Source of the DNA: Microvirga rosea
GTDB taxonomy: Bacteria > Pseudomonadota > Alphaproteobacteria > Rhizobiales > Beijerinckiaceae
Reading direction: 5' to 3'
Length of the DNA: 64,000 nt
Assembly: GCF_020595095.1 (NCBI RefSeq)
Contig: NZ_JAJDOP010000005.1
Span: 186,001 to 250,000 of the forward strand
Below are positions 1 to 64,000 of the stretch, one piece after another. Numbering within the stretch: position 1 is the stretch's first letter; every line of letters begins with the position of its first letter. The notes beneath the pieces are model-generated. The model ran no database searches and was not told the origin of the DNA. It saw only the letters and a list, made by a program, of their open reading frames with translations. A program made the position numbers and the translations under genes.

Positions 1-1
1 T

Positions 2-106
2 CAGCCCAAGGCCATTACGACGACGCTCGAGCGGCCTCCCGTTCTGGAGGACGCGGATGCAGCCGCGCTCTGGAAAGGTGTGCCGCAGACCGCTTCAGCC
101 GCTTAA
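2..106 (+). CDS. C-terminal end of a probable Gfo/Idh/MocA-type oxidoreductase (partial)
   Basis: An open frame runs from the window edge to a TAA at 104-106 and gives about 34 residues ([20 protein letters not shown] and onward to QTASAA). The start lies outside the window. The sequence is too short for firm assignment. The suggestion of a Gfo/Idh/MocA dehydrogenase rests on the ThuA gene 22 bp downstream in the same direction, because such pairs are common in rhizobial sugar-catabolic operons. It could be another sugar-metabolism protein. Confidence 0.45.
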
Positions 107-128
107 AGCCAGGGAACACGGTTCGATC

Positions 129-779
129 ATGAGCGAAGCATTGATCGTATGGGGCGGTTGGACGGGCCACGAGCCGGAACAATGCGCCACTATCGTTGCG
201 GATATGCTGAAGTCCGAAGGGTTCAAAGTGACATTGGAGAACTCGACGGCAGCGTTCGCGGATCCGAGGCTTTCAGAGCTGAGCCTGATCGTTCCGATCT
301 TCACCATGTCGAAGATCGAGAAGAGCGAGGTCGAAAATCTGTCCCGTGCGGTGAAAGGCGGCGTCGGCCTTGCAGGCTATCACGGCGGGATGGGGGATGC
401 ATTCCGCGAGGCGGTCGAGTATCAGTTCATGTGTGGCGGCCAGTGGGTGGCGCACCCGGGAAACATCATCGATTATCGGGTGAACATTACCCGCCACGAC
501 GATCCGATTATGCACGGCATCGATGATTTCGACTATCGCTCGGAACAATACTACATGCATGTGGACCCATCGAATGACGTTCTCGCCACAACGACATTCT
601 CAGGCGAGCACGCTTCTTGGATCGACGGGGTCGTCATGCCTGTCGTGTGGAAGCGGCATCATGGTCAAGGGCGGGTCTTCTACAGCTCCCTTGGGCATGT
701 CGCCAAGGAGTTCGACGTCCCGCAGATGCGCACGATCTTCAAGCGCGGGATGCTCTGGGCGGCCCGGGCGGCGTCCTGA
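129..779 (+). CDS. ThuA-like domain protein
   Basis: A 216-residue cytoplasmic protein of the ThuA family (class I glutamine-amidotransferase-like fold, named from trehalose utilisation in Sinorhizobium). Visible family features are the N-terminal strand [16 protein letters not shown], the [11 protein letters not shown] turn near residue 95, the GGQWVAHPG segment, and the late [19 protein letters not shown] motif. The start at 129 is preferred over an upstream in-frame ATG at 57 because 57 lies inside the preceding gene and alignment begins at [10 protein letters not shown]. ThuA proteins act on keto-sugar or glycoside intermediates; the exact substrate is unknown. It probably forms an operon with the partial gene before it. 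Confidence 0.85.
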
Positions 780-851
780 CACCTCGCAGCACGCCGTCCA
801 CGAAGTTCGATCCTCCATGACGCGGGGCCGAGCGCGCAGCTCGCGCTCCGG

Positions 852-1193
852 TCAGCTCACGAAGTCTTCACGCATCGGGGTGAAGACATCCAGAAGTGTG
901 CCCGCCTCGATCGCGACGGCCCCATGCACGGCGTTCGAAGGAACGAGAAAGCTGTCTCCTTCCTTCAGACGCTCGGTCCGCCCCGATATGGTGATGTCAA
1001 AAACGCCTTTCTCGACCAGGCTGCATTGAATGTGCGGATGCGTGTGCGCGGCGCCGACGGCTCCGGCCTCGAAGGAAACACGGACCATCATCACCTGCAG
1101 GTCATAGGTCAGGACCTTGCGTCGAATGCCCTCGCCCGCGGGCTCCCATTGGAGTTCGCTGTCGAGCGCGAAGTTCTCGCCTTTGCGGTTCAT
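852..1193 (-). CDS. kdgF: KdgF-like cupin (unsaturated uronate linearisation)
   Basis: A single-domain cupin of 113 residues. The core has the cupin metal-site pattern AAHTHPHIQCSLVEKGVFD followed by KEGDSFLVPSNAVHGAVAIE and LLDVFTP, which is how KdgF proteins of pectin and alginate catabolism read. KdgF speeds ring opening of 4,5-unsaturated uronates to 5-keto-4-deoxyuronate, the substrate of KduI. The gene follows kduI by 32 bp. ATG at 1193 is chosen because GGAGG lies four bases upstream; the ATG at 1196 is too close to it. Function follows from family plus neighbour; substrate stereochemistry (galacturonate or other) is not shown. Confidence 0.85.
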   Translation of the reverse strand: MNRKGENFALDSELQWEPAGEGIRRKVLTYDLQVMMVRVSFEAGAVGAAHTHPHIQCSLVEKGVFDITISGRTERLKEGDSFLVPSNAVHGAVAIEAGTLLDVFTPMREDFVS

Positions 1194-1225
1194 CATTCCT
1201 CCAGATCCTGTCAGGGCGATCCGTC

Positions 1226-2062
1226 TCAGCGCAGCGCGTCCATCGGCACCATGTCCATATCGGCGAAATCCTGGTTGTCTCCACCCATCGCCCATACGAA
1301 TGCATAGTTGCTCGTGCCGACACCAGAGTGGATCGACCAGCCGGGAGACAGGATGGCTTGCTCGTTGGCGACGACCAGATGCTTGGTTTCGTCCGGCTCA
1401 CCCATGAAATGGAACACGCGCGCATCCGGTTGCAGGTCGAAATAGACGTAGACCTCGGATCGTCTGTCGTGCACGTGCGCCGGCATGGTATTCCACATGC
1501 TGCCCGGCTTGAGCTGCGTCATGCCGAGAACCAATTGCGCGGACCGGCAGACTTCCGGGTGAATCATCTGAAAGATCGTCCGGACATTGCCGTTCGCAGC
1601 GTCACCGAGGTCGAGGCGCCGCGCTCGGTCGAGACCGATCTTGGTCGTCTCGAAGCGTGCGTGGGCCGGCGTGCTGACCAGATAGAACTTTGCCGGGGCA
1701 TTTGCATCATCGGACTCGAAACGCACATCCTTGGTGCCCATGGCCATGTAGAGCGCATCGCGCGGGCCCAGCTCGTAGGTCACGCCGTCCGCCTGAACGC
1801 GGCCTGCGCCGCCCAGGTTCACCACACCGAGTTCGCGCCGATCAAGAAAATTCGGCGATCCGATCTGCTTATGGGATTCCAGGACGATCGACTGGGATGT
1901 CGGTGTTGCGCCGCCGACCACCAGACGGTCGATATGGCTGTAATGAAGCGTGATCCGACCCGGCACGAACAGCGATTCGATGAGGAAGTGACGGCGCAGT
2001 TCCGCGGAACTGAAATGCCGAACGGCTTCGGGATGGCAGACTTGCCGGACTTCTATGCTCAT
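1226..2062 (-). CDS. kduI: 5-dehydro-4-deoxy-D-glucuronate isomerase
   Basis: 278 residues, the same length as E. coli KduI. The enzyme converts 5-keto-4-deoxyuronate to 2,5-diketo-3-deoxygluconate in pectin and uronate breakdown. The zinc-site region MPAHVHDRRSEVYVYFDL (HxH then E) is visible around residue 195, and the N-terminal HPEAVRHFSSAELRRHFL is typical. The start at MSIEVRQVCHPE is chosen because 36 residues upstream overlap dctM and do not look like the family. It is the fourth gene of a dctPQM-kduI-kdgF string. KduD, which would reduce the product, is not in the window. Confidence 0.95.
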   Translation of the reverse strand: MSIEVRQVCHPEAVRHFSSAELRRHFLIESLFVPGRITLHYSHIDRLVVGGATPTSQSIVLESHKQIGSPNFLDRRELGVVNLGGAGRVQADGVTYELGPRDALYMAMGTKDVRFESDDANAPAKFYLVSTPAHARFETTKIGLDRARRLDLGDAANGNVRTIFQMIHPEVCRSAQLVLGMTQLKPGSMWNTMPAHVHDRRSEVYVYFDLQPDARVFHFMGEPDETKHLVVANEQAILSPGWSIHSGVGTSNYAFVWAMGGDNQDFADMDMVPMDALR

Positions 2063-2090
2063 TATGACCTCTGTCGATTGAGGGCTGACA

Positions 2091-3371
2091 CTAGTGGAAC
2101 AGGGCGGGAAGCCAGAGCGAAAGCCCTGGGACATAGGTGACCAGGAGCAAGACGAAGATGCTTGCTCCAAGGAACGGCCAGATCGTCTTCATGGCTTCGC
2201 CGATCGTGATCTTGCCGACGGCGCATCCGACGAACAGCACTGAACCGACCGGCGGTGTGTTGAGGCCGATACCGGCATTCAGGATGAGGATGACGCCGAA
2301 GTGAACCGGATCGATCCCGAAAGCCTTGATGACCGGCAGGAAGATCGGCGTGCAGATGATGATCATCGGCGCCATGTCCATGAAGGTGCCGAGGATAAGA
2401 AGGATCACGTTGATGAGGAGGAGGACGATGATGGGATTGTCGGAGAACGTCTTCATGAGGGCGATGGTCGCCTGCGGCACCTGCAGGAACGCCATCAGCC
2501 AGCCGAATGCACTTGCGGTCCCGATGACGAGAAGCACCATCGCCGTCGTCCGAACGGCGCCGAGGGTTGCTTCGACAAAGCCCTGCCAGTCCAGCTCACG
2601 GTAGACGAAGAGCGTCACGAGAAGCGCATAGACGACCGCGACGCATGAACTCTCGGCAGCCGTGAAGACGCCCGAGCGCACGCCGCCGAAGATAATGAAG
2701 ATCAGCAGGATCCCGGGAACGGCGGAGACGAAGAAACGGCCGAGCAAGCGAAACCCGGGGAAAGGGTCCGCCGGGTAGCCGCGGCGTACGGCCACCCAAT
2801 AGGCGGTGATCATCAACGCTGCGGCAAGGAGCAAGCCCGGAACGACACCCGCCGTGAACAGGTCCGCCACCGAGATCGTTCCTCCGGCCGCGATGGAATA
2901 GATAATCATGTTGTGGGACGGCGGGATCAGAAGCGCGATGATCGCGGCATTCACGGTGACATTGACGCTGTAATCCTTCGCATAACCGCGCTTCTCCATC
3001 TGCGGGATCATGATGCCGCCGATGGCCGATGCGTCCGCGATCGCCGAACCTGAGATCCCTCCGAAGAGGGTGGAGGCAACCACGTTTACCTGCCCGAGGC
3101 CTCCCCGGAGATGACCAACGAAACCGGCGGCGAGACGGATAAGCCTGTCGGCAATGCCGCCGCGCATCATCAGGTCGCCCGCATAGATGAAGAACGGAAT
3201 CGCCATCATGGCGAACGCATTCATGCCGGAATTGACCTGCTGGAACACGACTACCGGCGGCAGTCCCATATAGAGCACGGTCGCAAGGGATGCGATGCCC
3301 AAGCAGAAGGCAACAGGCATGCCGATCAGCAGAAGAAGGGTAAAGACCCCGAACAGAACCCAAATTTCCAT
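2091..3371 (-). CDS. TRAP transporter large permease (DctM family)
   Basis: A 426-residue inner-membrane protein with about 12 hydrophobic segments from the N-terminus (IWVLFGVFTLLLLIGMPVAF) onward. It has the DctM hallmark FGGISGSAIADASAIGGIMI in the first half and the late motif LILNAGIGLNTPPVG. It forms the ion-coupled channel with the small permease 4 bp upstream and takes ligand from the periplasmic DctP protein. Linkage to kduI and kdgF suggests uptake of an unsaturated uronate or oligouronate. Confidence 0.93.
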   Translation of the reverse strand: MEIWVLFGVFTLLLLIGMPVAFCLGIASLATVLYMGLPPVVVFQQVNSGMNAFAMMAIPFFIYAGDLMMRGGIADRLIRLAAGFVGHLRGGLGQVNVVASTLFGGISGSAIADASAIGGIMIPQMEKRGYAKDYSVNVTVNAAIIALLIPPSHNMIIYSIAAGGTISVADLFTAGVVPGLLLAAALMITAYWVAVRRGYPADPFPGFRLLGRFFVSAVPGILLIFIIFGGVRSGVFTAAESSCVAVVYALLVTLFVYRELDWQGFVEATLGAVRTTAMVLLVIGTASAFGWLMAFLQVPQATIALMKTFSDNPIIVLLLINVILLILGTFMDMAPMIIICTPIFLPVIKAFGIDPVHFGVILILNAGIGLNTPPVGSVLFVGCAVGKITIGEAMKTIWPFLGASIFVLLLVTYVPGLSLWLPALFH

Positions 3372-3375
3372 GACG

Positions 3376-3915
3376 TCAGTCCTTCACGGCCACAAGATGA
3401 GGCTCGTCGGGGCGGATCAGGGGAACTTCCTCGCCTGCCGCCAAAAGGCGGACAAGCTTCTCCAGAGAAAACAGCGCAATCAGAACGCCGCCGACGGCGA
3501 GGGGCACGTAATCCATGCCTTGCGGGATCGGGAGGCCGGGCATGGCCGCGCTCCATGTCCCGGAGGCGAGCTCCGCGCCGTACCAGGCCATCGCGATACC
3601 GAACGCCACGACCATGACCTCCGTCACCGCAAGCATGATCCGGCGAATGCCATGCGGCGCGTAATGCAGGGCGATTTCGAAACCGAGATGATTTCCTTCC
3701 CGCACGCCGACGGCGGAACCGAGAAGGATGAACCAGCTCATCAGCAGAAGCGCCGCCGGCTCAGTCCAGCTCGGAGACTGGTTGAGAACATAGCGACCGA
3801 ACACCTGCCAGGCGACAAAAACGGTCATGAGAACGAGTCCGGCTCCAGAGATCCAAAGAGCCGCCCTGTTCACGACGGACAGGACTTGAGAGAACGCCGC
3901 AAGGCCAGTGCGCAT
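3376..3915 (-). CDS. TRAP transporter small permease (DctQ family)
   Basis: 179 residues with four predicted membrane helices, as in DctQ. The helix-1 region (AALWISGAGLVLMTVFVAWQ) is followed by FGRYVLNQSPSWTEPAALLL, a pattern shared by DctQ proteins (arginine-tyrosine, then W-T-E). It lies between dctP and dctM on the minus strand. A GC-rich hairpin (3943-3960) separates it from dctP. Confidence 0.92.
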   Translation of the reverse strand: MRTGLAAFSQVLSVVNRAALWISGAGLVLMTVFVAWQVFGRYVLNQSPSWTEPAALLLMSWFILLGSAVGVREGNHLGFEIALHYAPHGIRRIMLAVTEVMVVAFGIAMAWYGAELASGTWSAAMPGLPIPQGMDYVPLAVGGVLIALFSLEKLVRLLAAGEEVPLIRPDEPHLVAVKD

Positions 3916-3942
3916 CGGTCACGATCTCCATGTGAGAAATGC

Positions 3943-3960
3943 GGACCGGCGAGCCGGTCC
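3943..3960 (-). promoter_or_regulatory. Intercistronic hairpin between dctP and dctQ
   Basis: GGACCGGC and GCCGGTCC form a perfect inverted repeat with almost no spacer (effectively a 7-bp stem with a CGAG loop). It sits in the 69-bp gap between dctP and dctQ. There is no clear T-run, so it is more likely an RNA-stabilising or partial-attenuation stem that raises dctP over dctQM than a full terminator. This is inference from position and structure. Confidence 0.5.
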
Positions 3961-3984
3961 GACGATGTTACGACCTGTTGCGGC

Positions 3985-4965
3985 TCAGTTGATCGCCTGG
4001 ATGCGCGCCACGAGATCCTTCACCTTCGGATCCTTGGCGTACTTGTCGTAGACGGGCTTCATGGCATCGATGAACGGTTGCTTTTCAACCGCATTGATCT
4101 GGCTGCCGCTGGACCGGATCTTCTTCTCGGCTTCCTTTTCGCGGGCTTCCCAAAGTTCACGCATCTTGACGATGGATTCCTTCGCCGTTTCGCGAACCGC
4201 CTTCTGATCGTCGGCGGAAAGCTTGTCGAAGGATTTCTTCGACATCACCAGCACTTCCGGCGACATGGAATGCTCAGTGAGGGAGTAGAACTTCGCCACC
4301 TCGAAATGGCGGAACGATTCATAGCTCGGCCAGTTGTTTTCCGCGCCATCGACGACGCCGGTCTGCAGAGCCGAATAAACCTCGCCGGGAGGCATGGGCG
4401 TCGCATTCGCCCCGAGAGCGTTCACCATGTCGAGGAAAAGATCGGACTGAATCACCCGAACTTTCATTCCCTTCAAATCTGCGGGCGTATTGATGGGTCG
4501 CTTGGAGTTATAGAACGATCTGGCGCCGGAATCGTAGAATGCGAGCGCCACCAGCCCGTGCGGCTCGAACGCCTTCAGGATCTGGTCGCCGACGGGCCCA
4601 TCCATGGTCTTGCGCATATGGTCGACGGACCGGAAGATGAACGGCAGCGACGGGACGAGCGTTTCCGGAATGAGGTTGTTGAACGGACCCATATTGATCC
4701 GGTTCAGGTCGATCACGCCGAAGCGCGTCTGCTCGATCGTGTCCTTCTCCTGGCCCAGCTGCGCCGAGTGGAAGACCTGGACTTTGTAGCGGCCGTTCGT
4801 CTTCTTCTCCAGCAATGATCCGAAGTACTTGACGGCCTCGACGGTCGGGTAGCCGTCCGGGTGAATGTCGGCGGAGCGAAGGGTGGTCTGGGCACCGGCG
4901 GCGCCGCTCAAAAGGCCTGCACAGAGACCAAAGGCGGCTGCGGTTAACAGGCGTTTCATCGACAA
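3985..4965 (-). CDS. TRAP transporter periplasmic substrate-binding protein (DctP family)
   Basis: 326 residues with a Sec signal peptide (MSMKRLLTAAAFGLCAGLLS, cut after GAAGA). The mature part has DctP features: GYPTVEAVKYFGSLLEKKTN, the G(M)KVRVIQS segment around residue 168 that carries the carboxylate-binding arginine, and the GVVDGAENNWPSYES region. It has an AGGAGG ribosome site 12 bases before the ATG. It is first in the dctPQM-kduI-kdgF operon and divergent from a GntR regulator, so its ligand is probably a uronate breakdown product. Confidence 0.93.
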   Translation of the reverse strand: MSMKRLLTAAAFGLCAGLLSGAAGAQTTLRSADIHPDGYPTVEAVKYFGSLLEKKTNGRYKVQVFHSAQLGQEKDTIEQTRFGVIDLNRINMGPFNNLIPETLVPSLPFIFRSVDHMRKTMDGPVGDQILKAFEPHGLVALAFYDSGARSFYNSKRPINTPADLKGMKVRVIQSDLFLDMVNALGANATPMPPGEVYSALQTGVVDGAENNWPSYESFRHFEVAKFYSLTEHSMSPEVLVMSKKSFDKLSADDQKAVRETAKESIVKMRELWEAREKEAEKKIRSSGSQINAVEKQPFIDAMKPVYDKYAKDPKVKDLVARIQAIN

Positions 4966-5107
4966 GATATCCTCCTAGGGTTTCCTCGAATGCTTTATTG
5001 TTAAGATCCCGGCTCTTCGGCTGGGCTGGATTGGATCCTGACCGAGTTCGGCCCGGCAGGCGCTTGACCAGTTTCACCCAATGGAGCACTGGTCGACAAT
5101 TGTATGG

Positions 5108-5123
5108 TAGTATACACTAATAT
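5108..5123. promoter_or_regulatory. Candidate operator between dctP and the GntR gene
   Basis: The 179-bp divergent gap contains an AT-rich patch: TAGT-ATAC-ACTA (5108-5119) running into ACTAATAT (5116-5123). ACTAATAT occurs again in a perfect palindrome upstream of the second dctP (9058-9073). GntR/FCD regulators commonly bind short palindromes in their own divergent control regions. Assignment to the GntR protein encoded alongside is inference. Confidence 0.45.
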
Positions 5124-5144
5124 ATCTCGCAACTCGCCAAAAGA

Positions 5145-5837
5145 ATGAGAAACGCCGTGAGCATGTCCTTTTCCATCAGTCAGGGGTCGGCCGCCCAGCG
5201 CATCGAGAGTGAGTTGCGCCGCCTGATCGTGGCTCTTGAACTTCCCCCGGGCAGCCGCCTGTCCGAGCAGGATATCGCGGAGCGTCATGGGGTTTCGCGT
5301 CAACCCGTCCGGGAAGCTCTCATCGGCCTTGCCCGTACGCGGCTCGTGGAAATCCTGCCGCAGCGAGGCACGGTGGTGGTCAAGATCTCCGTCCGTAAGA
5401 TGATGGAGGCCCGCTTCGTGCGGGAGGCGATCGAGACCGCCGTTGTCCGGCGAGCCTGCTCGTCCTTCGATCAGCAGAGCCGTCAGCGGATCGACGATCT
5501 CCTCGACATGCAGGATCAAGCCGCACGCCGGGACGACCACGCCGCCTTCCAGCGCTATGACGAGCTGTTCCATGTTGCCCTCGCCGAGGGCGCCGGCTGC
5601 CCATTGGCGTGGGAAGCGGTTCAGGACATCAAGGCGCATATGGATCGCGTCTGCCAGCTCACCCTGCCCAGCATGGACGCCATGCTGCCTCTCATCGACC
5701 AGCATCGGGCGATTGTTGAGGCTATCGATCGGCGCGACGAGGAAGCCGCGGCGGCGGCCATGACGAAGCACCTTACGGAAATCCTCCGCGCCCTGCCCCG
5801 TGTCGAAGCGGAACACCCGGAACTTTTCAGTTCATGA
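5145..5837 (+). CDS. GntR family transcriptional regulator, FCD subfamily
   Basis: 230 residues. The N-terminal winged helix carries LSEQDIAERHGVSRQPVREA and LVEILPQRGTVV, typical of GntR. The C-terminal FCD domain has the metal/ligand-site arrangement R(x)VREAIETA, FQRYDELFHVALAEGAG, and LIDQHRAIVEAIDRRDEEAA ending in MTKHL. It lies between two TRAP transporter operons, divergent from the first, and is a good candidate to control both in response to a uronate-type acid. The start could be 5145, a GTG at 5157 or ATG at 5163; none has a strong ribosome site. Confidence 0.9.
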   Translation: MRNAVSMSFSISQGSAAQRIESELRRLIVALELPPGSRLSEQDIAERHGVSRQPVREALIGLARTRLVEILPQRGTVVVKISVRKMMEARFVREAIETAVVRRACSSFDQQSRQRIDDLLDMQDQAARRDDHAAFQRYDELFHVALAEGAGCPLAWEAVQDIKAHMDRVCQLTLPSMDAMLPLIDQHRAIVEAIDRRDEEAAAAAMTKHLTEILRALPRVEAEHPELFSS

Positions 5838-5886
5838 ATGGTGCCTCGACGGGGGCGAGATGGTTGATTTCCGTCGGTCCCGCTCC

Positions 5887-7293
5887 CTACCGCCCCAATC
5901 CCGCCTGGCGCGGAAGCCAAAGCGTCAGCTCGGGAATGTACGTGATGGCGATCAGCGCGAGCATGAGGGGAATCAACCAGGGAAGGATCGCCATCGTCGT
6001 GCGCTCGACGGAAAGCCTCGCGACGCGAGCAAGAACGAACAGCACCATGCCGAGCGGCGGGTGGAGAAGGCCGATCATCAGGTTGAGCGTCATGATCAGC
6101 CCGAAGTGAATCGGATCGATCCCGAGCTTCAGCACAATCGGAAGCAGGATCGGCACCAGGATCGTGATGGCCGCAATCGTGTCGATGAAGCAGCCGACAA
6201 ACAGGATCAGGATGTTGGCGAGGAGAAGGAAGACCCACTTGTTCTGAGTAAAGCCCAGGATGGCGTCGGAGAGGATCTGCGCGGCTTGGCTGACCGTCAG
6301 AAGCCAGGCGAAAATGGACGCGGCCGTCACGATGAACAGCACCGAGGCGGTCGTTTCGATGGTATCGAAGGTCGCCTTGGCAAGACTCTTGAACGTCATC
6401 GACCGGTAGCGGACCAGCCCCAGAAAGAGCGACCAGATGACGGCGGCAACGGCTGCTTCCGTGGGCGTGAAGAGACCGAGGGTCATTCCACCGATGAGGA
6501 TCACCGGCGCCATGAGCGCCATGACGGCCGAAAAGTCGAAATACCAATCGAGCGCCAGCAGCACGACGAGGGCGATGCCGATGGAGACGTTCGGCGTCAG
6601 TCCCATGCGGATCATCAGCCAGACGGCGACCGGAAACGCCATCACCATGGCGACTTCGATGCTGGCCGCTCCGAGCTGGCGCCATGAGAACGGCGTGTCG
6701 GATCCCCAGCCGTTCCTATAGGCGAAATACGCGACCGTTCCCATCATGAGAAGGGTCATCACCACGCCCGGGATCAGTCCTCCCAAAAACAGTGCGCCAA
6801 TCGAGACATTGGCCATCATGCCGTAGATGACGAAAGGCAGCGAGGGCGGAATGATCGGCCCGAGGGTTGCCGAAGCCGCCGTGACGCCCACCGAGAACTC
6901 GGTGGAATAGCCATGATCCTTCATGGCCTTGATCTCGATGGTTCCCAGTCCGGCAGCATCGGCGATCGCCGTTCCGGACATGCCCGAGAAGATCACCGAT
7001 CCGATGATATTCACTTGCCCGAGTCCCCCCTTCATCCACCCCACGAGGGCGACGGCGAAGGAGTAGATCCGGCCGGTGACGCCGGCGATGTTCATCAGGT
7101 TGCCGGCGAGGATGAAGAACGGAACGGCGAGAAGCGGAAAGCTCTCGACGCCGGCGATCATGCGCTGCGCGACGATCACATCCGGCACGATCCCGGTCGC
7201 CAGAATATAAAGGAGCGAGGCCGTCGCCATGGAGATTGCAACAGGCAGGCCCAGGATCATCAGAACGAGAAAGGAACCAAGCAAGATCCACAT
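5887..7293 (-). CDS. TRAP transporter large permease (DctM family), second system
   Basis: 468 residues, longer than the 426-residue paralogue at 2091-3371. It has the same hallmark motifs: FSGMSGTAIADAAGLGTIEI, then ATLGPIIPPSLPFVIYG, and late NLMIGLLHPPLGMVLFVL. The extra length sits around residues 215-265 (two added hydrophobic stretches near ALVVLLALDWYFDF). It overlaps dctQ by one base (TGATG), so translation is probably coupled. Ligand unknown. Confidence 0.92.
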   Translation of the reverse strand: MWILLGSFLVLMILGLPVAISMATASLLYILATGIVPDVIVAQRMIAGVESFPLLAVPFFILAGNLMNIAGVTGRIYSFAVALVGWMKGGLGQVNIIGSVIFSGMSGTAIADAAGLGTIEIKAMKDHGYSTEFSVGVTAASATLGPIIPPSLPFVIYGMMANVSIGALFLGGLIPGVVMTLLMMGTVAYFAYRNGWGSDTPFSWRQLGAASIEVAMVMAFPVAVWLMIRMGLTPNVSIGIALVVLLALDWYFDFSAVMALMAPVILIGGMTLGLFTPTEAAVAAVIWSLFLGLVRYRSMTFKSLAKATFDTIETTASVLFIVTAASIFAWLLTVSQAAQILSDAILGFTQNKWVFLLLANILILFVGCFIDTIAAITILVPILLPIVLKLGIDPIHFGLIMTLNLMIGLLHPPLGMVLFVLARVARLSVERTTMAILPWLIPLMLALIAITYIPELTLWLPRQAGLGR

Positions 7294-7880
7294 CAGGTTT
7301 CAGCCACCAACGGAGCATCGAATTCTTCAGGGCGCTCGAGCACGGAATAGCCGCGTCGCCAGTTGGCTGCCGCGACCTGAAGAGAGCGGAAAAACATCAG
7401 GATGAAGCCCAAGAACACAAACGCGTATGTCAGGTTCTTCGGCAGAGCGATGGTGGTCATCTGCTCATCGTCGACGATGCTCATGAAGCGCCAGATCAGA
7501 ATGGAGCCGTATCCGAAGAACGCCACTCGGGTCAGATCGACGGCCGTCGAGAGCACACGTGCGGCCCGAGAGGGTAGATAACGATACAGGAAATCGACAT
7601 GGATGTGACGGCTCATGCGCACGCACATGGCCGAGCCGATGAACACCAGTGCCACATTCAGGTTGGTGGCGATCTCCTCCGTCCAGGCGAAGGAATCGTT
7701 GAGGACGTAGCGGGTGAAGAACTGCAGGAACACGGCGAGCGCCATGATCCAGAACAAGGCGAGCGCCAGCCAATCCTCGAAGGCGTATTGCGAGAGATCG
7801 ACCGGGGCATGTTCACTTTCGTCGAACGTGTGCGCCAGTTCCTCGGCGCTCACCTGGATGTGAGCTTCGTCTTTCGTCAT
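7293..7880 (-). CDS. TRAP transporter small permease (DctQ family), second system
   Basis: 195 residues with four hydrophobic helices and the DctQ pattern FFTRYVLNDSFAWTEEIATN near residue 70. The N-terminal cytoplasmic tail of about 45 residues (MTKDEAHIQVSAEELAHTFD) is longer than usual. It lies 78 bp after dctP with a strong hairpin in between, and overlaps dctM by one base. Confidence 0.9.
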   Translation of the reverse strand: MTKDEAHIQVSAEELAHTFDESEHAPVDLSQYAFEDWLALALFWIMALAVFLQFFTRYVLNDSFAWTEEIATNLNVALVFIGSAMCVRMSRHIHVDFLYRYLPSRAARVLSTAVDLTRVAFFGYGSILIWRFMSIVDDEQMTTIALPKNLTYAFVFLGFILMFFRSLQVAAANWRRGYSVLERPEEFDAPLVAET

Positions 7881-7924
7881 GAAGCAACCTTCATCTTCGG
7901 AAGATGCGACCAGCGGAACGAGAA

Positions 7925-7946
7925 GGGGCCGCCTCGCGGCGGCCCC
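7925..7946 (-). promoter_or_regulatory. Intercistronic hairpin between dctP and dctQ, second system
   Basis: GGGGCCGCC and GGCGGCCCC pair perfectly over 9 bp around a 4-base loop. On the minus (sense) strand it is followed by TTCTCGTT, a weak T-tract. It is 12 bp after the dctP stop. It probably limits read-through or protects dctP mRNA, giving excess binding protein. The first TRAP operon has an analogous stem at the same place. Confidence 0.6.
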
Positions 7947-7958
7947 TTGACGGATCTG

Positions 7959-8954
7959 TTACATGGCCTCGGACTTCAGCGCCTGGATGCGGTCGAAGTC
8001 GGCTTTTCTGTAGCCGAGGGACTCAAGGGTCACGTTCTTCATGACCGCCTCCTTGAACTCGTCCTTGTTGACTTCGGTGACCGCCAGTCCCTTCTGCTTG
8101 AAGGAGTCGATCAGTTCTTTCTCCTTTGCCAGGATCTCGCCGGAAGCACGGACGGCGGCCTCCTCGGCAACGGCACCGAAGATCTTCTTGTCCTCGTCCG
8201 AGAGCTTGGCCCAGAGCTGCTTGGAGATGATGGTGGCCAGGTGATCGACGATATGGCCGGTGAGCACGATGTTCTTCTGAACCTCGTAGAACTTCTTGGC
8301 CTCGATGGTCGTCAACGGGTTTTCCTGCGCATCGACGGTCCCGTTCTGGAGAGCAAGATACACTTCGGCGAACGCTATCGGCGACGTGTTGGCTCCGCAG
8401 GAGCGCGGCATCGCGAGATAGGCCGGCGCATCCGGCACGCGGATCTTGAGGCCCTTCATCTCAGCGCAGGTCTTGAAAGGCTTGTTCGTGGATGTCTGGC
8501 GGATCCCGTAATAGGTGAGCGCCACCATGTGGTTACCCGTCTTCTCGGCGTAACCTGCCGCGAGCTCCCGAAACACATCGCTCTTCGCGTATGCGAGGAG
8601 ATGCCCGGCATCCCTGAAAACGTAAGGATAGTACCCGATGCCGACCGGCGGATAGCTGCGGGCCGCAAAACTGGGGCCCGATATGATCATGTCCACGGTG
8701 CCGAGCGACAGGCCCTGGTTGATGTCGCTCTCTTTCCCAAGCTGGGAAGCCGGATAGACATCGATCTGATAGCGGTTGTTGGTGCGCTTCGCGATCTCCT
8801 GCGCCGCCCAGACCGACTGGGTGTGGAACGGCTCCGATGTCTCATAGACATGCGCCCATTTCAGTTTCGTCTGGGCGCTGGCAGGCAGGGCGGGCAAGGC
8901 AAGAGCGGCGGCCGCGAACAGGCCAAAAGCAAAGCGGCGAGTCATCAGTGGCAT
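7959..8954 (-). CDS. TRAP transporter periplasmic substrate-binding protein (DctP family), second system
   Basis: 331 residues with a Sec signal (TRRFAFGLFAAAALALPALPASAQ). DctP features are SVWAAQEIAKRTNNRYQID early, GLKIRVPDAPAYLAM near residue 165, and NGTVDAQENPLTTIEAKKFY. It belongs to a dctPQM operon adjacent to the GntR regulator. Its ligand is unknown; the clustering suggests an acid related to uronate catabolism, or a second product of the same polymer. Confidence 0.92.
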   Translation of the reverse strand: MPLMTRRFAFGLFAAAALALPALPASAQTKLKWAHVYETSEPFHTQSVWAAQEIAKRTNNRYQIDVYPASQLGKESDINQGLSLGTVDMIISGPSFAARSYPPVGIGYYPYVFRDAGHLLAYAKSDVFRELAAGYAEKTGNHMVALTYYGIRQTSTNKPFKTCAEMKGLKIRVPDAPAYLAMPRSCGANTSPIAFAEVYLALQNGTVDAQENPLTTIEAKKFYEVQKNIVLTGHIVDHLATIISKQLWAKLSDEDKKIFGAVAEEAAVRASGEILAKEKELIDSFKQKGLAVTEVNKDEFKEAVMKNVTLESLGYRKADFDRIQALKSEAM

Positions 8955-9057
8955 AGTGGCGTTTCCTCTCTGGGCCTCCGGCTCTGCGGCCGGTTTGTGT
9001 TATTCGTGAGTATTTTCTCACGCAGGGCCGCTTGCCTGATCTGATCGGCAGCGGGCC

Positions 9058-9073
9058 AACTAATATGTTAGTT
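9058..9073. promoter_or_regulatory. Palindromic candidate operator upstream of the second dctP
   Basis: AACTAA-TATG-TTAGTT is a perfect 6+6 inverted repeat about 105 bp upstream of dctP, in the otherwise featureless 360-bp gap 8955-9314. It contains ACTAATAT, also present in the dctP/GntR gap at 5116-5123. On the minus strand a weak -35-like TTGTCG lies about 16 bp before TAACAT within the palindrome, so bound protein would block the promoter. Regulator identity is inferred. Confidence 0.55.
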
Positions 9074-9314
9074 CACTGAAAACCGGCGACAAGTGAAAAG
9101 ATGGATGTGGTGAAAGTTGGGGTGAGGCTCCTTTCCGGAGCCGGGTGCTCTGCTTCAATATTGCAGTAACGACGAGGTCCGACACCACTGCGCCGTCCCG
9201 CTCCGTCACCCTGCAGGCCCGCGGGGCGTGGGTGATGATGGGATGCGCGCAGCAAGCTGCAAGTGTGGCCCTGCGTCCTTGGACCAGAACCTCATCGTAG
9301 CGGGCCTTCGCTGG

Positions 9315-10217
9315 TCAGCGGAGGTAGAACTGGAGCGGAACCGTCAGCGGAATTTGCGCACCAGCCACTTCCGCGGGAGGTGCGGGCAGTGGCGATGCCC
9401 GCTGGATCATGGCGATCGCTTCCTCGTCGATTGCTGCCGATCCAGAACTTCCGACGATTTTGTAGCTCAACACGCGACCGGAGCGGTCGATGACGAAGCT
9501 GAGGCGGACCGTCCCTTCCTCGCGCCGCTGCCGCGCCTCGGCCGGATAGCGCTTGGCCCGATTGAGATGCGCCGACACTGCACCGCGCCAGTTGGCGGGC
9601 GATACGGACGCGGACTCGGACGTTCCCCGTGTCGGCGCGGCTGGCGCCTGGGAGGGAGACGCCGCCGCAGCCGACTCGGCGCGCGGCTTCGATGCCTTTC
9701 GCTCCTTGGTCGGCTCAGGACGGCGCGGGCGCTCCGGTTGTTTCTTCGCCTCGCGGACAGGCGGCTTCGGCGGGGTCTTTTTTTCAACGGGCCGCGGCTC
9801 CGGAAGCACGACGTCGGGCTCCTTCACCGGTGGCGGCGGCGGAGGGGGAAGCTGTGTCGTTTCGACGGGAGCCGGCTCGGGCTCCTCGAACACGGGCTTT
9901 GCCACGTCCGGCAGGGGCGGCATTTGCGGCTCCGGTGGGGCAGCATCCGCGGTCGTCTCGGGAGGTTCGGGCGCAGGCTCGGGCTCGGCATCCGGCGTTG
10001 GGGCGCGCTCGATCTGCGCCGCGGCGGGGGCGACAGGAAGCGGGGCCAACTCAACGAGGATCGCGGGTCCGGCTTCACCGGTGGACGCCACAGGCTGCTG
10101 CTGCCGGACAAGGACCCACGCACCCACCGCGTGAGCGGCGAGCACGATTGCGGCCGCGCCGCCCCAGCGCAGCCATGCGCGCCAACGATCTCCGGCTTCG
10201 CCTCTTCCAGCGCTCAT
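9315..10217 (-). CDS. tonB: Energy transducer TonB
   Basis: 300 residues. One N-terminal membrane anchor (about 17-35, AAAIVLAAHAVGAWVLV) is followed by a long proline/glutamate then proline/lysine-rich periplasmic spacer (about 65-185) and a C-terminal TonB domain with YPAEARQRREEGTVRLSF, IDRSGRVLSYKIVGSSG and PLPAPP. It spans the periplasm and passes inner-membrane energy from ExbB/ExbD to outer-membrane receptors. The start overlaps the exbD stop in ATGA. The TonB-dependent receptor at 14679-16859 is the likely partner. Confidence 0.95.
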   Translation of the reverse strand: MSAGRGEAGDRWRAWLRWGGAAAIVLAAHAVGAWVLVRQQQPVASTGEAGPAILVELAPLPVAPAAAQIERAPTPDAEPEPAPEPPETTADAAPPEPQMPPLPDVAKPVFEEPEPAPVETTQLPPPPPPPVKEPDVVLPEPRPVEKKTPPKPPVREAKKQPERPRRPEPTKERKASKPRAESAAAASPSQAPAAPTRGTSESASVSPANWRGAVSAHLNRAKRYPAEARQRREEGTVRLSFVIDRSGRVLSYKIVGSSGSAAIDEEAIAMIQRASPLPAPPAEVAGAQIPLTVPLQFYLR

Positions 10218-10666
10218 GGCTGCGCCGCGCCTCCCTGGGAGGCAGCCTGCCCTGCTTCAAGGCCAACGAGCGCGATCTTCAAATAGCCAGCATGCCGCAG
10301 AAGATTCATGGTGTCCATGAGATCGCCGTAGGCGACGGACTTGTCAGCCCGCAGGAAGATGCGCTGGTCGCGATCCCCTCTCGTCCGCTGGTCGAGAGCT
10401 GTCGCCAACGCGCCTTTCTCAACCGCCTCGTTGCCGAGCGCCAGCGAGAGGTCACCCTTGACCGTGAGAAAGAGAGGTTCGTCCGGCCGTTGCTGCGGCT
10501 GTGCATTGGAGGACGGCAGATCCACCGACACATCAACCGTCGACAGGGGTGCGGCCACCATGAAGATGATGAGCAGAACCAGGATCACGTCGATGAACGG
10601 CGTGACGTTGATCTCGCTGACCTCGGCGATCTCGTCGTCATGGCTGTCCTTGAGACTGACGCCCAT
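10214..10666 (-). CDS. exbD: Biopolymer transport protein ExbD
   Basis: 150 residues. The single membrane helix follows the conserved INVTPFIDVILVLLIIFMV, which carries the essential helix aspartate. The periplasmic domain has LPSSNAQPQQRP and the ending DLMDTMNLLRHAGYLKIALV. The start at MGVSLKDSHDD is chosen because upstream codons lie within exbB. It is five bases after the exbB stop and overlaps tonB by four bases. Confidence 0.95.
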   Translation of the reverse strand: MGVSLKDSHDDEIAEVSEINVTPFIDVILVLLIIFMVAAPLSTVDVSVDLPSSNAQPQQRPDEPLFLTVKGDLSLALGNEAVEKGALATALDQRTRGDRDQRIFLRADKSVAYGDLMDTMNLLRHAGYLKIALVGLEAGQAASQGGAAQP

Positions 10667-10670
10667 CGAT

Positions 10671-11660
10671 CTACTCCGCCCGACGGGTTCGGGCCACGGA
10701 GGCCGGCGGGAACGCCACGACGGGTGACGCCGAGACCATGCGGCGGTCGAGATCGCGCGAGAGATGGCGCATGACGTCCGCCGACGCATCCGACAGAAGC
10801 GCACGATATCCGGCAATCGCCCGCGCGAAGACGTTGTAGATCACGACCGCCGGAATTGCCGCCACGAGACCGATGGCCGTGGCCAGCAGCGCCTCGGCGA
10901 TACCGGGGGCCACCACGGCCAGATTGGTGGTTTGCGTCTGCGAGATTCCAATGAAGGAATTCATGATTCCCCACACCGTGCCGAACAGGCCGACGAAGGG
11001 CGCTGTCGAGCCGATGGTGGCGAGCACGCCGGTGCCGCGCGTCATCTGACGCCCTGCCCGCGCTTCGATGCGGGAAAGAGAAATGGCAGTCCGCTCCTTG
11101 ATGCCTTCCGGCGGCAGGCTGTCCGAGGCCTTGGCCTCGAGATGCGCTGCCTCGATCAGTGTCGCGACGGGACTCTTTCGCCCTGACGATGCCGCGACCT
11201 GCTCTCTGGCCTGAACCAGGCCGCCTGCCCTGCTCAGCAGGGCCGTTGCCTGACGGACGCGGCGCTTGGCGCCGAGCAGCTCTATTCCTTTGGCAAGCCA
11301 CACGGTCCATGTGACCAAGGACGCGAAGGCCAGTCCCAACATGACGGCCTTTACGACGATGTCGGCCGCCAGGAACATGCCCCACGGGGAAAGATCGTGC
11401 GGAATGCGAATGGACGCGGATGCACTCGGCGTGTTTCGAGACGGTTCGGATGGACTGACGGTCGGCACGCTTTCGGCGGAAGGCGTCGCTGGAACCGCCT
11501 GCTCCGTTTGCGGCGCGAGAGACGCAGCCGGCGGAGTGCCTTGAGCGGATGCGGCACCTGGAAAAGCCACAAGGCCAGCAAGAAGGATCCCCAGCACCAT
11601 CTGCTTCGCCTGGGATGCGGTTACGCCGGGGGTCGATTGGGAACGTACCGCCTGCCTCAT
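10671..11660 (-). CDS. exbB: TonB-system energiser ExbB (MotA/TolQ/ExbB proton channel family)
   Basis: 329 residues. An N-terminal signal-like helix (MVLGILLAGLVAFPGAASAQ) and a low-complexity Pro/Ser region (about 40-95) precede three membrane helices. The family motif LATIGSTAPFVGLFGTVWGI and the C-terminal helix IAEALLATAIGLVAAIPAVV are both clear. The N-terminal extension is the long ExbB form common in alphaproteobacteria. The start may be 11660 or the ATG at 11600. First gene of exbB-exbD-tonB. Confidence 0.94.
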   Translation of the reverse strand: MRQAVRSQSTPGVTASQAKQMVLGILLAGLVAFPGAASAQGTPPAASLAPQTEQAVPATPSAESVPTVSPSEPSRNTPSASASIRIPHDLSPWGMFLAADIVVKAVMLGLAFASLVTWTVWLAKGIELLGAKRRVRQATALLSRAGGLVQAREQVAASSGRKSPVATLIEAAHLEAKASDSLPPEGIKERTAISLSRIEARAGRQMTRGTGVLATIGSTAPFVGLFGTVWGIMNSFIGISQTQTTNLAVVAPGIAEALLATAIGLVAAIPAVVIYNVFARAIAGYRALLSDASADVMRHLSRDLDRRMVSASPVVAFPPASVARTRRAE

Positions 11661-11837
11661 CGTCCAATGTCTCCGCGCAATCCACTGCGAATGGATCCAA
11701 GCGGATGAGCGCTGCGATATTTGCGCAGGTCTCCCGTGCTTGCGTTCGCCATCTTTGCGAAACGAACTCGATCCTGGAGCGGGTAATTAGACCGCACGAT
11801 AGACGCATTCAAGCATTTTCACGAATATACGATGAAC

Positions 11838-11854
11838 TATAGAGGACTTCTAAA
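11838..11854. promoter_or_regulatory. Iron-control-element-like palindrome upstream of exbB
   Basis: The 17-mer TATAGAGGACTTCTAAA matches the rhizobial Irr-binding ICE consensus TTTAGAA-N3-TTCTAAA at 12 of 14 defined positions. A weaker copy, TTTAGAGCAATTAAAAA (11868-11884), lies 13 bp further on. Both are in the AT-rich 333-bp gap between the ABC exporter and exbB, about 180 bp upstream of exbB. Gene context (siderophore uptake) supports iron control, but no Irr, RirA or Fur gene is in the window. Confidence 0.5.
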
Positions 11855-11993
11855 CTAAAATGGCTGCTTTAGAGCAATTAAAAACTAGCTAAATCTGGCC
11901 GCTACGCTGGAGGCGACTGCAATGTTCTTGATACTTGCTGAATTGAAGCATCGCGGCGATACGCGGCATTCTACTGCAGCCATGAGTACCGCC

Positions 11994-13715
11994 TTATCCG
12001 AACTGGGCTTCACTGAGGCGCTTGTATATTCCGCCAGCCGCCAGCAGCGCGTCATGCGTTCCCTGTTCGACGATGCCGCCCCGGTCGATCACGGCGATCC
12101 GGTCCGCATTCACGATCGTTGCAAGCCGGTGCGCGATGACCAGGGTCGTGCGCCCTTGGGACAACTCCGCAAGAGCCTGCTGGATGGCCCGTTCGGTTTC
12201 CGTGTCGAGAGCGGAAGTCGCCTCGTCGAGGATGAGGATCGGCGGGTTCTTGAGAAAAATCCGCGCGATGGCGAGACGCTGCTTCTGCCCTCCGGACAGT
12301 TTGACGCCGCGCTCGCCGATCACCGTGTCGAGCCCTTCCGGCAAGGATGCAATCACCTGATCAAGGCGCGCTCTGCGCGCGGCGTCGAGAATATCCGCTT
12401 CGGTCGCGTCGAGACGCCCATAGGCGATATTCTCACGGATCGTTCCGGCGAAGAGGAACACGTCCTGTTGGACGATCCCGATCTGGCTGCGCAAGGACTG
12501 AAGCGTCATGTCGCGAATATCGATGCCGTCGATGGAGATGACGCCGCTATCGACCTCGTAGAAGCGCGGCAGGAGCGAACAGATCGTCGTCTTTCCGGCT
12601 CCGGAAGGGCCCACGAAAGCAACGGTCTCACCGGCGCGAATGGACAGGTTCAATCCGCCGAGGATCTCCCTGCCTGCCGCATAAGCGAAGCGGACATCGT
12701 CGTACCGGATATTTCCCTGCAGCCTTTCGACCGGCCGCGCGCCCGGCCGGTCGGCGATATCGGGACGCGTTTCCAGAAACGAAACGTATCGCCGAAAACC
12801 CGCAAAGCCTTTCGGATAGGTCTCGATCACCGAATTGATTTTCTCGATCGGGCGAAAAAAGACGCCGACCAGGAGCAGGAAGCCCACAAAGCCTCCGGCG
12901 CTGAGCTCTCCGGTAATCACGAAGTAACTGCCCGCCACCATCACGGTCATCTGAATGAGCCGCATGCTCAGGTAGCTGAGGGAGGTCGAGGCCGCCATGA
13001 TCTTGTAGGCTTCGAGCTTCGTCGTGCGGTAGCTCTGATTGTCCCGTGCGAACAAGCGCCGCTCGTGATCCTCGTTGGCGAAAGCCTGGACCACGCGTAT
13101 GCCGCCGACATTTTCCTCGATGCGAGCGTTGAAGTCTCCGACCCGCCCGTAGAGAGCCTGCCAGTTCCGGGTCATGCGCCCGCCGTAACGGGTGGTCAGC
13201 CAAGCGGTGAGCGGCACCACGAGCGCCGTGATGAGTGCAAGCTTCACGCTCACCGTAAACATGATGAGGAACGCGCCCACAAGGGTCATAATGGCAATGA
13301 AAAGATCTTCGGGTCCGTGGTGAGCCACTTCCCCGATCTCCTCGAGATCCTTGGTCAGCCGCGCCACGAGATGACCGGTCTTCTGATTGTCGAAGAACCC
13401 GAATGACAGCTTTTGGAGATGATCGAACGCCTTGCGCCGCATCTCGGTTTCGATGTTGATCCCGAGCATGTGCCCCCAGTAGGTCACGATCGCCATCAAA
13501 CCTGCATTGAGGACGTAGATCGCCAGGAGCCCCGCCGAGGCGAGTGTGATGAGCCCCCACTCGCCGGTCGGCAGCAGGCTATCGATGAACAGCTTGACGG
13601 CGATTGGGAAGCCAAGCTCGAGGACACCGGATGCGACCGCGCAGGAAAAATCGAGGATGAACAATCCGCGATGGGGGCGGTAATACTCAAAGAAGCGTTG
13701 AAGCACGGAACGCAT
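11994..13715 (-). CDS. ABC exporter, fused membrane and ATPase domains
   Basis: 573 residues with the exporter half-transporter layout: six membrane helices (about 15-310), then an ATPase domain with Walker A GPSGAGKTTIC near residue 370, signature LSGGQKQRLAIAR and Walker B ILILDEATSALD. It would work as a homodimer in the inner membrane. It lies 107 bp downstream of fhuC in the same direction inside the iron island, so a siderophore- or haem-related export role is possible. Sequence alone does not separate this from lipid or drug export. Confidence 0.85.
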   Translation of the reverse strand: MRSVLQRFFEYYRPHRGLFILDFSCAVASGVLELGFPIAVKLFIDSLLPTGEWGLITLASAGLLAIYVLNAGLMAIVTYWGHMLGINIETEMRRKAFDHLQKLSFGFFDNQKTGHLVARLTKDLEEIGEVAHHGPEDLFIAIMTLVGAFLIMFTVSVKLALITALVVPLTAWLTTRYGGRMTRNWQALYGRVGDFNARIEENVGGIRVVQAFANEDHERRLFARDNQSYRTTKLEAYKIMAASTSLSYLSMRLIQMTVMVAGSYFVITGELSAGGFVGFLLLVGVFFRPIEKINSVIETYPKGFAGFRRYVSFLETRPDIADRPGARPVERLQGNIRYDDVRFAYAAGREILGGLNLSIRAGETVAFVGPSGAGKTTICSLLPRFYEVDSGVISIDGIDIRDMTLQSLRSQIGIVQQDVFLFAGTIRENIAYGRLDATEADILDAARRARLDQVIASLPEGLDTVIGERGVKLSGGQKQRLAIARIFLKNPPILILDEATSALDTETERAIQQALAELSQGRTTLVIAHRLATIVNADRIAVIDRGGIVEQGTHDALLAAGGIYKRLSEAQFG

Positions 13716-13822
13716 GGCGGCCTATGATGATCAGGAATCCGGCCCGCGAGGATGCAAGGCACCCTCGTCGCGGAAGGCAGAACTAGGTAGCGCCGTTGGC
13801 TGATGCCAGCAAGTAAACTCTG

Positions 13823-14638
13823 TCAGCGGACGAAACTGATGGGCTGACCTGTCGTGGGATGCGCCATCACGTCCATGGCGATGCCGTAAATGACTTGCAG
13901 CTGCGCCGGCGTCACGATTTCCGCCGGCGTGCCACGAGCGATCAGGCGGCCATTCTGCAATGCGATGATCTCATCGCAGAACCGCGCCGCCATGTTCACA
14001 TCGTGCAGCACGACGACAACGCTCAAACCGCGCTCGGCCGACAAGCGGCGAACCAGAGACAGCACCTCGACCTGGTGAGCCACGTCCAGGGCCGAGATCG
14101 GCTCGTCGAGGAGCAGGCATTCGGCATCCTGCGCCACCAGCATGGCAAGCCAGGCCCTTTGGCGCTCGCCTCCCGACAGGGTATCCACGAGGCGCTCGGC
14201 CATGGGCTCGATGCCCGTCAGGTTCATCGCCTCCAGGACCTTCTCGCGATCGGCAGCGGCGAACCTGCCGAGCGCTCCATGCCAGGGATAGCGGCCCAGC
14301 GCGACGAGTTCCTTCACAAGAAGACCCGATGCCTGAGGCATCTGCTGCGGCAGATAGGCGACCATTCGGGCGAAGGACCGGCTGCCCCATTCATGCAGGG
14401 CCTTTCCGTGGAACGAGATCCGGCCTCCGGTGGGCGCCTGCTGGCGCGCGAGCAGCTTGATAAGGGTCGATTTGCCTGAACCGTTGTGACCGACGAGACC
14501 GATCACACGCTGTCTCTGCAAGGGCAGGCTCAAGGGCCCCAACAAGGTTCTGTCCTGAACCGCAAAGCTCACGGAATCGAGTTCGAACAGGACCGCCGCC
14601 CCGGAGGGCGACGGAGCTTGTTTCGTGCCGGGCGACAT
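13823..14638 (-). CDS. Iron-siderophore ABC transporter ATP-binding protein (FhuC/FepC family)
   Basis: 271 residues. It has Walker A GHNGSGKSTLIKLL near residue 50, the FhuC-family LPQQMPQASGLLVKELVALG, signature LSGGERQRAWLAMLVAQD and Walker B LLLDEPISALD. It powers the FhuB-like permease encoded at 18270. ATG at 14638 is preferred over GTG 14668 because AGGA sits six bases upstream. It follows the receptor gene by 40 bp. Confidence 0.92.
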   Translation of the reverse strand: MSPGTKQAPSPSGAAVLFELDSVSFAVQDRTLLGPLSLPLQRQRVIGLVGHNGSGKSTLIKLLARQQAPTGGRISFHGKALHEWGSRSFARMVAYLPQQMPQASGLLVKELVALGRYPWHGALGRFAAADREKVLEAMNLTGIEPMAERLVDTLSGGERQRAWLAMLVAQDAECLLLDEPISALDVAHQVEVLSLVRRLSAERGLSVVVVLHDVNMAARFCDEIIALQNGRLIARGTPAEIVTPAQLQVIYGIAMDVMAHPTTGQPISFVR

Positions 14639-14678
14639 GAACGTCCTGATCCTGGAGACGCTGTTCACGGGCGATCCG

Positions 14679-16859
14679 TCACCACTTGTAGCTTGCCTTC
14701 AGGGTCGCCACACGTCCCGCCCCGTAATTGCAGGTGTACTGCGTTTGGCAGGACGACACATACTCACGATCGAAAATGTTGTTGACGTTCAGCGCAATCG
14801 TAAAGTTATCGTAGGTGTAGCGGATAGCGGCATCGAACACGGTTGATGACGGGACCTTCAGCAGGTTCTCGTTGTCCGCGTAGGAGAAGCCGTTGTAACG
14901 GACGCCTGCCCCGAAGCCCAAGCCTTTGAACATGCCGTCCTGCACCGTGTAGTCGAGCCAGGTCGACGCGATGAACTCGGGCACGACGTTCGGGCGCTTG
15001 CCGATCAGGGCAAGGTTGCTGTCCTTCGTGATCTCGATGTTATAGGCCGTGACCGACGCGACGGCCTTCAGACCCTTGCCGATGTTGGCCTGGCCCTCGA
15101 TTTCGAAACCGCGGGATCGGACTTCGCCGAGCTGGGCCTGGAAGAACACGTTGGTGGGATCCGTGGTCAGGGTGTTCTGGCGTGTCAGGTCGAACAGCGC
15201 AGCGGTGATCAGTCCGTCGAAGGAGGTCGGCTTGTACTTGAGACCCACTTCGTACTGCTGCCCCGTCTCCGGCTCGAACGCGCGGCCGCGCACATCGGAG
15301 CCGATCAGTGGGTTGAACGAACGGGACACCGCCACATACGGCACGAGGCCGTTGGCGAATTCATATCCCAGTCCGGCACGCCCGCTGAATTCCCCGGTGT
15401 TTTCCGAGAAGTTTGCCGCGCCGACCTTGTCCGTGCTGTTCATAGTGACGCGGTCATAGCGTCCGTTCAGGGTCGCGATCCAACCTCCGAGACGGATCTG
15501 ATCCTGCGCATAGAACCCGAGCTGATTCATGGTCAGGTTCTGATCCAGGTAGGGCACGGCCGGGCCTTGCGGCGCACCGTAGATGGGATTGACGGCACTG
15601 ATCGGCGTCCCGCCGCCCGATGCCTGGATGTGATCGATGTTGTAGTATTTGTAGTCCAACCCCAGCAGCAATGTGTGATTGAGGGGACCGGTGCCGAACT
15701 TGGCTTCCGCCTGATTGTCGAGGCTCAGGGTATTGACCACCGTATGGTGGTTGAAGCCGATCCGGTAGAGCAGGAAGTCGGGGCCGAAGGGAACAGGTCC
15801 GGGGAAGCCGGTCGCCGGATCCAGATAGCCATAGGGATAAGGCCCGCGCTCCTTGGAGTCCGTGCGGGCGTAGCGGAAATTCTGTCGAACCGTCCACACA
15901 TCGTTGATGTCGTGCTTGAACTCGTATCCGAGCATGGCCTGCTGGCGCCGGTAAAGATCGACGCCCGGCTCATCATAGTAGAAGCGCCGCGAAATCCGCC
16001 CGAAGGGAGCGGGCACGACGGTACCGACATACGGCAGGAAACCGCCCGTATGCTTGAGATCAATGTATTGATAGGAGCTGAGCAGGGTCAGCTCGGTGCC
16101 CGCGTTGGGGCGAAGCGTGAAGGCGGGAGCGATCACGCCGCGAAAATCATCGGCCTTGCGGGTCTCCCATCCGCCGCCGGACAGCTTTCCGGTGAGGCGG
16201 TAGGACCAGATCTTGTCCTTGTCGAGGGCGCCGCCGAAGTCGAAGGCCCCATAGCCGTTGCCCCAGCTGTTGATGCCGGCCTCGATATAGCGGAGGGGCT
16301 CGGTGGTCGGACGCTTGCTGACCAGGTTGACGATGCCGCCGGATGCGCTGCCGCCGTAGAGCGCCGAAGCCGGCCCCTTCAGCACTTCGATGCGCTCGAG
16401 AACGAACGGGTCGATATAGAACCCGCCGAAGCCGTACTGATAAAGTGGCAGATTGTTCAGGAAGACGCCGGTCTGTCCGGCGTCGAAGCCGCGGATGTAG
16501 AACCAGTCCGTATCGGAATCGAGGCCGAAGGGCTGGGCATAGACACCGGCGGTGTAGCGCAGCGCCTCGTCGACCTTCTGAACCTGGCGATCCTCCATTT
16601 CCTCGCGGCCGATCACGGAGACGGCCTGGGGAATTTGCTCGATCGGGGTATCGGTCTTCGAACCCGTCGCGGTGCGCGACGGGACATAGCCGTTGATCGG
16701 GCCGGTCGCGGATCCGCCCTGTCCTTCGACGGTGACGGTATCGAGGGCGATTTCTCCCGATGCCCCTTGGACCTGCGCGAGAGCCGGACCGGCGATCCCC
16801 ATCACAGCCACAAGCGAAAACAGGCTCACGCCCATGCTCAACAGATGACGACCACTCAT
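14679..16859 (-). CDS. TonB-dependent siderophore receptor
   Basis: 726 residues of the ferrichrome/FpvA-type receptor family. A signal peptide (SLFSLVAVMGIAGPALAQ) is followed by a TonB-box-like EIALDTVTVEG, a plug domain (DTPIEQIPQAVSVIGREEM and IEVLKGPASALYGGSASGG), and a 22-strand barrel ending in a terminal tryptophan (ATLKASYKW), as required for outer-membrane assembly. Two cysteines near the C-terminus (SCQTQYTC) could form a disulphide. The ATG at 16859 is used because GAGGGGCG lies just upstream. Its ligand is probably a ferric hydroxamate-type siderophore, but this is not certain. Confidence 0.94.
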   Translation of the reverse strand: MSGRHLLSMGVSLFSLVAVMGIAGPALAQVQGASGEIALDTVTVEGQGGSATGPINGYVPSRTATGSKTDTPIEQIPQAVSVIGREEMEDRQVQKVDEALRYTAGVYAQPFGLDSDTDWFYIRGFDAGQTGVFLNNLPLYQYGFGGFYIDPFVLERIEVLKGPASALYGGSASGGIVNLVSKRPTTEPLRYIEAGINSWGNGYGAFDFGGALDKDKIWSYRLTGKLSGGGWETRKADDFRGVIAPAFTLRPNAGTELTLLSSYQYIDLKHTGGFLPYVGTVVPAPFGRISRRFYYDEPGVDLYRRQQAMLGYEFKHDINDVWTVRQNFRYARTDSKERGPYPYGYLDPATGFPGPVPFGPDFLLYRIGFNHHTVVNTLSLDNQAEAKFGTGPLNHTLLLGLDYKYYNIDHIQASGGGTPISAVNPIYGAPQGPAVPYLDQNLTMNQLGFYAQDQIRLGGWIATLNGRYDRVTMNSTDKVGAANFSENTGEFSGRAGLGYEFANGLVPYVAVSRSFNPLIGSDVRGRAFEPETGQQYEVGLKYKPTSFDGLITAALFDLTRQNTLTTDPTNVFFQAQLGEVRSRGFEIEGQANIGKGLKAVASVTAYNIEITKDSNLALIGKRPNVVPEFIASTWLDYTVQDGMFKGLGFGAGVRYNGFSYADNENLLKVPSSTVFDAAIRYTYDNFTIALNVNNIFDREYVSSCQTQYTCNYGAGRVATLKASYKW

Positions 16860-16963
16860 CACGCGCCCCTCGGCCTTTCGCCAACATTGCGGCCCTCGAC
16901 AGAGCCCAAACCGCTATGGGCGCTTTGACTATGGCGATGCTCTTGAATACGCAACAACTATGT

Positions 16964-16980
16964 TTTTGAATTCATCTAAA
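16964..16980. promoter_or_regulatory. Iron-control-element-like site in the receptor/fhuD divergent region
   Basis: TTTTGAATTCATCTAAA matches TTTAGAA-N3-TTCTAAA at 12 of 14 positions, about 105 bp upstream of the receptor start. A perfect half-site TTTAGAA is at 17018-17024. The 515-bp divergent gap (16860-17374) has no gene; its AT content is well above its surroundings. Iron regulation is inferred from motif and context. Confidence 0.45.
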
Positions 16981-17125
16981 CTACAGATTATCAATCAATA
17001 CCCATGAAGAAACTCTATTTAGAACAGATATAATCTAGAGGATTTGTGCTGCGCCGCTCCGCCCGCGGCCCTCAGGCATGGCATGCGCCTGCGGAACAGA
17101 CCGAATTCTTTTCGGCGAGCCGTAG

Positions 17126-17142
17126 TTTGGAAAACTTCCAAG
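17126..17142. promoter_or_regulatory. Second palindrome in the receptor/fhuD region
   Basis: TTTGGAAAACTTCCAAG contains a perfect inverted repeat TTGGAA-AAC-TTCCAA with the same 6+3+6 geometry as an ICE core. It differs from the ICE consensus by a paired A-to-G/T-to-C change, so dyad symmetry is kept. It lies about 235 bp before fhuD and could be an operator for either side. Confidence 0.4.
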
Positions 17143-17374
17143 TTGATGATCGATATGGAATTTTATCGATTTTTTGATTGACGATCATGAGATTGCAGTT
17201 CATTCAGTGCCGCGATCTCATGAGGACGACTGAGCAGAGGCCTGCTGACGGCGACTTGCGAAAATGGAAGCATTTGGTCGAATGAGTGCTCTATCCACGC
17301 AGTATTCGGCTTCAGTTCTAAAAGTATAAATGTCCCGGCACCCCTGACAACAATTTCCTTCGAGCTGGACATTC

Positions 17375-18277
17375 ATGCCACCTGCCCGCAACCTCACGAC
17401 CTTGAGCCGCCGGACCCTTCTGGGGGCCGCCCTCGGGGCGTCATGCGTCGCACCGGCGCGCGGCAGCGCGGCCGAGCGGATCGCGGTGGTCGATTGGGCG
17501 ATGCTGGAAACGCTCCTGGCGATCGGGATCGTGCCGGTGGCGGCCACGGAGCTCGTTCAGTTCGGAAAAATCGCCCTCGAGCCGCCGCTCCCGCCGTCGG
17601 TCGCGGATCTCGGATTGCGCGGATCCCCCAACTTCGAGATGCTTCGCCTTTCGAACCCGGACCTCATCGTCAGCTCGCCATGGTTCGCCTGGGCGAAAGA
17701 GAGTCTTGAGCGTGTCGCGCCCGTCGCGTCCTATTCCGTCTATGAACCGGGACGCCCGCCCTATGCGCCCGCGGAGCAGGTGACCCGGGCCCTGGGCGAG
17801 CGGCTCGGACGGCAGCAGCAGGCTCAAGCCGCCATCGAGATTTCCGCACAGGAGCTCGAACGGGCGCGAGCACGGCTGACCGGCAAGGCGGCTCATCCGA
17901 TCTTCCTCATCAATCTCGGGGATGCGCGGCATTTTCGGGTGTTTGGTCCCGACAGCATGTTCGGCGATGTTCTCCAGCGCCTGGGTCTTGAGAATGCCTG
18001 GCCCCGTCCCACGAGCTACGGGGCCACGGCTCCGATCCCGCTCGAAGCGCTCGCCGAGGTGCCGCACGCGGCCATCGTCATCGTGTCCCCGGTCCCTCCG
18101 GACGCGCAGGGCACTCTCGCCACCAGCGCCCTTTGGAAAGCGATCCCGGCCGTCCGAGACCGCCGGGTCGCGATCATTCCGTCGGCCAACCCGTTCGGCG
18201 CGCTTCCGGCGGCGCGTCGGTTCGCCCGGCTCCTGACGGAGGCCCTTCTGGCGCCAGGAGCACGGTCCGATGGTTGA
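17375..18277 (+). CDS. Iron-siderophore ABC transporter substrate-binding protein (FhuD family)
   Basis: 300 residues with a Tat-type signal (LSRRTLLGAALGASCVAPARG). The mature part follows FhuD: IAVVDWAMLETLLAIGIVPVA, then SNPDLIVSSPWFAW and late VAIIPSANPFGALPAARRFA. Tat export fits folded binding proteins of this family. The helical-backbone class III fold is implied by family. It overlaps fhuB by 8 bases, so translation is coupled. Confidence 0.92.
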   Translation: MPPARNLTTLSRRTLLGAALGASCVAPARGSAAERIAVVDWAMLETLLAIGIVPVAATELVQFGKIALEPPLPPSVADLGLRGSPNFEMLRLSNPDLIVSSPWFAWAKESLERVAPVASYSVYEPGRPPYAPAEQVTRALGERLGRQQQAQAAIEISAQELERARARLTGKAAHPIFLINLGDARHFRVFGPDSMFGDVLQRLGLENAWPRPTSYGATAPIPLEALAEVPHAAIVIVSPVPPDAQGTLATSALWKAIPAVRDRRVAIIPSANPFGALPAARRFARLLTEALLAPGARSDG

Positions 18278-20240
18278 GGCACCGGCAACGCGATCCGCCA
18301 TCGTGTTCTGGGCGTTGGCAGCCGTGGGTGCCCTGGCACTCTGCAGTCATCAGATCGCCGGATTGCTGCCGCTCGGGAGCAGCGGAAGCTTCGATTTCAA
18401 CCGCGTTCTCTTGTTCAGCAGCCTGCTGCCCCGCGCGGCCGTCGCTCTGCTGGCCGGTGCGGCGCTCGGGCTCTCCGGCGCGTTGCTGCAGCAAGTCCTG
18501 AGAAACCCGATTGCCGATCCCTCCACGCTCGGCATCTCGGCGGGCGCGCAGCTCGCCATGACGGCCGCGACCTTGTTTGCACCCGCGCTGATGGAGGCGG
18601 GCCGTGAAACGGTCGCCTTCTTCGGCGGGAGCGCCGTCGTGGTCCTGCTCCTGTCCTTGACATGGAAACAGGGACTGGAGCCCGTCACGGTGGTGATCGC
18701 CGGAATGGTGATCTCCCTGATCGCCATCGCTCTGAGCGCAACGCTGATCCTGGCGAACGGCGAGTACATGATGTCTCTCCTCATCTGGGGAAGCGGCTCG
18801 CTCGGGCAGCAGGATTGGAGCCATGCCCGCACAATCGCTCTGGTGCTGGGGCTCTGCCTCCTCGGCGCCTTTCTCCTGAGGCGCCCCCTCGAAGTGCTCG
18901 AACTCGGCGATGCGGGCGCAAGGAGCATGGGTGCGAACCTCCTCGCTTTACGCCTTCTCGCGCTCGTTATCGCCGTGACGCTTGCCACCACCGTGACGGC
19001 ACAAGTGGGCATCATCGGCTTCGTGGGCCTTGCGGCGCCCACTTTCGCGAAACTGTGCGGCGCACGTCGGCGCAAGGACATCCTGCTGTCGGCTCCGGTG
19101 ATCGGCGCCATCGTGCTTTGGCTCACGGACGGCCTCATCCAACTCGGCTTTCGGGGCTCTGCGGAAATCGTTCCGACCGGTGCCGCGACGGCTTTGCTCG
19201 GCGGCCCGCTGCTTCTCTATCTCGTCCGTCGCATCCGGGTGTCACACCAGCAGCTTGCCGCGCCGTCACCAACGCCTGTGCGCCGCATCCGGCATGCCAG
19301 GCCTGCCCTCGTGATCCTCGCGTGCCTGACGGCCGCCGTCGCGGCTGCGGCGCTTCTGATCGGGCGTGGGCCGGAAGGCTGGCATGTGGCAACCGGATCT
19401 CTCCTGAACGATCTTCTCCCCTTCCGTGGGCCACGGGTCGTGGCGGCGGCAGCGGCGGGCTGCATGCTGGCGGCGGCGGGAGCGATGCTTCAGCGCCTGA
19501 CCGGCAATCCGATGGCCGGTCCCGAGGTTCTCGGTGTCAGCGCAGGCGCAGGGGTCGGCCTGACCGTCGTTCTGGTCACCCAGGCGGCTCCGACGCTTTC
19601 GTCCCGCCTCGCGGGAGCATTGATAGGGGTGCTGCTCGTTCTCGCGACACTCCTGGCGATCGCCGGACGAAAGGAAAGGCATCCGGAACGCCTTCTCCTG
19701 AGCGGCATCGCCATCGGGGCGTTCTGCAGCGCCATCGTCAATGCGGCGACGGCCACCGGCGATGCACGCGCCTTCCAGCTTCTCGCCTGGATCAGCGGCT
19801 CGACCCAACAGGTGACATGGGGCGAGGCTTGTGCATCGGCCGTCATCGCGGCGGCGTTGCTGGCGCCTCTTCCGTTCGTGATGCGATGGCTCGACATCCT
19901 GCCGCTCGGGTCGGCCTCGGCCCGCGCCGTCGGATTGCCGGTCCGCTCCGTTCATCTTTCCCTGCTTCTTTTGTCCTCGGGACTGACGGCGGCGGCCTCA
20001 CTTCTTGTGGGACCGCTCAGTCTCGTAGGACTGGTCGCGCCGCACATGGCGCGACTTGCAGGCTTCTCGCGTGCGAACCAGGTGCTTGCCGCAATCCTCA
20101 TCGGATCCGTCCTGATGGTCGGAGCGGATTGGCTCTGCCGGGTCGCGACCTTTCCGTACCAGCTTCCGTTGGGCCTCTTCGCATCGCTCATCGGTGGGCC
20201 CTATCTCATCTGGCTTCTGCGCACACGCCGCGCAGGATGA
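18270..20240 (+). CDS. fhuB: Fe3+-hydroxamate ABC transporter permease, double-length (FhuB)
   Basis: 656 residues comprising two tandem FecCD/BtuC-type halves (about 1-330 and 340-656), as in FhuB. Each half repeats the family motifs: RAAVALLAGAALGLSGALLQ and LRNPIADPSTLGISAGAQ in the first, AAAGCMLAAAGAMLQRLTGN and PMAGPEVLGVSAGAGVG in the second, plus VGLAAPTFAK and VGLVAPHMARLAG coupling loops. About 20 helices are predicted. One polypeptide would replace the usual permease dimer, driven by the ATPase at 13823-14638. Confidence 0.95.
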   Translation: MVEAPATRSAIVFWALAAVGALALCSHQIAGLLPLGSSGSFDFNRVLLFSSLLPRAAVALLAGAALGLSGALLQQVLRNPIADPSTLGISAGAQLAMTAATLFAPALMEAGRETVAFFGGSAVVVLLLSLTWKQGLEPVTVVIAGMVISLIAIALSATLILANGEYMMSLLIWGSGSLGQQDWSHARTIALVLGLCLLGAFLLRRPLEVLELGDAGARSMGANLLALRLLALVIAVTLATTVTAQVGIIGFVGLAAPTFAKLCGARRRKDILLSAPVIGAIVLWLTDGLIQLGFRGSAEIVPTGAATALLGGPLLLYLVRRIRVSHQQLAAPSPTPVRRIRHARPALVILACLTAAVAAAALLIGRGPEGWHVATGSLLNDLLPFRGPRVVAAAAAGCMLAAAGAMLQRLTGNPMAGPEVLGVSAGAGVGLTVVLVTQAAPTLSSRLAGALIGVLLVLATLLAIAGRKERHPERLLLSGIAIGAFCSAIVNAATATGDARAFQLLAWISGSTQQVTWGEACASAVIAAALLAPLPFVMRWLDILPLGSASARAVGLPVRSVHLSLLLLSSGLTAAASLLVGPLSLVGLVAPHMARLAGFSRANQVLAAILIGSVLMVGADWLCRVATFPYQLPLGLFASLIGGPYLIWLLRTRRAG

Positions 20241-20260
20241 TTTCGTGAAGGAGCCATTTC

Positions 20261-21343
20261 GTGACGTCGCCATCTCTGAGTGCTCATGCCCACGTGTCTC
20301 TGACGATGCCGAATGCGGTCATGGGCAAGTTGTGCGACTACTTCGCCGAGTTCGGCGAAGTGAGCAGAACCGCGCATTCCGCCCGCCTGGCGATGGCCTT
20401 TGGAACGCTCACGATCACCGCCGGCGACAATGGCCTGGATCTTCGCGCCGAAGCGCATGATCCGACCTCCTTGTCCTACGTGAAGATGAGCGTTGCGGAA
20501 CATCTGTCGACCTTCGTCGTGGATGAGAAACCGCGTCTCGTCTGGACCGGTGACGGCGCGGCCGGGACACCGCTTCCCTATTTTCGCGAGATGCGCGTCG
20601 TGAGCGCGCGCAACGTCACGCCGCGCATGCGCAGAGTCACATTGAGCGGACCGGATATCGGACGCTTTGAAACGGGCGGATTGCATGTGCGCCTCCTGAT
20701 CCCGCCGAAGGCCGGGCAAGCGCCGTCATGGCCCGTGACCGGCGAAGACGGCCGCCCCGTCTGGCCGACCGGAGAGGATCGCCCGATCATCCGGATCTAC
20801 ACGATCCGCCACATCGATGCGGCGCGCGGCGAAATGGATATCGATATCGTTCTGCACGATGGGGATGCGACGCCGGGCTCCACATGGGCCAGACAGGCCG
20901 CGCCGGGCGACCTGGTCGGCGTGATGGGCCCCGGAGGCGGTGACGTTCCGGTGGCGGATTGGTATCTGTTCGCCGGCGATGAAACCGCCCTTCCCGCGAT
21001 CAGCCGGATCCTGAATTCCCTTCCGGCCGGATGCCAGGCGACGGCGATCGTGGAAGTGGAGGACGAGACAGAAGAGCAGCCTCTCCGCTCCAATGCCAAA
21101 CTCGACATCCGCTGGATCCATCGCAAAGGCTCTCCCGGCGCAACGCGGTCAATGATGGAAGACGCCATTCGTCAGGTCGGCGTGCCGGCGGGCGACATGC
21201 GCCGCTTCATCTGGGCCGGCTGCGAAAGAGAGACCTGTCTGTGCCTGAAGAAGCTCGTGCGAAGGGAATGGCAAATCCCGACCTCCGAGCATCTGATCGC
21301 CGCCTATTGGCGTGCGGGCTGCTCCGGCGACAATCTCGACTGA
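20261..21343 (+). CDS. Siderophore-interacting protein with N-terminal DUF2218 domain
   Basis: 360 residues. Residues 1-95 form a DUF2218 domain (ending in VAEHLSTFVV). From about 105 it is a ViuB/SIP-type FAD-binding reductase: MRVVSARNVTPRMRRVTLSG, flavin motif IRIYTIRHID, then a C-terminal pyridine-nucleotide domain ending in LIAAYWRAGCSG. Such proteins reduce ferric siderophores in the cytoplasm to release iron. Starts at GTG with GAAGGAG seven bases upstream, 20 bp after fhuB. The cysteine trio CERETCLC near residue 322 is unusual and worth checking. Confidence 0.9.
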   Translation: MTSPSLSAHAHVSLTMPNAVMGKLCDYFAEFGEVSRTAHSARLAMAFGTLTITAGDNGLDLRAEAHDPTSLSYVKMSVAEHLSTFVVDEKPRLVWTGDGAAGTPLPYFREMRVVSARNVTPRMRRVTLSGPDIGRFETGGLHVRLLIPPKAGQAPSWPVTGEDGRPVWPTGEDRPIIRIYTIRHIDAARGEMDIDIVLHDGDATPGSTWARQAAPGDLVGVMGPGGGDVPVADWYLFAGDETALPAISRILNSLPAGCQATAIVEVEDETEEQPLRSNAKLDIRWIHRKGSPGATRSMMEDAIRQVGVPAGDMRRFIWAGCERETCLCLKKLVRREWQIPTSEHLIAAYWRAGCSGDNLD

Positions 21344-21637
21344 TAGCCCAAGGCGAGACGTTCTCGGACATCCGGATGGAGACGGCGGCGAGGCCCGTAT
21401 CGTTTCAGCCGCGGCGGAAACATGCCGCGTTGCTTTCCGCAACTCAGTAAAACCCCCATCCTGAACCAAGTGTTTTCCCGTAATCGTGAATATTGCATGG
21501 GCTGCTCAATGGTTTGTCGCAACGATCTTTGACCGCAATAGTATTCCGGCCCGAATACAGGTACGGTTTTGGGGAGATCATGCCTGCTGATCCTGCGGCG
21601 TACGCCGAGGTCGTCAATCGGAGCCGAGGAGGCAACG

Positions 21638-23083
21638 ATGATCCGAGTCGGGATGAAGTACCAACACATGGTTCGTGGCCTCGACTGCCCTTGTCACAGT
21701 CCGCAGATCCGACAGGTGGTGGACAGGCTGGCAAGCTTCTCGCGGCGCGGATTTCTGAGCGGCCTGGGTGCTGCGCTGGCAACGTCCGGAAGCGCGGCTC
21801 GGGCCTTCGCGCAACCTGCGGGCCCAACCGGCAAGATATTGCTGCGCCAGCTGCGTCTGTTCGATGGCACAAACCCGATACGGGAAGGTACCCAAGTCCT
21901 GATCGAGCGGAACAGGATCGCGTCGGTCGACACGACCAACAGCGCGCCGCCATCCGACGCCGTCATTATCGATTGCAGCAATCGTGTTCTCATGCCGGGA
22001 TTGATCGACGCCCACTGGCACGCGCTTTTAGCGGCTATTCCGGCGGCGGTTCTGGCGGCAGCGGATCCGGGCTATATCTTCACGGCGGCGACAGCCGAAG
22101 CCGAGCGCACGCTGCTGCGGGGTTTTACAACGATCCGCGATCTCGGCGGCCCGGTTTTCTCCTTCAAGCAGGCGATCGACGACGGGCTCATTCCGGGGCC
22201 GCGCATCTATCCTTCCGGCGCGATGATCACGACCTCGGGCGGCCATGGCGACCTGCGCATGCTCACGGATCTGCCCCGGCGATCCGGCCAGCTCAGTTCG
22301 ATCGAGACACTGGGTGGCAGCATGATCGCCGACAGCATCGGCGAAGTGCAGCTGCGCACACGGGAACAACTGCTGCAGGGCGCGTCACAATTGAAACTAG
22401 TCGGCGGCGGCGGCGTGTCATCGCCCCGAAGCCCGCTCGACATGACGACCTTCAGTGAAACCGACCTGCGCGCCGCCGTCGATGTCGCCAGGGATTGGAA
22501 CACCTATGTGACGGTGCATGCCTATGCTCCGAATACGATTCGACGCGCCATCGCCGCCGGCGCCGCCTGCATCGAACACGCTCACCTGATGGATGAGGAC
22601 ACCGCGAGGATCATGGCCGACCAGGGCGTTTGGCTGAGCATTCAGCCGTTTCTCAGCGCCGAGGATTCCGTGCCGCTGACGGGCCCGAGCCAGGACAAGT
22701 TGCGGCAGGTCATTGCAGGAACGGACATGGCCTACACCCTGGCACGCAAGCACAAGATCAAGACGGCGTTCGGCTCCGACCTGCTTTTCTCCGCTACCAT
22801 GGCGGCCCGTCAGGGTAACATGCTGACGCACCTGACGCGCTGGTACGCCAATCTTGAGATCCTCCGGATGGCGACGTCAACGAACGCCGAGCTGCTGGGC
22901 CTGTCTCATCAGCGCAATCCTTATCCGGGCAAATTGGGAGTCATCGAGGAAGGAGCCTTCGCGGACCTCCTCGTGATCGATGGAGACCCTGTCGAGAACA
23001 TTAGCCTGATCGAGAACCCCGACGCGAACCTTCGACTCATCATGAAGGACGGCAAGATCCATAAGAATACGCTTGCCGGTTGA
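21638..23083 (+). CDS. Tat-exported metal-dependent amidohydrolase
   Basis: 481 residues. A twin-arginine motif (FSRRGFLSGLG) begins at about residue 35, unusually far from the start, behind an N-region with CPCHSPQIRQ. The enzyme domain has metal motif LMPGLIDAHWH, a FTTIRDLGGP strand, VHAYAPNTIRRAI and IEHAHLMD, then FGSDLLFS. These are characteristic of the imidazolonepropionase-like / Xaa-Pro dipeptidase amidohydrolases. Starts at 21638, with GAGGAGG upstream. Substrate unknown. No partner gene is adjacent; the 294 bp before it holds nothing recognised. Confidence 0.88.
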   Translation: MIRVGMKYQHMVRGLDCPCHSPQIRQVVDRLASFSRRGFLSGLGAALATSGSAARAFAQPAGPTGKILLRQLRLFDGTNPIREGTQVLIERNRIASVDTTNSAPPSDAVIIDCSNRVLMPGLIDAHWHALLAAIPAAVLAAADPGYIFTAATAEAERTLLRGFTTIRDLGGPVFSFKQAIDDGLIPGPRIYPSGAMITTSGGHGDLRMLTDLPRRSGQLSSIETLGGSMIADSIGEVQLRTREQLLQGASQLKLVGGGGVSSPRSPLDMTTFSETDLRAAVDVARDWNTYVTVHAYAPNTIRRAIAAGAACIEHAHLMDEDTARIMADQGVWLSIQPFLSAEDSVPLTGPSQDKLRQVIAGTDMAYTLARKHKIKTAFGSDLLFSATMAARQGNMLTHLTRWYANLEILRMATSTNAELLGLSHQRNPYPGKLGVIEEGAFADLLVIDGDPVENISLIENPDANLRLIMKDGKIHKNTLAG

Positions 23084-23195
23084 GGCAGGGAAACGAACGG
23101 CAGATCTTCGCCGTCGGCGCAGCGATGTGAGACCGGAATTGCCTTTCCCGCGCGTTCAGTGATTGCCCCTCGATATCATTGTTCTCATTTTGTTC

Positions 23196-23224
23196 TTGAC
23201 TGGCGGGACAAGCTGAGCTATATC
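23196..23224 (+). promoter_or_regulatory. Sigma70-type promoter of repeat copy A
   Basis: TTGACT (23196-23201), a 17-bp spacer, and TATATC (23219-23224) make a near-consensus housekeeping promoter. The same boxes and spacing occur in copy B although 5 spacer bases have changed. The predicted transcript starts near 23231. No ribosome site or gene follows, pointing to a non-coding transcript. Confidence 0.65.
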
Positions 23225-23230
23225 GTTACG

Positions 23231-23549
23231 CAGATCAGGTCCTGACGAGGGGCGCACTCGCGAGGCGTCGCAAGAGCGGGACCGGACACGGTCCCGTGCT
23301 CGCTTCCTACGCAGAAGCAAGTGACGGGAGGCCCAGGATGCTTGGGCGGGTTGTCGGGATCGGTCGCAGGCCCCCGTCGCACGAGACGGATCCCGCCTGC
23401 GGCGAGACCTGAGCCTTGCCTCTCCTGTCCGCCTAAAAGAACCGTGCGCGAAGAGGCCTCCCGGCTCTTCCCTTCTCCTCATCCGCGAGCCGGGCTGCCC
23501 GACGCGCCACCCTCGATCGCTTCCCCTCCGGGCCACTCAGCCCGGAGGA
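23231..23549 (+). ncRNA. Candidate structured non-coding RNA, copy A
   Basis: Downstream of the conserved promoter, about 320 nt are packed with hairpins. GGGACC/GGTCCC pairs at 23278-23295. GCTTC-CTACGCA-GAAGC pairs at 23302-23318. CCCGGCTC (23460-23467) pairs with GAGCCGGG (23487-23494). CCTCCGGGC/GCCCGGAGG closes the region. Compared with copy B, the second hairpin has changed both arms yet still pairs and keeps ACGCAG. The last stem is kept while its loop differs. I see no tmRNA, RNase P, SRP or 6S signature. The 3' end is uncertain because no T-run follows the last stem. Confidence 0.55.
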
Positions 23550-23576
23550 CATGGCCCCATGCCGTGACGCGCTCCG

Positions 23577-23724
23577 CCGTCATTCCGGGGCGAGCCTCAG
23601 CGAGAGCCCGGAACCCAGAACCACGACCGTTCAGGAGAAAGAGCCATGGCAGCCGTTGCGTTCTTTTCCAGCACCCTCAGCGTGTATGGGTTCCGGGCTC
23701 GCCTGCGGCGCCCCGGAATGACGG
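23577..23724. repeat. 148-bp palindromic intergenic unit, copy 1
   Basis: The ends CCGTCATTCCGGGGC and GCCCCGGAATGACGG are exact 15-bp inverted repeats. Inside are a second pair, AGCCCGGAACCCA and TGGGTTCCGGGCT. The whole unit can form a long stem or cruciform. It resembles the REP-like palindromes common in methylobacterial and bradyrhizobial intergenic DNA. It forms the 3' part of repeat copy A, and the same-sized unit is in copy B. Confidence 0.85.
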
Positions 23725-23735
23725 TGGTGCTCTGT

Positions 23736-23880
23736 CCTTCCGGGGCGAGCCGCGCGAGAGCCCGGAACCCAGAGCCGCTAACGATCCCGGATCAGGAGCC
23801 ATGGCAGCCGCGCACCCGTCCACAAACCTCAGCGGCTCTGGGTTCCGGGCCCGGCCCGCAGGGCCGTCCCGGAATGACGG
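23736..23880. repeat. 148-bp-type palindromic unit, diverged copy 2
   Basis: A second, diverged unit directly follows the first. It has TTCCGGGGC with CCCGGAACCCA on the left and TGGGTTCCGGG with CCCGGAATGACGG on the right. The interior keeps CAGGAGCCATGGCAGCC. The 39 bp between it and the next gene contain a further CCCGGAACC remnant. Confidence 0.8.
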
Positions 23881-23919
23881 GGGTGCTCTATCGTCCCGGA
23901 ACCCGGGCCGTTTCAAGGA

Positions 23920-24936
23920 TCAGGAAACTTGAACGATCAGCTTGCCGAAGTTCCGCCCTTCGAGAAGTCCGATAAACGCGTCCGGGGCGCTTTCGAGGCC
24001 CTGCACGATATCTTCCTTGTACCTGACGCGCCCGTCCGCGATCCATTGCGCCATGTCCCTGTAGAAGGCGGGCCGCTGGTCGACGAACTCCCTCTGGATG
24101 AAACCGCGGATCAACAGGCTCTTGGTGAGAATGTCCCGCATGAGGATCGGCAGCCGGTCCGGTCCCTCGAAAGGTCCGGTGCTGTTGTATTGGGCGACAA
24201 GGCCGCAGACCGGAATGCGGGCGAACGGATTGAGCAAGGGGAAAACCGCATCCCACACGGCTCCGCCGACATTCTCGAAATAGACGTCGATGCCGTTCGG
24301 GCAGGCGGCCCTGAGCTCCTCGGCGAAAGTCGGCGAGCGATGGTCGATGGCGGCATCGAAGCCGAAGGCGTCCTTCACCACGGCGCACTTGTCTGCGCCG
24401 CCCGCGATCCCGACAGCCCGAGCTCCCTTGAGGCGCGCGATCTGCCCCACCGCCGAACCGACCGGTCCGCTTGCCGCAGCCACCACCACGGTCTCGCCGG
24501 GCTTGGGCTGCGCAATGGTGAGCAGTCCCGCATAGGCCGTAAAGCCGGGCATGCCGAGAACCCCGAGGGCCGTCGTCACGGGCGCGGCTTCCGGATCGAG
24601 CTTGCGCAATCCCGTGCCGTCGGACACCGCATGGGATTGCCATCCCGAATGCGACAAGACGATATCGCCGACGGCGAAATCCGGATGGCGGCTCTCGATC
24701 ACTTCGGCGACCGTACCGCCTTCCATCACTTGGCCGATCCCCACCGGAGCGGCATAGGACTTCGCATCGCTCATCCGTCCCCGCATATAGGGATCAAGCG
24801 AGAGATAGCGGATCTTGAGCAGCACTTCGCCCGTTCCCGGAGCCGGAACCGGAGCTTGCACGACGTTGAAATTCGCAGGCGAAGGCCGACCGGTCGGGCG
24901 CGAGGCGAGGACGACCTGGAGGTTATGTTCCGGCAC
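23920..24936 (-). CDS. NADP-dependent oxidoreductase, CurA / leukotriene B4 12-hydroxydehydrogenase type
   Basis: 338 residues of the zinc-free medium-chain reductase family. Motifs are YLSLDPYMRGRMSD near residue 45, MPGFTAYAGLL near 130, nucleotide-binding AAASGPVGSAVGQIARLKGA near 153, then GGADKC and FENVGG. Such enzymes reduce alpha,beta-unsaturated carbonyl compounds with NADPH. It lies 57 bp downstream of the DUF2218 gene and may share its transcript. Physiological substrate unknown. Confidence 0.9.
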   Translation of the reverse strand: MPEHNLQVVLASRPTGRPSPANFNVVQAPVPAPGTGEVLLKIRYLSLDPYMRGRMSDAKSYAAPVGIGQVMEGGTVAEVIESRHPDFAVGDIVLSHSGWQSHAVSDGTGLRKLDPEAAPVTTALGVLGMPGFTAYAGLLTIAQPKPGETVVVAAASGPVGSAVGQIARLKGARAVGIAGGADKCAVVKDAFGFDAAIDHRSPTFAEELRAACPNGIDVYFENVGGAVWDAVFPLLNPFARIPVCGLVAQYNSTGPFEGPDRLPILMRDILTKSLLIRGFIQREFVDQRPAFYRDMAQWIADGRVRYKEDIVQGLESAPDAFIGLLEGRNFGKLIVQVS

Positions 24937-24993
24937 AGCGTAAACCTTTCAATAGGGAGAGGGAATCATGAATGTCCCCGGAGCATCGCCGGT

Positions 24994-25284
24994 CTACCCC
25001 TCGCGAGTCCACACGATCTCCAGCGGTTCCCGGAACGCAAAGCGCAGCAGATGATCGGCGACGACCTGCTCCATGCGGGAGATCCCCTCCTCCGATGCGC
25101 CGCTGAGCGTGATGCGCAGGTGATCGGGGCCCGCCTCCAGGATGCAGGGTCCGTTCGGCAGCGGGATGTCGGCGCGCTCCGCATTGTAGGTGAGATCAGG
25201 GAAGCGGTGGCTCCAATGCTTGCTGAGCTGGGTCAGGTACTTGCTGGCGTGCTCGGTGCGAACCTCGGAACGGGACATGATCAT
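24994..25284 (-). CDS. DUF2218 domain protein
   Basis: 96 residues, a stand-alone DUF2218 domain. Recognisable features are ASKYLTQLSKHWSHRFPDL and the end VVADHLLRFAFREPLEIVW. DUF2218 has no established activity; it is often found near or fused to siderophore-interacting reductases, and a fused version occurs at 20261-21343. Starts at ATG 25284 behind GGAGAGG; ATG 25278 is an alternative. Confidence 0.85.
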   Translation of the reverse strand: MIMSRSEVRTEHASKYLTQLSKHWSHRFPDLTYNAERADIPLPNGPCILEAGPDHLRITLSGASEEGISRMEQVVADHLLRFAFREPLEIVWTREG

Positions 25285-25518
25285 CGAAACGGTTCCTCTC
25301 CATCAACGGCGCGGGACTATCGGACGATAACGACCGAAGAGCTGAAGAATAGGGACCTTCGGGAACGGGCGGCAGAATGGCGGCGAACATATGTGCCATG
25401 CACCCCGGGCCGCTGACTTTCGGGACGCAGCCCTATGCGAGGCGGGACGGTGATCGGCGGCGGGCCGCTCGCGGGATCGCGGAACTCAGAAGAAGAGATA
25501 TGTTTGGGAAGGAATATT

Positions 25519-25594
<76 letters not shown>

Positions 25595-25678
25595 ACGCTG
25601 GCCGCGGTGATGGGGCACCGCGGAAAGGATCGCCGCCGAGAGGCAGCGGCGCTTCTATAGTCGGGTCCGATCAGAGGT

Positions 25679-26059
25679 TCAAGCCTCTTCATCGTCCTCC
25701 AGATCACTGTCGATCAGGTCCGACACATCGTCGTCCCCTTCCTCTTCATCCTCAAGGAAGGTGTCGTCGTCGGCCACGTCATCGGCCACGTCGATATCGT
25801 CGTCGGTCGGAAGATCCTTATCGGCCTCGCCAGCCTCGACCTCGTCGAGTGACACCATCTCGGCGCCGGCCGTCTCGAGCTCGGTCTCGTCCTCATCCTC
25901 GGTCGAACGAGCAACGGCAGGAGCCGCCACGCGGCTGAGTGCCGTAACCTGAAAGACGGTGCCGCATTTCGGGCAGACGGCGGGATCTCTGTTGAGATCG
26001 TAGAATTTCGCGCCGCAGCTCATGCACTGGCGCTTCAAGCCGAGTTCCGGTTTGGCCAC
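25679..26059 (-). CDS. TIGR02300 family zinc-ribbon protein (FYDLN acid)
   Basis: 126 residues. The N-terminus has a two-CxxC zinc ribbon, CMSCGAKFYDLNRDP followed by CPKCGTVF, that defines the family. The rest is a very acidic tail (about residues 50-126) with almost no basic residues. Found in alphaproteobacteria, usually beside aroA; function unknown. The start is GTG at 26059 (MAKPELGLKRQ), as the upstream extension is not conserved in style. Confidence 0.9.
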   Translation of the reverse strand: MAKPELGLKRQCMSCGAKFYDLNRDPAVCPKCGTVFQVTALSRVAAPAVARSTEDEDETELETAGAEMVSLDEVEAGEADKDLPTDDDIDVADDVADDDTFLEDEEEGDDDVSDLIDSDLEDDEEA

Positions 26060-26191
26060 GGGTTCATGCCTCAATGTGAATGTTGGGAAGGCTCCGTTAG
26101 TCGCGAGGGCCCCCCTTGTCAAATAAGAAATTGCAGGAGAAGTCCAGACAGGGCCGCCTGCCCGGATGACGGCACCGAATGCCCGTGTTAG

Positions 26192-27574
<1,383 letters not shown>

Positions 27575-27581
27575 TGCATCC

Positions 27582-28211
27582 ATGATTATTGCAATCGACG
27601 GCCCCGCCGCCTCCGGCAAAGGAACGCTCGGCAAGCGCCTGGCGGACCATCTGGGCTTCGCCCATCTCGATACGGGCCTCTTGTACCGTGCGGTTGCTTC
27701 GGTCCTCCTCGGACAGGGCATTCCGCTGACGGACCGGGACGCGGCGGCCGACGCCGCACGGAATCTCGACGTCAGCCATCTGGATGCCCCGGACCTGCGC
27801 GGCGCTGCGATGGGCGAGTCCGCCTCGGTGATCTCGGCCTACCAGCCGGTGCGGGATGCGCTTCTCGCCTTCCAGCGCCAGTTCGGGAGCCTGGAGCCGG
27901 GCGCGGTGCTTGATGGCCGGGACATCGGCACGGTCGTCTGCCCCGACGCGGAGGTCAAGCTCTTCATCACGGCGACGCCGGAAGAGCGTGCCCGTCGCCG
28001 TCATCTGGAGCTTGTCCGGCGAGGTGAGGACGTCACCTACGAAACGATCCTCACGGATATCCGGCGCCGGGACGAGCGGGACATCAACCGGGCAACCGCC
28101 CCCCTCAAGGCTGCGGCCGACGCGATCACCCTCGACACGACGAATCTCGACGCAGACGGCGCCTTCCAGGCCGCCCTAGCCATTGTGGACAGGAAGCGAA
28201 GCAAAACTTGA
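27582..28211 (+). CDS. cmk: Cytidylate kinase
   Basis: 209 residues. P-loop GPAASGKGTLGKRLADH at about residue 7, LDTGLLYRAVA, the CMP-site GAVLDGRDIGTVVCPDA near 110, and lid region RRRDERDINRATAPLK. It phosphorylates CMP and dCMP. It follows aroA by 7 bp, the usual alphaproteobacterial order, but rpsA does not follow. Confidence 0.96.
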   Translation: MIIAIDGPAASGKGTLGKRLADHLGFAHLDTGLLYRAVASVLLGQGIPLTDRDAAADAARNLDVSHLDAPDLRGAAMGESASVISAYQPVRDALLAFQRQFGSLEPGAVLDGRDIGTVVCPDAEVKLFITATPEERARRRHLELVRRGEDVTYETILTDIRRRDERDINRATAPLKAAADAITLDTTNLDADGAFQAALAIVDRKRSKT

Positions 28212-28278
28212 CCTTGCGTCGTGCCAGGAAGCTGGCACACTTCAACGGACCAGACCGGCTCCTCAGGGGAGATTACCG

Positions 28279-29082
28279 ATGGTTCGTTCCGGCTGTATGC
28301 GTTTCGTTGCGGGGCTCTTCCTGGTCCTGGGACTGTTCAGCGCCCCGCCGAAGGCCAAGGCGCAGACGGAGATCGACCTCGCCCTCGTTCTGGCGGTCGA
28401 CATATCCTTCTCCATGGACACGGAAGAGCAGGCTCTGCAGCGCGAGGGGTTTGCGCAGGCGTTTCGCTCCCCGCTCGTCCACGAGGCGATCCGGGCCGGG
28501 CTGGTCGGCAGGATTGCCGTCACTTATGTGGAATGGGCCGGGGCCTCGGACCAGAAGGTGATCATTCCCTGGACCGTCCTCGACAATTCCGAGAGCCTGA
28601 TGGCCTTCGCCGACCGGATCTCGTCGACACCGTTGAGCCGGGCGCAACGGACCTCCATCTCCAGCGCCATCGATTTCAGCTCCAAGCTCTTCGACGAGCT
28701 CGACGCCACCGCGACCCGCCAGGTCATCGACGTGTCGGGGGATGGTCCCAACAACCAGGGCCGCGGCGTGGAGCAGGCGCGGGATGACGCGCTTGCGAAG
28801 GGCATCATCATCAACGGGCTGCCGATCATGCTCCGCAAGCCCGGCTACCTCGACATTCCCGAACTCGACATCTATTACAGGGACTGCGTCATTGGAGGTC
28901 AGGGGTCTTTCATGGTTCCGGTTCGCGAGCGTGATCAGTTCATCAACGCGATCAAGACCAAGATCCTCCTCGAAGTCGCCAATCTCACCCCGCAGATCCC
29001 CCGTATCGAACGCATCCAGAATCCTCCCCGGGCCAATTGTCTGACCGGCGAGATGCAATGGCGCGATCGCTGGAACAACTGA
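28279..29082 (+). CDS. DUF1194 secreted von Willebrand-like protein
   Basis: 267 residues with a Sec signal (MRFVAGLFLVLGLFSAPPKA) cut before QTEIDL. The mature domain opens with LALVLAVDISFSMD, a MIDAS-like DxSxS metal site, and continues with RTSISSAIDFSSKLFDEL and VIDVSGDGPNNQG. DUF1194 proteins share the vWA fold and occur in alphaproteobacteria; function unknown. Start chosen for GGGGAG eight bases upstream. Confidence 0.88.
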   Translation: MVRSGCMRFVAGLFLVLGLFSAPPKAKAQTEIDLALVLAVDISFSMDTEEQALQREGFAQAFRSPLVHEAIRAGLVGRIAVTYVEWAGASDQKVIIPWTVLDNSESLMAFADRISSTPLSRAQRTSISSAIDFSSKLFDELDATATRQVIDVSGDGPNNQGRGVEQARDDALAKGIIINGLPIMLRKPGYLDIPELDIYYRDCVIGGQGSFMVPVRERDQFINAIKTKILLEVANLTPQIPRIERIQNPPRANCLTGEMQWRDRWNN

Positions 29083-29093
29083 CCTAAGATCTC

Positions 29094-29471
29094 ATGCAGA
29101 AAATGACATTGGCGCTCGTGGCTCACGACGCCAAAAAGGATGACATGGCCGATTTCGTCGCCATGCATGAAAATGCTCTTCAGCCCTTCACCCTCTACGC
29201 CACCGGCACGACCGGCGGACGGGTCATGGAACGGTGCCCGTCTCTGACCGTGACACGTCTGAAGAGCGGCCCCCTTGGAGGCGATCAGCAGATCGGCGCG
29301 ATGATCGCCGAGGGCAGGATCGATGCGCTGTTCTTCTTTGTCGACCCGCTGTCCCCTCATCCGCACGACGTGGACGTGAAGGCTCTGATGCGGCTGGCCC
29401 TCGTCTACAACATTCCCATGGCGCTCAACCGGGCGACCGCCGAACGGTTGATTGCCAGCTTCGCCCCATAA
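29094..29471 (+). CDS. mgsA: Methylglyoxal synthase
   Basis: 125 residues. It converts dihydroxyacetone phosphate to methylglyoxal. Family motifs are [10 protein letters not shown] at the N-terminus, [11 protein letters not shown] near residue 41, [17 protein letters not shown] and [18 protein letters not shown], which include the catalytic aspartates and the phosphate-binding threonine/glycine turns. It is 11 bp after DUF1194 and may be co-transcribed with it. Confidence 0.95.
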
Positions 29472-29478
29472 GGCACTC

Positions 29479-31947
29479 TCATGTCCCTCGCGGCTTGGCG
29501 CGTCGCGTCGGAGGAGCCGTGAGCGGATCCTCCGGCCAGGGATGCTTGGGATACTGGCCCCGCATGTCAGCCCGCACGGCGGCCCAGGAACCGCGCCAGA
29601 AGCCCGGCAGGTCCCGGGTGATCTGGATCGGACGCTGAGCCGGCGACAAGAGGTGCAGGATCAAGGGCACCCGTCCGCCCGCCAGGGTCGGATGTCGATC
29701 GAGCCCGAACAGCTCCTGAACGCGCACCGCCAGAACAGGCCCTTCCTCCGCGCCATAATCGATCGGGATCTGCGAGCCGGTCGGCACCTCCAGATGGGTC
29801 GGCGCTTCCGCATCGAGACGACGCTGGAGATTCCAGGGCATGAGCCCCCTCAGCGCTTCGCTGAGGTGATCCGGGCCGAGATCGGCAAGACCGGTTTTCC
29901 CGACAAGGTGCGGTGCAAGCCATTCCTCGGCCGTTGCGGCGAGAGCCTCATCGGAGAGGTCCGGCCAGTCCTCTCCCTCGGCTTTCCGGAGGAACATCAC
30001 CCGCTCCCGCCATTGGGCAAGCGCTTTGGACCAGGGCAGAGCCGATAATCCCAGTCCCATCAGTCCCGTGGCAAGAGCTCTGGCGCTTTCCTCCGTTGCC
30101 GGAACCGGTAGCGGCCGCTCGTTCAGGACGAGGGCGCCGTAACGCCGGACCGCACGGGCCCGGAGCGCTTTGGCCTGTCGGTCGAAAACGATCTTGTCCC
30201 GGCGCTCGATATCATCGCCCAACATGACATCGATCTCATCGGGCGCAATCGCCGCCGCCGCGAGGATCCGCGCCGAGGCCGCTCCGCCCGCGATTTCCGC
30301 GATGGCCAGGTAGGGCTCCTTGGCCAATCGATCGTGCGCTTCAAGGGAAGCCCCGCGGCCGTTGGCCATGAGGTATTCGCCGGGCTTTCCGCGGGCTTTC
30401 GCCAAACGGTCAGGGTAGGCCAGGGTCAGGAGCGCACCAGGGGAAAGCGCGGCGTCGGAAGAGCGCGCGGACGCTCCGCCGCGCGCCCAGCCTTGAGCCA
30501 TGCGGCGCATGTCCTCGGCACGCCGCGATCGGTCGCGGCGGAAGCGCTCCACGCGCTCGCCAAGATCCGTCCCGTCGCCGCCAAGCCCCCGCTCGACGAG
30601 GACCGCAGCGATATCGGCGGCCTCCCTTCCCTGCCGGCTCTCTCCCGCTTTGAGCACCATGCGGGCAAGGCGCGGCGGCAAGGGAAGGTCGCGCAGGTGA
30701 CGGCCGGTCTCGGTGATACGGCCATCCTCATCGAGAGCATGAAGCTGCTGAAGCAGTGCCCGGGCCTCCTTGAGCGCCGGCGGCGGCGGCGGATCGAGGA
30801 ACGCGAGAGTAGCCGGATCCGTCACGCCCCAGGCCGCGCAATCGAGGAGCAGCGGCGCCAGATCCGCCGACAGAATTTCAGGGCGAGCAAAAGCCTCGAG
30901 CGCGCCGGTGGCGGCTTCCTCCCACAGACGATAGCAGATGCCGGGCTCGGTTCGTCCCGCACGGCCGCGTCTCTGATCAGCCGCCGCACGGGAAACACGC
31001 ACGGTCTCGAGCCGCGTCAGGCCGATCCCCGGCTCGTAGACGGGAACCCGGGCGAGACCGGAATCGACAACCACACGAACGCCCTCGATGGTCAACGATG
31101 TCTCGGCGATGGACGTCGCAAGCACGACCTTCCGACGGCCGGGCTTTGCCGGACTCACCGCCAGGTCCTGTTCGGCCCGATCGAGAGCCCCGTAGAGCGG
31201 GGCGATATCGACAGCCGGATCGGCGATGCGCTCCCGAAGAAGCATCTCGACGCGCCGGATTTCCCCCTGTCCAGGCAGAAACACGAGAATCGACCCGCTT
31301 TCCGCCCGCAAGGCGCGCGTGACAGCCTCCGCCACCAGCTCGTCGATTCGCCGGTTGGGATCACGCCCCAGGTAATGGGTCTCAACCGGATAGGCCCGCC
31401 CCTCGGACCGGATGACAGGTGCATCTGAAAGGAGCTTGGCGACCCGCGCGCCGTCGAGAGTCGCAGACATGACCAGAAGGCGCAGATCTTCCCGAAGGCC
31501 GGCCTGCGCATCGAGCGCCAGGGCAAGACCTAAATCCGCATCCAGGGAGCGCTCATGGAATTCATCGAACAGAACGGCGGCGATCCCGTCGAGGGCGGGA
31601 TCGCCCAGGATCATTCGCGCGAACACACCCTCCGTCACCACCTCGATTCGGGTCTTTCGGCCGACCTTGGAGCCGAGACGAACCCGAAGCCCGACCGTTT
31701 CGCCGACGGCTTCACCGAGGGTTCGGGCCATCCGGTCGGCCGCCGCACGGGCTGCGAGCCTGCGCGGTTCGAGCACGATGAGCTTGCGCCCTTCGACCCA
31801 GGGTTCTTCGAGAAGCGCAAGGGGAACACGCGTCGTCTTGCCGGCGCCGGGAGGAGCCACAAGAACCGCGTTCGAGCGCACGCGAAGGCTCGCCGTCAGG
31901 TCGGCGAGCACCTCATCGATGGGAAGTCGGGTCTCAAAGGCACGCAT
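29479..31947 (-). CDS. hrpB: ATP-dependent helicase HrpB
   Basis: 822 residues, normal length for HrpB. DEAH-type motifs: Walker A APPGAGKTTRVPLALL near 37, LEPRRLAARAAADRM, DEFHERSLDADLG near 127, VMSATLDG, GRAGRTEPGICYRLW, then the HrpB-specific C-terminal domain (RRYGALVLNERPLP, MPWNLQRRLDAEAP, ending SWAAVRADMRGQYPKHPWPE). An RNA helicase-like protein of unclear cellular role. Convergent with mgsA, 7 bp between stops. Confidence 0.95.
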   Translation of the reverse strand: MRAFETRLPIDEVLADLTASLRVRSNAVLVAPPGAGKTTRVPLALLEEPWVEGRKLIVLEPRRLAARAAADRMARTLGEAVGETVGLRVRLGSKVGRKTRIEVVTEGVFARMILGDPALDGIAAVLFDEFHERSLDADLGLALALDAQAGLREDLRLLVMSATLDGARVAKLLSDAPVIRSEGRAYPVETHYLGRDPNRRIDELVAEAVTRALRAESGSILVFLPGQGEIRRVEMLLRERIADPAVDIAPLYGALDRAEQDLAVSPAKPGRRKVVLATSIAETSLTIEGVRVVVDSGLARVPVYEPGIGLTRLETVRVSRAAADQRRGRAGRTEPGICYRLWEEAATGALEAFARPEILSADLAPLLLDCAAWGVTDPATLAFLDPPPPPALKEARALLQQLHALDEDGRITETGRHLRDLPLPPRLARMVLKAGESRQGREAADIAAVLVERGLGGDGTDLGERVERFRRDRSRRAEDMRRMAQGWARGGASARSSDAALSPGALLTLAYPDRLAKARGKPGEYLMANGRGASLEAHDRLAKEPYLAIAEIAGGAASARILAAAAIAPDEIDVMLGDDIERRDKIVFDRQAKALRARAVRRYGALVLNERPLPVPATEESARALATGLMGLGLSALPWSKALAQWRERVMFLRKAEGEDWPDLSDEALAATAEEWLAPHLVGKTGLADLGPDHLSEALRGLMPWNLQRRLDAEAPTHLEVPTGSQIPIDYGAEEGPVLAVRVQELFGLDRHPTLAGGRVPLILHLLSPAQRPIQITRDLPGFWRGSWAAVRADMRGQYPKHPWPEDPLTAPPTRRAKPRGT

Positions 31948-31989
31948 GCTGCCTGATGGCGCAGACTGAGCCCGAGGGCAAGGTGCCTG

Positions 31990-32607
31990 TCAGGCGGCGA
32001 TCCCATAGCGCCGAAGCTCGGCCGCGAGATCCATCGGCTCCACGAAATGGACCGCATGCATTCCGACGGAGCGGGCGCCCTCCACGTTTGCCTTGGAATC
32101 GTCGATGAAGATGCAGTCCTCGGCCTTAAGTCCATAGCGATCGAGCAGGAGATTGTAGATCCGGGGCTCCGGCTTCAAAAGCCGCTCGTCTCCCGAGACG
32201 ATCGTGCCGTCGAATCCATCCAGAAACGGGAAGCGCTTCTTCGCGATCGTGAATTTGGGGCTGGAGAAATTCGTGATGCAGTAGTTCGGAATACCCGCGT
32301 TGCGCAGACGGCCGAGCAGATCGACATTCTCCTCGATGATACCGGAAACGGTTTCTTCCCAACGGTGGTGGAACGCACGGATCGACGCTTCGTGGCTCGG
32401 ATAATCCCGCACCAGGAGGGCTACGGCCTCGTCCCAGTCACGCCCGCGATCCTGCTCAAGATTCCATTGATTGGTGCAGACGGTCGAGAGGAACCACTCC
32501 ATCTCGGCCTCGTCCTCGAAGATCGTCCGGTAAAGGTTGCGCGGATCCCAGCGCAGAAGGACGTTGCCGACATCGAAGACGACGGTCGTTGGATTCCGGT
32601 TGCTCAT
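31990..32607 (-). CDS. HAD-superfamily phosphatase, YihX-like
   Basis: 205 residues. Motif I reads VVFDVGNVLLRWD, so the usual second aspartate is glycine as in YihX-type sugar-phosphate phosphatases. Motif II region is CITNFSS, motif III lysine near RLLKPEPRIY, and motif IV CIFIDDSKANVEGARS. The cap is helical between residues 15 and 90. It is 42 bp upstream of hrpB on the same strand. Substrate unknown. Confidence 0.85.
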   Translation of the reverse strand: MSNRNPTTVVFDVGNVLLRWDPRNLYRTIFEDEAEMEWFLSTVCTNQWNLEQDRGRDWDEAVALLVRDYPSHEASIRAFHHRWEETVSGIIEENVDLLGRLRNAGIPNYCITNFSSPKFTIAKKRFPFLDGFDGTIVSGDERLLKPEPRIYNLLLDRYGLKAEDCIFIDDSKANVEGARSVGMHAVHFVEPMDLAAELRRYGIAA

Positions 32608-32801
32608 GATACCCCTTCTTTGCTTCGTTCGGATGCTTTTATTCCGGAGAAAGCTCCAGCGCCATTCTCAAAAAATGGCACCCTGCCCTCCGTTTCCGAA
32701 TCCCTGAGCAACTTTTCCTGAACCTCCGGTGAAGCTTGAGTGGATCAACGGCGAGGCTGCGACGTTGTCGGAGGGTTTTCCCAAGTGCGGCGAGCGTGAG
32801 A

Positions 32802-34004
32802 ATGACGGGTTCCCGATGGCCGAGGATTGGCCTGAATTGGCGCAGCGCCGCGCTTCTGGGCCTGATCTCAAGCACGTTCTCGACGCTCGTGAGTCAGTTC
32901 ACCGCCACCCGGATCGGACGGGATGCCCTGGTCGATTGGATGACCGTGGCAACCATTCCGCTCCGCTCAGGGATAATCCATGTCGATCCCTCATGGATGT
33001 CGATCGTTGCGGGGATTCTCTTCCATCAATGGGCGGACTTTTCCTGGGCGCTGGTCTTTTTCGGACTGTTCGGCAGGTGGACCGCCTCGCTGGGTCCCTG
33101 GGCTCTCCTGCTGCTTGCGCTGCCCTGGGCCGTTTTCACATCCAGCCTCGAATGGTTTTTCCTCGTTCCGCTCCTGCCGTTCCGGCAGCCAATCTTTATC
33201 TTGGAACAGCCTTACTGGATCGGCTTCCTGGTTCATGCGACATCGGCCTCGATCTATCCGCTATTTCCAAGGCTGAGGGACTGGATGGCGGGCCGGGTGC
33301 CATCCCCGCATCGACGCTTTGCCGGAATCTGGAGTTTTCTTGCGGTCTTTGGCTTGGTTGTGTTGGGCGCTCTCGCGTTCTTGGGTTGGCAGAACCGCGA
33401 ACTGCCATGGATGGGGCAAGACGCCGTCTATGACCAGGCCTACATGCGCCGCATAGCGGCTCACCACGATCAAGGGCTCGAACTGGCGCTTCTGGCGGTC
33501 GAACGGGCACAGGATCCGGACCTGCGGGATACCGCCCGCCTGATGGCCGCCTCCCAGAAGGGCGATATCGCGGTTTTCCGCCAATTCTGGAGCAGCTGGT
33601 TTCCCGGCTTGCTTCCGCCGGCCACCGCCGAGGATCATAGGGCCATGCCGGGGATGCTTTCAGCAGACCGGATCGGGGAACTCAGGCGGGTGAGCGACGA
33701 TGGTTTCGCCCCCTTGTTTATCTCCCTGATGACGCATCACCACCAGGGAGCGATTGCCATGGCGGACGAGACGCTCCATGGAAAAAGCGACATTCGGTTG
33801 CGATTGATGGCCCATGCCATTCGGCATGGTCAGCGGGGAGAGATCGAACTCATGAGAGGTACGGAAGGATTTGCGGCCGTCAAGGCAGCCACCATGTCCC
33901 TCTTCCGTCCGGGCGAGCCGACGCCGACCAGCCCCGACGAAATCCCCTGTCGCGCTCCGACCAACCGCATCATTGATGAGACGATCCCATGCTTGACCAA
34001 GTGA
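32802..34004 (+). CDS. DUF305 protein with N-terminal membrane domain
   Basis: About 400 residues. Residues 10-220 contain about five hydrophobic helices (for example SWALVFFGLFGRW, WALLLLALPWAVF and SFLAVFGLVVLGALAFLGW). From about 225 to 385 is a DUF305 domain with its two histidine motifs, RRIAAHHDQGLELA and LMTHHHQGAIAMADE. DUF305 proteins are ferritin-like helical bundles often found near copper genes. The start is placed at MTGSRWPRIG. The 3' end overlaps the TSUP gene by 16 bases. Confidence 0.8.
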   Translation: MTGSRWPRIGLNWRSAALLGLISSTFSTLVSQFTATRIGRDALVDWMTVATIPLRSGIIHVDPSWMSIVAGILFHQWADFSWALVFFGLFGRWTASLGPWALLLLALPWAVFTSSLEWFFLVPLLPFRQPIFILEQPYWIGFLVHATSASIYPLFPRLRDWMAGRVPSPHRRFAGIWSFLAVFGLVVLGALAFLGWQNRELPWMGQDAVYDQAYMRRIAAHHDQGLELALLAVERAQDPDLRDTARLMAASQKGDIAVFRQFWSSWFPGLLPPATAEDHRAMPGMLSADRIGELRRVSDDGFAPLFISLMTHHHQGAIAMADETLHGKSDIRLRLMAHAIRHGQRGEIELMRGTEGFAAVKAATMSLFRPGEPTPTSPDEIPCRAPTNRIIDETIPCLTK

Positions 34005-34732
34005 CGGCTATTCAGTTCGCGCTTGTCGCGCTGTGTGCTCTGGGAGCCGGAACCCTTGGGGGAATCGCCGGCTATGGGACCGGTCTCCTGATGCCGCTCG
34101 TCCTTGCTCCCATCGTGGGTGCGGATGCGGTCGTCCCCATCATCGGCGCCTCGGCTCTGTTGACCAATGGCAGCCGCGTCGTCGCATTTTGGAACGACAT
34201 CGACCGCCGTCGCGCCTTGATCGTCGCCGTGATGGCGATCCCGACATGCTTTATCGGCGCCTACGGGTACACGTTCCTGTCCGGCAGGGGTGCCAGCATC
34301 CTCATCGGTTCGTTCCTGATAGTCATGGTGCCGCTGCGCCTCGCCTTGAAACGGCTCAGCGCCCAGCTTTCAGGCAGAGGCCTCTTCGCAGCGGGCGCCG
34401 GATACGGGCTTCTCGTCGGCGGGACTTCGGGATCCGGCGTCGTGCTGCTCTCGATCCTCATGGCATCCGGGTTGAACGGTCGTGCGGTCGTCGCAACGGA
34501 CGCGGTCATTTCCATGACGCTTGGGGTTGCGAAGACCGGGGCCTTTCAGGCTTTCGGCGCACTGCCCCTGTCGTCGTGGATCATGGCGCTGCTTGTCGGC
34601 CTATCGGCGACCCCAGGCGCCTTCATCGCCAAGCGCCTCACGGAGGCTCTGCCGATTCATATTCACAACGCCATTCTGGACGCCGCCATCATATGCGGCG
34701 GCGCCATTCTGATTGCGCAGGGCCTGCGGTGA
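33989..34732 (+). CDS. TSUP (TauE/SafE) family membrane exporter
   Basis: 247 residues with seven to eight hydrophobic helices. The first contains ALGAGTLGGIAGYGTGLLMP and a matching repeat later reads GAGYGLLVGGTSGSGVVLL, the inverted duplication typical of TauE/SafE. Family members move sulphite, sulphoacetate or related organosulphur anions. Coupled to the DUF305 gene by a 16-base overlap. Substrate not predictable. Confidence 0.9.
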   Translation: MLDQVTAIQFALVALCALGAGTLGGIAGYGTGLLMPLVLAPIVGADAVVPIIGASALLTNGSRVVAFWNDIDRRRALIVAVMAIPTCFIGAYGYTFLSGRGASILIGSFLIVMVPLRLALKRLSAQLSGRGLFAAGAGYGLLVGGTSGSGVVLLSILMASGLNGRAVVATDAVISMTLGVAKTGAFQAFGALPLSSWIMALLVGLSATPGAFIAKRLTEALPIHIHNAILDAAIICGGAILIAQGLR

Positions 34733-34745
34733 GCGGACCGCTGCG

Positions 34746-37034
34746 CTAACCGCCGATATTGTAGGCGGCCAGCGCCGCCATGTTGACGATGTCCGCATCC
34801 GTTGCGCCGAGGGACACGATCTGCACCGGCCTGTCGAGGCCGACCACCAATGGCCCGAGCACCATCGCGCCTCCAAGCTCCTGCAGCATTTTCGTCGAGA
34901 TCGAAGCGGAATGAAAAGCCGGCATGACCAGCACGTTGGCGGGGCCCGTAAGACGGCAGAACGGATATTGCGCCATTCCATCCCGGTTCAGCGCCACATC
35001 GGCCGACATCTCCCCATCGTACTCGAAGTCCAGGCGCATGCCGTCGAGAATGCGAACCGCTTCCTGGATCTTCTCCGCACGCTCCGCCCGCGGATGACCG
35101 AAGGTCGAGAACGACAAAAGGGCCACCCGCGGCTCGTATCCGAGACGACGGGCGACACCAGCCGCCTCGATGGCGATCTCCGCCAGCTCCTGCGCGTCAG
35201 GCATCTCATGAATCGCCGTGTCGGCCACCAGAACGGCGCGGCCCCGCGCGAGGCAGAGAGAAACACCGATCACCCGATGTCCGGGCTTTGCATCCACCAC
35301 ATGGCGCACGTCGGCGAGGGCCGTCGAATAATTGCGCGTCGCGCCCGTCACCATGGCGTCCGCATCGCCGAGCGCCACCATGGACGCCGCGAAGTGATTG
35401 CGATCCTGGTTGATCAGGCGCTGGCAATCGCGAAACAGGAAGCCCTTTCGCTGCAGACGCTCATAGAGAAACTGGGCATAGGTGCTGTTGCGGTGAGAAA
35501 GGCGGGCGTTGTGGATCTCGATTCCCTCCCGCCCCTCGAGGTCGATCCCTGCCTGTTCCGCCGTCGCATGGATACGGTCCTCGCGTCCCACCAGGATGGC
35601 GCGTCCCAGCCCCTGATTGACGAACGACAGCGCGGCGCGGATCACCTGCTCCTCTTCGCCCTCCGCGAAGACGACCCGTTTCGGGAAGCGGCGCACGCGC
35701 TCGAAGATGCCGTTGAGCGTCCCGGCCACGGGATCCCGGCGGGCGGAGAGCTGCGCCTTGTAGGCGCGCATATCGACGATGGGACGGCGCGCGACACCCG
35801 TATCCATCGCGGCCTGGGCGACGGCCTGCGGGATCGTATGGATCAACCGCGGATCGAACGGCACCGGAATGATATATTCCCGCCCGAAACGCGGGCGTGT
35901 GCCCTGATAGGCGGCCGCCACCTCGTCCGGAACGTCCTCGCGGGCAAGATCCGCCAGAGCCTCGGCGGCTGCGATCTTCATCTCCATGTTGATCGTTGTT
36001 GCCTGCACGTCGAGCGCGCCGCGGAAGATGTACGGGAAGCCGAGCACATTGTTGACCTGGTTCGGATAATCGGACCGCCCTGTTGCGATGATCACGTCGT
36101 CCCGGATGCGGGCCACCTCCTCCGGGGTGATCTCGGGATCCGGATTGGCCATGGCGAAGATGATGGGGTTGGGGGCCATGGAGCGGATCATCTCATCCGT
36201 GAAGGCCCCTTTGACGGACAGGCCGAAGACCGCGTCCGCTCCATCGAGAGCCTCCGCCAGCGTGCGAGCCTTCGTTTCGATGGCATGGGCCGATTTCCAC
36301 TGATTCATGCCCTCCGTCCGGCCCTTGTAGATCACGCCCTTGGTATCGCAGAGAATGACGTTGTTGGGCGCGAAGCCCATGGCCTTGAGGAGTTCCGTGC
36401 AGGCGATGCCGGCGGCACCGGCGCCATTGACCACAAGTCTGGTTTTCGCCATGTCGCGCCCGGTAAGATGCAGGGCGTTGAGAAGTCCCGCGGCCGCGAT
36501 GATCGCCGTGCCGTGCTGATCGTCATGGAAAACCGGGATATCCATGAGTTCGCGCAGCCGCTCTTCGATGATGAAGCACTCGGGCGCCTTGATGTCCTCG
36601 AGATTGATGCCCCCAAAAGAGGGGCCCAGATAGCGCACGCAGTTGATGAAGGCGTCCGGATCCTCCGTGTCGACCTCCAGGTCGATGGAGTCCACGTCGG
36701 CAAAGCGCTTGAACAGGACGGACTTGCCTTCCATCACGGGTTTCGACGCAAGGGCCCCGAGATTGCCGAGGCCAAGGATCGCGGTGCCGTTCGAGATCAC
36801 CGCCACCATGTTGGAGCGGGTGGTATAATCGAAGGCCAGCGAGGGGTTTTCGGCGATTGCCTTGACGGGGACCGCGACGCCCGGCGAGTAAGCTAGGGAA
36901 AGGTCCCGCTGCGTCGCCATCGGCTTGGTCGGTGTGATCTCGAGCTTTCCCGGCCGTCCCTGCGCATGGAACTGAAGCGCCTCCTGATCGGTGAAAGTGG
37001 GGCGGCTGCGGCGGGTCGTCGGCTGATCTGTCAT
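34746..37034 (-). CDS. maeB: NADP-dependent malic enzyme with phosphotransacetylase-like C-terminus
   Basis: 762 residues, the MaeB layout. Malic N-terminal domain has [20 protein letters not shown], then [20 protein letters not shown] with metal-binding aspartates, and Rossmann segment [19 protein letters not shown]. From about 440 to 762 is a PTA-like domain ([18 protein letters not shown] and later [20 protein letters not shown]) thought to be regulatory. Decarboxylates malate to pyruvate. Start at 37034 (MTDQPTTRR); upstream codons overlap the mutS leader. Confidence 0.95.
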
Positions 37035-37188
37035 TGCTGTTTCGCGTCTTTTATGATTGGGGCGTTTCCAAAGGCGAGCCTGCGACCTTAAGGCAAGGAC
37101 GCGCTTCCCCTCAAGACTTGTCCACACCCTGGCCTCTGACCCTATGCCACGGGTGAAAGACGGCGCAGCTTTTGCTAGGAACGTCAGG

Positions 37189-39927
37189 ATGTCGTCACAA
37201 GCCCGATACCAATCCCCCGATCGCCCTGAATCCGAGGCGCCGGTTCCGGCGAAAGCGGCGGCGGACAGCCGCGTCACGCCGATGATGGCGCAATATATCG
37301 AGATCAAGGCCGCCAATCCCGACAGTCTGCTGTTCTACCGGATGGGAGATTTCTACGAACTCTTCTTCGAGGATGCGGAGATTGCGAGCCAGGCCCTCGG
37401 CATCGTCCTGACGAAACGGGGCAAGCACCAGGGGCAGGATATCCCGATGTGCGGCGTCCCCGTCGAGCGGGCGGATGATTACCTGCAGCGTCTCATCGGC
37501 CTGGGGCACCGGGTGGCGGTCTGCGAACAGACCGAGGATCCGGCAGAGGCCAAGAAGCGGGGCGCAAAGTCCGTCGTGCGGCGGGATGTCGTGCGGCTGG
37601 TCACGCCCGGCACCATCACGGAGGATCGGCTCCTCGATCCGGGGCGGGCCAACTTTTTCCTCGCGATCGCCCGGCGCCGCGTGTCCGATCAGGAATGGTG
37701 CTACGGCCTCGCGGCAGTCGACATTTCCACAGGTCATTTCGTGCTGAGCGAAACCGACGGGACAGGCCTTTCGGCCGAGATCGCCCGCTTCGAGCCCCGC
37801 GAAATCCTCGTGCCGGATGTGATCCACGACGATCCGGAGCTGGCGGCCTTCTGGCGCGAAACCAAGGCGGCCATCACCCCCCTCTCACGGGAAGGCCTCG
37901 ACCCGGCTTCCGCGGAAAGGCGCCTGAAGGACTATTTCGGGATCGCAACCCTCGATTCCTTCGGATCGTTCGGCCGCGCCGAAATCACGGCGGCCGGAAG
38001 TGCTCTTTTCTATATCGAGAAGACCCAGATCGGCAGCCGCCCGGTTCTCAACCCGCCCTCGCGGGACGTCGTCGGAGCCGCGCTCGCGATCGATGCGGCG
38101 ACCCGGGCGAACCTCGAACTCACCCGGACCCTTGCCGGTGAACGCGCGGGCAGTCTTCTGGCGACGATCGACTGCACCGTCACACCCGGCGGCGCCCGGC
38201 TTCTCGGCGAGCGGCTCGCCGGCCCCCTGACGGACCCGGACCGGATCCGCGACCGTCAGGACTCGGTCGCCGCCCTTGCGGAAAATGGAGAGCTTCGCGA
38301 GCGCATCCGCCGTATCCTCAAGCGCTCGCCGGACCTTGCCCGGGCCCTCTCGCGCCTCGGCCTGGGCCGAGGTGGCCCGCGCGATCTTGCCTGCGTCCGC
38401 GATGGCCTGCTGGCCGCCCGGGATCTCGGCCTTGAACTGGCCATCGCTCCGGTCCTGCCCAAAGAGCTGGCCGAGGCGTCCGACCGGCTGAAGTCCCTCG
38501 ATACCACCGCAGCCGACAGGCTTGCGGCCGCGCTGGCCGACGAGTTGCCCCTCCTGAAGCGGGACGGCGGCTTCATTCGCCCGGGCTACGATTCCGATCT
38601 CGACGAATTGCGGGAGCTCCAGCAGGATTCCCGACGGTTCATCGCGGCCCTGCAGGCGCGCTACGCCACGGATACCGGATGCCGGGCCCTCCGGGTGAAG
38701 CACAACCACATGATCGGCTACTTCGTGGAAGTGCCGCAGAATGTCGGCGAAGACCTGCTCAAGGAGCCGTGGAAGGAGCTTTTCGTCCATCGCCAGACCA
38801 TGGCCGGAGCGATGCGCTTCTCGACCGTAGAACTCGGCGAACTGGAATCGAAGATCGCTTCGGCGGCCGACCGGGCCCTGCGGATCGAGCTCGGATTGTT
38901 CGACGCCATGGTGCAGGAGCTTCTTGCCTTGTCGAGCGACATCGCGTCGGCCGCAGAGGCGCTCGCCGTGGTCGACGTGACGGCCGCGCTCGCCGATCTG
39001 GCGACCCGCCTCGACTGGACACGCCCAACCATCGACAAGAGCCTGGCTTTCCAGATCAAGGGCGGGCGTCATCCGGTTGTGGAAGCGGCACTCAAGCGGC
39101 AGGGCGAGGCCTTCATCGCCAATGATTCCGACCTGTCTGGCAAGGATGCCGGTCACATTCTCCTGATCACCGGCCCGAACATGGGCGGCAAGTCCACCTA
39201 TCTGCGCCAGAATGCGCTCATCGTGGTGCTGGCGCAGATGGGATCGTTCGTACCGGCCAGGGAGGCTCATATCGGGGTCGTCGACCGGCTCTTTTCACGG
39301 GTCGGCGCGGCGGACGACCTGGCCCGGGGCCGCTCGACCTTCATGGTCGAGATGGTCGAGACCGCCGCGATCCTCAATCAGGCAACAGCCCGATCCCTCG
39401 TCATTCTCGATGAAATCGGACGAGGAACGGCAACCTTCGACGGGTTGTCCATCGCATGGGCGGCCATCGAGCACCTGCACGAGGCGAACCGTTGCCGCGC
39501 TCTGTTCGCCACCCACTTCCATGAATTGACGGCCCTGTCGGAGCGGCTCCCGCGAATTTCCAATGCAACGCTGAAGGTCACGGAATGGCACGGGGACGTG
39601 GTCTTCCTGCACGAGGTCGTGCCGGGGACGGCGGACCGATCCTATGGGCTGCAGGTTGCTCGTCTGGCGGGGTTGCCGATCGCCGTCGTGGAGCGGGCGA
39701 AAGCGATCCTGAGCGAACTCGAACGCTCCGACCGGGAGCATCCCAAGCGTGCTTTGGTGGATGATCTGCCTCTCTTCGCAATGGCGACGCGGCCGGAACC
39801 GGCGGCAAGCAACGCTCCGGATCCGTTGCGGGATGCACTCGGGGCCATCGACCCGGATCAGATGACGCCGCGCGAGGCTCTCGAGGCTCTGTATCGCCTC
39901 AAGGCGCAGAACTCTAGCGCAGGCTAG
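37189..39927 (+). CDS. mutS: DNA mismatch repair protein MutS
   Basis: 912 residues. Mismatch-sensing motif [15 protein letters not shown] (Phe-x-Glu) near residue 50; core and clamp domains in the middle; ATPase with Walker [16 protein letters not shown] near 660, [20 protein letters not shown], Walker [16 protein letters not shown] and [11 protein letters not shown]. The C-terminus ([20 protein letters not shown]) matches the dimerisation tail. Start at [11 protein letters not shown] 37144 is an alternative. Confidence 0.97.
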
Positions 39928-39946
39928 CCGAGCCTTCTAGGAGCCT

Positions 39947-40399
39947 CTAGGAAAGGGTAGACCGGTCCCCCGGGCTCATCGCTCCGAAAGGAATGAAGGT
40001 CACCGTGCGGCTTGGCTCGGCACCGTCTTCCCGATCCGCCAGGATATACGCCAGCGCCTCACGAACACCGCGTTCGGTGTAAGGTTTGGAGATGACACCC
40101 CGGGCTCCGGCGAAGTCCTCCGGAATGCGCTTGGTGTTCGCAGTCATGAACAGAACGGTCGTTCCGAGCTGGGACGTCAGCTGGCGCGCCACGTCGACGC
40201 CGGTAGGACCATCGGCCAGATGGATATCCACAAAGGCAAGATCGGGCTTGAGGTTTCGTGCGAGCTTCAAGGCTTCGGACGAAGAGGGCGCAACGCCGAC
40301 CACATCGTGACCCGCTTCCTGCAGAAGCGTCTCGAGCTCCAGAGCGATCAGGATTTCGTCTTCGATGATCAGGATACGCAACGACTTACCGGTATTCAA
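39947..40399 (-). CDS. Single-domain response regulator
   Basis: 150 residues with only a receiver domain. Acidic pocket IIEDE, phospho-acceptor in LAFVDIHLADGPTG (Asp near 59), MTAN and lysine in ISKPYTERGV. There is no output domain, so it probably passes signals between proteins as CheY-like or Rhizobiales stand-alone receivers do. The start is TTG at 40399 with GGAG eight bases upstream. Partner kinase not in the window. Confidence 0.88.
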   Translation of the reverse strand: MNTGKSLRILIIEDEILIALELETLLQEAGHDVVGVAPSSSEALKLARNLKPDLAFVDIHLADGPTGVDVARQLTSQLGTTVLFMTANTKRIPEDFAGARGVISKPYTERGVREALAYILADREDGAEPSRTVTFIPFGAMSPGDRSTLS

Positions 40400-40836
40400 A
40401 ACCGTGTCTCCTTTGCCGGCGCGGGCATCCGCGCATCCGCAAGGCGCGCACGGCTCCTAACGGGGGAAACCAGAAATTCTGCTGAAGAGAAACAGGATGG
40501 GAGCGGGCTCACGCCTGCCTGTTCTGCGGATCCTGTATCATAAGGGAAACCAACCGTCAGCAGAGCTCTCTTTGCCGAAACGCAACGCGACATTGCACGA
40601 GAACTCCCTGACTGACCGCCGCACAAGCGGTTTGCCCCCCTCATGATGCGCTGCTCTCCACCGTCTTCTTATGAGCAAGGCGGCTTGGCGCCACCTGCCC
40701 TTGATGCGACTCAACGCCGGAACAGGGGCTGAGTTCCGGACTCTTTAGCCGCAGCAGGAATTCATGCACTCGATACGTAATACTATCGCAAAGAGGCTGT
40801 ATCGGCTAAGTTCCGACCGTCACGGAGTTTCAGCCT
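40400..40836. other. Gene-free 437-bp region
   Basis: Between a minus-strand response regulator and yifB on the plus strand, so it should hold both promoters. I see no convincing consensus promoter, palindrome, tRNA or conserved reading frame in it. Confidence 0.6.
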
Positions 40837-42381
40837 ATGGTCATGCGCGTTTCCACTGTCGCCTTCGAAGGGATCGAAGCGCGTGCGGTCGATGTGCAGG
40901 TCCAGATCGCCCCCGGCAATGTCGCCTTCATGATCGTCGGGCTTCCGGACAAGGCCGTCGCCGAATCCCGGGAGAGGGTTCGCTCGGCATTGATTGCTTC
41001 GGGCCTGGCTCTTCCGGCCAAGCGAATCACCGTCAATCTCGCGCCGGCGGATCTTCCCAAGGAGGGGAGCCACTACGACCTCCCGATCGCTCTGGGCGTC
41101 ATGGCGGCCATCGGGGCCATTCCGGCCGACGCCCTGAGCGGATTCACGGTTCTGGGTGAGCTGGCCCTCGACGGATCGATTACATCGGTTGCAGGAGTCC
41201 TGCCCGCCGCGATCGCGGCCTTCGAGCGCCAGCAGGGCCTTATCTGCCCCGCCGCCTGCGGCGCCGAGGCGGCGTGGGCAGGTAGCGACATCGAGATTCT
41301 GGCTCCCCTATCGCTGATTCAGCTGGCCAATCATTTCAAGGGCAGCCAAGTCATGGTGCGCCCGAAACCGGCCATCATGCCCGCTTCGGGCTCCATGCCG
41401 GATCTTCGGGACATCAAAGGACAGGAGAGCGCAAAGCGGACTCTCGAAATCGCCGCGGCGGGCGCCCACAACCTCCTGATGTGCGGTCCGCCGGGAGCCG
41501 GGAAATCGATGCTCGCCCAGCGCCTGCCCTCGATTCTGCCGCCCCTTGCGCCGCGGGAGCTGTTGGAGCTTTCGATGATCCAGTCGGTCGCAGGGCTCCT
41601 GGCGGATGGCGCGTTGACGAACCGGCGCCCTTTTCGGGCGCCCCACCATTCCGCCTCCATGGCGGCGCTTGTCGGCGGAGGATTGAACGCTCGCCCGGGC
41701 GAGGCGTCGCTGGCGCATCACGGGGTGCTGTTCCTGGACGAGCTGCCGGAATTCCAGCCCCAGGTCCTCGATTCCCTGCGGCAGCCGCTCGAGGCGGGCG
41801 AGATCCTGATTGCGCGGGCGAATCATCGCGTGACCTATCCGGCCCGCTTCCAGCTTGTCGCCGCCATGAACCCCTGCCGCTGCGGCCAGGGGACGGAGCC
41901 CGGATTCGTCTGCCGTCGACAGCCGAACGAGCGATGCATCGCCCAGTATCAGGCGCGGATTTCGGGCCCTCTCCTCGACCGGATCGATCTTGTGATCGAT
42001 GTTCCGGCGGTCACGGCGGCCGACCTGATCCTGCCGCCGCCGCCGGAAGGCTCGGCGGAGGCCGCAAGCCGGGTCGCCCTCGCCCGCGACCGCCAGACCA
42101 GACGCTACGCGGCTCTCAAGCTTGACGGAATCACCACCAATGCCGCATGCCCACCGCCAGTTCTTGAAGAGATCGCGAAGCCGGACGCGGACGGCGCAGC
42201 CTTGATCCGCGATGCCGCCAACGCGATGCGCCTTTCGGCCAGAGGCTTTCACAGGGTCCTGAAGGTGGCGCGCACCTTGGCCGATCTCGACGATGACGAT
42301 CGAGTCCGCCGAATCCACCTTGCCGAGGCCCTATCCTACCGGGCAAACAGCGACCGGAAGCACAACACCGTATCGGCATGA
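40837..42381 (+). CDS. YifB/ComM family Mg-chelatase-like ATPase
   Basis: 514 residues. N-terminal Lon-protease-like domain (IVGLPDKAVAESRERVRSAL), central AAA+ domain with Walker A CGPPGAGKSMLAQRLPSIL near 218, FRAPHHSASMAALVGGG, Walker B LFLDELPEF, and cysteine-bearing MNPCRCGQ; C-terminal Mg_chelatase_C with RISGPLLDRIDLVIDVP. ComM of this family promotes branch migration in natural transformation. Start 40837 or 40843. Confidence 0.93.
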   Translation: MVMRVSTVAFEGIEARAVDVQVQIAPGNVAFMIVGLPDKAVAESRERVRSALIASGLALPAKRITVNLAPADLPKEGSHYDLPIALGVMAAIGAIPADALSGFTVLGELALDGSITSVAGVLPAAIAAFERQQGLICPAACGAEAAWAGSDIEILAPLSLIQLANHFKGSQVMVRPKPAIMPASGSMPDLRDIKGQESAKRTLEIAAAGAHNLLMCGPPGAGKSMLAQRLPSILPPLAPRELLELSMIQSVAGLLADGALTNRRPFRAPHHSASMAALVGGGLNARPGEASLAHHGVLFLDELPEFQPQVLDSLRQPLEAGEILIARANHRVTYPARFQLVAAMNPCRCGQGTEPGFVCRRQPNERCIAQYQARISGPLLDRIDLVIDVPAVTAADLILPPPPEGSAEAASRVALARDRQTRRYAALKLDGITTNAACPPPVLEEIAKPDADGAALIRDAANAMRLSARGFHRVLKVARTLADLDDDDRVRRIHLAEALSYRANSDRKHNTVSA

Positions 42382-42573
42382 GCTGGCTTGTGCGAAATCT
42401 TCCATCAGCACTTGGGGATAGGTGACAGAAATATTACAGGACCCTTGATAAGTCCCTCGCGAGCTTTGATCTTCTCTGTCACAAAATCGTTCGAAATGAG
42501 TTTTATGTCACAGCGCAAGGGCATTGGTCCTACCCACGGCCCGTCCGATCCGGTTTCATCGAACGAGGTCCTG

Positions 42574-43527
42574 ATGACGTCTTCCCGCCTGGACGAAACG
42601 GCAGTGTCTTCTTTTGCCCCGCCGCTGCCCCTGCCACCCGAAGAAGCAAGCTTCAAGGGAATGAGCCGATTTATTCCAGGCCTCGGCAAAGTTGTTCGGG
42701 ATCACGGGACCCTCGATCCAGCCCTCGGCCGTATCGGATCCCTGGAGGTTCGCCTCGCCACGACCGCAAAGGAGATCCGCCGCGCTCAGAAGCTGCGCTT
42801 CAAGGTTTTCTATGAGGAAATGTCTGCCGCCCCGACCGGTGCCGCTCTCTTGTCCCGGCGGGACGTCGATGATTTCGACGCGATCTGCGACCATCTCCTC
42901 GTTCTGGATCATGACGCGAAGGCCAAGCCGTTCCGCAAGCCCAAGCCCCAGGTCGTCGGGACGTACCGTCTCCTTCGCCAGGAAGTGGCGGATCGCCATT
43001 CCGGCTTCTACACGGCCGCCGAGTACGACATCGCCCCGATGATCAAAGCGCATCCCAACCTGCGCTTTCTCGAGCTCGGTCGCTCCTGTGTGCTGCAGCC
43101 CTACCGGAACAAGCGTACCGTGGAACTGCTCTGGCACGGCATCTGGACCTATGTGCTGCACCACCGCATCGACGTGATGATCGGTTGCGCCAGCCTCGAG
43201 GGCACGGATCCGCGCAATCTCGCCCTCCCACTCAGCTTCCTACATCATTACGCCTCCGCGCCCACGGAATGGCAGGCGAGCGCCGTGCCCGAACGCTTCA
43301 CGGCGATGGACATTCTTGCCAAGGAAGCCGTGGATCCGAAGGCGGCGCTCCACGCCCTGCCTCCGATGATCAAGGGTTACTTGCGCCTCGGCGCCAGCTT
43401 CGGTCGGGGTGCGGTGATCGACCGGCAGTTCGGCACGACCGATGTTCTGGTCATTCTGCCAGTTTCGGCGATCAACCCGCGCTACATCGACCATTTCGGC
43501 CCGACGGCGAACCGTCACGCGAGTTAG
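42574..43527 (+). CDS. GNAT-type acyltransferase, OlsB-like (COG3176)
   Basis: 317 residues from ATG 42574, which has GAGG five bases upstream; upstream in-frame ATGs at 42493 and 42505 would lengthen it. The core reads RAQKLRFKVFYEEMSA, DFDAICDHLLVLD, ELGRSCVLQPYRNKRTVELL and IDVMIGCASLEGTDP. These match the ornithine N-acyltransferase/'putative hemolysin' family that makes lyso-ornithine lipid. No olsA is nearby, so the lipid substrate is inferred only. Its stop overlaps the stop of the SDR gene on the other strand. Confidence 0.82.
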   Translation: MTSSRLDETAVSSFAPPLPLPPEEASFKGMSRFIPGLGKVVRDHGTLDPALGRIGSLEVRLATTAKEIRRAQKLRFKVFYEEMSAAPTGAALLSRRDVDDFDAICDHLLVLDHDAKAKPFRKPKPQVVGTYRLLRQEVADRHSGFYTAAEYDIAPMIKAHPNLRFLELGRSCVLQPYRNKRTVELLWHGIWTYVLHHRIDVMIGCASLEGTDPRNLALPLSFLHHYASAPTEWQASAVPERFTAMDILAKEAVDPKAALHALPPMIKGYLRLGASFGRGAVIDRQFGTTDVLVILPVSAINPRYIDHFGPTANRHAS

Positions 43528-44387
43528 TCAAACGCACCGGCTGCATGCAGGGCCGCGAGGCCCTCGCGATAGGTCGGATAGCGCAGGCGCACGCCGAGCT
43601 CCTCCTTCAGGAGGCGGTTCGCGATCCGCTTGTTTTCCTCATAGAAGCTGCGCCCCATCGGGCTGAGATCGGCATTCTCGAAGGGAATTTCAGGCGGCGG
43701 CGGCACGTGCGCCAGCTGCGCCGCGTAAGCGACGACATCCTGCGGCGGCGCCGGTTCATCGTCTCCCACATTGTAGATGGCGCCCGCCCGAGGTCGCCCG
43801 AGGGACGCGACCAGGACCGCGGCGATATCGTCCACATGGATACGGTTGAACACCTGTCCGGGCTTCACGATCCGTTGGGCCGTGCCACGGGACAGGTTGA
43901 CCAGTGCATTGCGTCCCGGCCCGTAGATGCCCGACAGACGGAAGATATGAATCGGCTTTCCGGTGGCGGCTCCCAAGCCGAGCCAATCCTGCTCGGCGGC
44001 CCAGCGCCGCTGCGAGGAGACGCTCTGCGGGCGCGCCGGAACGGTTTCATCCGTCCAGGCTCCGCCGCGGTCCCCATAAACACCGGTGGTCGAAAGATAG
44101 CCGATCCACGTCGAGCGCGACGCGGCAATGGCCTCCCGGAACCTTGCCAGCAGGGGATCCCCGTCAACGGAAGGCGGCGCCGAGACGAGGAGTGCGTCGG
44201 CCCGTCCGATCTCCTCGGCGACGAGGCCGGGATCGCAATCCTCCAGGGACAGCGCCGCGATGCCCTCGGCCGTGAGACGCCTGGCTTTGTCCGCCTGCCG
44301 CACGGTGCCGCTGATCCCGGACCAGGGGATCCCGGCCCGCATGAACGCATGCGCCGAATAGCCGAGCCCGAAGACGAACAATCTCAT
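43524..44387 (-). CDS. NAD(P)-dependent SDR-type epimerase/dehydratase (YeeZ-like)
   Basis: 287 residues. N-terminal nucleotide-binding [20 protein letters not shown], then [18 protein letters not shown] (active-site region), [12 protein letters not shown] and [16 protein letters not shown]. These are extended/atypical SDR features as in YeeZ. Role unknown. ATG overlaps the queG stop (ATGA), indicating coupled translation. Confidence 0.85.
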
Positions 44388-45553
44388 GCCACCGCCTCTT
44401 CGCGGTGAAGGGCCCGATCCCATTCCTGGCGCACGTTCTCATCCTCTTCTTGTTCCCGGCGGCTCGCCGCGTGGTGAGCCAACTCCTCGGGTGAAAGCAA
44501 TCGCGAGAGCGCCCAGACGGCCATGGCGCGAACAAGGGTAGAGCTGTCGTCGAGCAGGCGGAGCGCTTCCGCAGCAAGACGACGTTCGCCCGAATTGCCG
44601 ATGGCGATCAGGACATTGCGGATGAAGCGGTCGCGACCGGTCCGCTTGATGGGCGTACCGGCGAACCGGATGCGGAATTCCGCATCGTCGAGCCGCGCGA
44701 GGTCGGCGAGCGGCAGAGCGGCCAGATCATCCCGCTGCATGAGCCGGGTTTCCCTGGCCGTTTGGGCGAATTTGTTCCACGGGCAGACCGCCAGGCAATC
44801 ATCGCATCCGAAGATCCGGTTTCCGATCCCGCTGCGCAGATCCTCCGGGATGTGGCCTTTGTGTTCGATGGTCAGATAGGAAATGCAGCGTCTCGCATCG
44901 AGCCGGTAGGGCGCCGGGAAGGCCTTTGTCGGGCAGATGTCGAGGCAACGGCGGCAGGAGCCGCAATGATCGCGCTCGGGAGCGTCGGCCGGCAGCTCGG
45001 CCGTCGTGAAGATCGCGCCGAGAAACAGCCAATTGCCGAATTCCCGCGATACGATGACGGTGTGCTTGCCCTGCCATCCCAGGCCGGCGGCCTGCGCGAG
45101 CGGCTTTTCCATGACCGGCGCGGTGTCGACGAACACCTTGACGTCCGCGCCCCCCTTCGAGGCCAGGATGCCGGCGGCGTCCTTGAGCTTGCCCTTGATG
45201 ACGTCGTGATAATCCCGATTGCGGGCATAGACCGAGATTGCCCCGTGATCCTTCATGTCCAACGCGGCGAGCGGGTTCTCGGCGGGTCCATAATTGAGGC
45301 CGAGCAGGATGATGCTCTTCACGTCGGGCCACAGGGTCCGGGGGTCGGCCCGGCGCTCCGCCGTCTCGACCATCCAGTCCATGGATCCGTGGTGTCCTTC
45401 GGCCAGCCAAGCCTTCAGGCGCTCCGGCGCAAGGGGAATCCCGTCGGGGCGGGCGATGCGAACCACATCGAACCCGAGAGCCTGGGTACGGGCGATGAAG
45501 GCGCGCTTGAGGGCGTCACCCTCTAGAAGTCGAGGTTGTCGTAATGCTCCCAT
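44384..45553 (-). CDS. queG: Epoxyqueuosine reductase
   Basis: 389 residues. Last step of queuosine biosynthesis in tRNA wobble modification. Features: [29 protein letters not shown] with the catalytic aspartate, first cluster [15 protein letters not shown] and second [14 protein letters not shown], then a HEAT-like C-terminus. No good start exists inside the normal N-terminus ([10 protein letters not shown]); the nearest in-frame ATG at 45553 makes the gene overlap fzlA by 31 bases. The exact start is therefore uncertain. Confidence 0.93.
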
Positions 45554-46215
45554 GGGGGCATCCCCGGCACCCGGTCCGCCAGGAGCGCGCGAAAGGACGG
45601 CCGGGACTTGATCCTGGCGTACCAATGCTTCGCTGTTTCGTCCTCGTCCCATGGCACGTCGCCGAGATAATCCACAATCGACAGGTGAGCGGCCGCCGCC
45701 AGATCCGCGTAGGTCAGATGCTGGCCGGCGAGCCAGTTCCGGGTCGCGATCAGATAGCCGATATATTTCAAGTGGTATCGCACATTGGTCCGCGCTGCGC
45801 GAATCGCGCCCATGTCCGGCGGACCGCCTCCCAGTTCCACCGGCATGAACCGTTTGTAGATCTTTTCTGTGGCAAGGTAATCCGACACTTCCCCGTGGAA
45901 CTTGACCAGAAACCAATCGACGAGACGGCGCACCTCCACCCGCTGGCTCACATCCCGGGGCAGGAAGCGGCGATCGCCTAAGCCGTCTCCGTAGGTTTCA
46001 TCCAGATACTCCGCGATGACCGAGGAGCCCGGAACCGCCAGCCCGTTGTCATCGATCAACAACGGCAGATTCCCGGCCGGATTGACCTCCAGAAGCGGGA
46101 CGCGCCGCTCCCACGGCTTCTCCTCGACCATCTCCGGTTCGAGGCCCAATTCAGCCAGGACCAAGCGCACAAACCGCGAGTGCGGGCAGAAGGGATGATA
46201 ATGGAGGGTGGCCAT
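45523..46215 (-). CDS. fzlA: GST-like FtsZ-binding protein FzlA
   Basis: 230 residues with thioredoxin-like N-domain ([31 protein letters not shown]) and helical C-domain ([33 protein letters not shown]) ending HYDNLDF. That ending and the SIVDY..DVPW block match FzlA, the alphaproteobacterial cell-division factor that curves FtsZ filaments, rather than detoxifying GSTs. Next to queG and uppP. Start at MATLHYHP. Confidence 0.82.
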
Positions 46216-46392
46216 GAACCTGTCAGACGCGAAACAGGCGGCGAGAATAAGGCCGGTTTTCGTTAAGGCTTGGTAAGGAATTGTGGTGAATCTCATGTGC
46301 CCGGCGCAAACGGGGCACGATCCTCATGCAGGCTCCGCTTGACAGGTGCGCTCCCCCGCCTCCATGTGGCGCCGCTTTCAAGGTATCTGACG

Positions 46393-47190
46393 ATGTCGCA
46401 AATCATCGAGGCGTTTTTCCTGGGCCTCATCGAAGGGCTGACCGAATTCCTGCCGGTCTCGTCCACGGGCCATCTCCTGCTCGTCGGCCATTTCCTCGGC
46501 TTTGAATCGACCGGCAAAACCTTCGAAGTGCTGATCCAGCTCGGCGCGATCCTGGCGATCCTGTCGGTCTACTTCAACCGGCTCTGGGGCATCGCCCGCG
46601 CCCTGCCTTACGATCCCAACGCGCGGCGCTTCGTCATCGGCGTGCTGATCGCCTTTCTTCCGGCGGCTCTCATCGGCGCGGTTCTGCATGGGTTCATCAA
46701 GGAGGTGCTGTTCAACCCCTGGATCGTCTGCATGATGCTGATCGCCGGCGGGTTCGTGCTGCTTCTCGTGGATGCCATGCCCCTCGCCGCGGTCCATAAG
46801 GACGCCACGAAGTTCCCGCTCCCCATGTATCTGAAGATCGGATTCCTGCAGTGCCTCGCGATGATCCCCGGCGTATCCCGCTCCGGCGCGACCATTGTCG
46901 GCGCGATGCTGCTCGGCGCCGACAAGCGCGCGGCGGCGGAATTCTCCTTTTATCTCGCGATGCCGACGATGGCCGGCGCCTTTGCCTACGACCTTCTCAA
47001 GAATTACAAGGTTCTCTCGGCCAACGACGCCACCTTGATCGTGGTCGGGTTCATCGCGGCTTTCCTGTCGGCGCTGGTCGTGGTGAAGACTTTCCTGGAT
47101 TACATCTCGCGCCACGGCTTCGCGCCTTTCGCCTGGTGGCGGATCATTGTCGGTGCGGCGGGCCTCGCGGGCCTGATCGTGTTCGGCTGA
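46393..47190 (+). CDS. uppP: Undecaprenyl-diphosphate phosphatase
   Basis: 265 residues, polytopic inner-membrane protein. Signature motifs [20 protein letters not shown] near residue 12 and [20 protein letters not shown] near 160 carry the catalytic Glu, His and Arg. It recycles the lipid carrier for peptidoglycan synthesis. The start at [11 protein letters not shown] is in the normal family position. Confidence 0.97.
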
Positions 47191-47197
47191 GGGTGCC

Positions 47198-47431
47198 ATG
47201 AGCACACCCGGCGAAGCCCTCGCGGTCACCATCGCCATTACGGCCGCTCTCGCCGCCGTGATGCTGGGGATGCTCATCGGCTTGTCGAGCCCTCGCGCGA
47301 CGGAACCGGGCGCCTCGTGCCAGGAATGGACGGACGGCTGCGTGATCTGCAGCCGCAGGCCCAACGGCGCGGCCTGCTCGACGCCGGGAATCGCCTGCAC
47401 GCCGGGCCCTCTGCAGTGCCTCAAGCGTTGA
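47198..47431 (+). CDS. Small membrane-anchored cysteine-rich protein
   Basis: 77 residues. One hydrophobic helix (about 9-29) is followed by a C-terminal part with six cysteines (CQEWTDGCVICSRR and AACSTPGIACTPGPLQC). If the tail is periplasmic the cysteines could form disulphides. The frame starts 7 bp after uppP and is probably co-transcribed. I do not recognise a family; the regular cysteine spacing argues for a real gene. Confidence 0.6.
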   Translation: MSTPGEALAVTIAITAALAAVMLGMLIGLSSPRATEPGASCQEWTDGCVICSRRPNGAACSTPGIACTPGPLQCLKR

Positions 47432-47443
47432 GCGGCCCGGGCC

Positions 47444-48214
47444 CTAGGGCGCAGGCGTCTTGTCGGGACAGCGGCAAAGGTCGCTGATCGGGCAGCGCCA
47501 GCACTCGGGTTTTCGCGCCTTGCAGATGTAGCGCCCGTGCAGGATCAGCCAGTGGTGGGCATGAAGCCGGAATTCGTCCGGCATCAAAGCCTCCAGGGCT
47601 TCCTGGGTTTCAAGCGGGGTTTTGGTCAGCGCGAACGGGATGCGGTTCGTCACCCGGAAAATATGCGTATCGACCGCAATGCGCGGATCGCCGAACGCGA
47701 TGTTGACCACGACGCTGGCGGTCTTCCGGCCGACGCCCGGAAATGTCTCCAGGATCTCGACGGAGTTGGGAACCTTGCCGCCGAACTCCTCCACCAGACG
47801 CTTCGAGAAGGCGATCACGTTCTTCGCCTTCGTGTTGAAGAAGTTCAGCGTCTTGATGTATTGGCGCAGCCCCTCTTCCCCGAGCGCCAGCATCTTCTTG
47901 GGCGTGTCGGCAATGGGAAAGAGATCCCTTGTCGCCTTGTTGACACCCACGTCGGTGGATTGCGCCGATAGCGCGACCGCCACCAGGAGCGTGTAGGGAT
48001 TGGTGTGGTCGAGCTCGCCTTTCGGCTCCGGATTGAGATCGCGGAAACGCCGGAAGATTTCGGTCAACGTCGCGCGGTCGACCGGCTTCGGCATACGGAT
48101 CCGGATGGCCTTGCCGGTTGCCTTCGGAGCGGCTTTCGCCTTTCCGGTCAACGGGGGTACCAGGGCGGCTTTGGGTTTGGAAATGCGGCGGGGTGACCGC
48201 TTCAGATCGGACAT
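47444..48214 (-). CDS. nth: Endonuclease III
   Basis: 256 residues. Base-excision glycosylase/AP lyase for oxidised pyrimidines. Helix-hairpin-helix LETFPGVGRKTASVVV with catalytic lysine, VDTHIFRVTNRI with catalytic aspartate, and cluster C-x6-C-x2-C-x5-C (CKARKPECWRCPISDLC). The lysine/proline-rich N-terminal extension of about 50 residues is longer than E. coli Nth. Start at MSDLKRSPRR. Confidence 0.96.
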   Translation of the reverse strand: MSDLKRSPRRISKPKAALVPPLTGKAKAAPKATGKAIRIRMPKPVDRATLTEIFRRFRDLNPEPKGELDHTNPYTLLVAVALSAQSTDVGVNKATRDLFPIADTPKKMLALGEEGLRQYIKTLNFFNTKAKNVIAFSKRLVEEFGGKVPNSVEILETFPGVGRKTASVVVNIAFGDPRIAVDTHIFRVTNRIPFALTKTPLETQEALEALMPDEFRLHAHHWLILHGRYICKARKPECWRCPISDLCRCPDKTPAP

Positions 48215-48234
48215 GAGAGCGTTATAATCAGACG

Positions 48235-48744
48235 ATGGACACCGGCAAAGCGGCATTCGAGGATTTGGATCGGCTGGAGCGGCCCGTATTCGAGGCCGTG
48301 ATCCGTCCGCACCGATCGCTCGGACCGGAGGGTTTCAGGATCGTCATGATCCTCCTGTGTCTTTGCTCGATCATCGCGAGCCTGCCTTTCGTCATCATGG
48401 GTTTCTGGCCCGTCGCGGGGTTTTTCGGTCTCGATTTTCTCGGCCTCTACCTGGCCTTCCGAATCAACTACCGGCAGGGGCAATCTTTCGAGATTCTCGT
48501 CCTGACGCCCATCCGTTTGCTGCTCAAGAAGGTCAGTCATCGCGGCGAAGCGCGGGAGTGGTTGTTCAATCCCCTCTGGACCCGGCTCGACCGCCGGGAC
48601 GACGACGAATTCGGACTCCAGGAGCTGACCCTCGTTTCGCGCGGGCAACAGGTCGTCATCGCTCACGACCTATCGCCGACCGAGCGGGAAAGCTTCGCCG
48701 AAGCGTTCGGACGCGCTCTTTCGGACGTGAAGCGGGGCTATTGA
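48235..48744 (+). CDS. DUF2244 membrane protein
   Basis: 169 residues. Two adjacent hydrophobic helices (about 36-75, IVMILLCLCSIIASLPFVIM and VAGFFGLDFLGLYLAF) are followed by a cytoplasmic domain with EWLFNPLWTRL and a C-terminal LSPTERESFAEAFGRALSD. This is the DUF2244 pattern found in alphaproteobacteria, commonly next to nth. Function unknown. Divergent from nth with 20 bp between starts. Confidence 0.88.
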   Translation: MDTGKAAFEDLDRLERPVFEAVIRPHRSLGPEGFRIVMILLCLCSIIASLPFVIMGFWPVAGFFGLDFLGLYLAFRINYRQGQSFEILVLTPIRLLLKKVSHRGEAREWLFNPLWTRLDRRDDDEFGLQELTLVSRGQQVVIAHDLSPTERESFAEAFGRALSDVKRGY

Positions 48745-48813
48745 ACATCACATCACCTTTTGCCGCCCGGCCGTCATCGGGGACGCGCAGCGGATCGGGA
48801 CGATAGAGCACCC

Positions 48814-48961
48814 CCGTCATTCCGGGGCGCCGCAGGCGAGCCCGGAACCCATACGCGCTGAAGGTGAGGAAAGAGAACGCACCGGCTGCCATGGCTCTTT
48901 CTCCTGAACGGTCGTGGTTCTGGGTTCCGGGCTCTCGCTGAGGCTCGCCCCGGAATGACGG
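48814..48961. repeat. 148-bp palindromic intergenic unit, copy 3
   Basis: Same length and ends as the unit at 23577-23724: CCGTCATTCCGGGGC on the left and GCCCCGGAATGACGG on the right, with inner GAGCCCGGAACCCA and TGGGTTCCGGGCTC. Interior shares CATGGCTCTTTCTCCTGAAC in reverse. Confidence 0.88.
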
Positions 48962-48989
48962 CGGAGCGCGTCACGGCATGGGGCCATGT

Positions 48990-49306
48990 CCTCCGGGCTG
49001 GGCAGCCCGGAGGGGAAGCGATCGAGGGTGGCGCGTCGGGCAGCCCGGCTCGCGGATGATGAGAAGGGAAGAGCCGGGAGGCCTCTTCGCGCACGGTTCT
49101 TTTAGGCGGACAGGAGAGGCAAGGCTCAGGCATCGCCGCAGGCGGGATCCGTCTCGTGCGACGGGGGCCTGCGACCGATCCCGACAACCCGCCCAAGCAT
49201 CCTGGGCCTCCCATCTGGTGCGGCTGCGTGACCGCACGGACGGGACCGTGTCCGGTCCCGCTCTTGCGACGCCTCGCGAGTGCGCCCCTCGTCAGGACCT
49301 GATCTA
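48990..49306 (-). ncRNA. Candidate structured non-coding RNA, copy B
   Basis: Minus-strand counterpart of 23231-23549. The variable hairpin here is GTGCGG-TCACGCAG-CCGCAC (49218-49237): six pairs, none of the arm sequence shared with copy A, but ACGCAG is retained on the 3' side of the loop. The closing stem CCTCCGGGC/GCCCGGAGG (48990-49013) is unchanged while its loop differs. Other stems are identical. Transcript ends are inferred. Confidence 0.55.
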
Positions 49307-49312
49307 TGAAAC

Positions 49313-49341
49313 GATATAGCTCAGCTTAGTCCATCAGTCAA
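49313..49341 (-). promoter_or_regulatory. Sigma70-type promoter of repeat copy B
   Basis: On the minus strand, TTGACT (49341-49336), 17 bp, TATATC (49318-49313). Boxes and spacing equal copy A; the spacer differs in its first half (GATGGACTA versus GGCGGGACA), so conservation is not merely recent duplication of every base. Confidence 0.65.
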
Positions 49342-49468
49342 GAACAAAATGAGAACTTTGTCGCCAGAGAGAGATCCGACGTAAAAATGACAGGCCTGTC
49401 CTCGGCCACAGGAAACGGGTGTCGGAAACCCGGGAGACGGCTATGATCCGGCACAAAGGATCACGCCC

Positions 49469-50377
49469 ATGCTGAACACGTTGCGCGACATCACCATTGA
49501 GCCGGCAGCCCTGCGGATTCCGGAGGAGCCCCGTTCGGATTACGAGCGCGTGCGCTCCATCATCGCCTTCATCTCAGAGCGCTGGCGCGAGCAGCCTTCC
49601 CTTGAGGCGATCGCCGAGCATGTGGGTCTTTCGACCACCCATGTGCACCACCTCTTCCGCCGCTGGGCCGGCCTGTCCCCGAAGGCGTTTCTCCAGGCCA
49701 TCACCCTGGACAACGCCAAGGCCCTGCTCGCCTCGTCGGCCAGTGTCCTCGACACGACCTACGAGCTCGGCCTCTCGGGCCCTGCCCGCCTGCACGATCT
49801 TTTCGTGACGCACGAGGCCATGACGCCCGGGGATTACAAAGCCGGCGGCGAAGGCCTGACCATGCGGTATGGGTTCCATCCCTCGCCCTTCGGCGAGGCG
49901 GTTCTGATCGCCACCGATCGGGGCCTTGCGGGCCTCGGCTTCGTGGACGAGGGCGATCGGGCGGCGGCGCTGGCCGATCTGACGCGACGCTGGCCCAAGG
50001 CGGAATACATCGAGGATCAGGCGGTCACCGCGCCCCTGGCCCGCCGGATCTTCAGCCCCTCGCAATGGCAGCCGGAACAGCCGCTCCGGGTCGTCCTGAT
50101 CGGCACCGATTTCGAGGTGCGGGTCTGGCAGACCCTGCTGCGCATCCCCCGGGACAAAGCCACCACCTATTCCGACATCGCCCGCCATATCGGCAAGCCC
50201 TCCGCCTGCCGGGCGGTCGGCGCGGCCGTGGGCAGGAATCCGGTCTCCTTCGTGGTGCCCTGCCATCGGGTGCTCGGGCGCTCCGGCGCACTCACCGGCT
50301 ATCACTGGGGTCTCACCCGCAAGCAGGCGATCCTCGGCTGGGAAGCGGGATGCAGCTCGGGCGCGGACGCCGCCTGA
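49469..50377 (+). CDS. Ada-like AraC/methylated-DNA-cysteine methyltransferase
   Basis: 302 residues. An AraC-type helix-turn-helix (about 30-115; LEAIAEHVGLSTTHVHHLFR) is followed by an O6-alkylguanine methyltransferase domain with VPCHRVLG near 268 containing the acceptor cysteine, plus YSDIARHIGKPSACRAVG. The N-terminal zinc domain of full Ada, which senses methylphosphotriesters, is absent. It may combine repair with control of an alkylation response; alkB lies 9 kb away. Confidence 0.93.
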   Translation: MLNTLRDITIEPAALRIPEEPRSDYERVRSIIAFISERWREQPSLEAIAEHVGLSTTHVHHLFRRWAGLSPKAFLQAITLDNAKALLASSASVLDTTYELGLSGPARLHDLFVTHEAMTPGDYKAGGEGLTMRYGFHPSPFGEAVLIATDRGLAGLGFVDEGDRAAALADLTRRWPKAEYIEDQAVTAPLARRIFSPSQWQPEQPLRVVLIGTDFEVRVWQTLLRIPRDKATTYSDIARHIGKPSACRAVGAAVGRNPVSFVVPCHRVLGRSGALTGYHWGLTRKQAILGWEAGCSSGADAA

Positions 50378-50470
50378 GCACGCTCGTCGACGGATCGCGA
50401 CCCCGGGTCGGACCTCGCAAGAGGAAGATCCAACACACCGGCGTCCGGTGCATGGATATGAGGTTCCTCC

Positions 50471-50815
50471 TCAGGGGTGCGGGACAGGAATGCCGTGCCG
50501 CCTGCTGAGGACGTCCAGGATCGCGTCCTTGTCGGCGACGAAACGAACGGAACCGTGCCGGCCGGTCGCCAGCTCGGACGGCGCGTCATCGGCCAGCACG
50601 AGCAGGGGCAGCGACTGGTTCTGCTCCCCGACGAGGCTGATGACGGCCTGGCGGGGTCTCGGCCACGCAACGCGCTCGATATCGATCCGGTCCGCGAGCG
50701 CCGGAAAGGAGGCGATCACGCCCTCCAGAAGCGCGCAATGCCAGGAATAGAAGCGCTGCCCCGGATAGGCCGGATCCTCGAAGCCGGGGGAAAGAAGAAA
50801 AAGCTTGTCACGCAT
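50471..50815 (-). CDS. DUF3088 family protein
   Basis: 114 residues. MRDKLFLLSPGFEDPAYPG, FYSWHCALLEGVIASFP and WPRPRQAVISLVGEQNQSLP are the DUF3088 conserved blocks. The single C near residue 26 with preceding W-H suggests a thioredoxin-like or redox role, but function is not established. Confidence 0.85.
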   Translation of the reverse strand: MRDKLFLLSPGFEDPAYPGQRFYSWHCALLEGVIASFPALADRIDIERVAWPRPRQAVISLVGEQNQSLPLLVLADDAPSELATGRHGSVRFVADKDAILDVLSRRHGIPVPHP

Positions 50816-51018
50816 CTGCGGCCCCGCGAAGGATATGGTTCCCAGGGCTTATAGGCATGCCCGGGCAGCGTGTCGATGAAGCCCCGGATCGTCAACCCGG
50901 AAGCGACGGCTCTCGCACGGAGAGACAAACATCAGGAGTCTCAGCGCCTTATCCCTATTGCAGACCTGCAACAGGGCCGTTCTCTTATGGAATGAGGCCA
51001 ACAAGGCTCCAAGATCGT

Positions 51019-51047
51019 CTTGCAGCCCTCGAAACCCCTTCTTATAT
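51019..51047 (+). promoter_or_regulatory. RpoH (sigma32) heat-shock promoter of dnaK
   Basis: CTTG (51019-51022), 18-bp spacer, CTTATAT (51041-51047), matching the alphaproteobacterial RpoH consensus CTTG-N17/18-CYTATNT fully. It is 123 bp before the dnaK start in the 354-bp gene-free stretch 50816-51169. No CIRCE element was seen. Confidence 0.8.
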
Positions 51048-51169
51048 CAGCGCCAGCACAGGGAGCCAGCCGGCTACGGAAGCGTCCTGTCCATATGTTC
51101 AACCCATTAAGCCATGGGCCGGGCTGCTTTTAGGGCCCGGCGGTCTGCTTGAAAGTGAGGGATCCCGCC

Positions 51170-53083
<1,914 letters not shown>

Positions 53084-53108
53084 TCCATGGCCGCGGTTTG
53101 ACGAATTC

Positions 53109-53141
53109 GGCACCCGGTGCTTCATCGCCGGGTGCCGTTTT
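53109..53141 (+). terminator. Intrinsic terminator after dnaK
   Basis: GGCACCCGG (53109-53117) pairs perfectly with CCGGGTGCC (53128-53136) around a 10-base loop, followed by GTTTTC. It lies 26 bp after the dnaK stop and before a small gene and dnaJ, so it may lower dnaJ expression relative to dnaK. Confidence 0.75.
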
Positions 53142-53172
53142 CATGAACGGGCCAGAAGGGCTTGAATCAAAA

Positions 53173-53364
53173 ATGACCGACCTGCCGACCGATATCCGTG
53201 ACGCCCTGGTCCAGCACAGCGATGCCGCTCGCGCTTTCGAGCGCCTGACGCCGTCCCATCGGCGCGAGTCCGTCCGGTGGATCGACGCGACGGAAAAACC
53301 GGAAACGCGAACGAAACGGATCGTCGGCATGATGGAGCGATTGACCGCTCCGAGGGGCGCCTGA
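53173..53364 (+). CDS. Small YdeI/OmdA-like protein between dnaK and dnaJ
   Basis: 63 residues. [39 protein letters not shown] and [10 protein letters not shown] match the OmdA (bacteriocin-protection, YdeI/OmpD-associated) helical motif. It ends one base before dnaJ and was probably inserted into the chaperone operon. Start at 53173 or 53143. Function unknown. Confidence 0.7.
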
Positions 53365-53365
53365 C

Positions 53366-54505
53366 ATGTCGAAGCGCGATTATTACGAGGTTCTCGGCGT
53401 TTCGCGGACCGTGACCGAGGTGGAGCTGAAATCCGCCTTCCGGAGGCTCGCGATGCAATATCACCCGGACCGGAATCCGGGCGATCATGAAGCCGAGATC
53501 AAGTTCAAAGAGATCAACGAAGCCTATCAGACCCTGTCCGATTCCCAGAAGCGGGCGGCCTATGACCGTTACGGTCACGCGGCCTTCGCCAACGGCGGCG
53601 GAGGCGGACCCGGGTTCGGCGGAGACTTTTCCGACTTCATGTCGGACATCTTCGAGAACTTCTTCGGCGATGCGGGCGGGCGCGGCCGGGGTCGGGGCAA
53701 CGGCGGCCGCGAGCGCGGCGCCGACATGCGCTACAATCTCGAAATCTCCCTCGACGAAGCCTTTCACGGCAAGACCGCCGAGCTGAAGATTCCCACCTCC
53801 GTGACCTGCGAGGTCTGCACCGGCACCGGCGCCAAGGCGGGATCGCAGCCCAAGCCCTGCCCCACCTGCGGCGGCGCCGGGCGCGTTCGGGCCACGCAGG
53901 GCTTCTTCTCCATCGAGCGGACCTGCCCCAATTGCCACGGGCGCGGCGAAGTCATCGACGACCCCTGCCCCAATTGCGGCGGCGCGGGACGCGTCACGCG
54001 GGAGCGAACCCTCTCCGTGAACATCCCGGCGGGCGTCGAGGACGGAACGCGCATTCGTCTTGCGGGCGAAGGAGAAGCCGGGTTGCGGGGCGGTCCGGCC
54101 GGCGATCTTTATATTTTCCTCTCGCTCAAGCCTCACCCCTTCTATCAGCGCGACGGGGCGGATCTCTTCTGCCGCGTGCCGATTTCCCTGGTGACGGCGG
54201 CCCTTGGAGGCGAGTTCAGCGTGCCGACCTTGAGCGGCACCGACGCGCAGGTGAAAGTTCCCGAAGGCACCCAGTCCGGCAAGCAGTTCCGGCTGCGCGG
54301 CAAGGGCATGCCGGTGCTCCGCTCGCGGGACGTCGGCGACCTTTACATTCAGGTTGTTGTGGAAACGCCGCAAAAGCTGAGCAAGCGCCAGCGCGAACTC
54401 CTGATGGAGTTCGAGCAGGAATGCTCCAAGGAAAACCACCCGGAAAGCACTGGATTTTTCTCGCGGGTACGCGAGTTCTTCGATGGCCTCAGTGGATCCA
54501 CTTAG
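53366..54505 (+). CDS. dnaJ: Co-chaperone DnaJ (Hsp40)
   Basis: 379 residues. J domain with HPD in [13 protein letters not shown], Gly/Phe-rich linker (about 72-130), four zinc repeats [32 protein letters not shown], then two C-terminal substrate domains. Stimulates DnaK ATPase. Confidence 0.98.
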
Positions 54506-54570
54506 CTTGACGGTCGTTTTCATTGAGTTCTAAAGAACCTGATTGATCCGCGGCTCAAAGGGTCTGCCTC

Positions 54571-55194
54571 GTGCTCCAGTCGTTCCAAAGGCCTCGGCCT
54601 CGAAAACTGCCCCTCGGCAAAGACCGCTTTGAAGACGAAGCCCGCTTTCTGCGATCTTGGCTCGAGCGCCCGCTGGTGGTGGGCGCCGTCACCCCGTCCG
54701 GCAAGGCGCTTGCCCGGACCATGGCGGCTTATGTGGATCCGCGGATACCCGGCCCCATTCTTGAACTCGGCCCTGGCACCGGTCCGGTCACGGACGCCCT
54801 TGTCCGGCGCGGGGTCGCGCAGGACCGGCTGATCCTGATCGAGTTCAATCCGGAATTCTGCCAGCTTCTGAAGCGCCGCTTCCCGAAGGCAACGATCATC
54901 CAGGGCGATGCCTACGATCTCGGCGAGACTCTCGCGGATATTCTCAAGGAGCCGGCCGCCGCGACGGTGTCGAGCCTGCCGCTGTTCACCAAGCCCATGG
55001 ACCAGCGCCTGGACCTCCTCGAAACGGCGCAGGGCATGATGCATGCCGATGCGCCCTTCATTCAGTTCACCTATGCGGTCGTGCCGCCGATCCCGGCCCG
55101 GTCCGACGCCTATCGCACCCGCGCCTCCCGCCGGATCTGGCGCAATTTCCCCCCGGCCCGAGTCTGGGTCTACAATAAGGTCACGCATCCATGA
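54571..55194 (+). CDS. pmtA: Phosphatidylethanolamine N-methyltransferase PmtA-like
   Basis: 207 residues, SAM-dependent methyltransferase. [17 protein letters not shown] then motif [34 protein letters not shown] and a VSSLPLF active-site strand. The Rhizobium PmtA pattern (S-x-L-P) indicates phosphatidylcholine synthesis. GTG start. Overlaps pyrF by four bases. Confidence 0.82.
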
Positions 55195-55934
55195 GCGCCG
55201 CCATGTCCCTTCGCACCGTTTCCACTCCGGTCGAGGACATGCGCGAGAGATTGATCATTGGCCTTGATGTTTCCACCGTTGAGGAGGCCCGCGCCATCGT
55301 CGAGCGCGTCGGGGATGCGGGCGCCTTCTACAAGATCGGCTACCAACTTGCCTATGCCGGCGGCCTCGAATTCGCCCGGGAGCTGATCGGCCAGGGCAAG
55401 AAGGTTTTTCTCGATCTCAAGCTTCACGACATCGCCAACACCGTCGAACAGGGCGTCCGCTCGGTGGCTCGCCTCGGGGCGACGTTCCTCACGGTGCATG
55501 CCTACCCGCAGACCATGCGCGCCGCCATGCAGGGCAAGGCGGAGTCGTCCCTGAACATTCTCGCCGTGACCGTGCTGACGTCCTACGACGATTCCGATCT
55601 GGAGGAAGCCGGTTATGCGCCGGTTCCAGCCGCGGAGCTCGTGGTGCGCCGGGCGAAGCAGGCCCGGGACATCGGCATCGACGGAATTGTCTGCGCCGCC
55701 CCCGAGGCCCAGCGGGTCCGGGCCATTCTCGGCCCCGACCGGTTCATCGTCACCCCCGGCATCCGGCCCGCCGGCGCGGAAGCCGGCGACCAGAAGCGGG
55801 TCGTCACCCCGGCCGACGCGATCCGCGCCGGCGCCACCCATCTCGTGGTCGCCCGTCCCATCATTAAGGCTGCCGATCCGCGCGCGGCCGCGCAGGCCAT
55901 TCTCGACGAGATGAGCCAAGCGCGTCAGGCTTGA
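55191..55934 (+). CDS. pyrF: Orotidine 5'-phosphate decarboxylase
   Basis: 247 residues. [18 protein letters not shown], catalytic [14 protein letters not shown] (D-K-x-x-D type), [16 protein letters not shown] and [10 protein letters not shown]. Final step of UMP synthesis. Coupled to pmtA by ATGA overlap; a start at M5 or M17 is possible. Confidence 0.96.
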
Positions 55935-55986
55935 CGGCGCCGCGCCGACAGCGTCCCCTGCCCGCACCTTCAAGGAAGAGAACTCC

Positions 55987-56277
55987 ATGCCCAAAGGCTA
56001 TGTCATCGCCCGCGTCACCGTCACGAACCCCGAGGCCTATGCCGAATATGCGAAAGGCGCGACGGCGGCGATCAAGCAATATGGCGGACGCCCGCTCGTG
56101 CGCGGCGGCGCCCATGAGGCCCTGGAAGGCGAGGCGCGCCCGCGCAACGTGGTGATCGAGTTCGATTCGGTCGAGCAGGCCCGCCGCTATTATCATTCGC
56201 CCGAATATCAGGCCGCCAAGGCCAAGCGCGATGGCGCCTGCATCGCCGAATTCGTTCTGGTGGAAGGAGCGGAGTGA
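55987..56277 (+). CDS. DUF1330 family protein, first of a tandem pair
   Basis: 96 residues, ferredoxin-like dimeric alpha-beta barrel. GYVIARVTVTNPEAYAEYAK, GGRPLVRGG and VVIEFDSVEQARRYYHSPEY are DUF1330 blocks. Paralogous to the next gene, which it overlaps by one base. Function unknown. Confidence 0.88.
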   Translation: MPKGYVIARVTVTNPEAYAEYAKGATAAIKQYGGRPLVRGGAHEALEGEARPRNVVIEFDSVEQARRYYHSPEYQAAKAKRDGACIAEFVLVEGAE

Positions 56278-56582
56278 TGGCCAAGGGATACTGGATCGGC
56301 CGCGTCGACGTGACGAACCCCGACGCGTATCAGAACTATGTCCGCGCCAATGCGGCGGCCTTTGCGAAGTTCGGCGCCCGTTTCCTGGTGCGCGGCGGCG
56401 CGTTCAAGGCCGTGGAAGGCGGATCGCGCGCCCGGAACGTGGTGATCGAATTTCCGTCCTACGAAGCGGCCCTGGCCTGCTGGGACTCGCCCGAATACAT
56501 GGCGGCGAAAGCCGAGCGCGATGGGCACGCGGTCGCCGAGATCATCGTGATCGAGGGATATGACGGGCCCCAGCCTGCATGA
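56277..56582 (+). CDS. DUF1330 family protein, second of a tandem pair
   Basis: 101 residues from ATG 56277 (TGATG overlap). GYWIGRVDVTNPDAYQNYVR, GARFLVRGGAF and VVIEFPSYEAALACWDSPEY show the same layout as its neighbour. Probably a duplication that has diverged. Overlaps the GNAT gene by four bases. Confidence 0.88.
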   Translation: MAKGYWIGRVDVTNPDAYQNYVRANAAAFAKFGARFLVRGGAFKAVEGGSRARNVVIEFPSYEAALACWDSPEYMAAKAERDGHAVAEIIVIEGYDGPQPA

Positions 56583-57160
56583 CCGATCCGGCCTCTTCCG
56601 TCCGTTCGAGCCGACAGGATGATCTGGCGCTGCTGGGTGACGTGGAGCGCTCCGCGGCGGAGGTTTATTTCGCGGCTCTCGGAGAGCGGGCGGGGCTCCC
56701 CGACGTGATGCCCCCCGAGATCCTGCAGGCGTGCCACGATGCGGGCCTTCTCTGGGTTTGCGTGGACGGGAGCGATGCTCCGGTCGGCTTCCTTGCCGCA
56801 GCGGCAATCGACGGGGTGCTGTTCGTGAAGGAGATGAGCGTCCATTCCGCCCATCAGCGCCGCGGCCTCGGCCGCCTGCTGATGCAACGGGCCATCGCGC
56901 ATGCGGCGGATGCCGGGTTTACGGGCATCGCCCTGACGACCGATCGGTTCATCCCTTTCAACGCGCCCTTCTACGAGCGCCTGGGATTTGCGGAATGCCC
57001 CCTCGACCAGGCTCCGGAGACGCTGCGGCTTCTCTGCGCCGATGAGGCGGCCGGCGGCTTCGATCCCGAGCGCCGCGTTCTGATGACCCGGAGCGTCTCG
57101 GTCTTGCAGCCCGCGACCGGGCCGGTATACCCAGGACGACCGAAGGAGACACGGGCATGA
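56579..57160 (+). CDS. GNAT family N-acetyltransferase
   Basis: 193 residues. The acetyl-CoA site is [20 protein letters not shown] near 85, followed by [19 protein letters not shown]. Substrate unknown. Starts in the ATGA overlap with the preceding gene and ends in another with dapB. Confidence 0.88.
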
Positions 57161-57975
57161 GCGAGATGCGACTTGTCGTGGTGGGCGCGGCCGGGCGCAT
57201 GGGGCGAATGCTCATCAAGGCCGTGGCCGAGGCCGAGGGCTGCCGCCTCGTGGGCGCCATCGCGAGGCCCGGCTCGGAGATCATCGGCCATGATGCCGGT
57301 CTCGTCGCCGGGACGGGGCTTTTGGACGTGGACGTGACGGACGATCCCCTGCCCGTCTTCGCCCAGGCCGACGGCGTTCTCGACTTCACCGGCCCTGCCG
57401 CGACCGTGGAGTTCGCGACCCTCGCCGCGCAGGCCCGGATCGTCCACGTGATCGGCACGACAGGCCTGCAGGACCCGGACTTCGCGAAGCTCGAGGCGGC
57501 GGCCCGCCATGCGCGGATCATTCAATCCGGCAACATGTCCCTCGGCGTGAATCTCCTGGCCGGGCTCGTGCGGCAGGCAGCGGCGACCCTGGGAGAGGAT
57601 GTCGACATCGAAATCCTGGAAATGCATCACCGCATGAAGGTGGATGCCCCGTCCGGTACGGCCCTTCTCCTCGGCGAGGCCGCGGCTCAAGGGCGGAAAG
57701 TGTCCCTCAAGGATCACTCGGTGCGTGTCCGCGATGGGCATACCGGCGCGCGCCGCGCCGGGGATATCGGTTTTGCGACCTTGCGGGGCGGCACCGTCGT
57801 CGGCGAGCACAGCGTGATCTTCGCGGGTGCCGGCGAGCGTCTGGAGCTGGCGCACCGGGCCGAGGATCGTGGGATCTTCGCCCGGGGAGCCGTCAAGGCC
57901 GCCCTGTGGGGCTTCGACAAGAAGCCCGGCTACTACACGATGGCCGATGTGCTCGGCCTTACTTCTTCCTCGTAA
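57157..57975 (+). CDS. dapB: 4-hydroxy-tetrahydrodipicolinate reductase
   Basis: 272 residues. NADPH-binding [23 protein letters not shown], signature [20 protein letters not shown], and [13 protein letters not shown]. Second dedicated step of lysine and diaminopimelate synthesis. Translation coupled to the GNAT gene. Confidence 0.97.
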
Positions 57976-58007
57976 TCGTTCCCCTCATCGACCGGAGACG
58001 CCGATCC

Positions 58008-58628
58008 ATGAACCGCCTTCTCGTCCTTGCTCGCCACGGCCAGAGCGACTGGAACCTCAAGAACCTTTTCACCGGATGGAAGGATCCCGGCCTGACGGAT
58101 CTCGGCGTGGAGGAAGCCCGCGCGGCGGGACGCCGCCTTAAAGAACTCGGCATCCGGTTCGATATCGCCTTCACGTCCGACCTGTCCCGCGCGCAGCGCA
58201 CCTGCGCGCTGATCCTGGAGGAAATCGGCCAGCCGGACCTCCAGACCCTCAAGGATCAGGCGCTCAACGAACGGGACTATGGCGACCTGTCGGGGCTCAA
58301 CAAGGACGACGCCCGCGCTAAATGGGGCGAGGAGCAGGTGCATCTGTGGCGCCGCTCCTACGACGTTCCTCCTCCCGGCGGCGAGAGCCTGAAGGATACG
58401 GTTGCCCGTGTTCTGCCCTACTACATGCGCGAGATCCTGCCCCGCGTCATGCGGGGAGAGCGCGTGCTCGTCGCGGCCCACGGCAATTCCCTGCGCGCCC
58501 TCGTGATGGTGCTGGACGGCCTGACGCCCGAGACCATCCCGTCGATGGAGCTCGCGACCGGCGTCCCGCTGGTCTACAACCTCAATGCCGACACCACCGT
58601 CGCCACCAAGAAGGTGCTTGAGGCCTAG
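58008..58628 (+). CDS. gpmA: 2,3-bisphosphoglycerate-dependent phosphoglycerate mutase
   Basis: 206 residues. [18 protein letters not shown] with phosphorylated histidine, [24 protein letters not shown] and [12 protein letters not shown]. Glycolytic mutase; 32 bp after dapB. Shorter than E. coli GpmA (250), as in other alphaproteobacteria. Confidence 0.96.
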
Positions 58629-58733
58629 CAGGACCTCAGTTGCGCCTCCTACCTGCCGGACGGGTTCGAGGGCCCCGTATCCCTTGAACCTTCCTCTTGA
58701 GAGCGGCCACGGCTTCTTCGCGATCGAGTGACC

Positions 58734-59360
58734 ATGAGCGCCATCACCCTCAGTCCCGGCTTGGTCTACTATCCCGATTACCTGGACCGCCATGGCCAGG
58801 AATCCCTGCTGCAGGCCGTGCGGGACGTGACCCGCGCGGCGCCGCTCTTCGTGCCCCGGATGCCGCGAACCGGCAAACCGTTTTCCGTGCGCATGACCAA
58901 TTGCGGCAGGCTCGGATGGGTTTCGGACATCGATGGCTATCGCTACCAGCCGACCCACCCCGAAACCGGCGCCCCGTGGCCGCCCCTGCCGGAGATCGCT
59001 TTGCGCGCATGGGAGGAGCTCAGCGGCTATCCTCACCCCCCGGATGCCTGCCTGATCAACTTCTACGAGCCCAAGGCGCGGATGGGCCTGCATCAGGACA
59101 AGGACGAGGAGGAATTCGATGCTCCCGTGGTGTCCTTGTCCCTGGGGGCCACGGCCCTGTTCCGCTATGGCGGCCTCGACCGGCGGGATCCGACGCGGTC
59201 GGTGAAGCTGCGCTCGGGAGACGCGATCGTGTTCGGCGGGCCTGCCCGCCTGATCCATCACGGCATCGACCGGCTTCTGCCGGAAACGTCGGACCTGCTC
59301 CCGCAAGGGGGACGCCTGAATCTCACCTTGCGAAAGGTCTCGCCCGGCTCTATCGTATGA
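58734..59360 (+). CDS. alkB: DNA oxidative demethylase AlkB
   Basis: 208 residues. Iron site MGLHQDKDEEEFDAP (HxD) with later HHGIDR histidine, 2-oxoglutarate-binding RLNLTLRK. Repairs 1-methyladenine and 3-methylcytosine. Start at ATG 58734 (GTG 58728 possible). It may be controlled by the Ada-like protein at 49469. Confidence 0.95.
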   Translation: MSAITLSPGLVYYPDYLDRHGQESLLQAVRDVTRAAPLFVPRMPRTGKPFSVRMTNCGRLGWVSDIDGYRYQPTHPETGAPWPPLPEIALRAWEELSGYPHPPDACLINFYEPKARMGLHQDKDEEEFDAPVVSLSLGATALFRYGGLDRRDPTRSVKLRSGDAIVFGGPARLIHHGIDRLLPETSDLLPQGGRLNLTLRKVSPGSIV

Positions 59361-59384
59361 TACGACATTACATGAAACCGTATC

Positions 59385-59954
59385 ATGAGATCCGCGCTTT
59401 CGGCTGCGTTCATCACCGTCTTGACGATCCTGCCCCCGTCTTCGTTTGCGGTGGCACAGACGGGTGCTGTCAGGCCCCAGCCGGATATGGGACAACAACT
59501 CTCCCGGCTTCCCTTTCGGGTCGGCGACACCATGGGCTTTCAGGCCGTTCAGGTCCTGAACGACACCGTGACTTTCGCAGCGGCCGACGCGCCGCCTCAC
59601 GATCGCCGGGCGGCCACCATCGTCCTATCGCTCGCGCCGCAGCTTCAGGAATTGCGCAACCTGCCTCAGACCCGGCGCGATCAAGCCCTGCGCCAGCTCG
59701 CCCTCGACGTTCCGGACCTGCGGGATGCCACCATTGAGTCCTTGGGATCGGCCCAGTCCGGCGACAACCTGCGCTACGACGTGGTGATCAGAGCAAAGGC
59801 GGCCGGCTCCGACCTGGACGTCGTCAGGATGACTTCCCTGGTATTCCTTCCCAACGGCGTCGTCCGCATGGTGGCGACGGCGCCTGCCGCGCAAAAGGAT
59901 GCGGAGCTCCCCCGTTTCCGAACATTCGTCCGGAGCATCGACCTGAGACCATGA
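59385..59954 (+). CDS. Secreted protein of unknown function, paralogue 1
   Basis: 189 residues with a signal peptide (AFITVLTILPPSSFAVAQ). Contains QQLSRLPFRVGDTMGFQAV, the same block as QMSALPFRVRDQAGFRPV in the next gene, and ends LPRFRTFVRSIDLRP. I do not recognise a family beyond this paralogy. Confidence 0.78.
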   Translation: MRSALSAAFITVLTILPPSSFAVAQTGAVRPQPDMGQQLSRLPFRVGDTMGFQAVQVLNDTVTFAAADAPPHDRRAATIVLSLAPQLQELRNLPQTRRDQALRQLALDVPDLRDATIESLGSAQSGDNLRYDVVIRAKAAGSDLDVVRMTSLVFLPNGVVRMVATAPAAQKDAELPRFRTFVRSIDLRP

Positions 59955-60039
59955 TCCGCAGCCATTGGGCCTTGCTCCATGTCACCCAGGCGATATTGAT
60001 AGAGGAGAACCTGTCATAGCCTGCGGAGTCTCTCTGGTC

Positions 60040-60975
60040 ATGAAGCTTGCCGCTGCGGCCCTCGGCCTCCTCCTGTCGCTCCAAGCAGCCCTCGCCGCCG
60101 AGCCGATCTACCCGCCCGCCTCCCGTGTCGGGCTCGTGCCGCTGGAGGATATGGTTCCGTCGAAACGGTTCACGGGCTTTGAAAACCCGCAAAAGGCGGC
60201 TGCCATCACGATCACAGAGCTGCCCGCTCAGGCCTACGAGCAGATCGTTTCCGGAATGACGAAGGATTCCCTGCGGCGCCAGGGACTGGACGTGACCGCC
60301 CGGGAACAGCTGAAGATCCAGGGCAAGTCGGGCCTGCTCATCTCGGGCGCCATGACCGGCCCCATCAAGGGGCGCAAATGGGTCCTGGCCCTGAAGGGCT
60401 CCGATCTGACCGCTCTCCTGGTCGCCCAGGTGGAAGGCGGCGATGACGGCTATAGCGAACAGGAGATGCGAACCGCTCTCAAGAGCGTCGCCTTGCGCGG
60501 CCCGGTCACCCTGGAAGAGCAGATGTCGGCGCTGCCCTTCCGGGTCCGGGATCAGGCGGGCTTCCGGCCCGTCCGCGTCACCTCCGGCAATTCCGTGCTG
60601 TTCACGGAAGGTCCGAAGGATACGATCAAGGCGGTCGAGCAGCCGATCCTGATCCTGGCGGCCTCCCAGGCGCCGATCGCTCTCAACGGAGACCGGCGGG
60701 ACCAGTTCGCACAGGCTGCTCTGAATTCGAACCAGATGCTCAAGGATGTGACGATCGAACGCTCCGAGTCGTTCCGGCTGCAGGGACAGGATTGGCATGA
60801 GATCGTGGCCCGGGCGAAGGATGGGGCCACGGGCGAGCCCATCGTCGTGATGCAGACGATCCGCTTCGACAGCGGCCGCTACGTCCGGATGGTCGGTTTG
60901 ACGCGGGTCGCGGACCGGCAGACCTATCTGCCCCGCTTCCGTCAGATGATCGACAAGGTCGAGCTCGATTTCTAG
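60040..60975 (+). CDS. Secreted protein of unknown function, paralogue 2
   Basis: 311 residues with a signal peptide (MKLAAAALGLLLSLQAALAA). The N-terminal half (IYPPASRVGLVPLEDMVPSK, FENPQKAAAITITELPAQ) is unique; the C-terminal half repeats the 189-residue neighbour (LPFRV.D..GF, then TYLPRFRQMIDKVELDF). Probably periplasmic. Start has GGAG ten bases upstream. Confidence 0.82.
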   Translation: MKLAAAALGLLLSLQAALAAEPIYPPASRVGLVPLEDMVPSKRFTGFENPQKAAAITITELPAQAYEQIVSGMTKDSLRRQGLDVTAREQLKIQGKSGLLISGAMTGPIKGRKWVLALKGSDLTALLVAQVEGGDDGYSEQEMRTALKSVALRGPVTLEEQMSALPFRVRDQAGFRPVRVTSGNSVLFTEGPKDTIKAVEQPILILAASQAPIALNGDRRDQFAQAALNSNQMLKDVTIERSESFRLQGQDWHEIVARAKDGATGEPIVVMQTIRFDSGRYVRMVGLTRVADRQTYLPRFRQMIDKVELDF

Positions 60976-60992
60976 GAAGCTCGATTTCTAGG
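60963..60992 (+). repeat. Short tandem duplication over a stop codon
   Basis: GCTCGATTTCTAGG occurs at 60963-60976 and 60979-60992, separated by AA. The first copy contains the TAG stop of the secreted protein; the second lies between it and the TRIC gene. Likely a small slippage duplication. Confidence 0.8.
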
Positions 60993-60998
60993 GCGGCG

Positions 60999-61643
60999 TC
61001 AGCCGTCCGCATCCCGCCGTGGAAAGACCGGAAGGGACCAGCCCCGCAGAATGGCGAGGGCTCTGAGGCCGAAGGCGCCGGTAAAACCGGCCGCCGCGCT
61101 CGTGAACGGATCAAGACCTGCCGCCCGTGCGCCGACCATGACGGCCGCGCCCAGGGCAGCCGCCGTGACATAGATTTCCTTGCGCAGAACGAGCGGCGTC
61201 GTTCCCGCCAGAATGTCGCGGATGATTCCTCCGAAGGTCGCCGTGATGGTTCCGAGGGCCACAGCCGAGAGAGCCGGGACGTCCGCCGCCAGGGCCTTGC
61301 CCGTGCCGCCGACGGCAAAGAGCGCCAGGCCCACGGCGTCAGCCCAAAGCAGCGCTCGGCCGCGCCGGCCGCCATCGAGGGCCGTGACCCGCCTGGGACC
61401 AAGGGCGAAGACGATTCCGGCCACCACGAGACAGACAAGAACGTCCTTTGGATCGCCGACCCAGAAGACCGGGCGGGTGCCGATCAGGAGATCACGCAAC
61501 GTCCCGCCCCCGACACCCGTGACGGTGGCCAGGAGCGCGAAGCCGAAAGGGTCCATGCCCCGGCGCGCGGCGACGAGCGCGCCGGTGAGGGCAAAGACGG
61601 CAATGCCGATGGTTTCAAAGGGAATGGTGGAGATCAGGCCCAC
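60999..61643 (-). CDS. TRIC family cation channel (UPF0126)
   Basis: 214 residues, seven hydrophobic helices in two repeats. IGIAVFALTGALVAARRGMD, GVGGGTLRDLLIG then VGLALFAVGGTGKALAAD, FGGIIRDILAG. The paired G-G-x-x-R-D motifs define the family, a trimeric potassium channel. Confidence 0.92.
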   Translation of the reverse strand: MGLISTIPFETIGIAVFALTGALVAARRGMDPFGFALLATVTGVGGGTLRDLLIGTRPVFWVGDPKDVLVCLVVAGIVFALGPRRVTALDGGRRGRALLWADAVGLALFAVGGTGKALAADVPALSAVALGTITATFGGIIRDILAGTTPLVLRKEIYVTAAALGAAVMVGARAAGLDPFTSAAAGFTGAFGLRALAILRGWSLPVFPRRDADG

Positions 61644-61695
61644 GGATACGCCTTCAGGTCTTCGCCGCGGGCGTGCGGCATGGCCGATCCTACAT

Positions 61696-61736
61696 CACGG
61701 CTTCAGCCGTGGGAGCGCCTGCGATCACAGGCGCTC
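61696..61736. terminator. Two adjacent hairpins between grpE and the TRIC gene
   Basis: CACGGC-TTCA-GCCGTG (61696-61711) and GAGCGCCTG-CGATCA-CAGGCGCTC (61713-61736), both perfect. No strong T-run in either direction, so termination after grpE is plausible but not certain. Confidence 0.5.
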
Positions 61737-61785
61737 TTGATCGTCCTCGGCAAAACAGCCGCCGGGTCCAACGGCTTTACCTGCC

Positions 61786-62406
61786 TCAGGAAGCCGCGGA
61801 GGAGTTGCCGGCCTCCTGAGCCCCGCCGTTGGCGGCAGCTTTCGGTCCGCCTTTCGCGACGCCCACAAGCGCCGGACGCAGCACCCGATCGCCGATCACG
61901 TAGCCCGACTGAACCACCTGGACGACGGTTCCGTTCGGCACCTCGGGATTGGGAACCTCGAACATGGCCTGATGCAGGTTCGGGTCGAATTTCTGGCCCT
62001 GGGGATCGAGCTTCTTCACCCCGTGACGCTCCAGGGTCTTGAGCAGATCGCGCTCGGTCAGGTCGATTCCCTCGACCAGGCCCTTGAGCGCGCCCTCGGC
62101 GGCCTGACGCGCGTCCTCCGGCACGTTCTCGATGGCGCGGCGGATATTATCCGCCACGTTCAGCATATCGCGCGCAAAGCTCGTGACCGCATAGGCCCGG
62201 GCGTCGGCGATCTCGCGCTCCGTGCGGCGGCGGAGGTTTTCCATGTCGGCCATGAGACGCAGCATCTTGTCCTTGAGCTCGGCCTTTTCGGCTTCAAGGA
62301 CGGCCACCGGATCGGGAGTTCCCTGAGGAGCGGCGTCGTTGGCGGCCTCGGCAGTGGGCTCGGCCTGCGGCGTCGTGGTCTGGTTTTCCGTGTCTTGCGG
62401 CTTCAT
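61786..62406 (-). CDS. grpE: Nucleotide exchange factor GrpE
   Basis: 206 residues. Long acidic/coiled-coil N-terminus ([20 protein letters not shown]), then [20 protein letters not shown] and [20 protein letters not shown]. Releases ADP from DnaK. Start at MKPQDTEN. Not adjacent to hrcA here; glnD is upstream. Confidence 0.97.
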
Positions 62407-62444
62407 CGTCAATCTACTGGGATGAGGAAAGGGTGTCCGGCCAC

Positions 62445-62473
62445 ATATCAGGTCCCTGTTCCCACAAATCAAG
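62445..62473 (-). promoter_or_regulatory. RpoH (sigma32) promoter of grpE
   Basis: On the minus strand CTTG (62473-62470), 18 bp, CTGATAT (62451-62445): one mismatch to CYTATNT. It overlaps the last codons of glnD and lies about 40 bp before grpE. Same 18-bp spacing as the dnaK promoter. Confidence 0.7.
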
Positions 62474-64000
62474 CGGTACGGCGCTGGGCCGTCTCCGTTT
62501 CCTCAGCCTTGAACACCTCCAGCAAGGCTCTCCGGATGGAGGCCTGGCGTCCCGCATGGGTGACCTTGGTGCCCGTGAGGTCCGTTACATAGAACACGTC
62601 CACGGCCTTTTCCCCGAACGTCACGATATGGGCGGAGGCAATGTTCAGGTTGAGCTTCCCGAGGGCCGTCGTCAGGTCATAGAGGAGACCGGGCCGGTCG
62701 AGGCCGGACACTTCGATCACGGTCTGACGGCTCGACAGGGAATTGTCGATAGATACGTCCGGAGCGAGCTGGAAGGTCCGGGCGCGCTCCTTCGCGGGGC
62801 GCTTGCCGTCAACCAGATCGGCGATTCGCACCTCCCCTTTCAGGGCTCGCTCGATGGCCGTCGCCACCCTCTCGGCCCGGCGCAGTTCATCCTCGTCCCG
62901 GTCGAACGCCCGGGAGAGCACGATGGTATCGAGGGCCATTCCGTCCGTCGTGGTGAAGATCTGCGCGTCGACGATGTTGCCGCCCGCCGCCGCGCAGGCC
63001 CCGGTAATGATGGCGAGAAGCCGCGGATGGTCCGGTGACAGGATCGTGAATTCGGTGACCCCGCGGAACTGATCCGTCTCATAGGACGTGGTGACCGTCC
63101 GCCCCTCCCGATCCGCGCCCTGGGCGAAATGGGCCTGCTTCACCCTCCGCGTGTGATCGGTCTTCAGCCAATAGGCCGGCGCATGGCGCGAGGCATAAGC
63201 GTCGAACTCTTCCGGCGTCCATTCCGGCAGCGCGGCCCGAAGCTCCTCCTGCGCCAGGCGGACGCGATCGGACCGGGCGATGTCGGCGGCTCCGCCGCCC
63301 AACATCACTTCCGTTTCGTGATAGAGATTGCGCAGCAGCTGTCCCTTCCACCCATTCCAGACGCCCGGCCCCACGGCCTTGATGTCGGCGATCGTCAGGA
63401 GGTGAAGCAGCTTGAGCCGCTCCATGGTCTGGACCGTGTCGGCGAAGGTCTTAATGGTCGCGGGATCCGACAGATCGCGGCTTTGTGCGGTGTTCGACGC
63501 CAGAAGATGGTGCTCGACGAGCCAGGCGACGGTGTCGGTCTCCGAGTCGCTGAGACCGAACCGCGGACCGAGCTTGCGTGCGATCGCGGCCCCGGCCGTC
63601 GAGTGGTCTTCCGGACGCCCCTTGGCAATGTCGTGAAGAAAAACCGCGACGTAGAGCGCGCGCCGGTTGTGAATCGTTCCGGTGATCTGCGTCGCGAGCG
63701 GGTGATCCGCGCTGCCCGCGCCGCTCTCGATTTCCGTCAGGACGCCGATGGAGCGGATCAGATGCTCGTCGACCGTATAGTGATGATACATGTTGAATTG
63801 CATCATCGCCACGATACGGCCGAAATCGGGGATGAAGCGTCCCAGCACGCCCGCCTCATTCATCAGCCGCAGCACGATCTCCGGCGCGTTCCTCGATGTG
63901 AGAATGTCGAGAAAGAGCCGGTTCGCGTCCCGGCTGTTGCGCAGGGTCGGTCCGATCAACGAAAGCGAGCGGGTCGCAAGGCGCGTCGCATCCGGGTGTA
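62469..64000 (-). CDS. glnD: Bifunctional uridylyltransferase/uridylyl-removing enzyme GlnD (C-terminal part)
   Basis: About 510 residues are visible; the N-terminal transferase domain lies beyond the window. The frame stays open to the edge ([20 protein letters not shown]). It has an HD domain ([20 protein letters not shown]) and two ACT domains ([18 protein letters not shown] and [20 protein letters not shown]). It modifies PII proteins according to glutamine level. Confidence 0.96.

Follow-up and report, generated by a model that had tools for sequence, protein, structure and literature searches.

OLE and ROOL are complex folded bacterial RNAs of about 600 nt, and in E. coli, LexA control is known for small-peptide and type I toxin genes, the tisB/istR and dinQ/agr loci encoding membrane peptides. 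A published account (PMC12286853) describes a symmetric kissing loop in OLE, L9.3, supported by switching between the palindromes GGCC, GAUC and AGCU, and a kissing loop in GOLLD, L21a, with palindrome switching between GC and CG; the same account describes pseudoknots and a disordered linker for ROOL and many GOLLD RNAs of more than 800 nt. Within the order Rhizobiales, Methylobacterium-1 (RF01712) and Rhizobiales-2 (RF01723) appear as candidate structured RNAs in PMC2864571, and PMC8565304 and PMC3323433 give GTTC-N7-GTTC as the alphaproteobacterial LexA motif.

The locus considered here lies in a window of 64,000 nucleotides from Microvirga rosea (contig NZ_JAJDOP010000005.1, positions 186,001 to 250,000) and looks like part of an undescribed family of folded non-coding RNAs, present in up to dozens of copies per genome in the soil-bacterial genus Microvirga and apparently mostly behind an SOS switch. 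A literature search found no publication on this RNA family. The earlier note on this DNA had recognised no known RNA signature. In the Rfam searches no family was reached at its gathering score: the copy A region gave no match up to E=5 against Rfam 15 (4227 families), the whole window gave tRNA-Ala alone, and 12 loci from 12 other genomes gave four matches up to E=1, all under the gathering score. Two of these overlap copies of the element, namely PyrR210 at 1420-1487 of L061, on the same strand (27.0 of 59 bits), and PrrB_RsmZ at 1921-2045 of L064, on the opposite strand (21.1 of 44 bits), and were taken as chance.

The inverted pair and its variable hairpin

Two nearly identical inverted copies at 23181-23736 and about 48800-49356 had been proposed as members of a candidate structured RNA family, and the pair is present at these coordinates. 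The outer arms (23181-23297 against 49240-49356) are 93% complementary and the inner arms (23309-23742 against 48796-49229) 95%, and the gap separating the aligned arms falls inside the variable hairpin. This hairpin had been described as changed on both arms with pairing kept and ACGCAG retained, as is indeed seen in both copies: copy A has GCTTC (23302-23306), the loop CTACGCA and GAAGC (23314-23318), and copy B, on the minus strand, has GTGCGG (49237-49232), the loop TCACGCAG and CCGCAC (49223-49218). The M. rosea genome holds ten copies, of which the window pair are two; ACGCAG is present in all ten, and since the remaining eight carry either of the same two hairpin types or variants with CTCTTGACGCAG (L004 and L007), the difference between the two copies is not due to chance. 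The RNA-like part is approximately the first 370 bases of the repeat. Its tail (query positions of about 390-562) belongs to a different element, a dispersed palindromic repeat to which most of the 126 genome matches are due; 3' of copy A this REP-like element lies at 23570-23742 on the plus strand, outside the RNA model, and nine of the ten M. rosea copies run into such repeats, which also stand alone many times.

Fold, covariation and coding potential

The RNA of copy A is predicted from RNAalifold, event counts and the asymmetry between G-U and A-C pairs to span about 318 nt of the plus strand (23231-23548), and that of copy B 48990-49306 of the minus strand, the ends of both being estimates. 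In P1 (23238-23283), which is supported by covariation, GGUCCUG (23238-23244) pairs with CGGGACC (23277-23283), and in copy A a local hairpin at about 23278-23295 is predicted to compete for the 3' arm. The core hairpin (23251-23269) carries the palindromic hexamer TCGCGA at 23258-23263 (49279-49274 in copy B). P2 (23288-23445), a pairing of ACGGU (23288-23292) with ACCGU (23441-23445) predicted by RNAalifold, encloses P3 and P4. P3 (23293-23328) is the variable hairpin, with the outer arms CCCGU (23293-23297) and ACGGG (23324-23328) and the inner arms GCUUC (23302-23306) and GAAGC (23314-23318); copy B has the compensated allele at 49218-49237. P5 (23446-23507), predicted in both copy sets described below, has a long G-poor apical loop at about 23468-23486, and the 3' terminal hairpin (CTCCGGGC/GCCCGGAG, 23525-23548) is terminator-like with no T run. 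A putative pseudoknot would join the 5' and 3' ends through GAGGG (23247-23251, sharing base 23251 with the core hairpin) and CCCTC (23510-23514), located in copy B at 49290-49286 and 49028-49024, respectively.

These helices were assessed in a set of 99 copies (set R) that by construction contains only box-bearing copies, that is, copies with the LexA motif. The loop composition and pseudoknot arms were taken from all 99, and the double-change counts, per-pair test, G-U/A-C count and open reading frame (ORF) test from the 98 that were left (64 short-form, 34 long-form) once L160 was dropped. Tree-based counts of pairing-preserving double changes came to 35.1 in the short form (n=64), compared with 1.7-11.2 for slid pairings, and to 56.6 in the long form (n=34), compared with 1.9-12.9. 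P1 of the M. rosea copies is part of the long-form set. Across genera, in 12 sequences from other genomes, P1 with the core hairpin gave a covariation score of 0.341 against 0.186 +/- 0.021 for shuffles, none of 500 reaching it, in an alignment picked by the analyst (A3); an alternative (A4) was discarded because P1 was misaligned in it, so that A3 was chosen with the structure already known. The aggregate double changes and the P1 test were positive and per-pair significance was essentially empty: a per-pair test modelled on R-scape, with a tree-based null, returned no significant pair in the short set and one in the long set. Covariation of the helices beyond the null is supported in aggregate by these sequences, with the strict per-pair test nearly empty. 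Within the helices G-U outnumbers A-C by 471:98 and 362:65 in the two copy sets, which fits the promoter strand as the RNA strand. The double changes, the P1 covariation and the G-U excess support the reading as a structured RNA family, a finding that goes further than the earlier note stated.

The helices contribute unequally to this signal. P2 has a paired fraction of 1.00 in both sets with 2.0 double changes in the short form and 0.0 in the long, and P5 is 0.91-0.92 paired with few double changes (3.0 and 0.6, respectively). At the 3' terminal position the short-form hairpin keeps 9.8 double changes, and the long-form consensus, the form of copy A, is poorly aligned, 0.70 paired, and has 0.0. 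Both pseudoknot arms were located in 96 of the 99 box-bearing copies and their complements were seen in several other genera; the arms hardly vary and their flanks are without covariation (79 inner pairs against 77.0 expected, and 24 against 21.2 for the next).

The P5 apical loop contains 42 G in 1495 loop nucleotides (75 of 99 copies with a delimitable loop), and its sequence varies among M. rosea copies and among species, yet stays G-poor. Given that this loop is predicted to be unpaired and that one M. rosea variant is CU-rich, the copies could be SOS-induced sibling sRNAs that act in trans by antisense pairing with mRNAs through P5. This is considered unlikely, because the loop differs among copies and species, unlike a conserved seed.

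The family was also weighed as an SOS-induced mRNA for a small peptide or type I toxin, for which there is the E. coli precedent of LexA control and, in some M. rosea copies, a 24-codon ORF (MLGRVV...) 3' of GGGAGG. This ORF keeps the same start and stop in 5 of 34 long-form copies, a 1-nt deletion disrupts it in five sister copies within M. rosea (L004, L007-L010), and no ORF start and stop is common to more than 12 of the 64 short-form copies or five of the 34 long-form copies. There is no conserved ORF, as expected of a non-coding RNA, and the peptide reading was rejected on these grounds as very improbable.

Promoter and palindromic loop

Neither the LexA site, nor the palindromic loop, nor the copy number formed part of the earlier account of this locus. 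Copy A has the box GTTCTCATTTTGTTC (GTTC-N7-GTTC) at 23181-23195 on the plus strand, directly followed by a predicted promoter (23196-23224) with TTGACT at -35 (23196-23201), a 17-base spacer and TATATC at -10 (23219-23224), from which transcription would start near 23231. Copy B has GTTCTCATTTTGTTC at 49342-49356 on the minus strand and a promoter at 49313-49341, with TTGACT at 49341-49336 and TATATC at 49318-49313. The box is present in all ten M. rosea copies, and the same GTTC-N7-GTTC stands upstream of lexA and both recA genes of that genome. Among the matches listed, 58 of 62 Microvirga-named copies have the motif with the -35 box directly 3' of it, and the box occurs in 60 of 80 named matches, a count that still includes three later judged chance (L100, L101 and L112); across all lineages it is found in 126 of 181 distinct core matches listed and adjoins TTGA directly in 120. 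Membership of the LexA/SOS regulon is indicated by the promoter motif; LexA binding, transcription and its induction by DNA damage are predicted.

Among the matches listed, only two of the 18 named from outside Microvirga have the box, both from Tardiphaga, so SOS control is not universal to the family. The possibility that it was the ancestral state was not supported by a comparison of recA and RNA boxes in eight genomes: recA of G469 and G074 has GAAC-N7-GAAC and their inspected RNA copies are without a box, and the stretch examined in the other six showed no box at recA.

The apical hexamer of the core hairpin is UCGCGA, UCAUGA or UCUAGA in every accepted member, always a palindrome, and all three types occur within one genome (G325). 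Among the 181 distinct core matches listed the central dinucleotide is GC in 153, AT in 17, TA in nine, and GA and CT in one each. Four matches, L100 (GA), L101 (CT), L112 (AT) and L184 (GC), were set aside as chance at 11.9-23.5 bits with model R1, with which all 15 accepted copies scored alongside gave at least 35.8 bits; L037-L040, which R1 did not match up to E=10, were likewise judged chance. That all accepted members have a palindrome is a sign of self-pairing through a kissing loop, as argued for OLE and GOLLD RNAs. The signature of a symmetric kissing loop, with switching from palindrome to palindrome, is present in the sequences, and suggests that the RNA may form dimers.

Distribution, proposed role and known systems

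In 41 of 48 Microvirga genomes, 1-34 copies per genome were found with a covariance model built on the 5' domain, and scattered members turned up in other Rhizobiales families. The matches within the genus number 562, more than were aligned for the tests above; G540 and G527 are low-copy genomes with nine R1 matches each. Seven of the 48 gave no match with strict filters, and the RNA is therefore dispensable or diverged there. Identity between copies of one genome averages 0.80 over 13 genomes and 0.84 over pairs, the latter raised by 45 M. rosea pairs (random between-species pairs being a sample of 257), and in five of the 13 the mean is just 0.62-0.69, so homogenisation, probably by gene conversion and in many genomes, is uneven. 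In three multi-contig genomes all copies (34, 29 and 27) lie on a single contig. The coefficient of variation of the gaps, counted only from first to last copy, is below random in G512 (P 0.0002) and G540 (P 0.006) and borderline in G537 (0.063), and even spacing was not seen in G517 or G527. Sites next to gyrA-, typA-, DUF2244-like and other genes are common to several species, and the RNA bodies there differ. No match was found in plasmids or phages (blastn) or, for the exact pattern only, in viral contigs, and an origin from any of these was rejected.

A family that is dispersed in multiple copies (as many as 34 in one genome) and, in M. rosea, mostly continuous with REP-like repeats that also stand alone could be a selfish or passive DNA repeat (MITE-, REP- or BIME-like), in which the palindromes act as DNA hairpins and the promoter- and LexA-like sequences are passengers. 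However, this is improbable for several reasons: G-U pairs greatly outnumber A-C in the helices, nearly all Microvirga copies listed retain the LexA motif next to the -35 box, sites beside particular genes are common to several species though the RNA bodies differ, the plasmid and phage collections (blastn) and the viral contigs (exact pattern) gave no match, and in three multi-contig genomes all copies are confined to one contig.

For some copies a same-strand gene begins within a few hundred bases downstream, as would be expected if they were cis-acting leaders (riboswitches or attenuators) of that gene. The downstream ORFs, though, are on the plus strand in 50 cases and on the minus strand in 46 (97 distinct contexts with heuristic ORFs, five double-counted loci of 102 rows removed), those that can be recognised have functions unrelated to one another, and the RNA copies have their own promoter; on gene orientation this reading was rejected and is given scarcely any probability. 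The copies resemble stand-alone genes, each with its own predicted promoter, an RNA of about 300 nt, no widely shared ORF and no orientation to its neighbours.

The reading that is favoured, and considered probable, is that of a structured RNA that LexA represses, that pairs with itself and that is produced in large amounts once DNA is damaged, to act in trans. In Microvirga, LexA on GTTC-N7-GTTC beside the -35 box would block transcription until DNA damage, via RecA, inactivates it, whereupon the copies would fire together and the RNA would fill the cell. The RNA would fold into P1 with its invariant core hairpin, the 5'-3' pseudoknot, the P2-P4 domain and P5 with its G-poor loop, and copies could then pair with each other in a kissing contact through the palindrome at the tip of the core hairpin. 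Once assembled, the RNA would work in trans; its exposed G-poor loops would most likely hold a partner, at a guess a protein, the ribosome or a different RNA. It is more tentatively suggested, as a possibility somewhat short of an even chance, that this is a new RNA class in which up to 34 dispersed copies form a LexA battery and the damage-made RNA, through kissing contacts between its palindromes, builds a scaffold made of RNA only, which would be the RNA arm of the Microvirga SOS response. In genomes with 20-34 copies the RNA could be among the largest LexA-controlled gene groups, and if confirmed it would give the SOS response a major RNA component in a genus that includes legume nodule symbionts. 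It would also offer a compact, multi-allelic natural RNA for self-assembly tests and a case of promoter rewiring round a conserved RNA, with LexA in Microvirga and other motifs elsewhere.

Methylobacterium-1 (RF01712) and Rhizobiales-2 (RF01723) were absent among the matches of all Rfam searches run. With tisB/istR and dinQ/agr of E. coli the family would share transcripts switched by LexA, and it differs in being without a widely kept ORF. The AbcR1/2 sibling sRNAs of Rhizobiales are similar in that several related RNA genes occur in one alphaproteobacterial genome, but the Microvirga RNA has far more copies, is larger and apparently more structured, carries the LexA motif and has no Rfam match. 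The likeness to OLE, ROOL and GOLLD lies in a complex fold and palindrome switching, which for the Microvirga RNA are a predicted fold and a sequence signature; in contrast to them, the Microvirga RNA had no match in the phage collections examined or in Rfam, is only about 300 nt long and has many gene copies per genome, with a LexA promoter.

The two inverted copies and their fold

The best account of the two copies is a LexA-repressed gene battery encoding a self-pairing structured RNA, in which LexA would repress the battery of RNA gene copies and the structured RNA would pair with itself; transcription, LexA binding and dimerisation are all predicted. The earlier note had described two inverted, nearly identical copies that differ on both arms of one hairpin while keeping its pairing. 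Both copies are real, with arms at 23181-23297/49240-49356 (93%) and 23309-23742/48796-49229 (95%), and the gap between the aligned arms falls inside that hairpin, here helix P3, which reads as claimed: GCTTC-CTACGCA-GAAGC in copy A (23302-23318) and GTGCGG-TCACGCAG-CCGCAC in copy B (minus strand, 49237-49218).

Across genera, helix P1 has nine pairs with two-sided changes in six (12 sequences), and in this alignment, picked with structure in mind, the full set of 16 pairs reaches a covariation score of 0.341, whereas 500 shuffles give 0.186 +/- 0.021 and slid versions no more than 0.152. RNAalifold gives a like architecture for the 64 short-form and 34 long-form copies that bear a LexA box: P1, the core hairpin, P2 (CGGU/ACCG), P3, P4 and P5 with a long loop, P4 being long in the long form and a clear final hairpin being present in the short form. 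Substitution counts on a tree give 35.1 (short) and 56.6 (long) pairing-preserving double changes and 11.8 and 8.9 that break pairing; with the pairing slid, the preserving ones number 1.7-11.2 and 1.9-12.9. Most of the preserving changes lie in P1, P3 and P4 and, for the short form, in the final hairpin, with few elsewhere (core hairpin none; P2 2.0/0.0 and P5 3.0/0.6, short/long). G-U cells exceed A-C cells in the helices, 471:98 (short) and 362:65 (long), as expected if selection acts on the promoter-strand RNA. When pairs were tested one by one (G-test, tree-based null, our own script modelled on R-scape), the short form had 0 significant pairs out of 33,930 and the long form 1 out of 54,285; the covariation support is therefore aggregate.

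GAGGG, 5' of the core hairpin, and CCCTC, 3' of P5, could form a pseudoknot. Both arms were located in 96 of the 99 box-bearing copies, across which the arms are nearly invariant and the flanks show no covariation; complementary arms occur in several other genera, where the GC-rich background offers other complements too. The P5 loop has 42 G among 1495 nt, summed over the 75 of the 99 copies in which its limits could be set. In M. rosea the 3' arm of helix P1 may instead form a local hairpin (23278-23295, GGGACCG with CGGTCCC), a possible conformational switch, and a hairpin competing for this arm also looks possible in copy L053. An ORF with a common start and stop was found in at most 12 of 64 short and 5 of 34 long copies, and one peptide candidate in the M. 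rosea genome (MLGRVV...) was rejected, a 1-nt deletion breaking its frame in five sister copies.

Promoter and LexA box

Every M. rosea copy opens with GTTC-N7-GTTC; TTGAC abuts it, and TATATC follows after a spacer of 17 bases. This box is given as the LexA motif of Alphaproteobacteria in sections of PMC8565304 and PMC3323433. In the same genome it also stands, in either orientation, upstream of lexA and both recA genes, and the second recA has the box GTTCTTATTTTGTTC, which is found upstream of RNA copies in other species as well. The two full RecA genes, each with a LexA box, lie at G000:C38:14054-14842 and C34:463352-464137 (genome G000 is M. rosea; C, contig).

Among the named-genome matches listed, three chance rows included, the box lies within 110 bases of the core in 60 of 80; by label it accompanies 58 of 62 in Microvirga and 2 of 18 others (both in Tardiphaga, 2 of 3), about 1 in 700 being expected by chance in 110 bases on equal base frequencies. 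Of the four Microvirga copies lacking the box, two belong to M. tunisiensis and miss the motif by a single base, and the other two come from the same MAG. Given that genomes G469 and G074 have the standard box at recA but not at the inspected RNA copies, and that copies elsewhere have other promoters by eye (TTGAC with TTCCTAT/TAGGAA motifs, or TTATCCCC), LexA control looks like lineage-specific wiring of an older RNA. In six other genomes no recA box was seen in the stretches inspected.

By eye, a TATATTCCTAT/ATAGGAATATA-like motif, a putative regulator site, recurs within or next to the non-Microvirga promoters of L034, L056, L064, L077, L094, L111, L158 and L161, facing either way. Also by eye, the TTGACA -35 element is replaced by TTATCCCCGC in promoters of G325, G255 and G461 (L062, L067, L066 and others) and in L152, and by GGGGATAC..AATCCCCGC in those of G469 and Afipia (L065, L131); these positions, upstream of the start region, suggest an activator or another regulator.

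Distribution, copies and neighbours

BLAST over 119 genomes of the family gave matches in 10, six judged real (G000, G032, G099, G036, G077, G074) and four chance. R1, a covariance model of the 5' domain only (65 positions, 16 pairs), matched 7 of 397 genomes of the order under strict filters that lose weak matches (6 of 142 genera, six families, 1-10 copies each), M. rosea alone among 385 of the class, and 41 of 48 of the genus, with 1-34 copies, 562 in total and a median of 11 among genomes with any match. The genus surveyed is Microvirga, since copies of G032 and G099 recur, among the matches listed, in Microvirga sp. ACRRW and M. solisilvae. All copies lie on contig C1 in G512 (34), G517 (29) and G537 (27), assemblies of 4, 8 and 4 contigs; spacing is more even than random in some of G512, G540 and G537. 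No copy was found in viral contigs by exact-pattern scan or in plasmids and phages by blastn.

In the M. rosea genome (5.0 Mb, 38 contigs) a 562-base query gave 126 matches, nine spanning all or nearly all of it and one bases 1-345; most others are confined to the stretch at bases ~390-562, which is a REP-like palindromic repeat dispersed in the genome. R1 likewise counts 10 copies, which have promoter, core and 3' part in common; P3 accounts for most of their differences (two alleles plus variants). The repeat (CATTCCGGGGCGAGC...GCCCGGAACCCA; window 23570-23900 and 48800-48970) has about a hundred partial matches across the genome and stands directly 3' of nine of the ten. A tRNA-Ala (GGC) lies at 25519-25594, minus strand, ~2 kb from copy A.

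Several sites, copy B's among them, are common to different species; the gene beside copy B's site we take to be DUF2244-like. RNA bodies of 20 cross-species pairs at shared sites average 0.61 identity versus 0.62 for 257 random between-species pairs. Within-genome identity is 0.84 averaged over pairs and 0.80 over 13 genomes (0.946 for the ten M. rosea copies), with means of only 0.62-0.69 in five of the 13, several holding both long and short forms. Many of the genomes, but not all, show the pattern of concerted evolution. Downstream ORFs run 50/46 both ways over 97 contexts (simple ORF heuristic); judged by their N-termini, the downstream genes presumably include gyrA, typA, purA, an ABC ATPase, an aminotransferase and chorismate mutase. 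A gene for a small Cys-rich protein (MSR..., rich in C and R, some with GPPCYF) was noted by eye beside copies of different species, 3' of L010, L032, L033, L042 and L091.

The RNA was not described in titles and abstracts on Microvirga noncoding RNA or LexA, structured noncoding RNA and LexA, LexA and small RNA in Alphaproteobacteria, Rhizobiales candidate structured RNAs or the order's multi-copy sRNA, a literature in which subscription papers and preprints were scarcely covered, nor found by term in the main text of two candidate-RNA catalogues. It appears undescribed, such absence not being proof.

The palindromic apex

The core hairpin apex is UCNNGA and, with NN left free, its centre among 181 distinct core matches is GC in 153, AT in 17, TA in 9, GA in 1 and CT in 1. 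The last two (L100, L101), L112 (AT) and L184 (GC) score 11.9-23.5 bits with R1; 15 accepted copies scored alongside, a choice that included the most distant, reach 35.8-88.3. These four were set aside as members for their low score, and L100, L101 and L112 also by organism; L100 and L101 nonetheless pass a crude stem test. With the four removed, 177 of 177 core matches are palindromic. All three palindrome types occur in G325 and two in G133, and G099 has AT in one copy and GC in three other aligned copies. The one-step intermediates UCGUGA and UCACGA were not seen among the core matches, although the pattern permitted them and R1 would penalise them less than double changes. Sections of a study of OLE and GOLLD (Nature 2025, PMC12286853) back their symmetric kissing loops by palindrome-to-palindrome loop switching, and the RNA described here is like them in switching between palindromic loops, as known from sequence alone.
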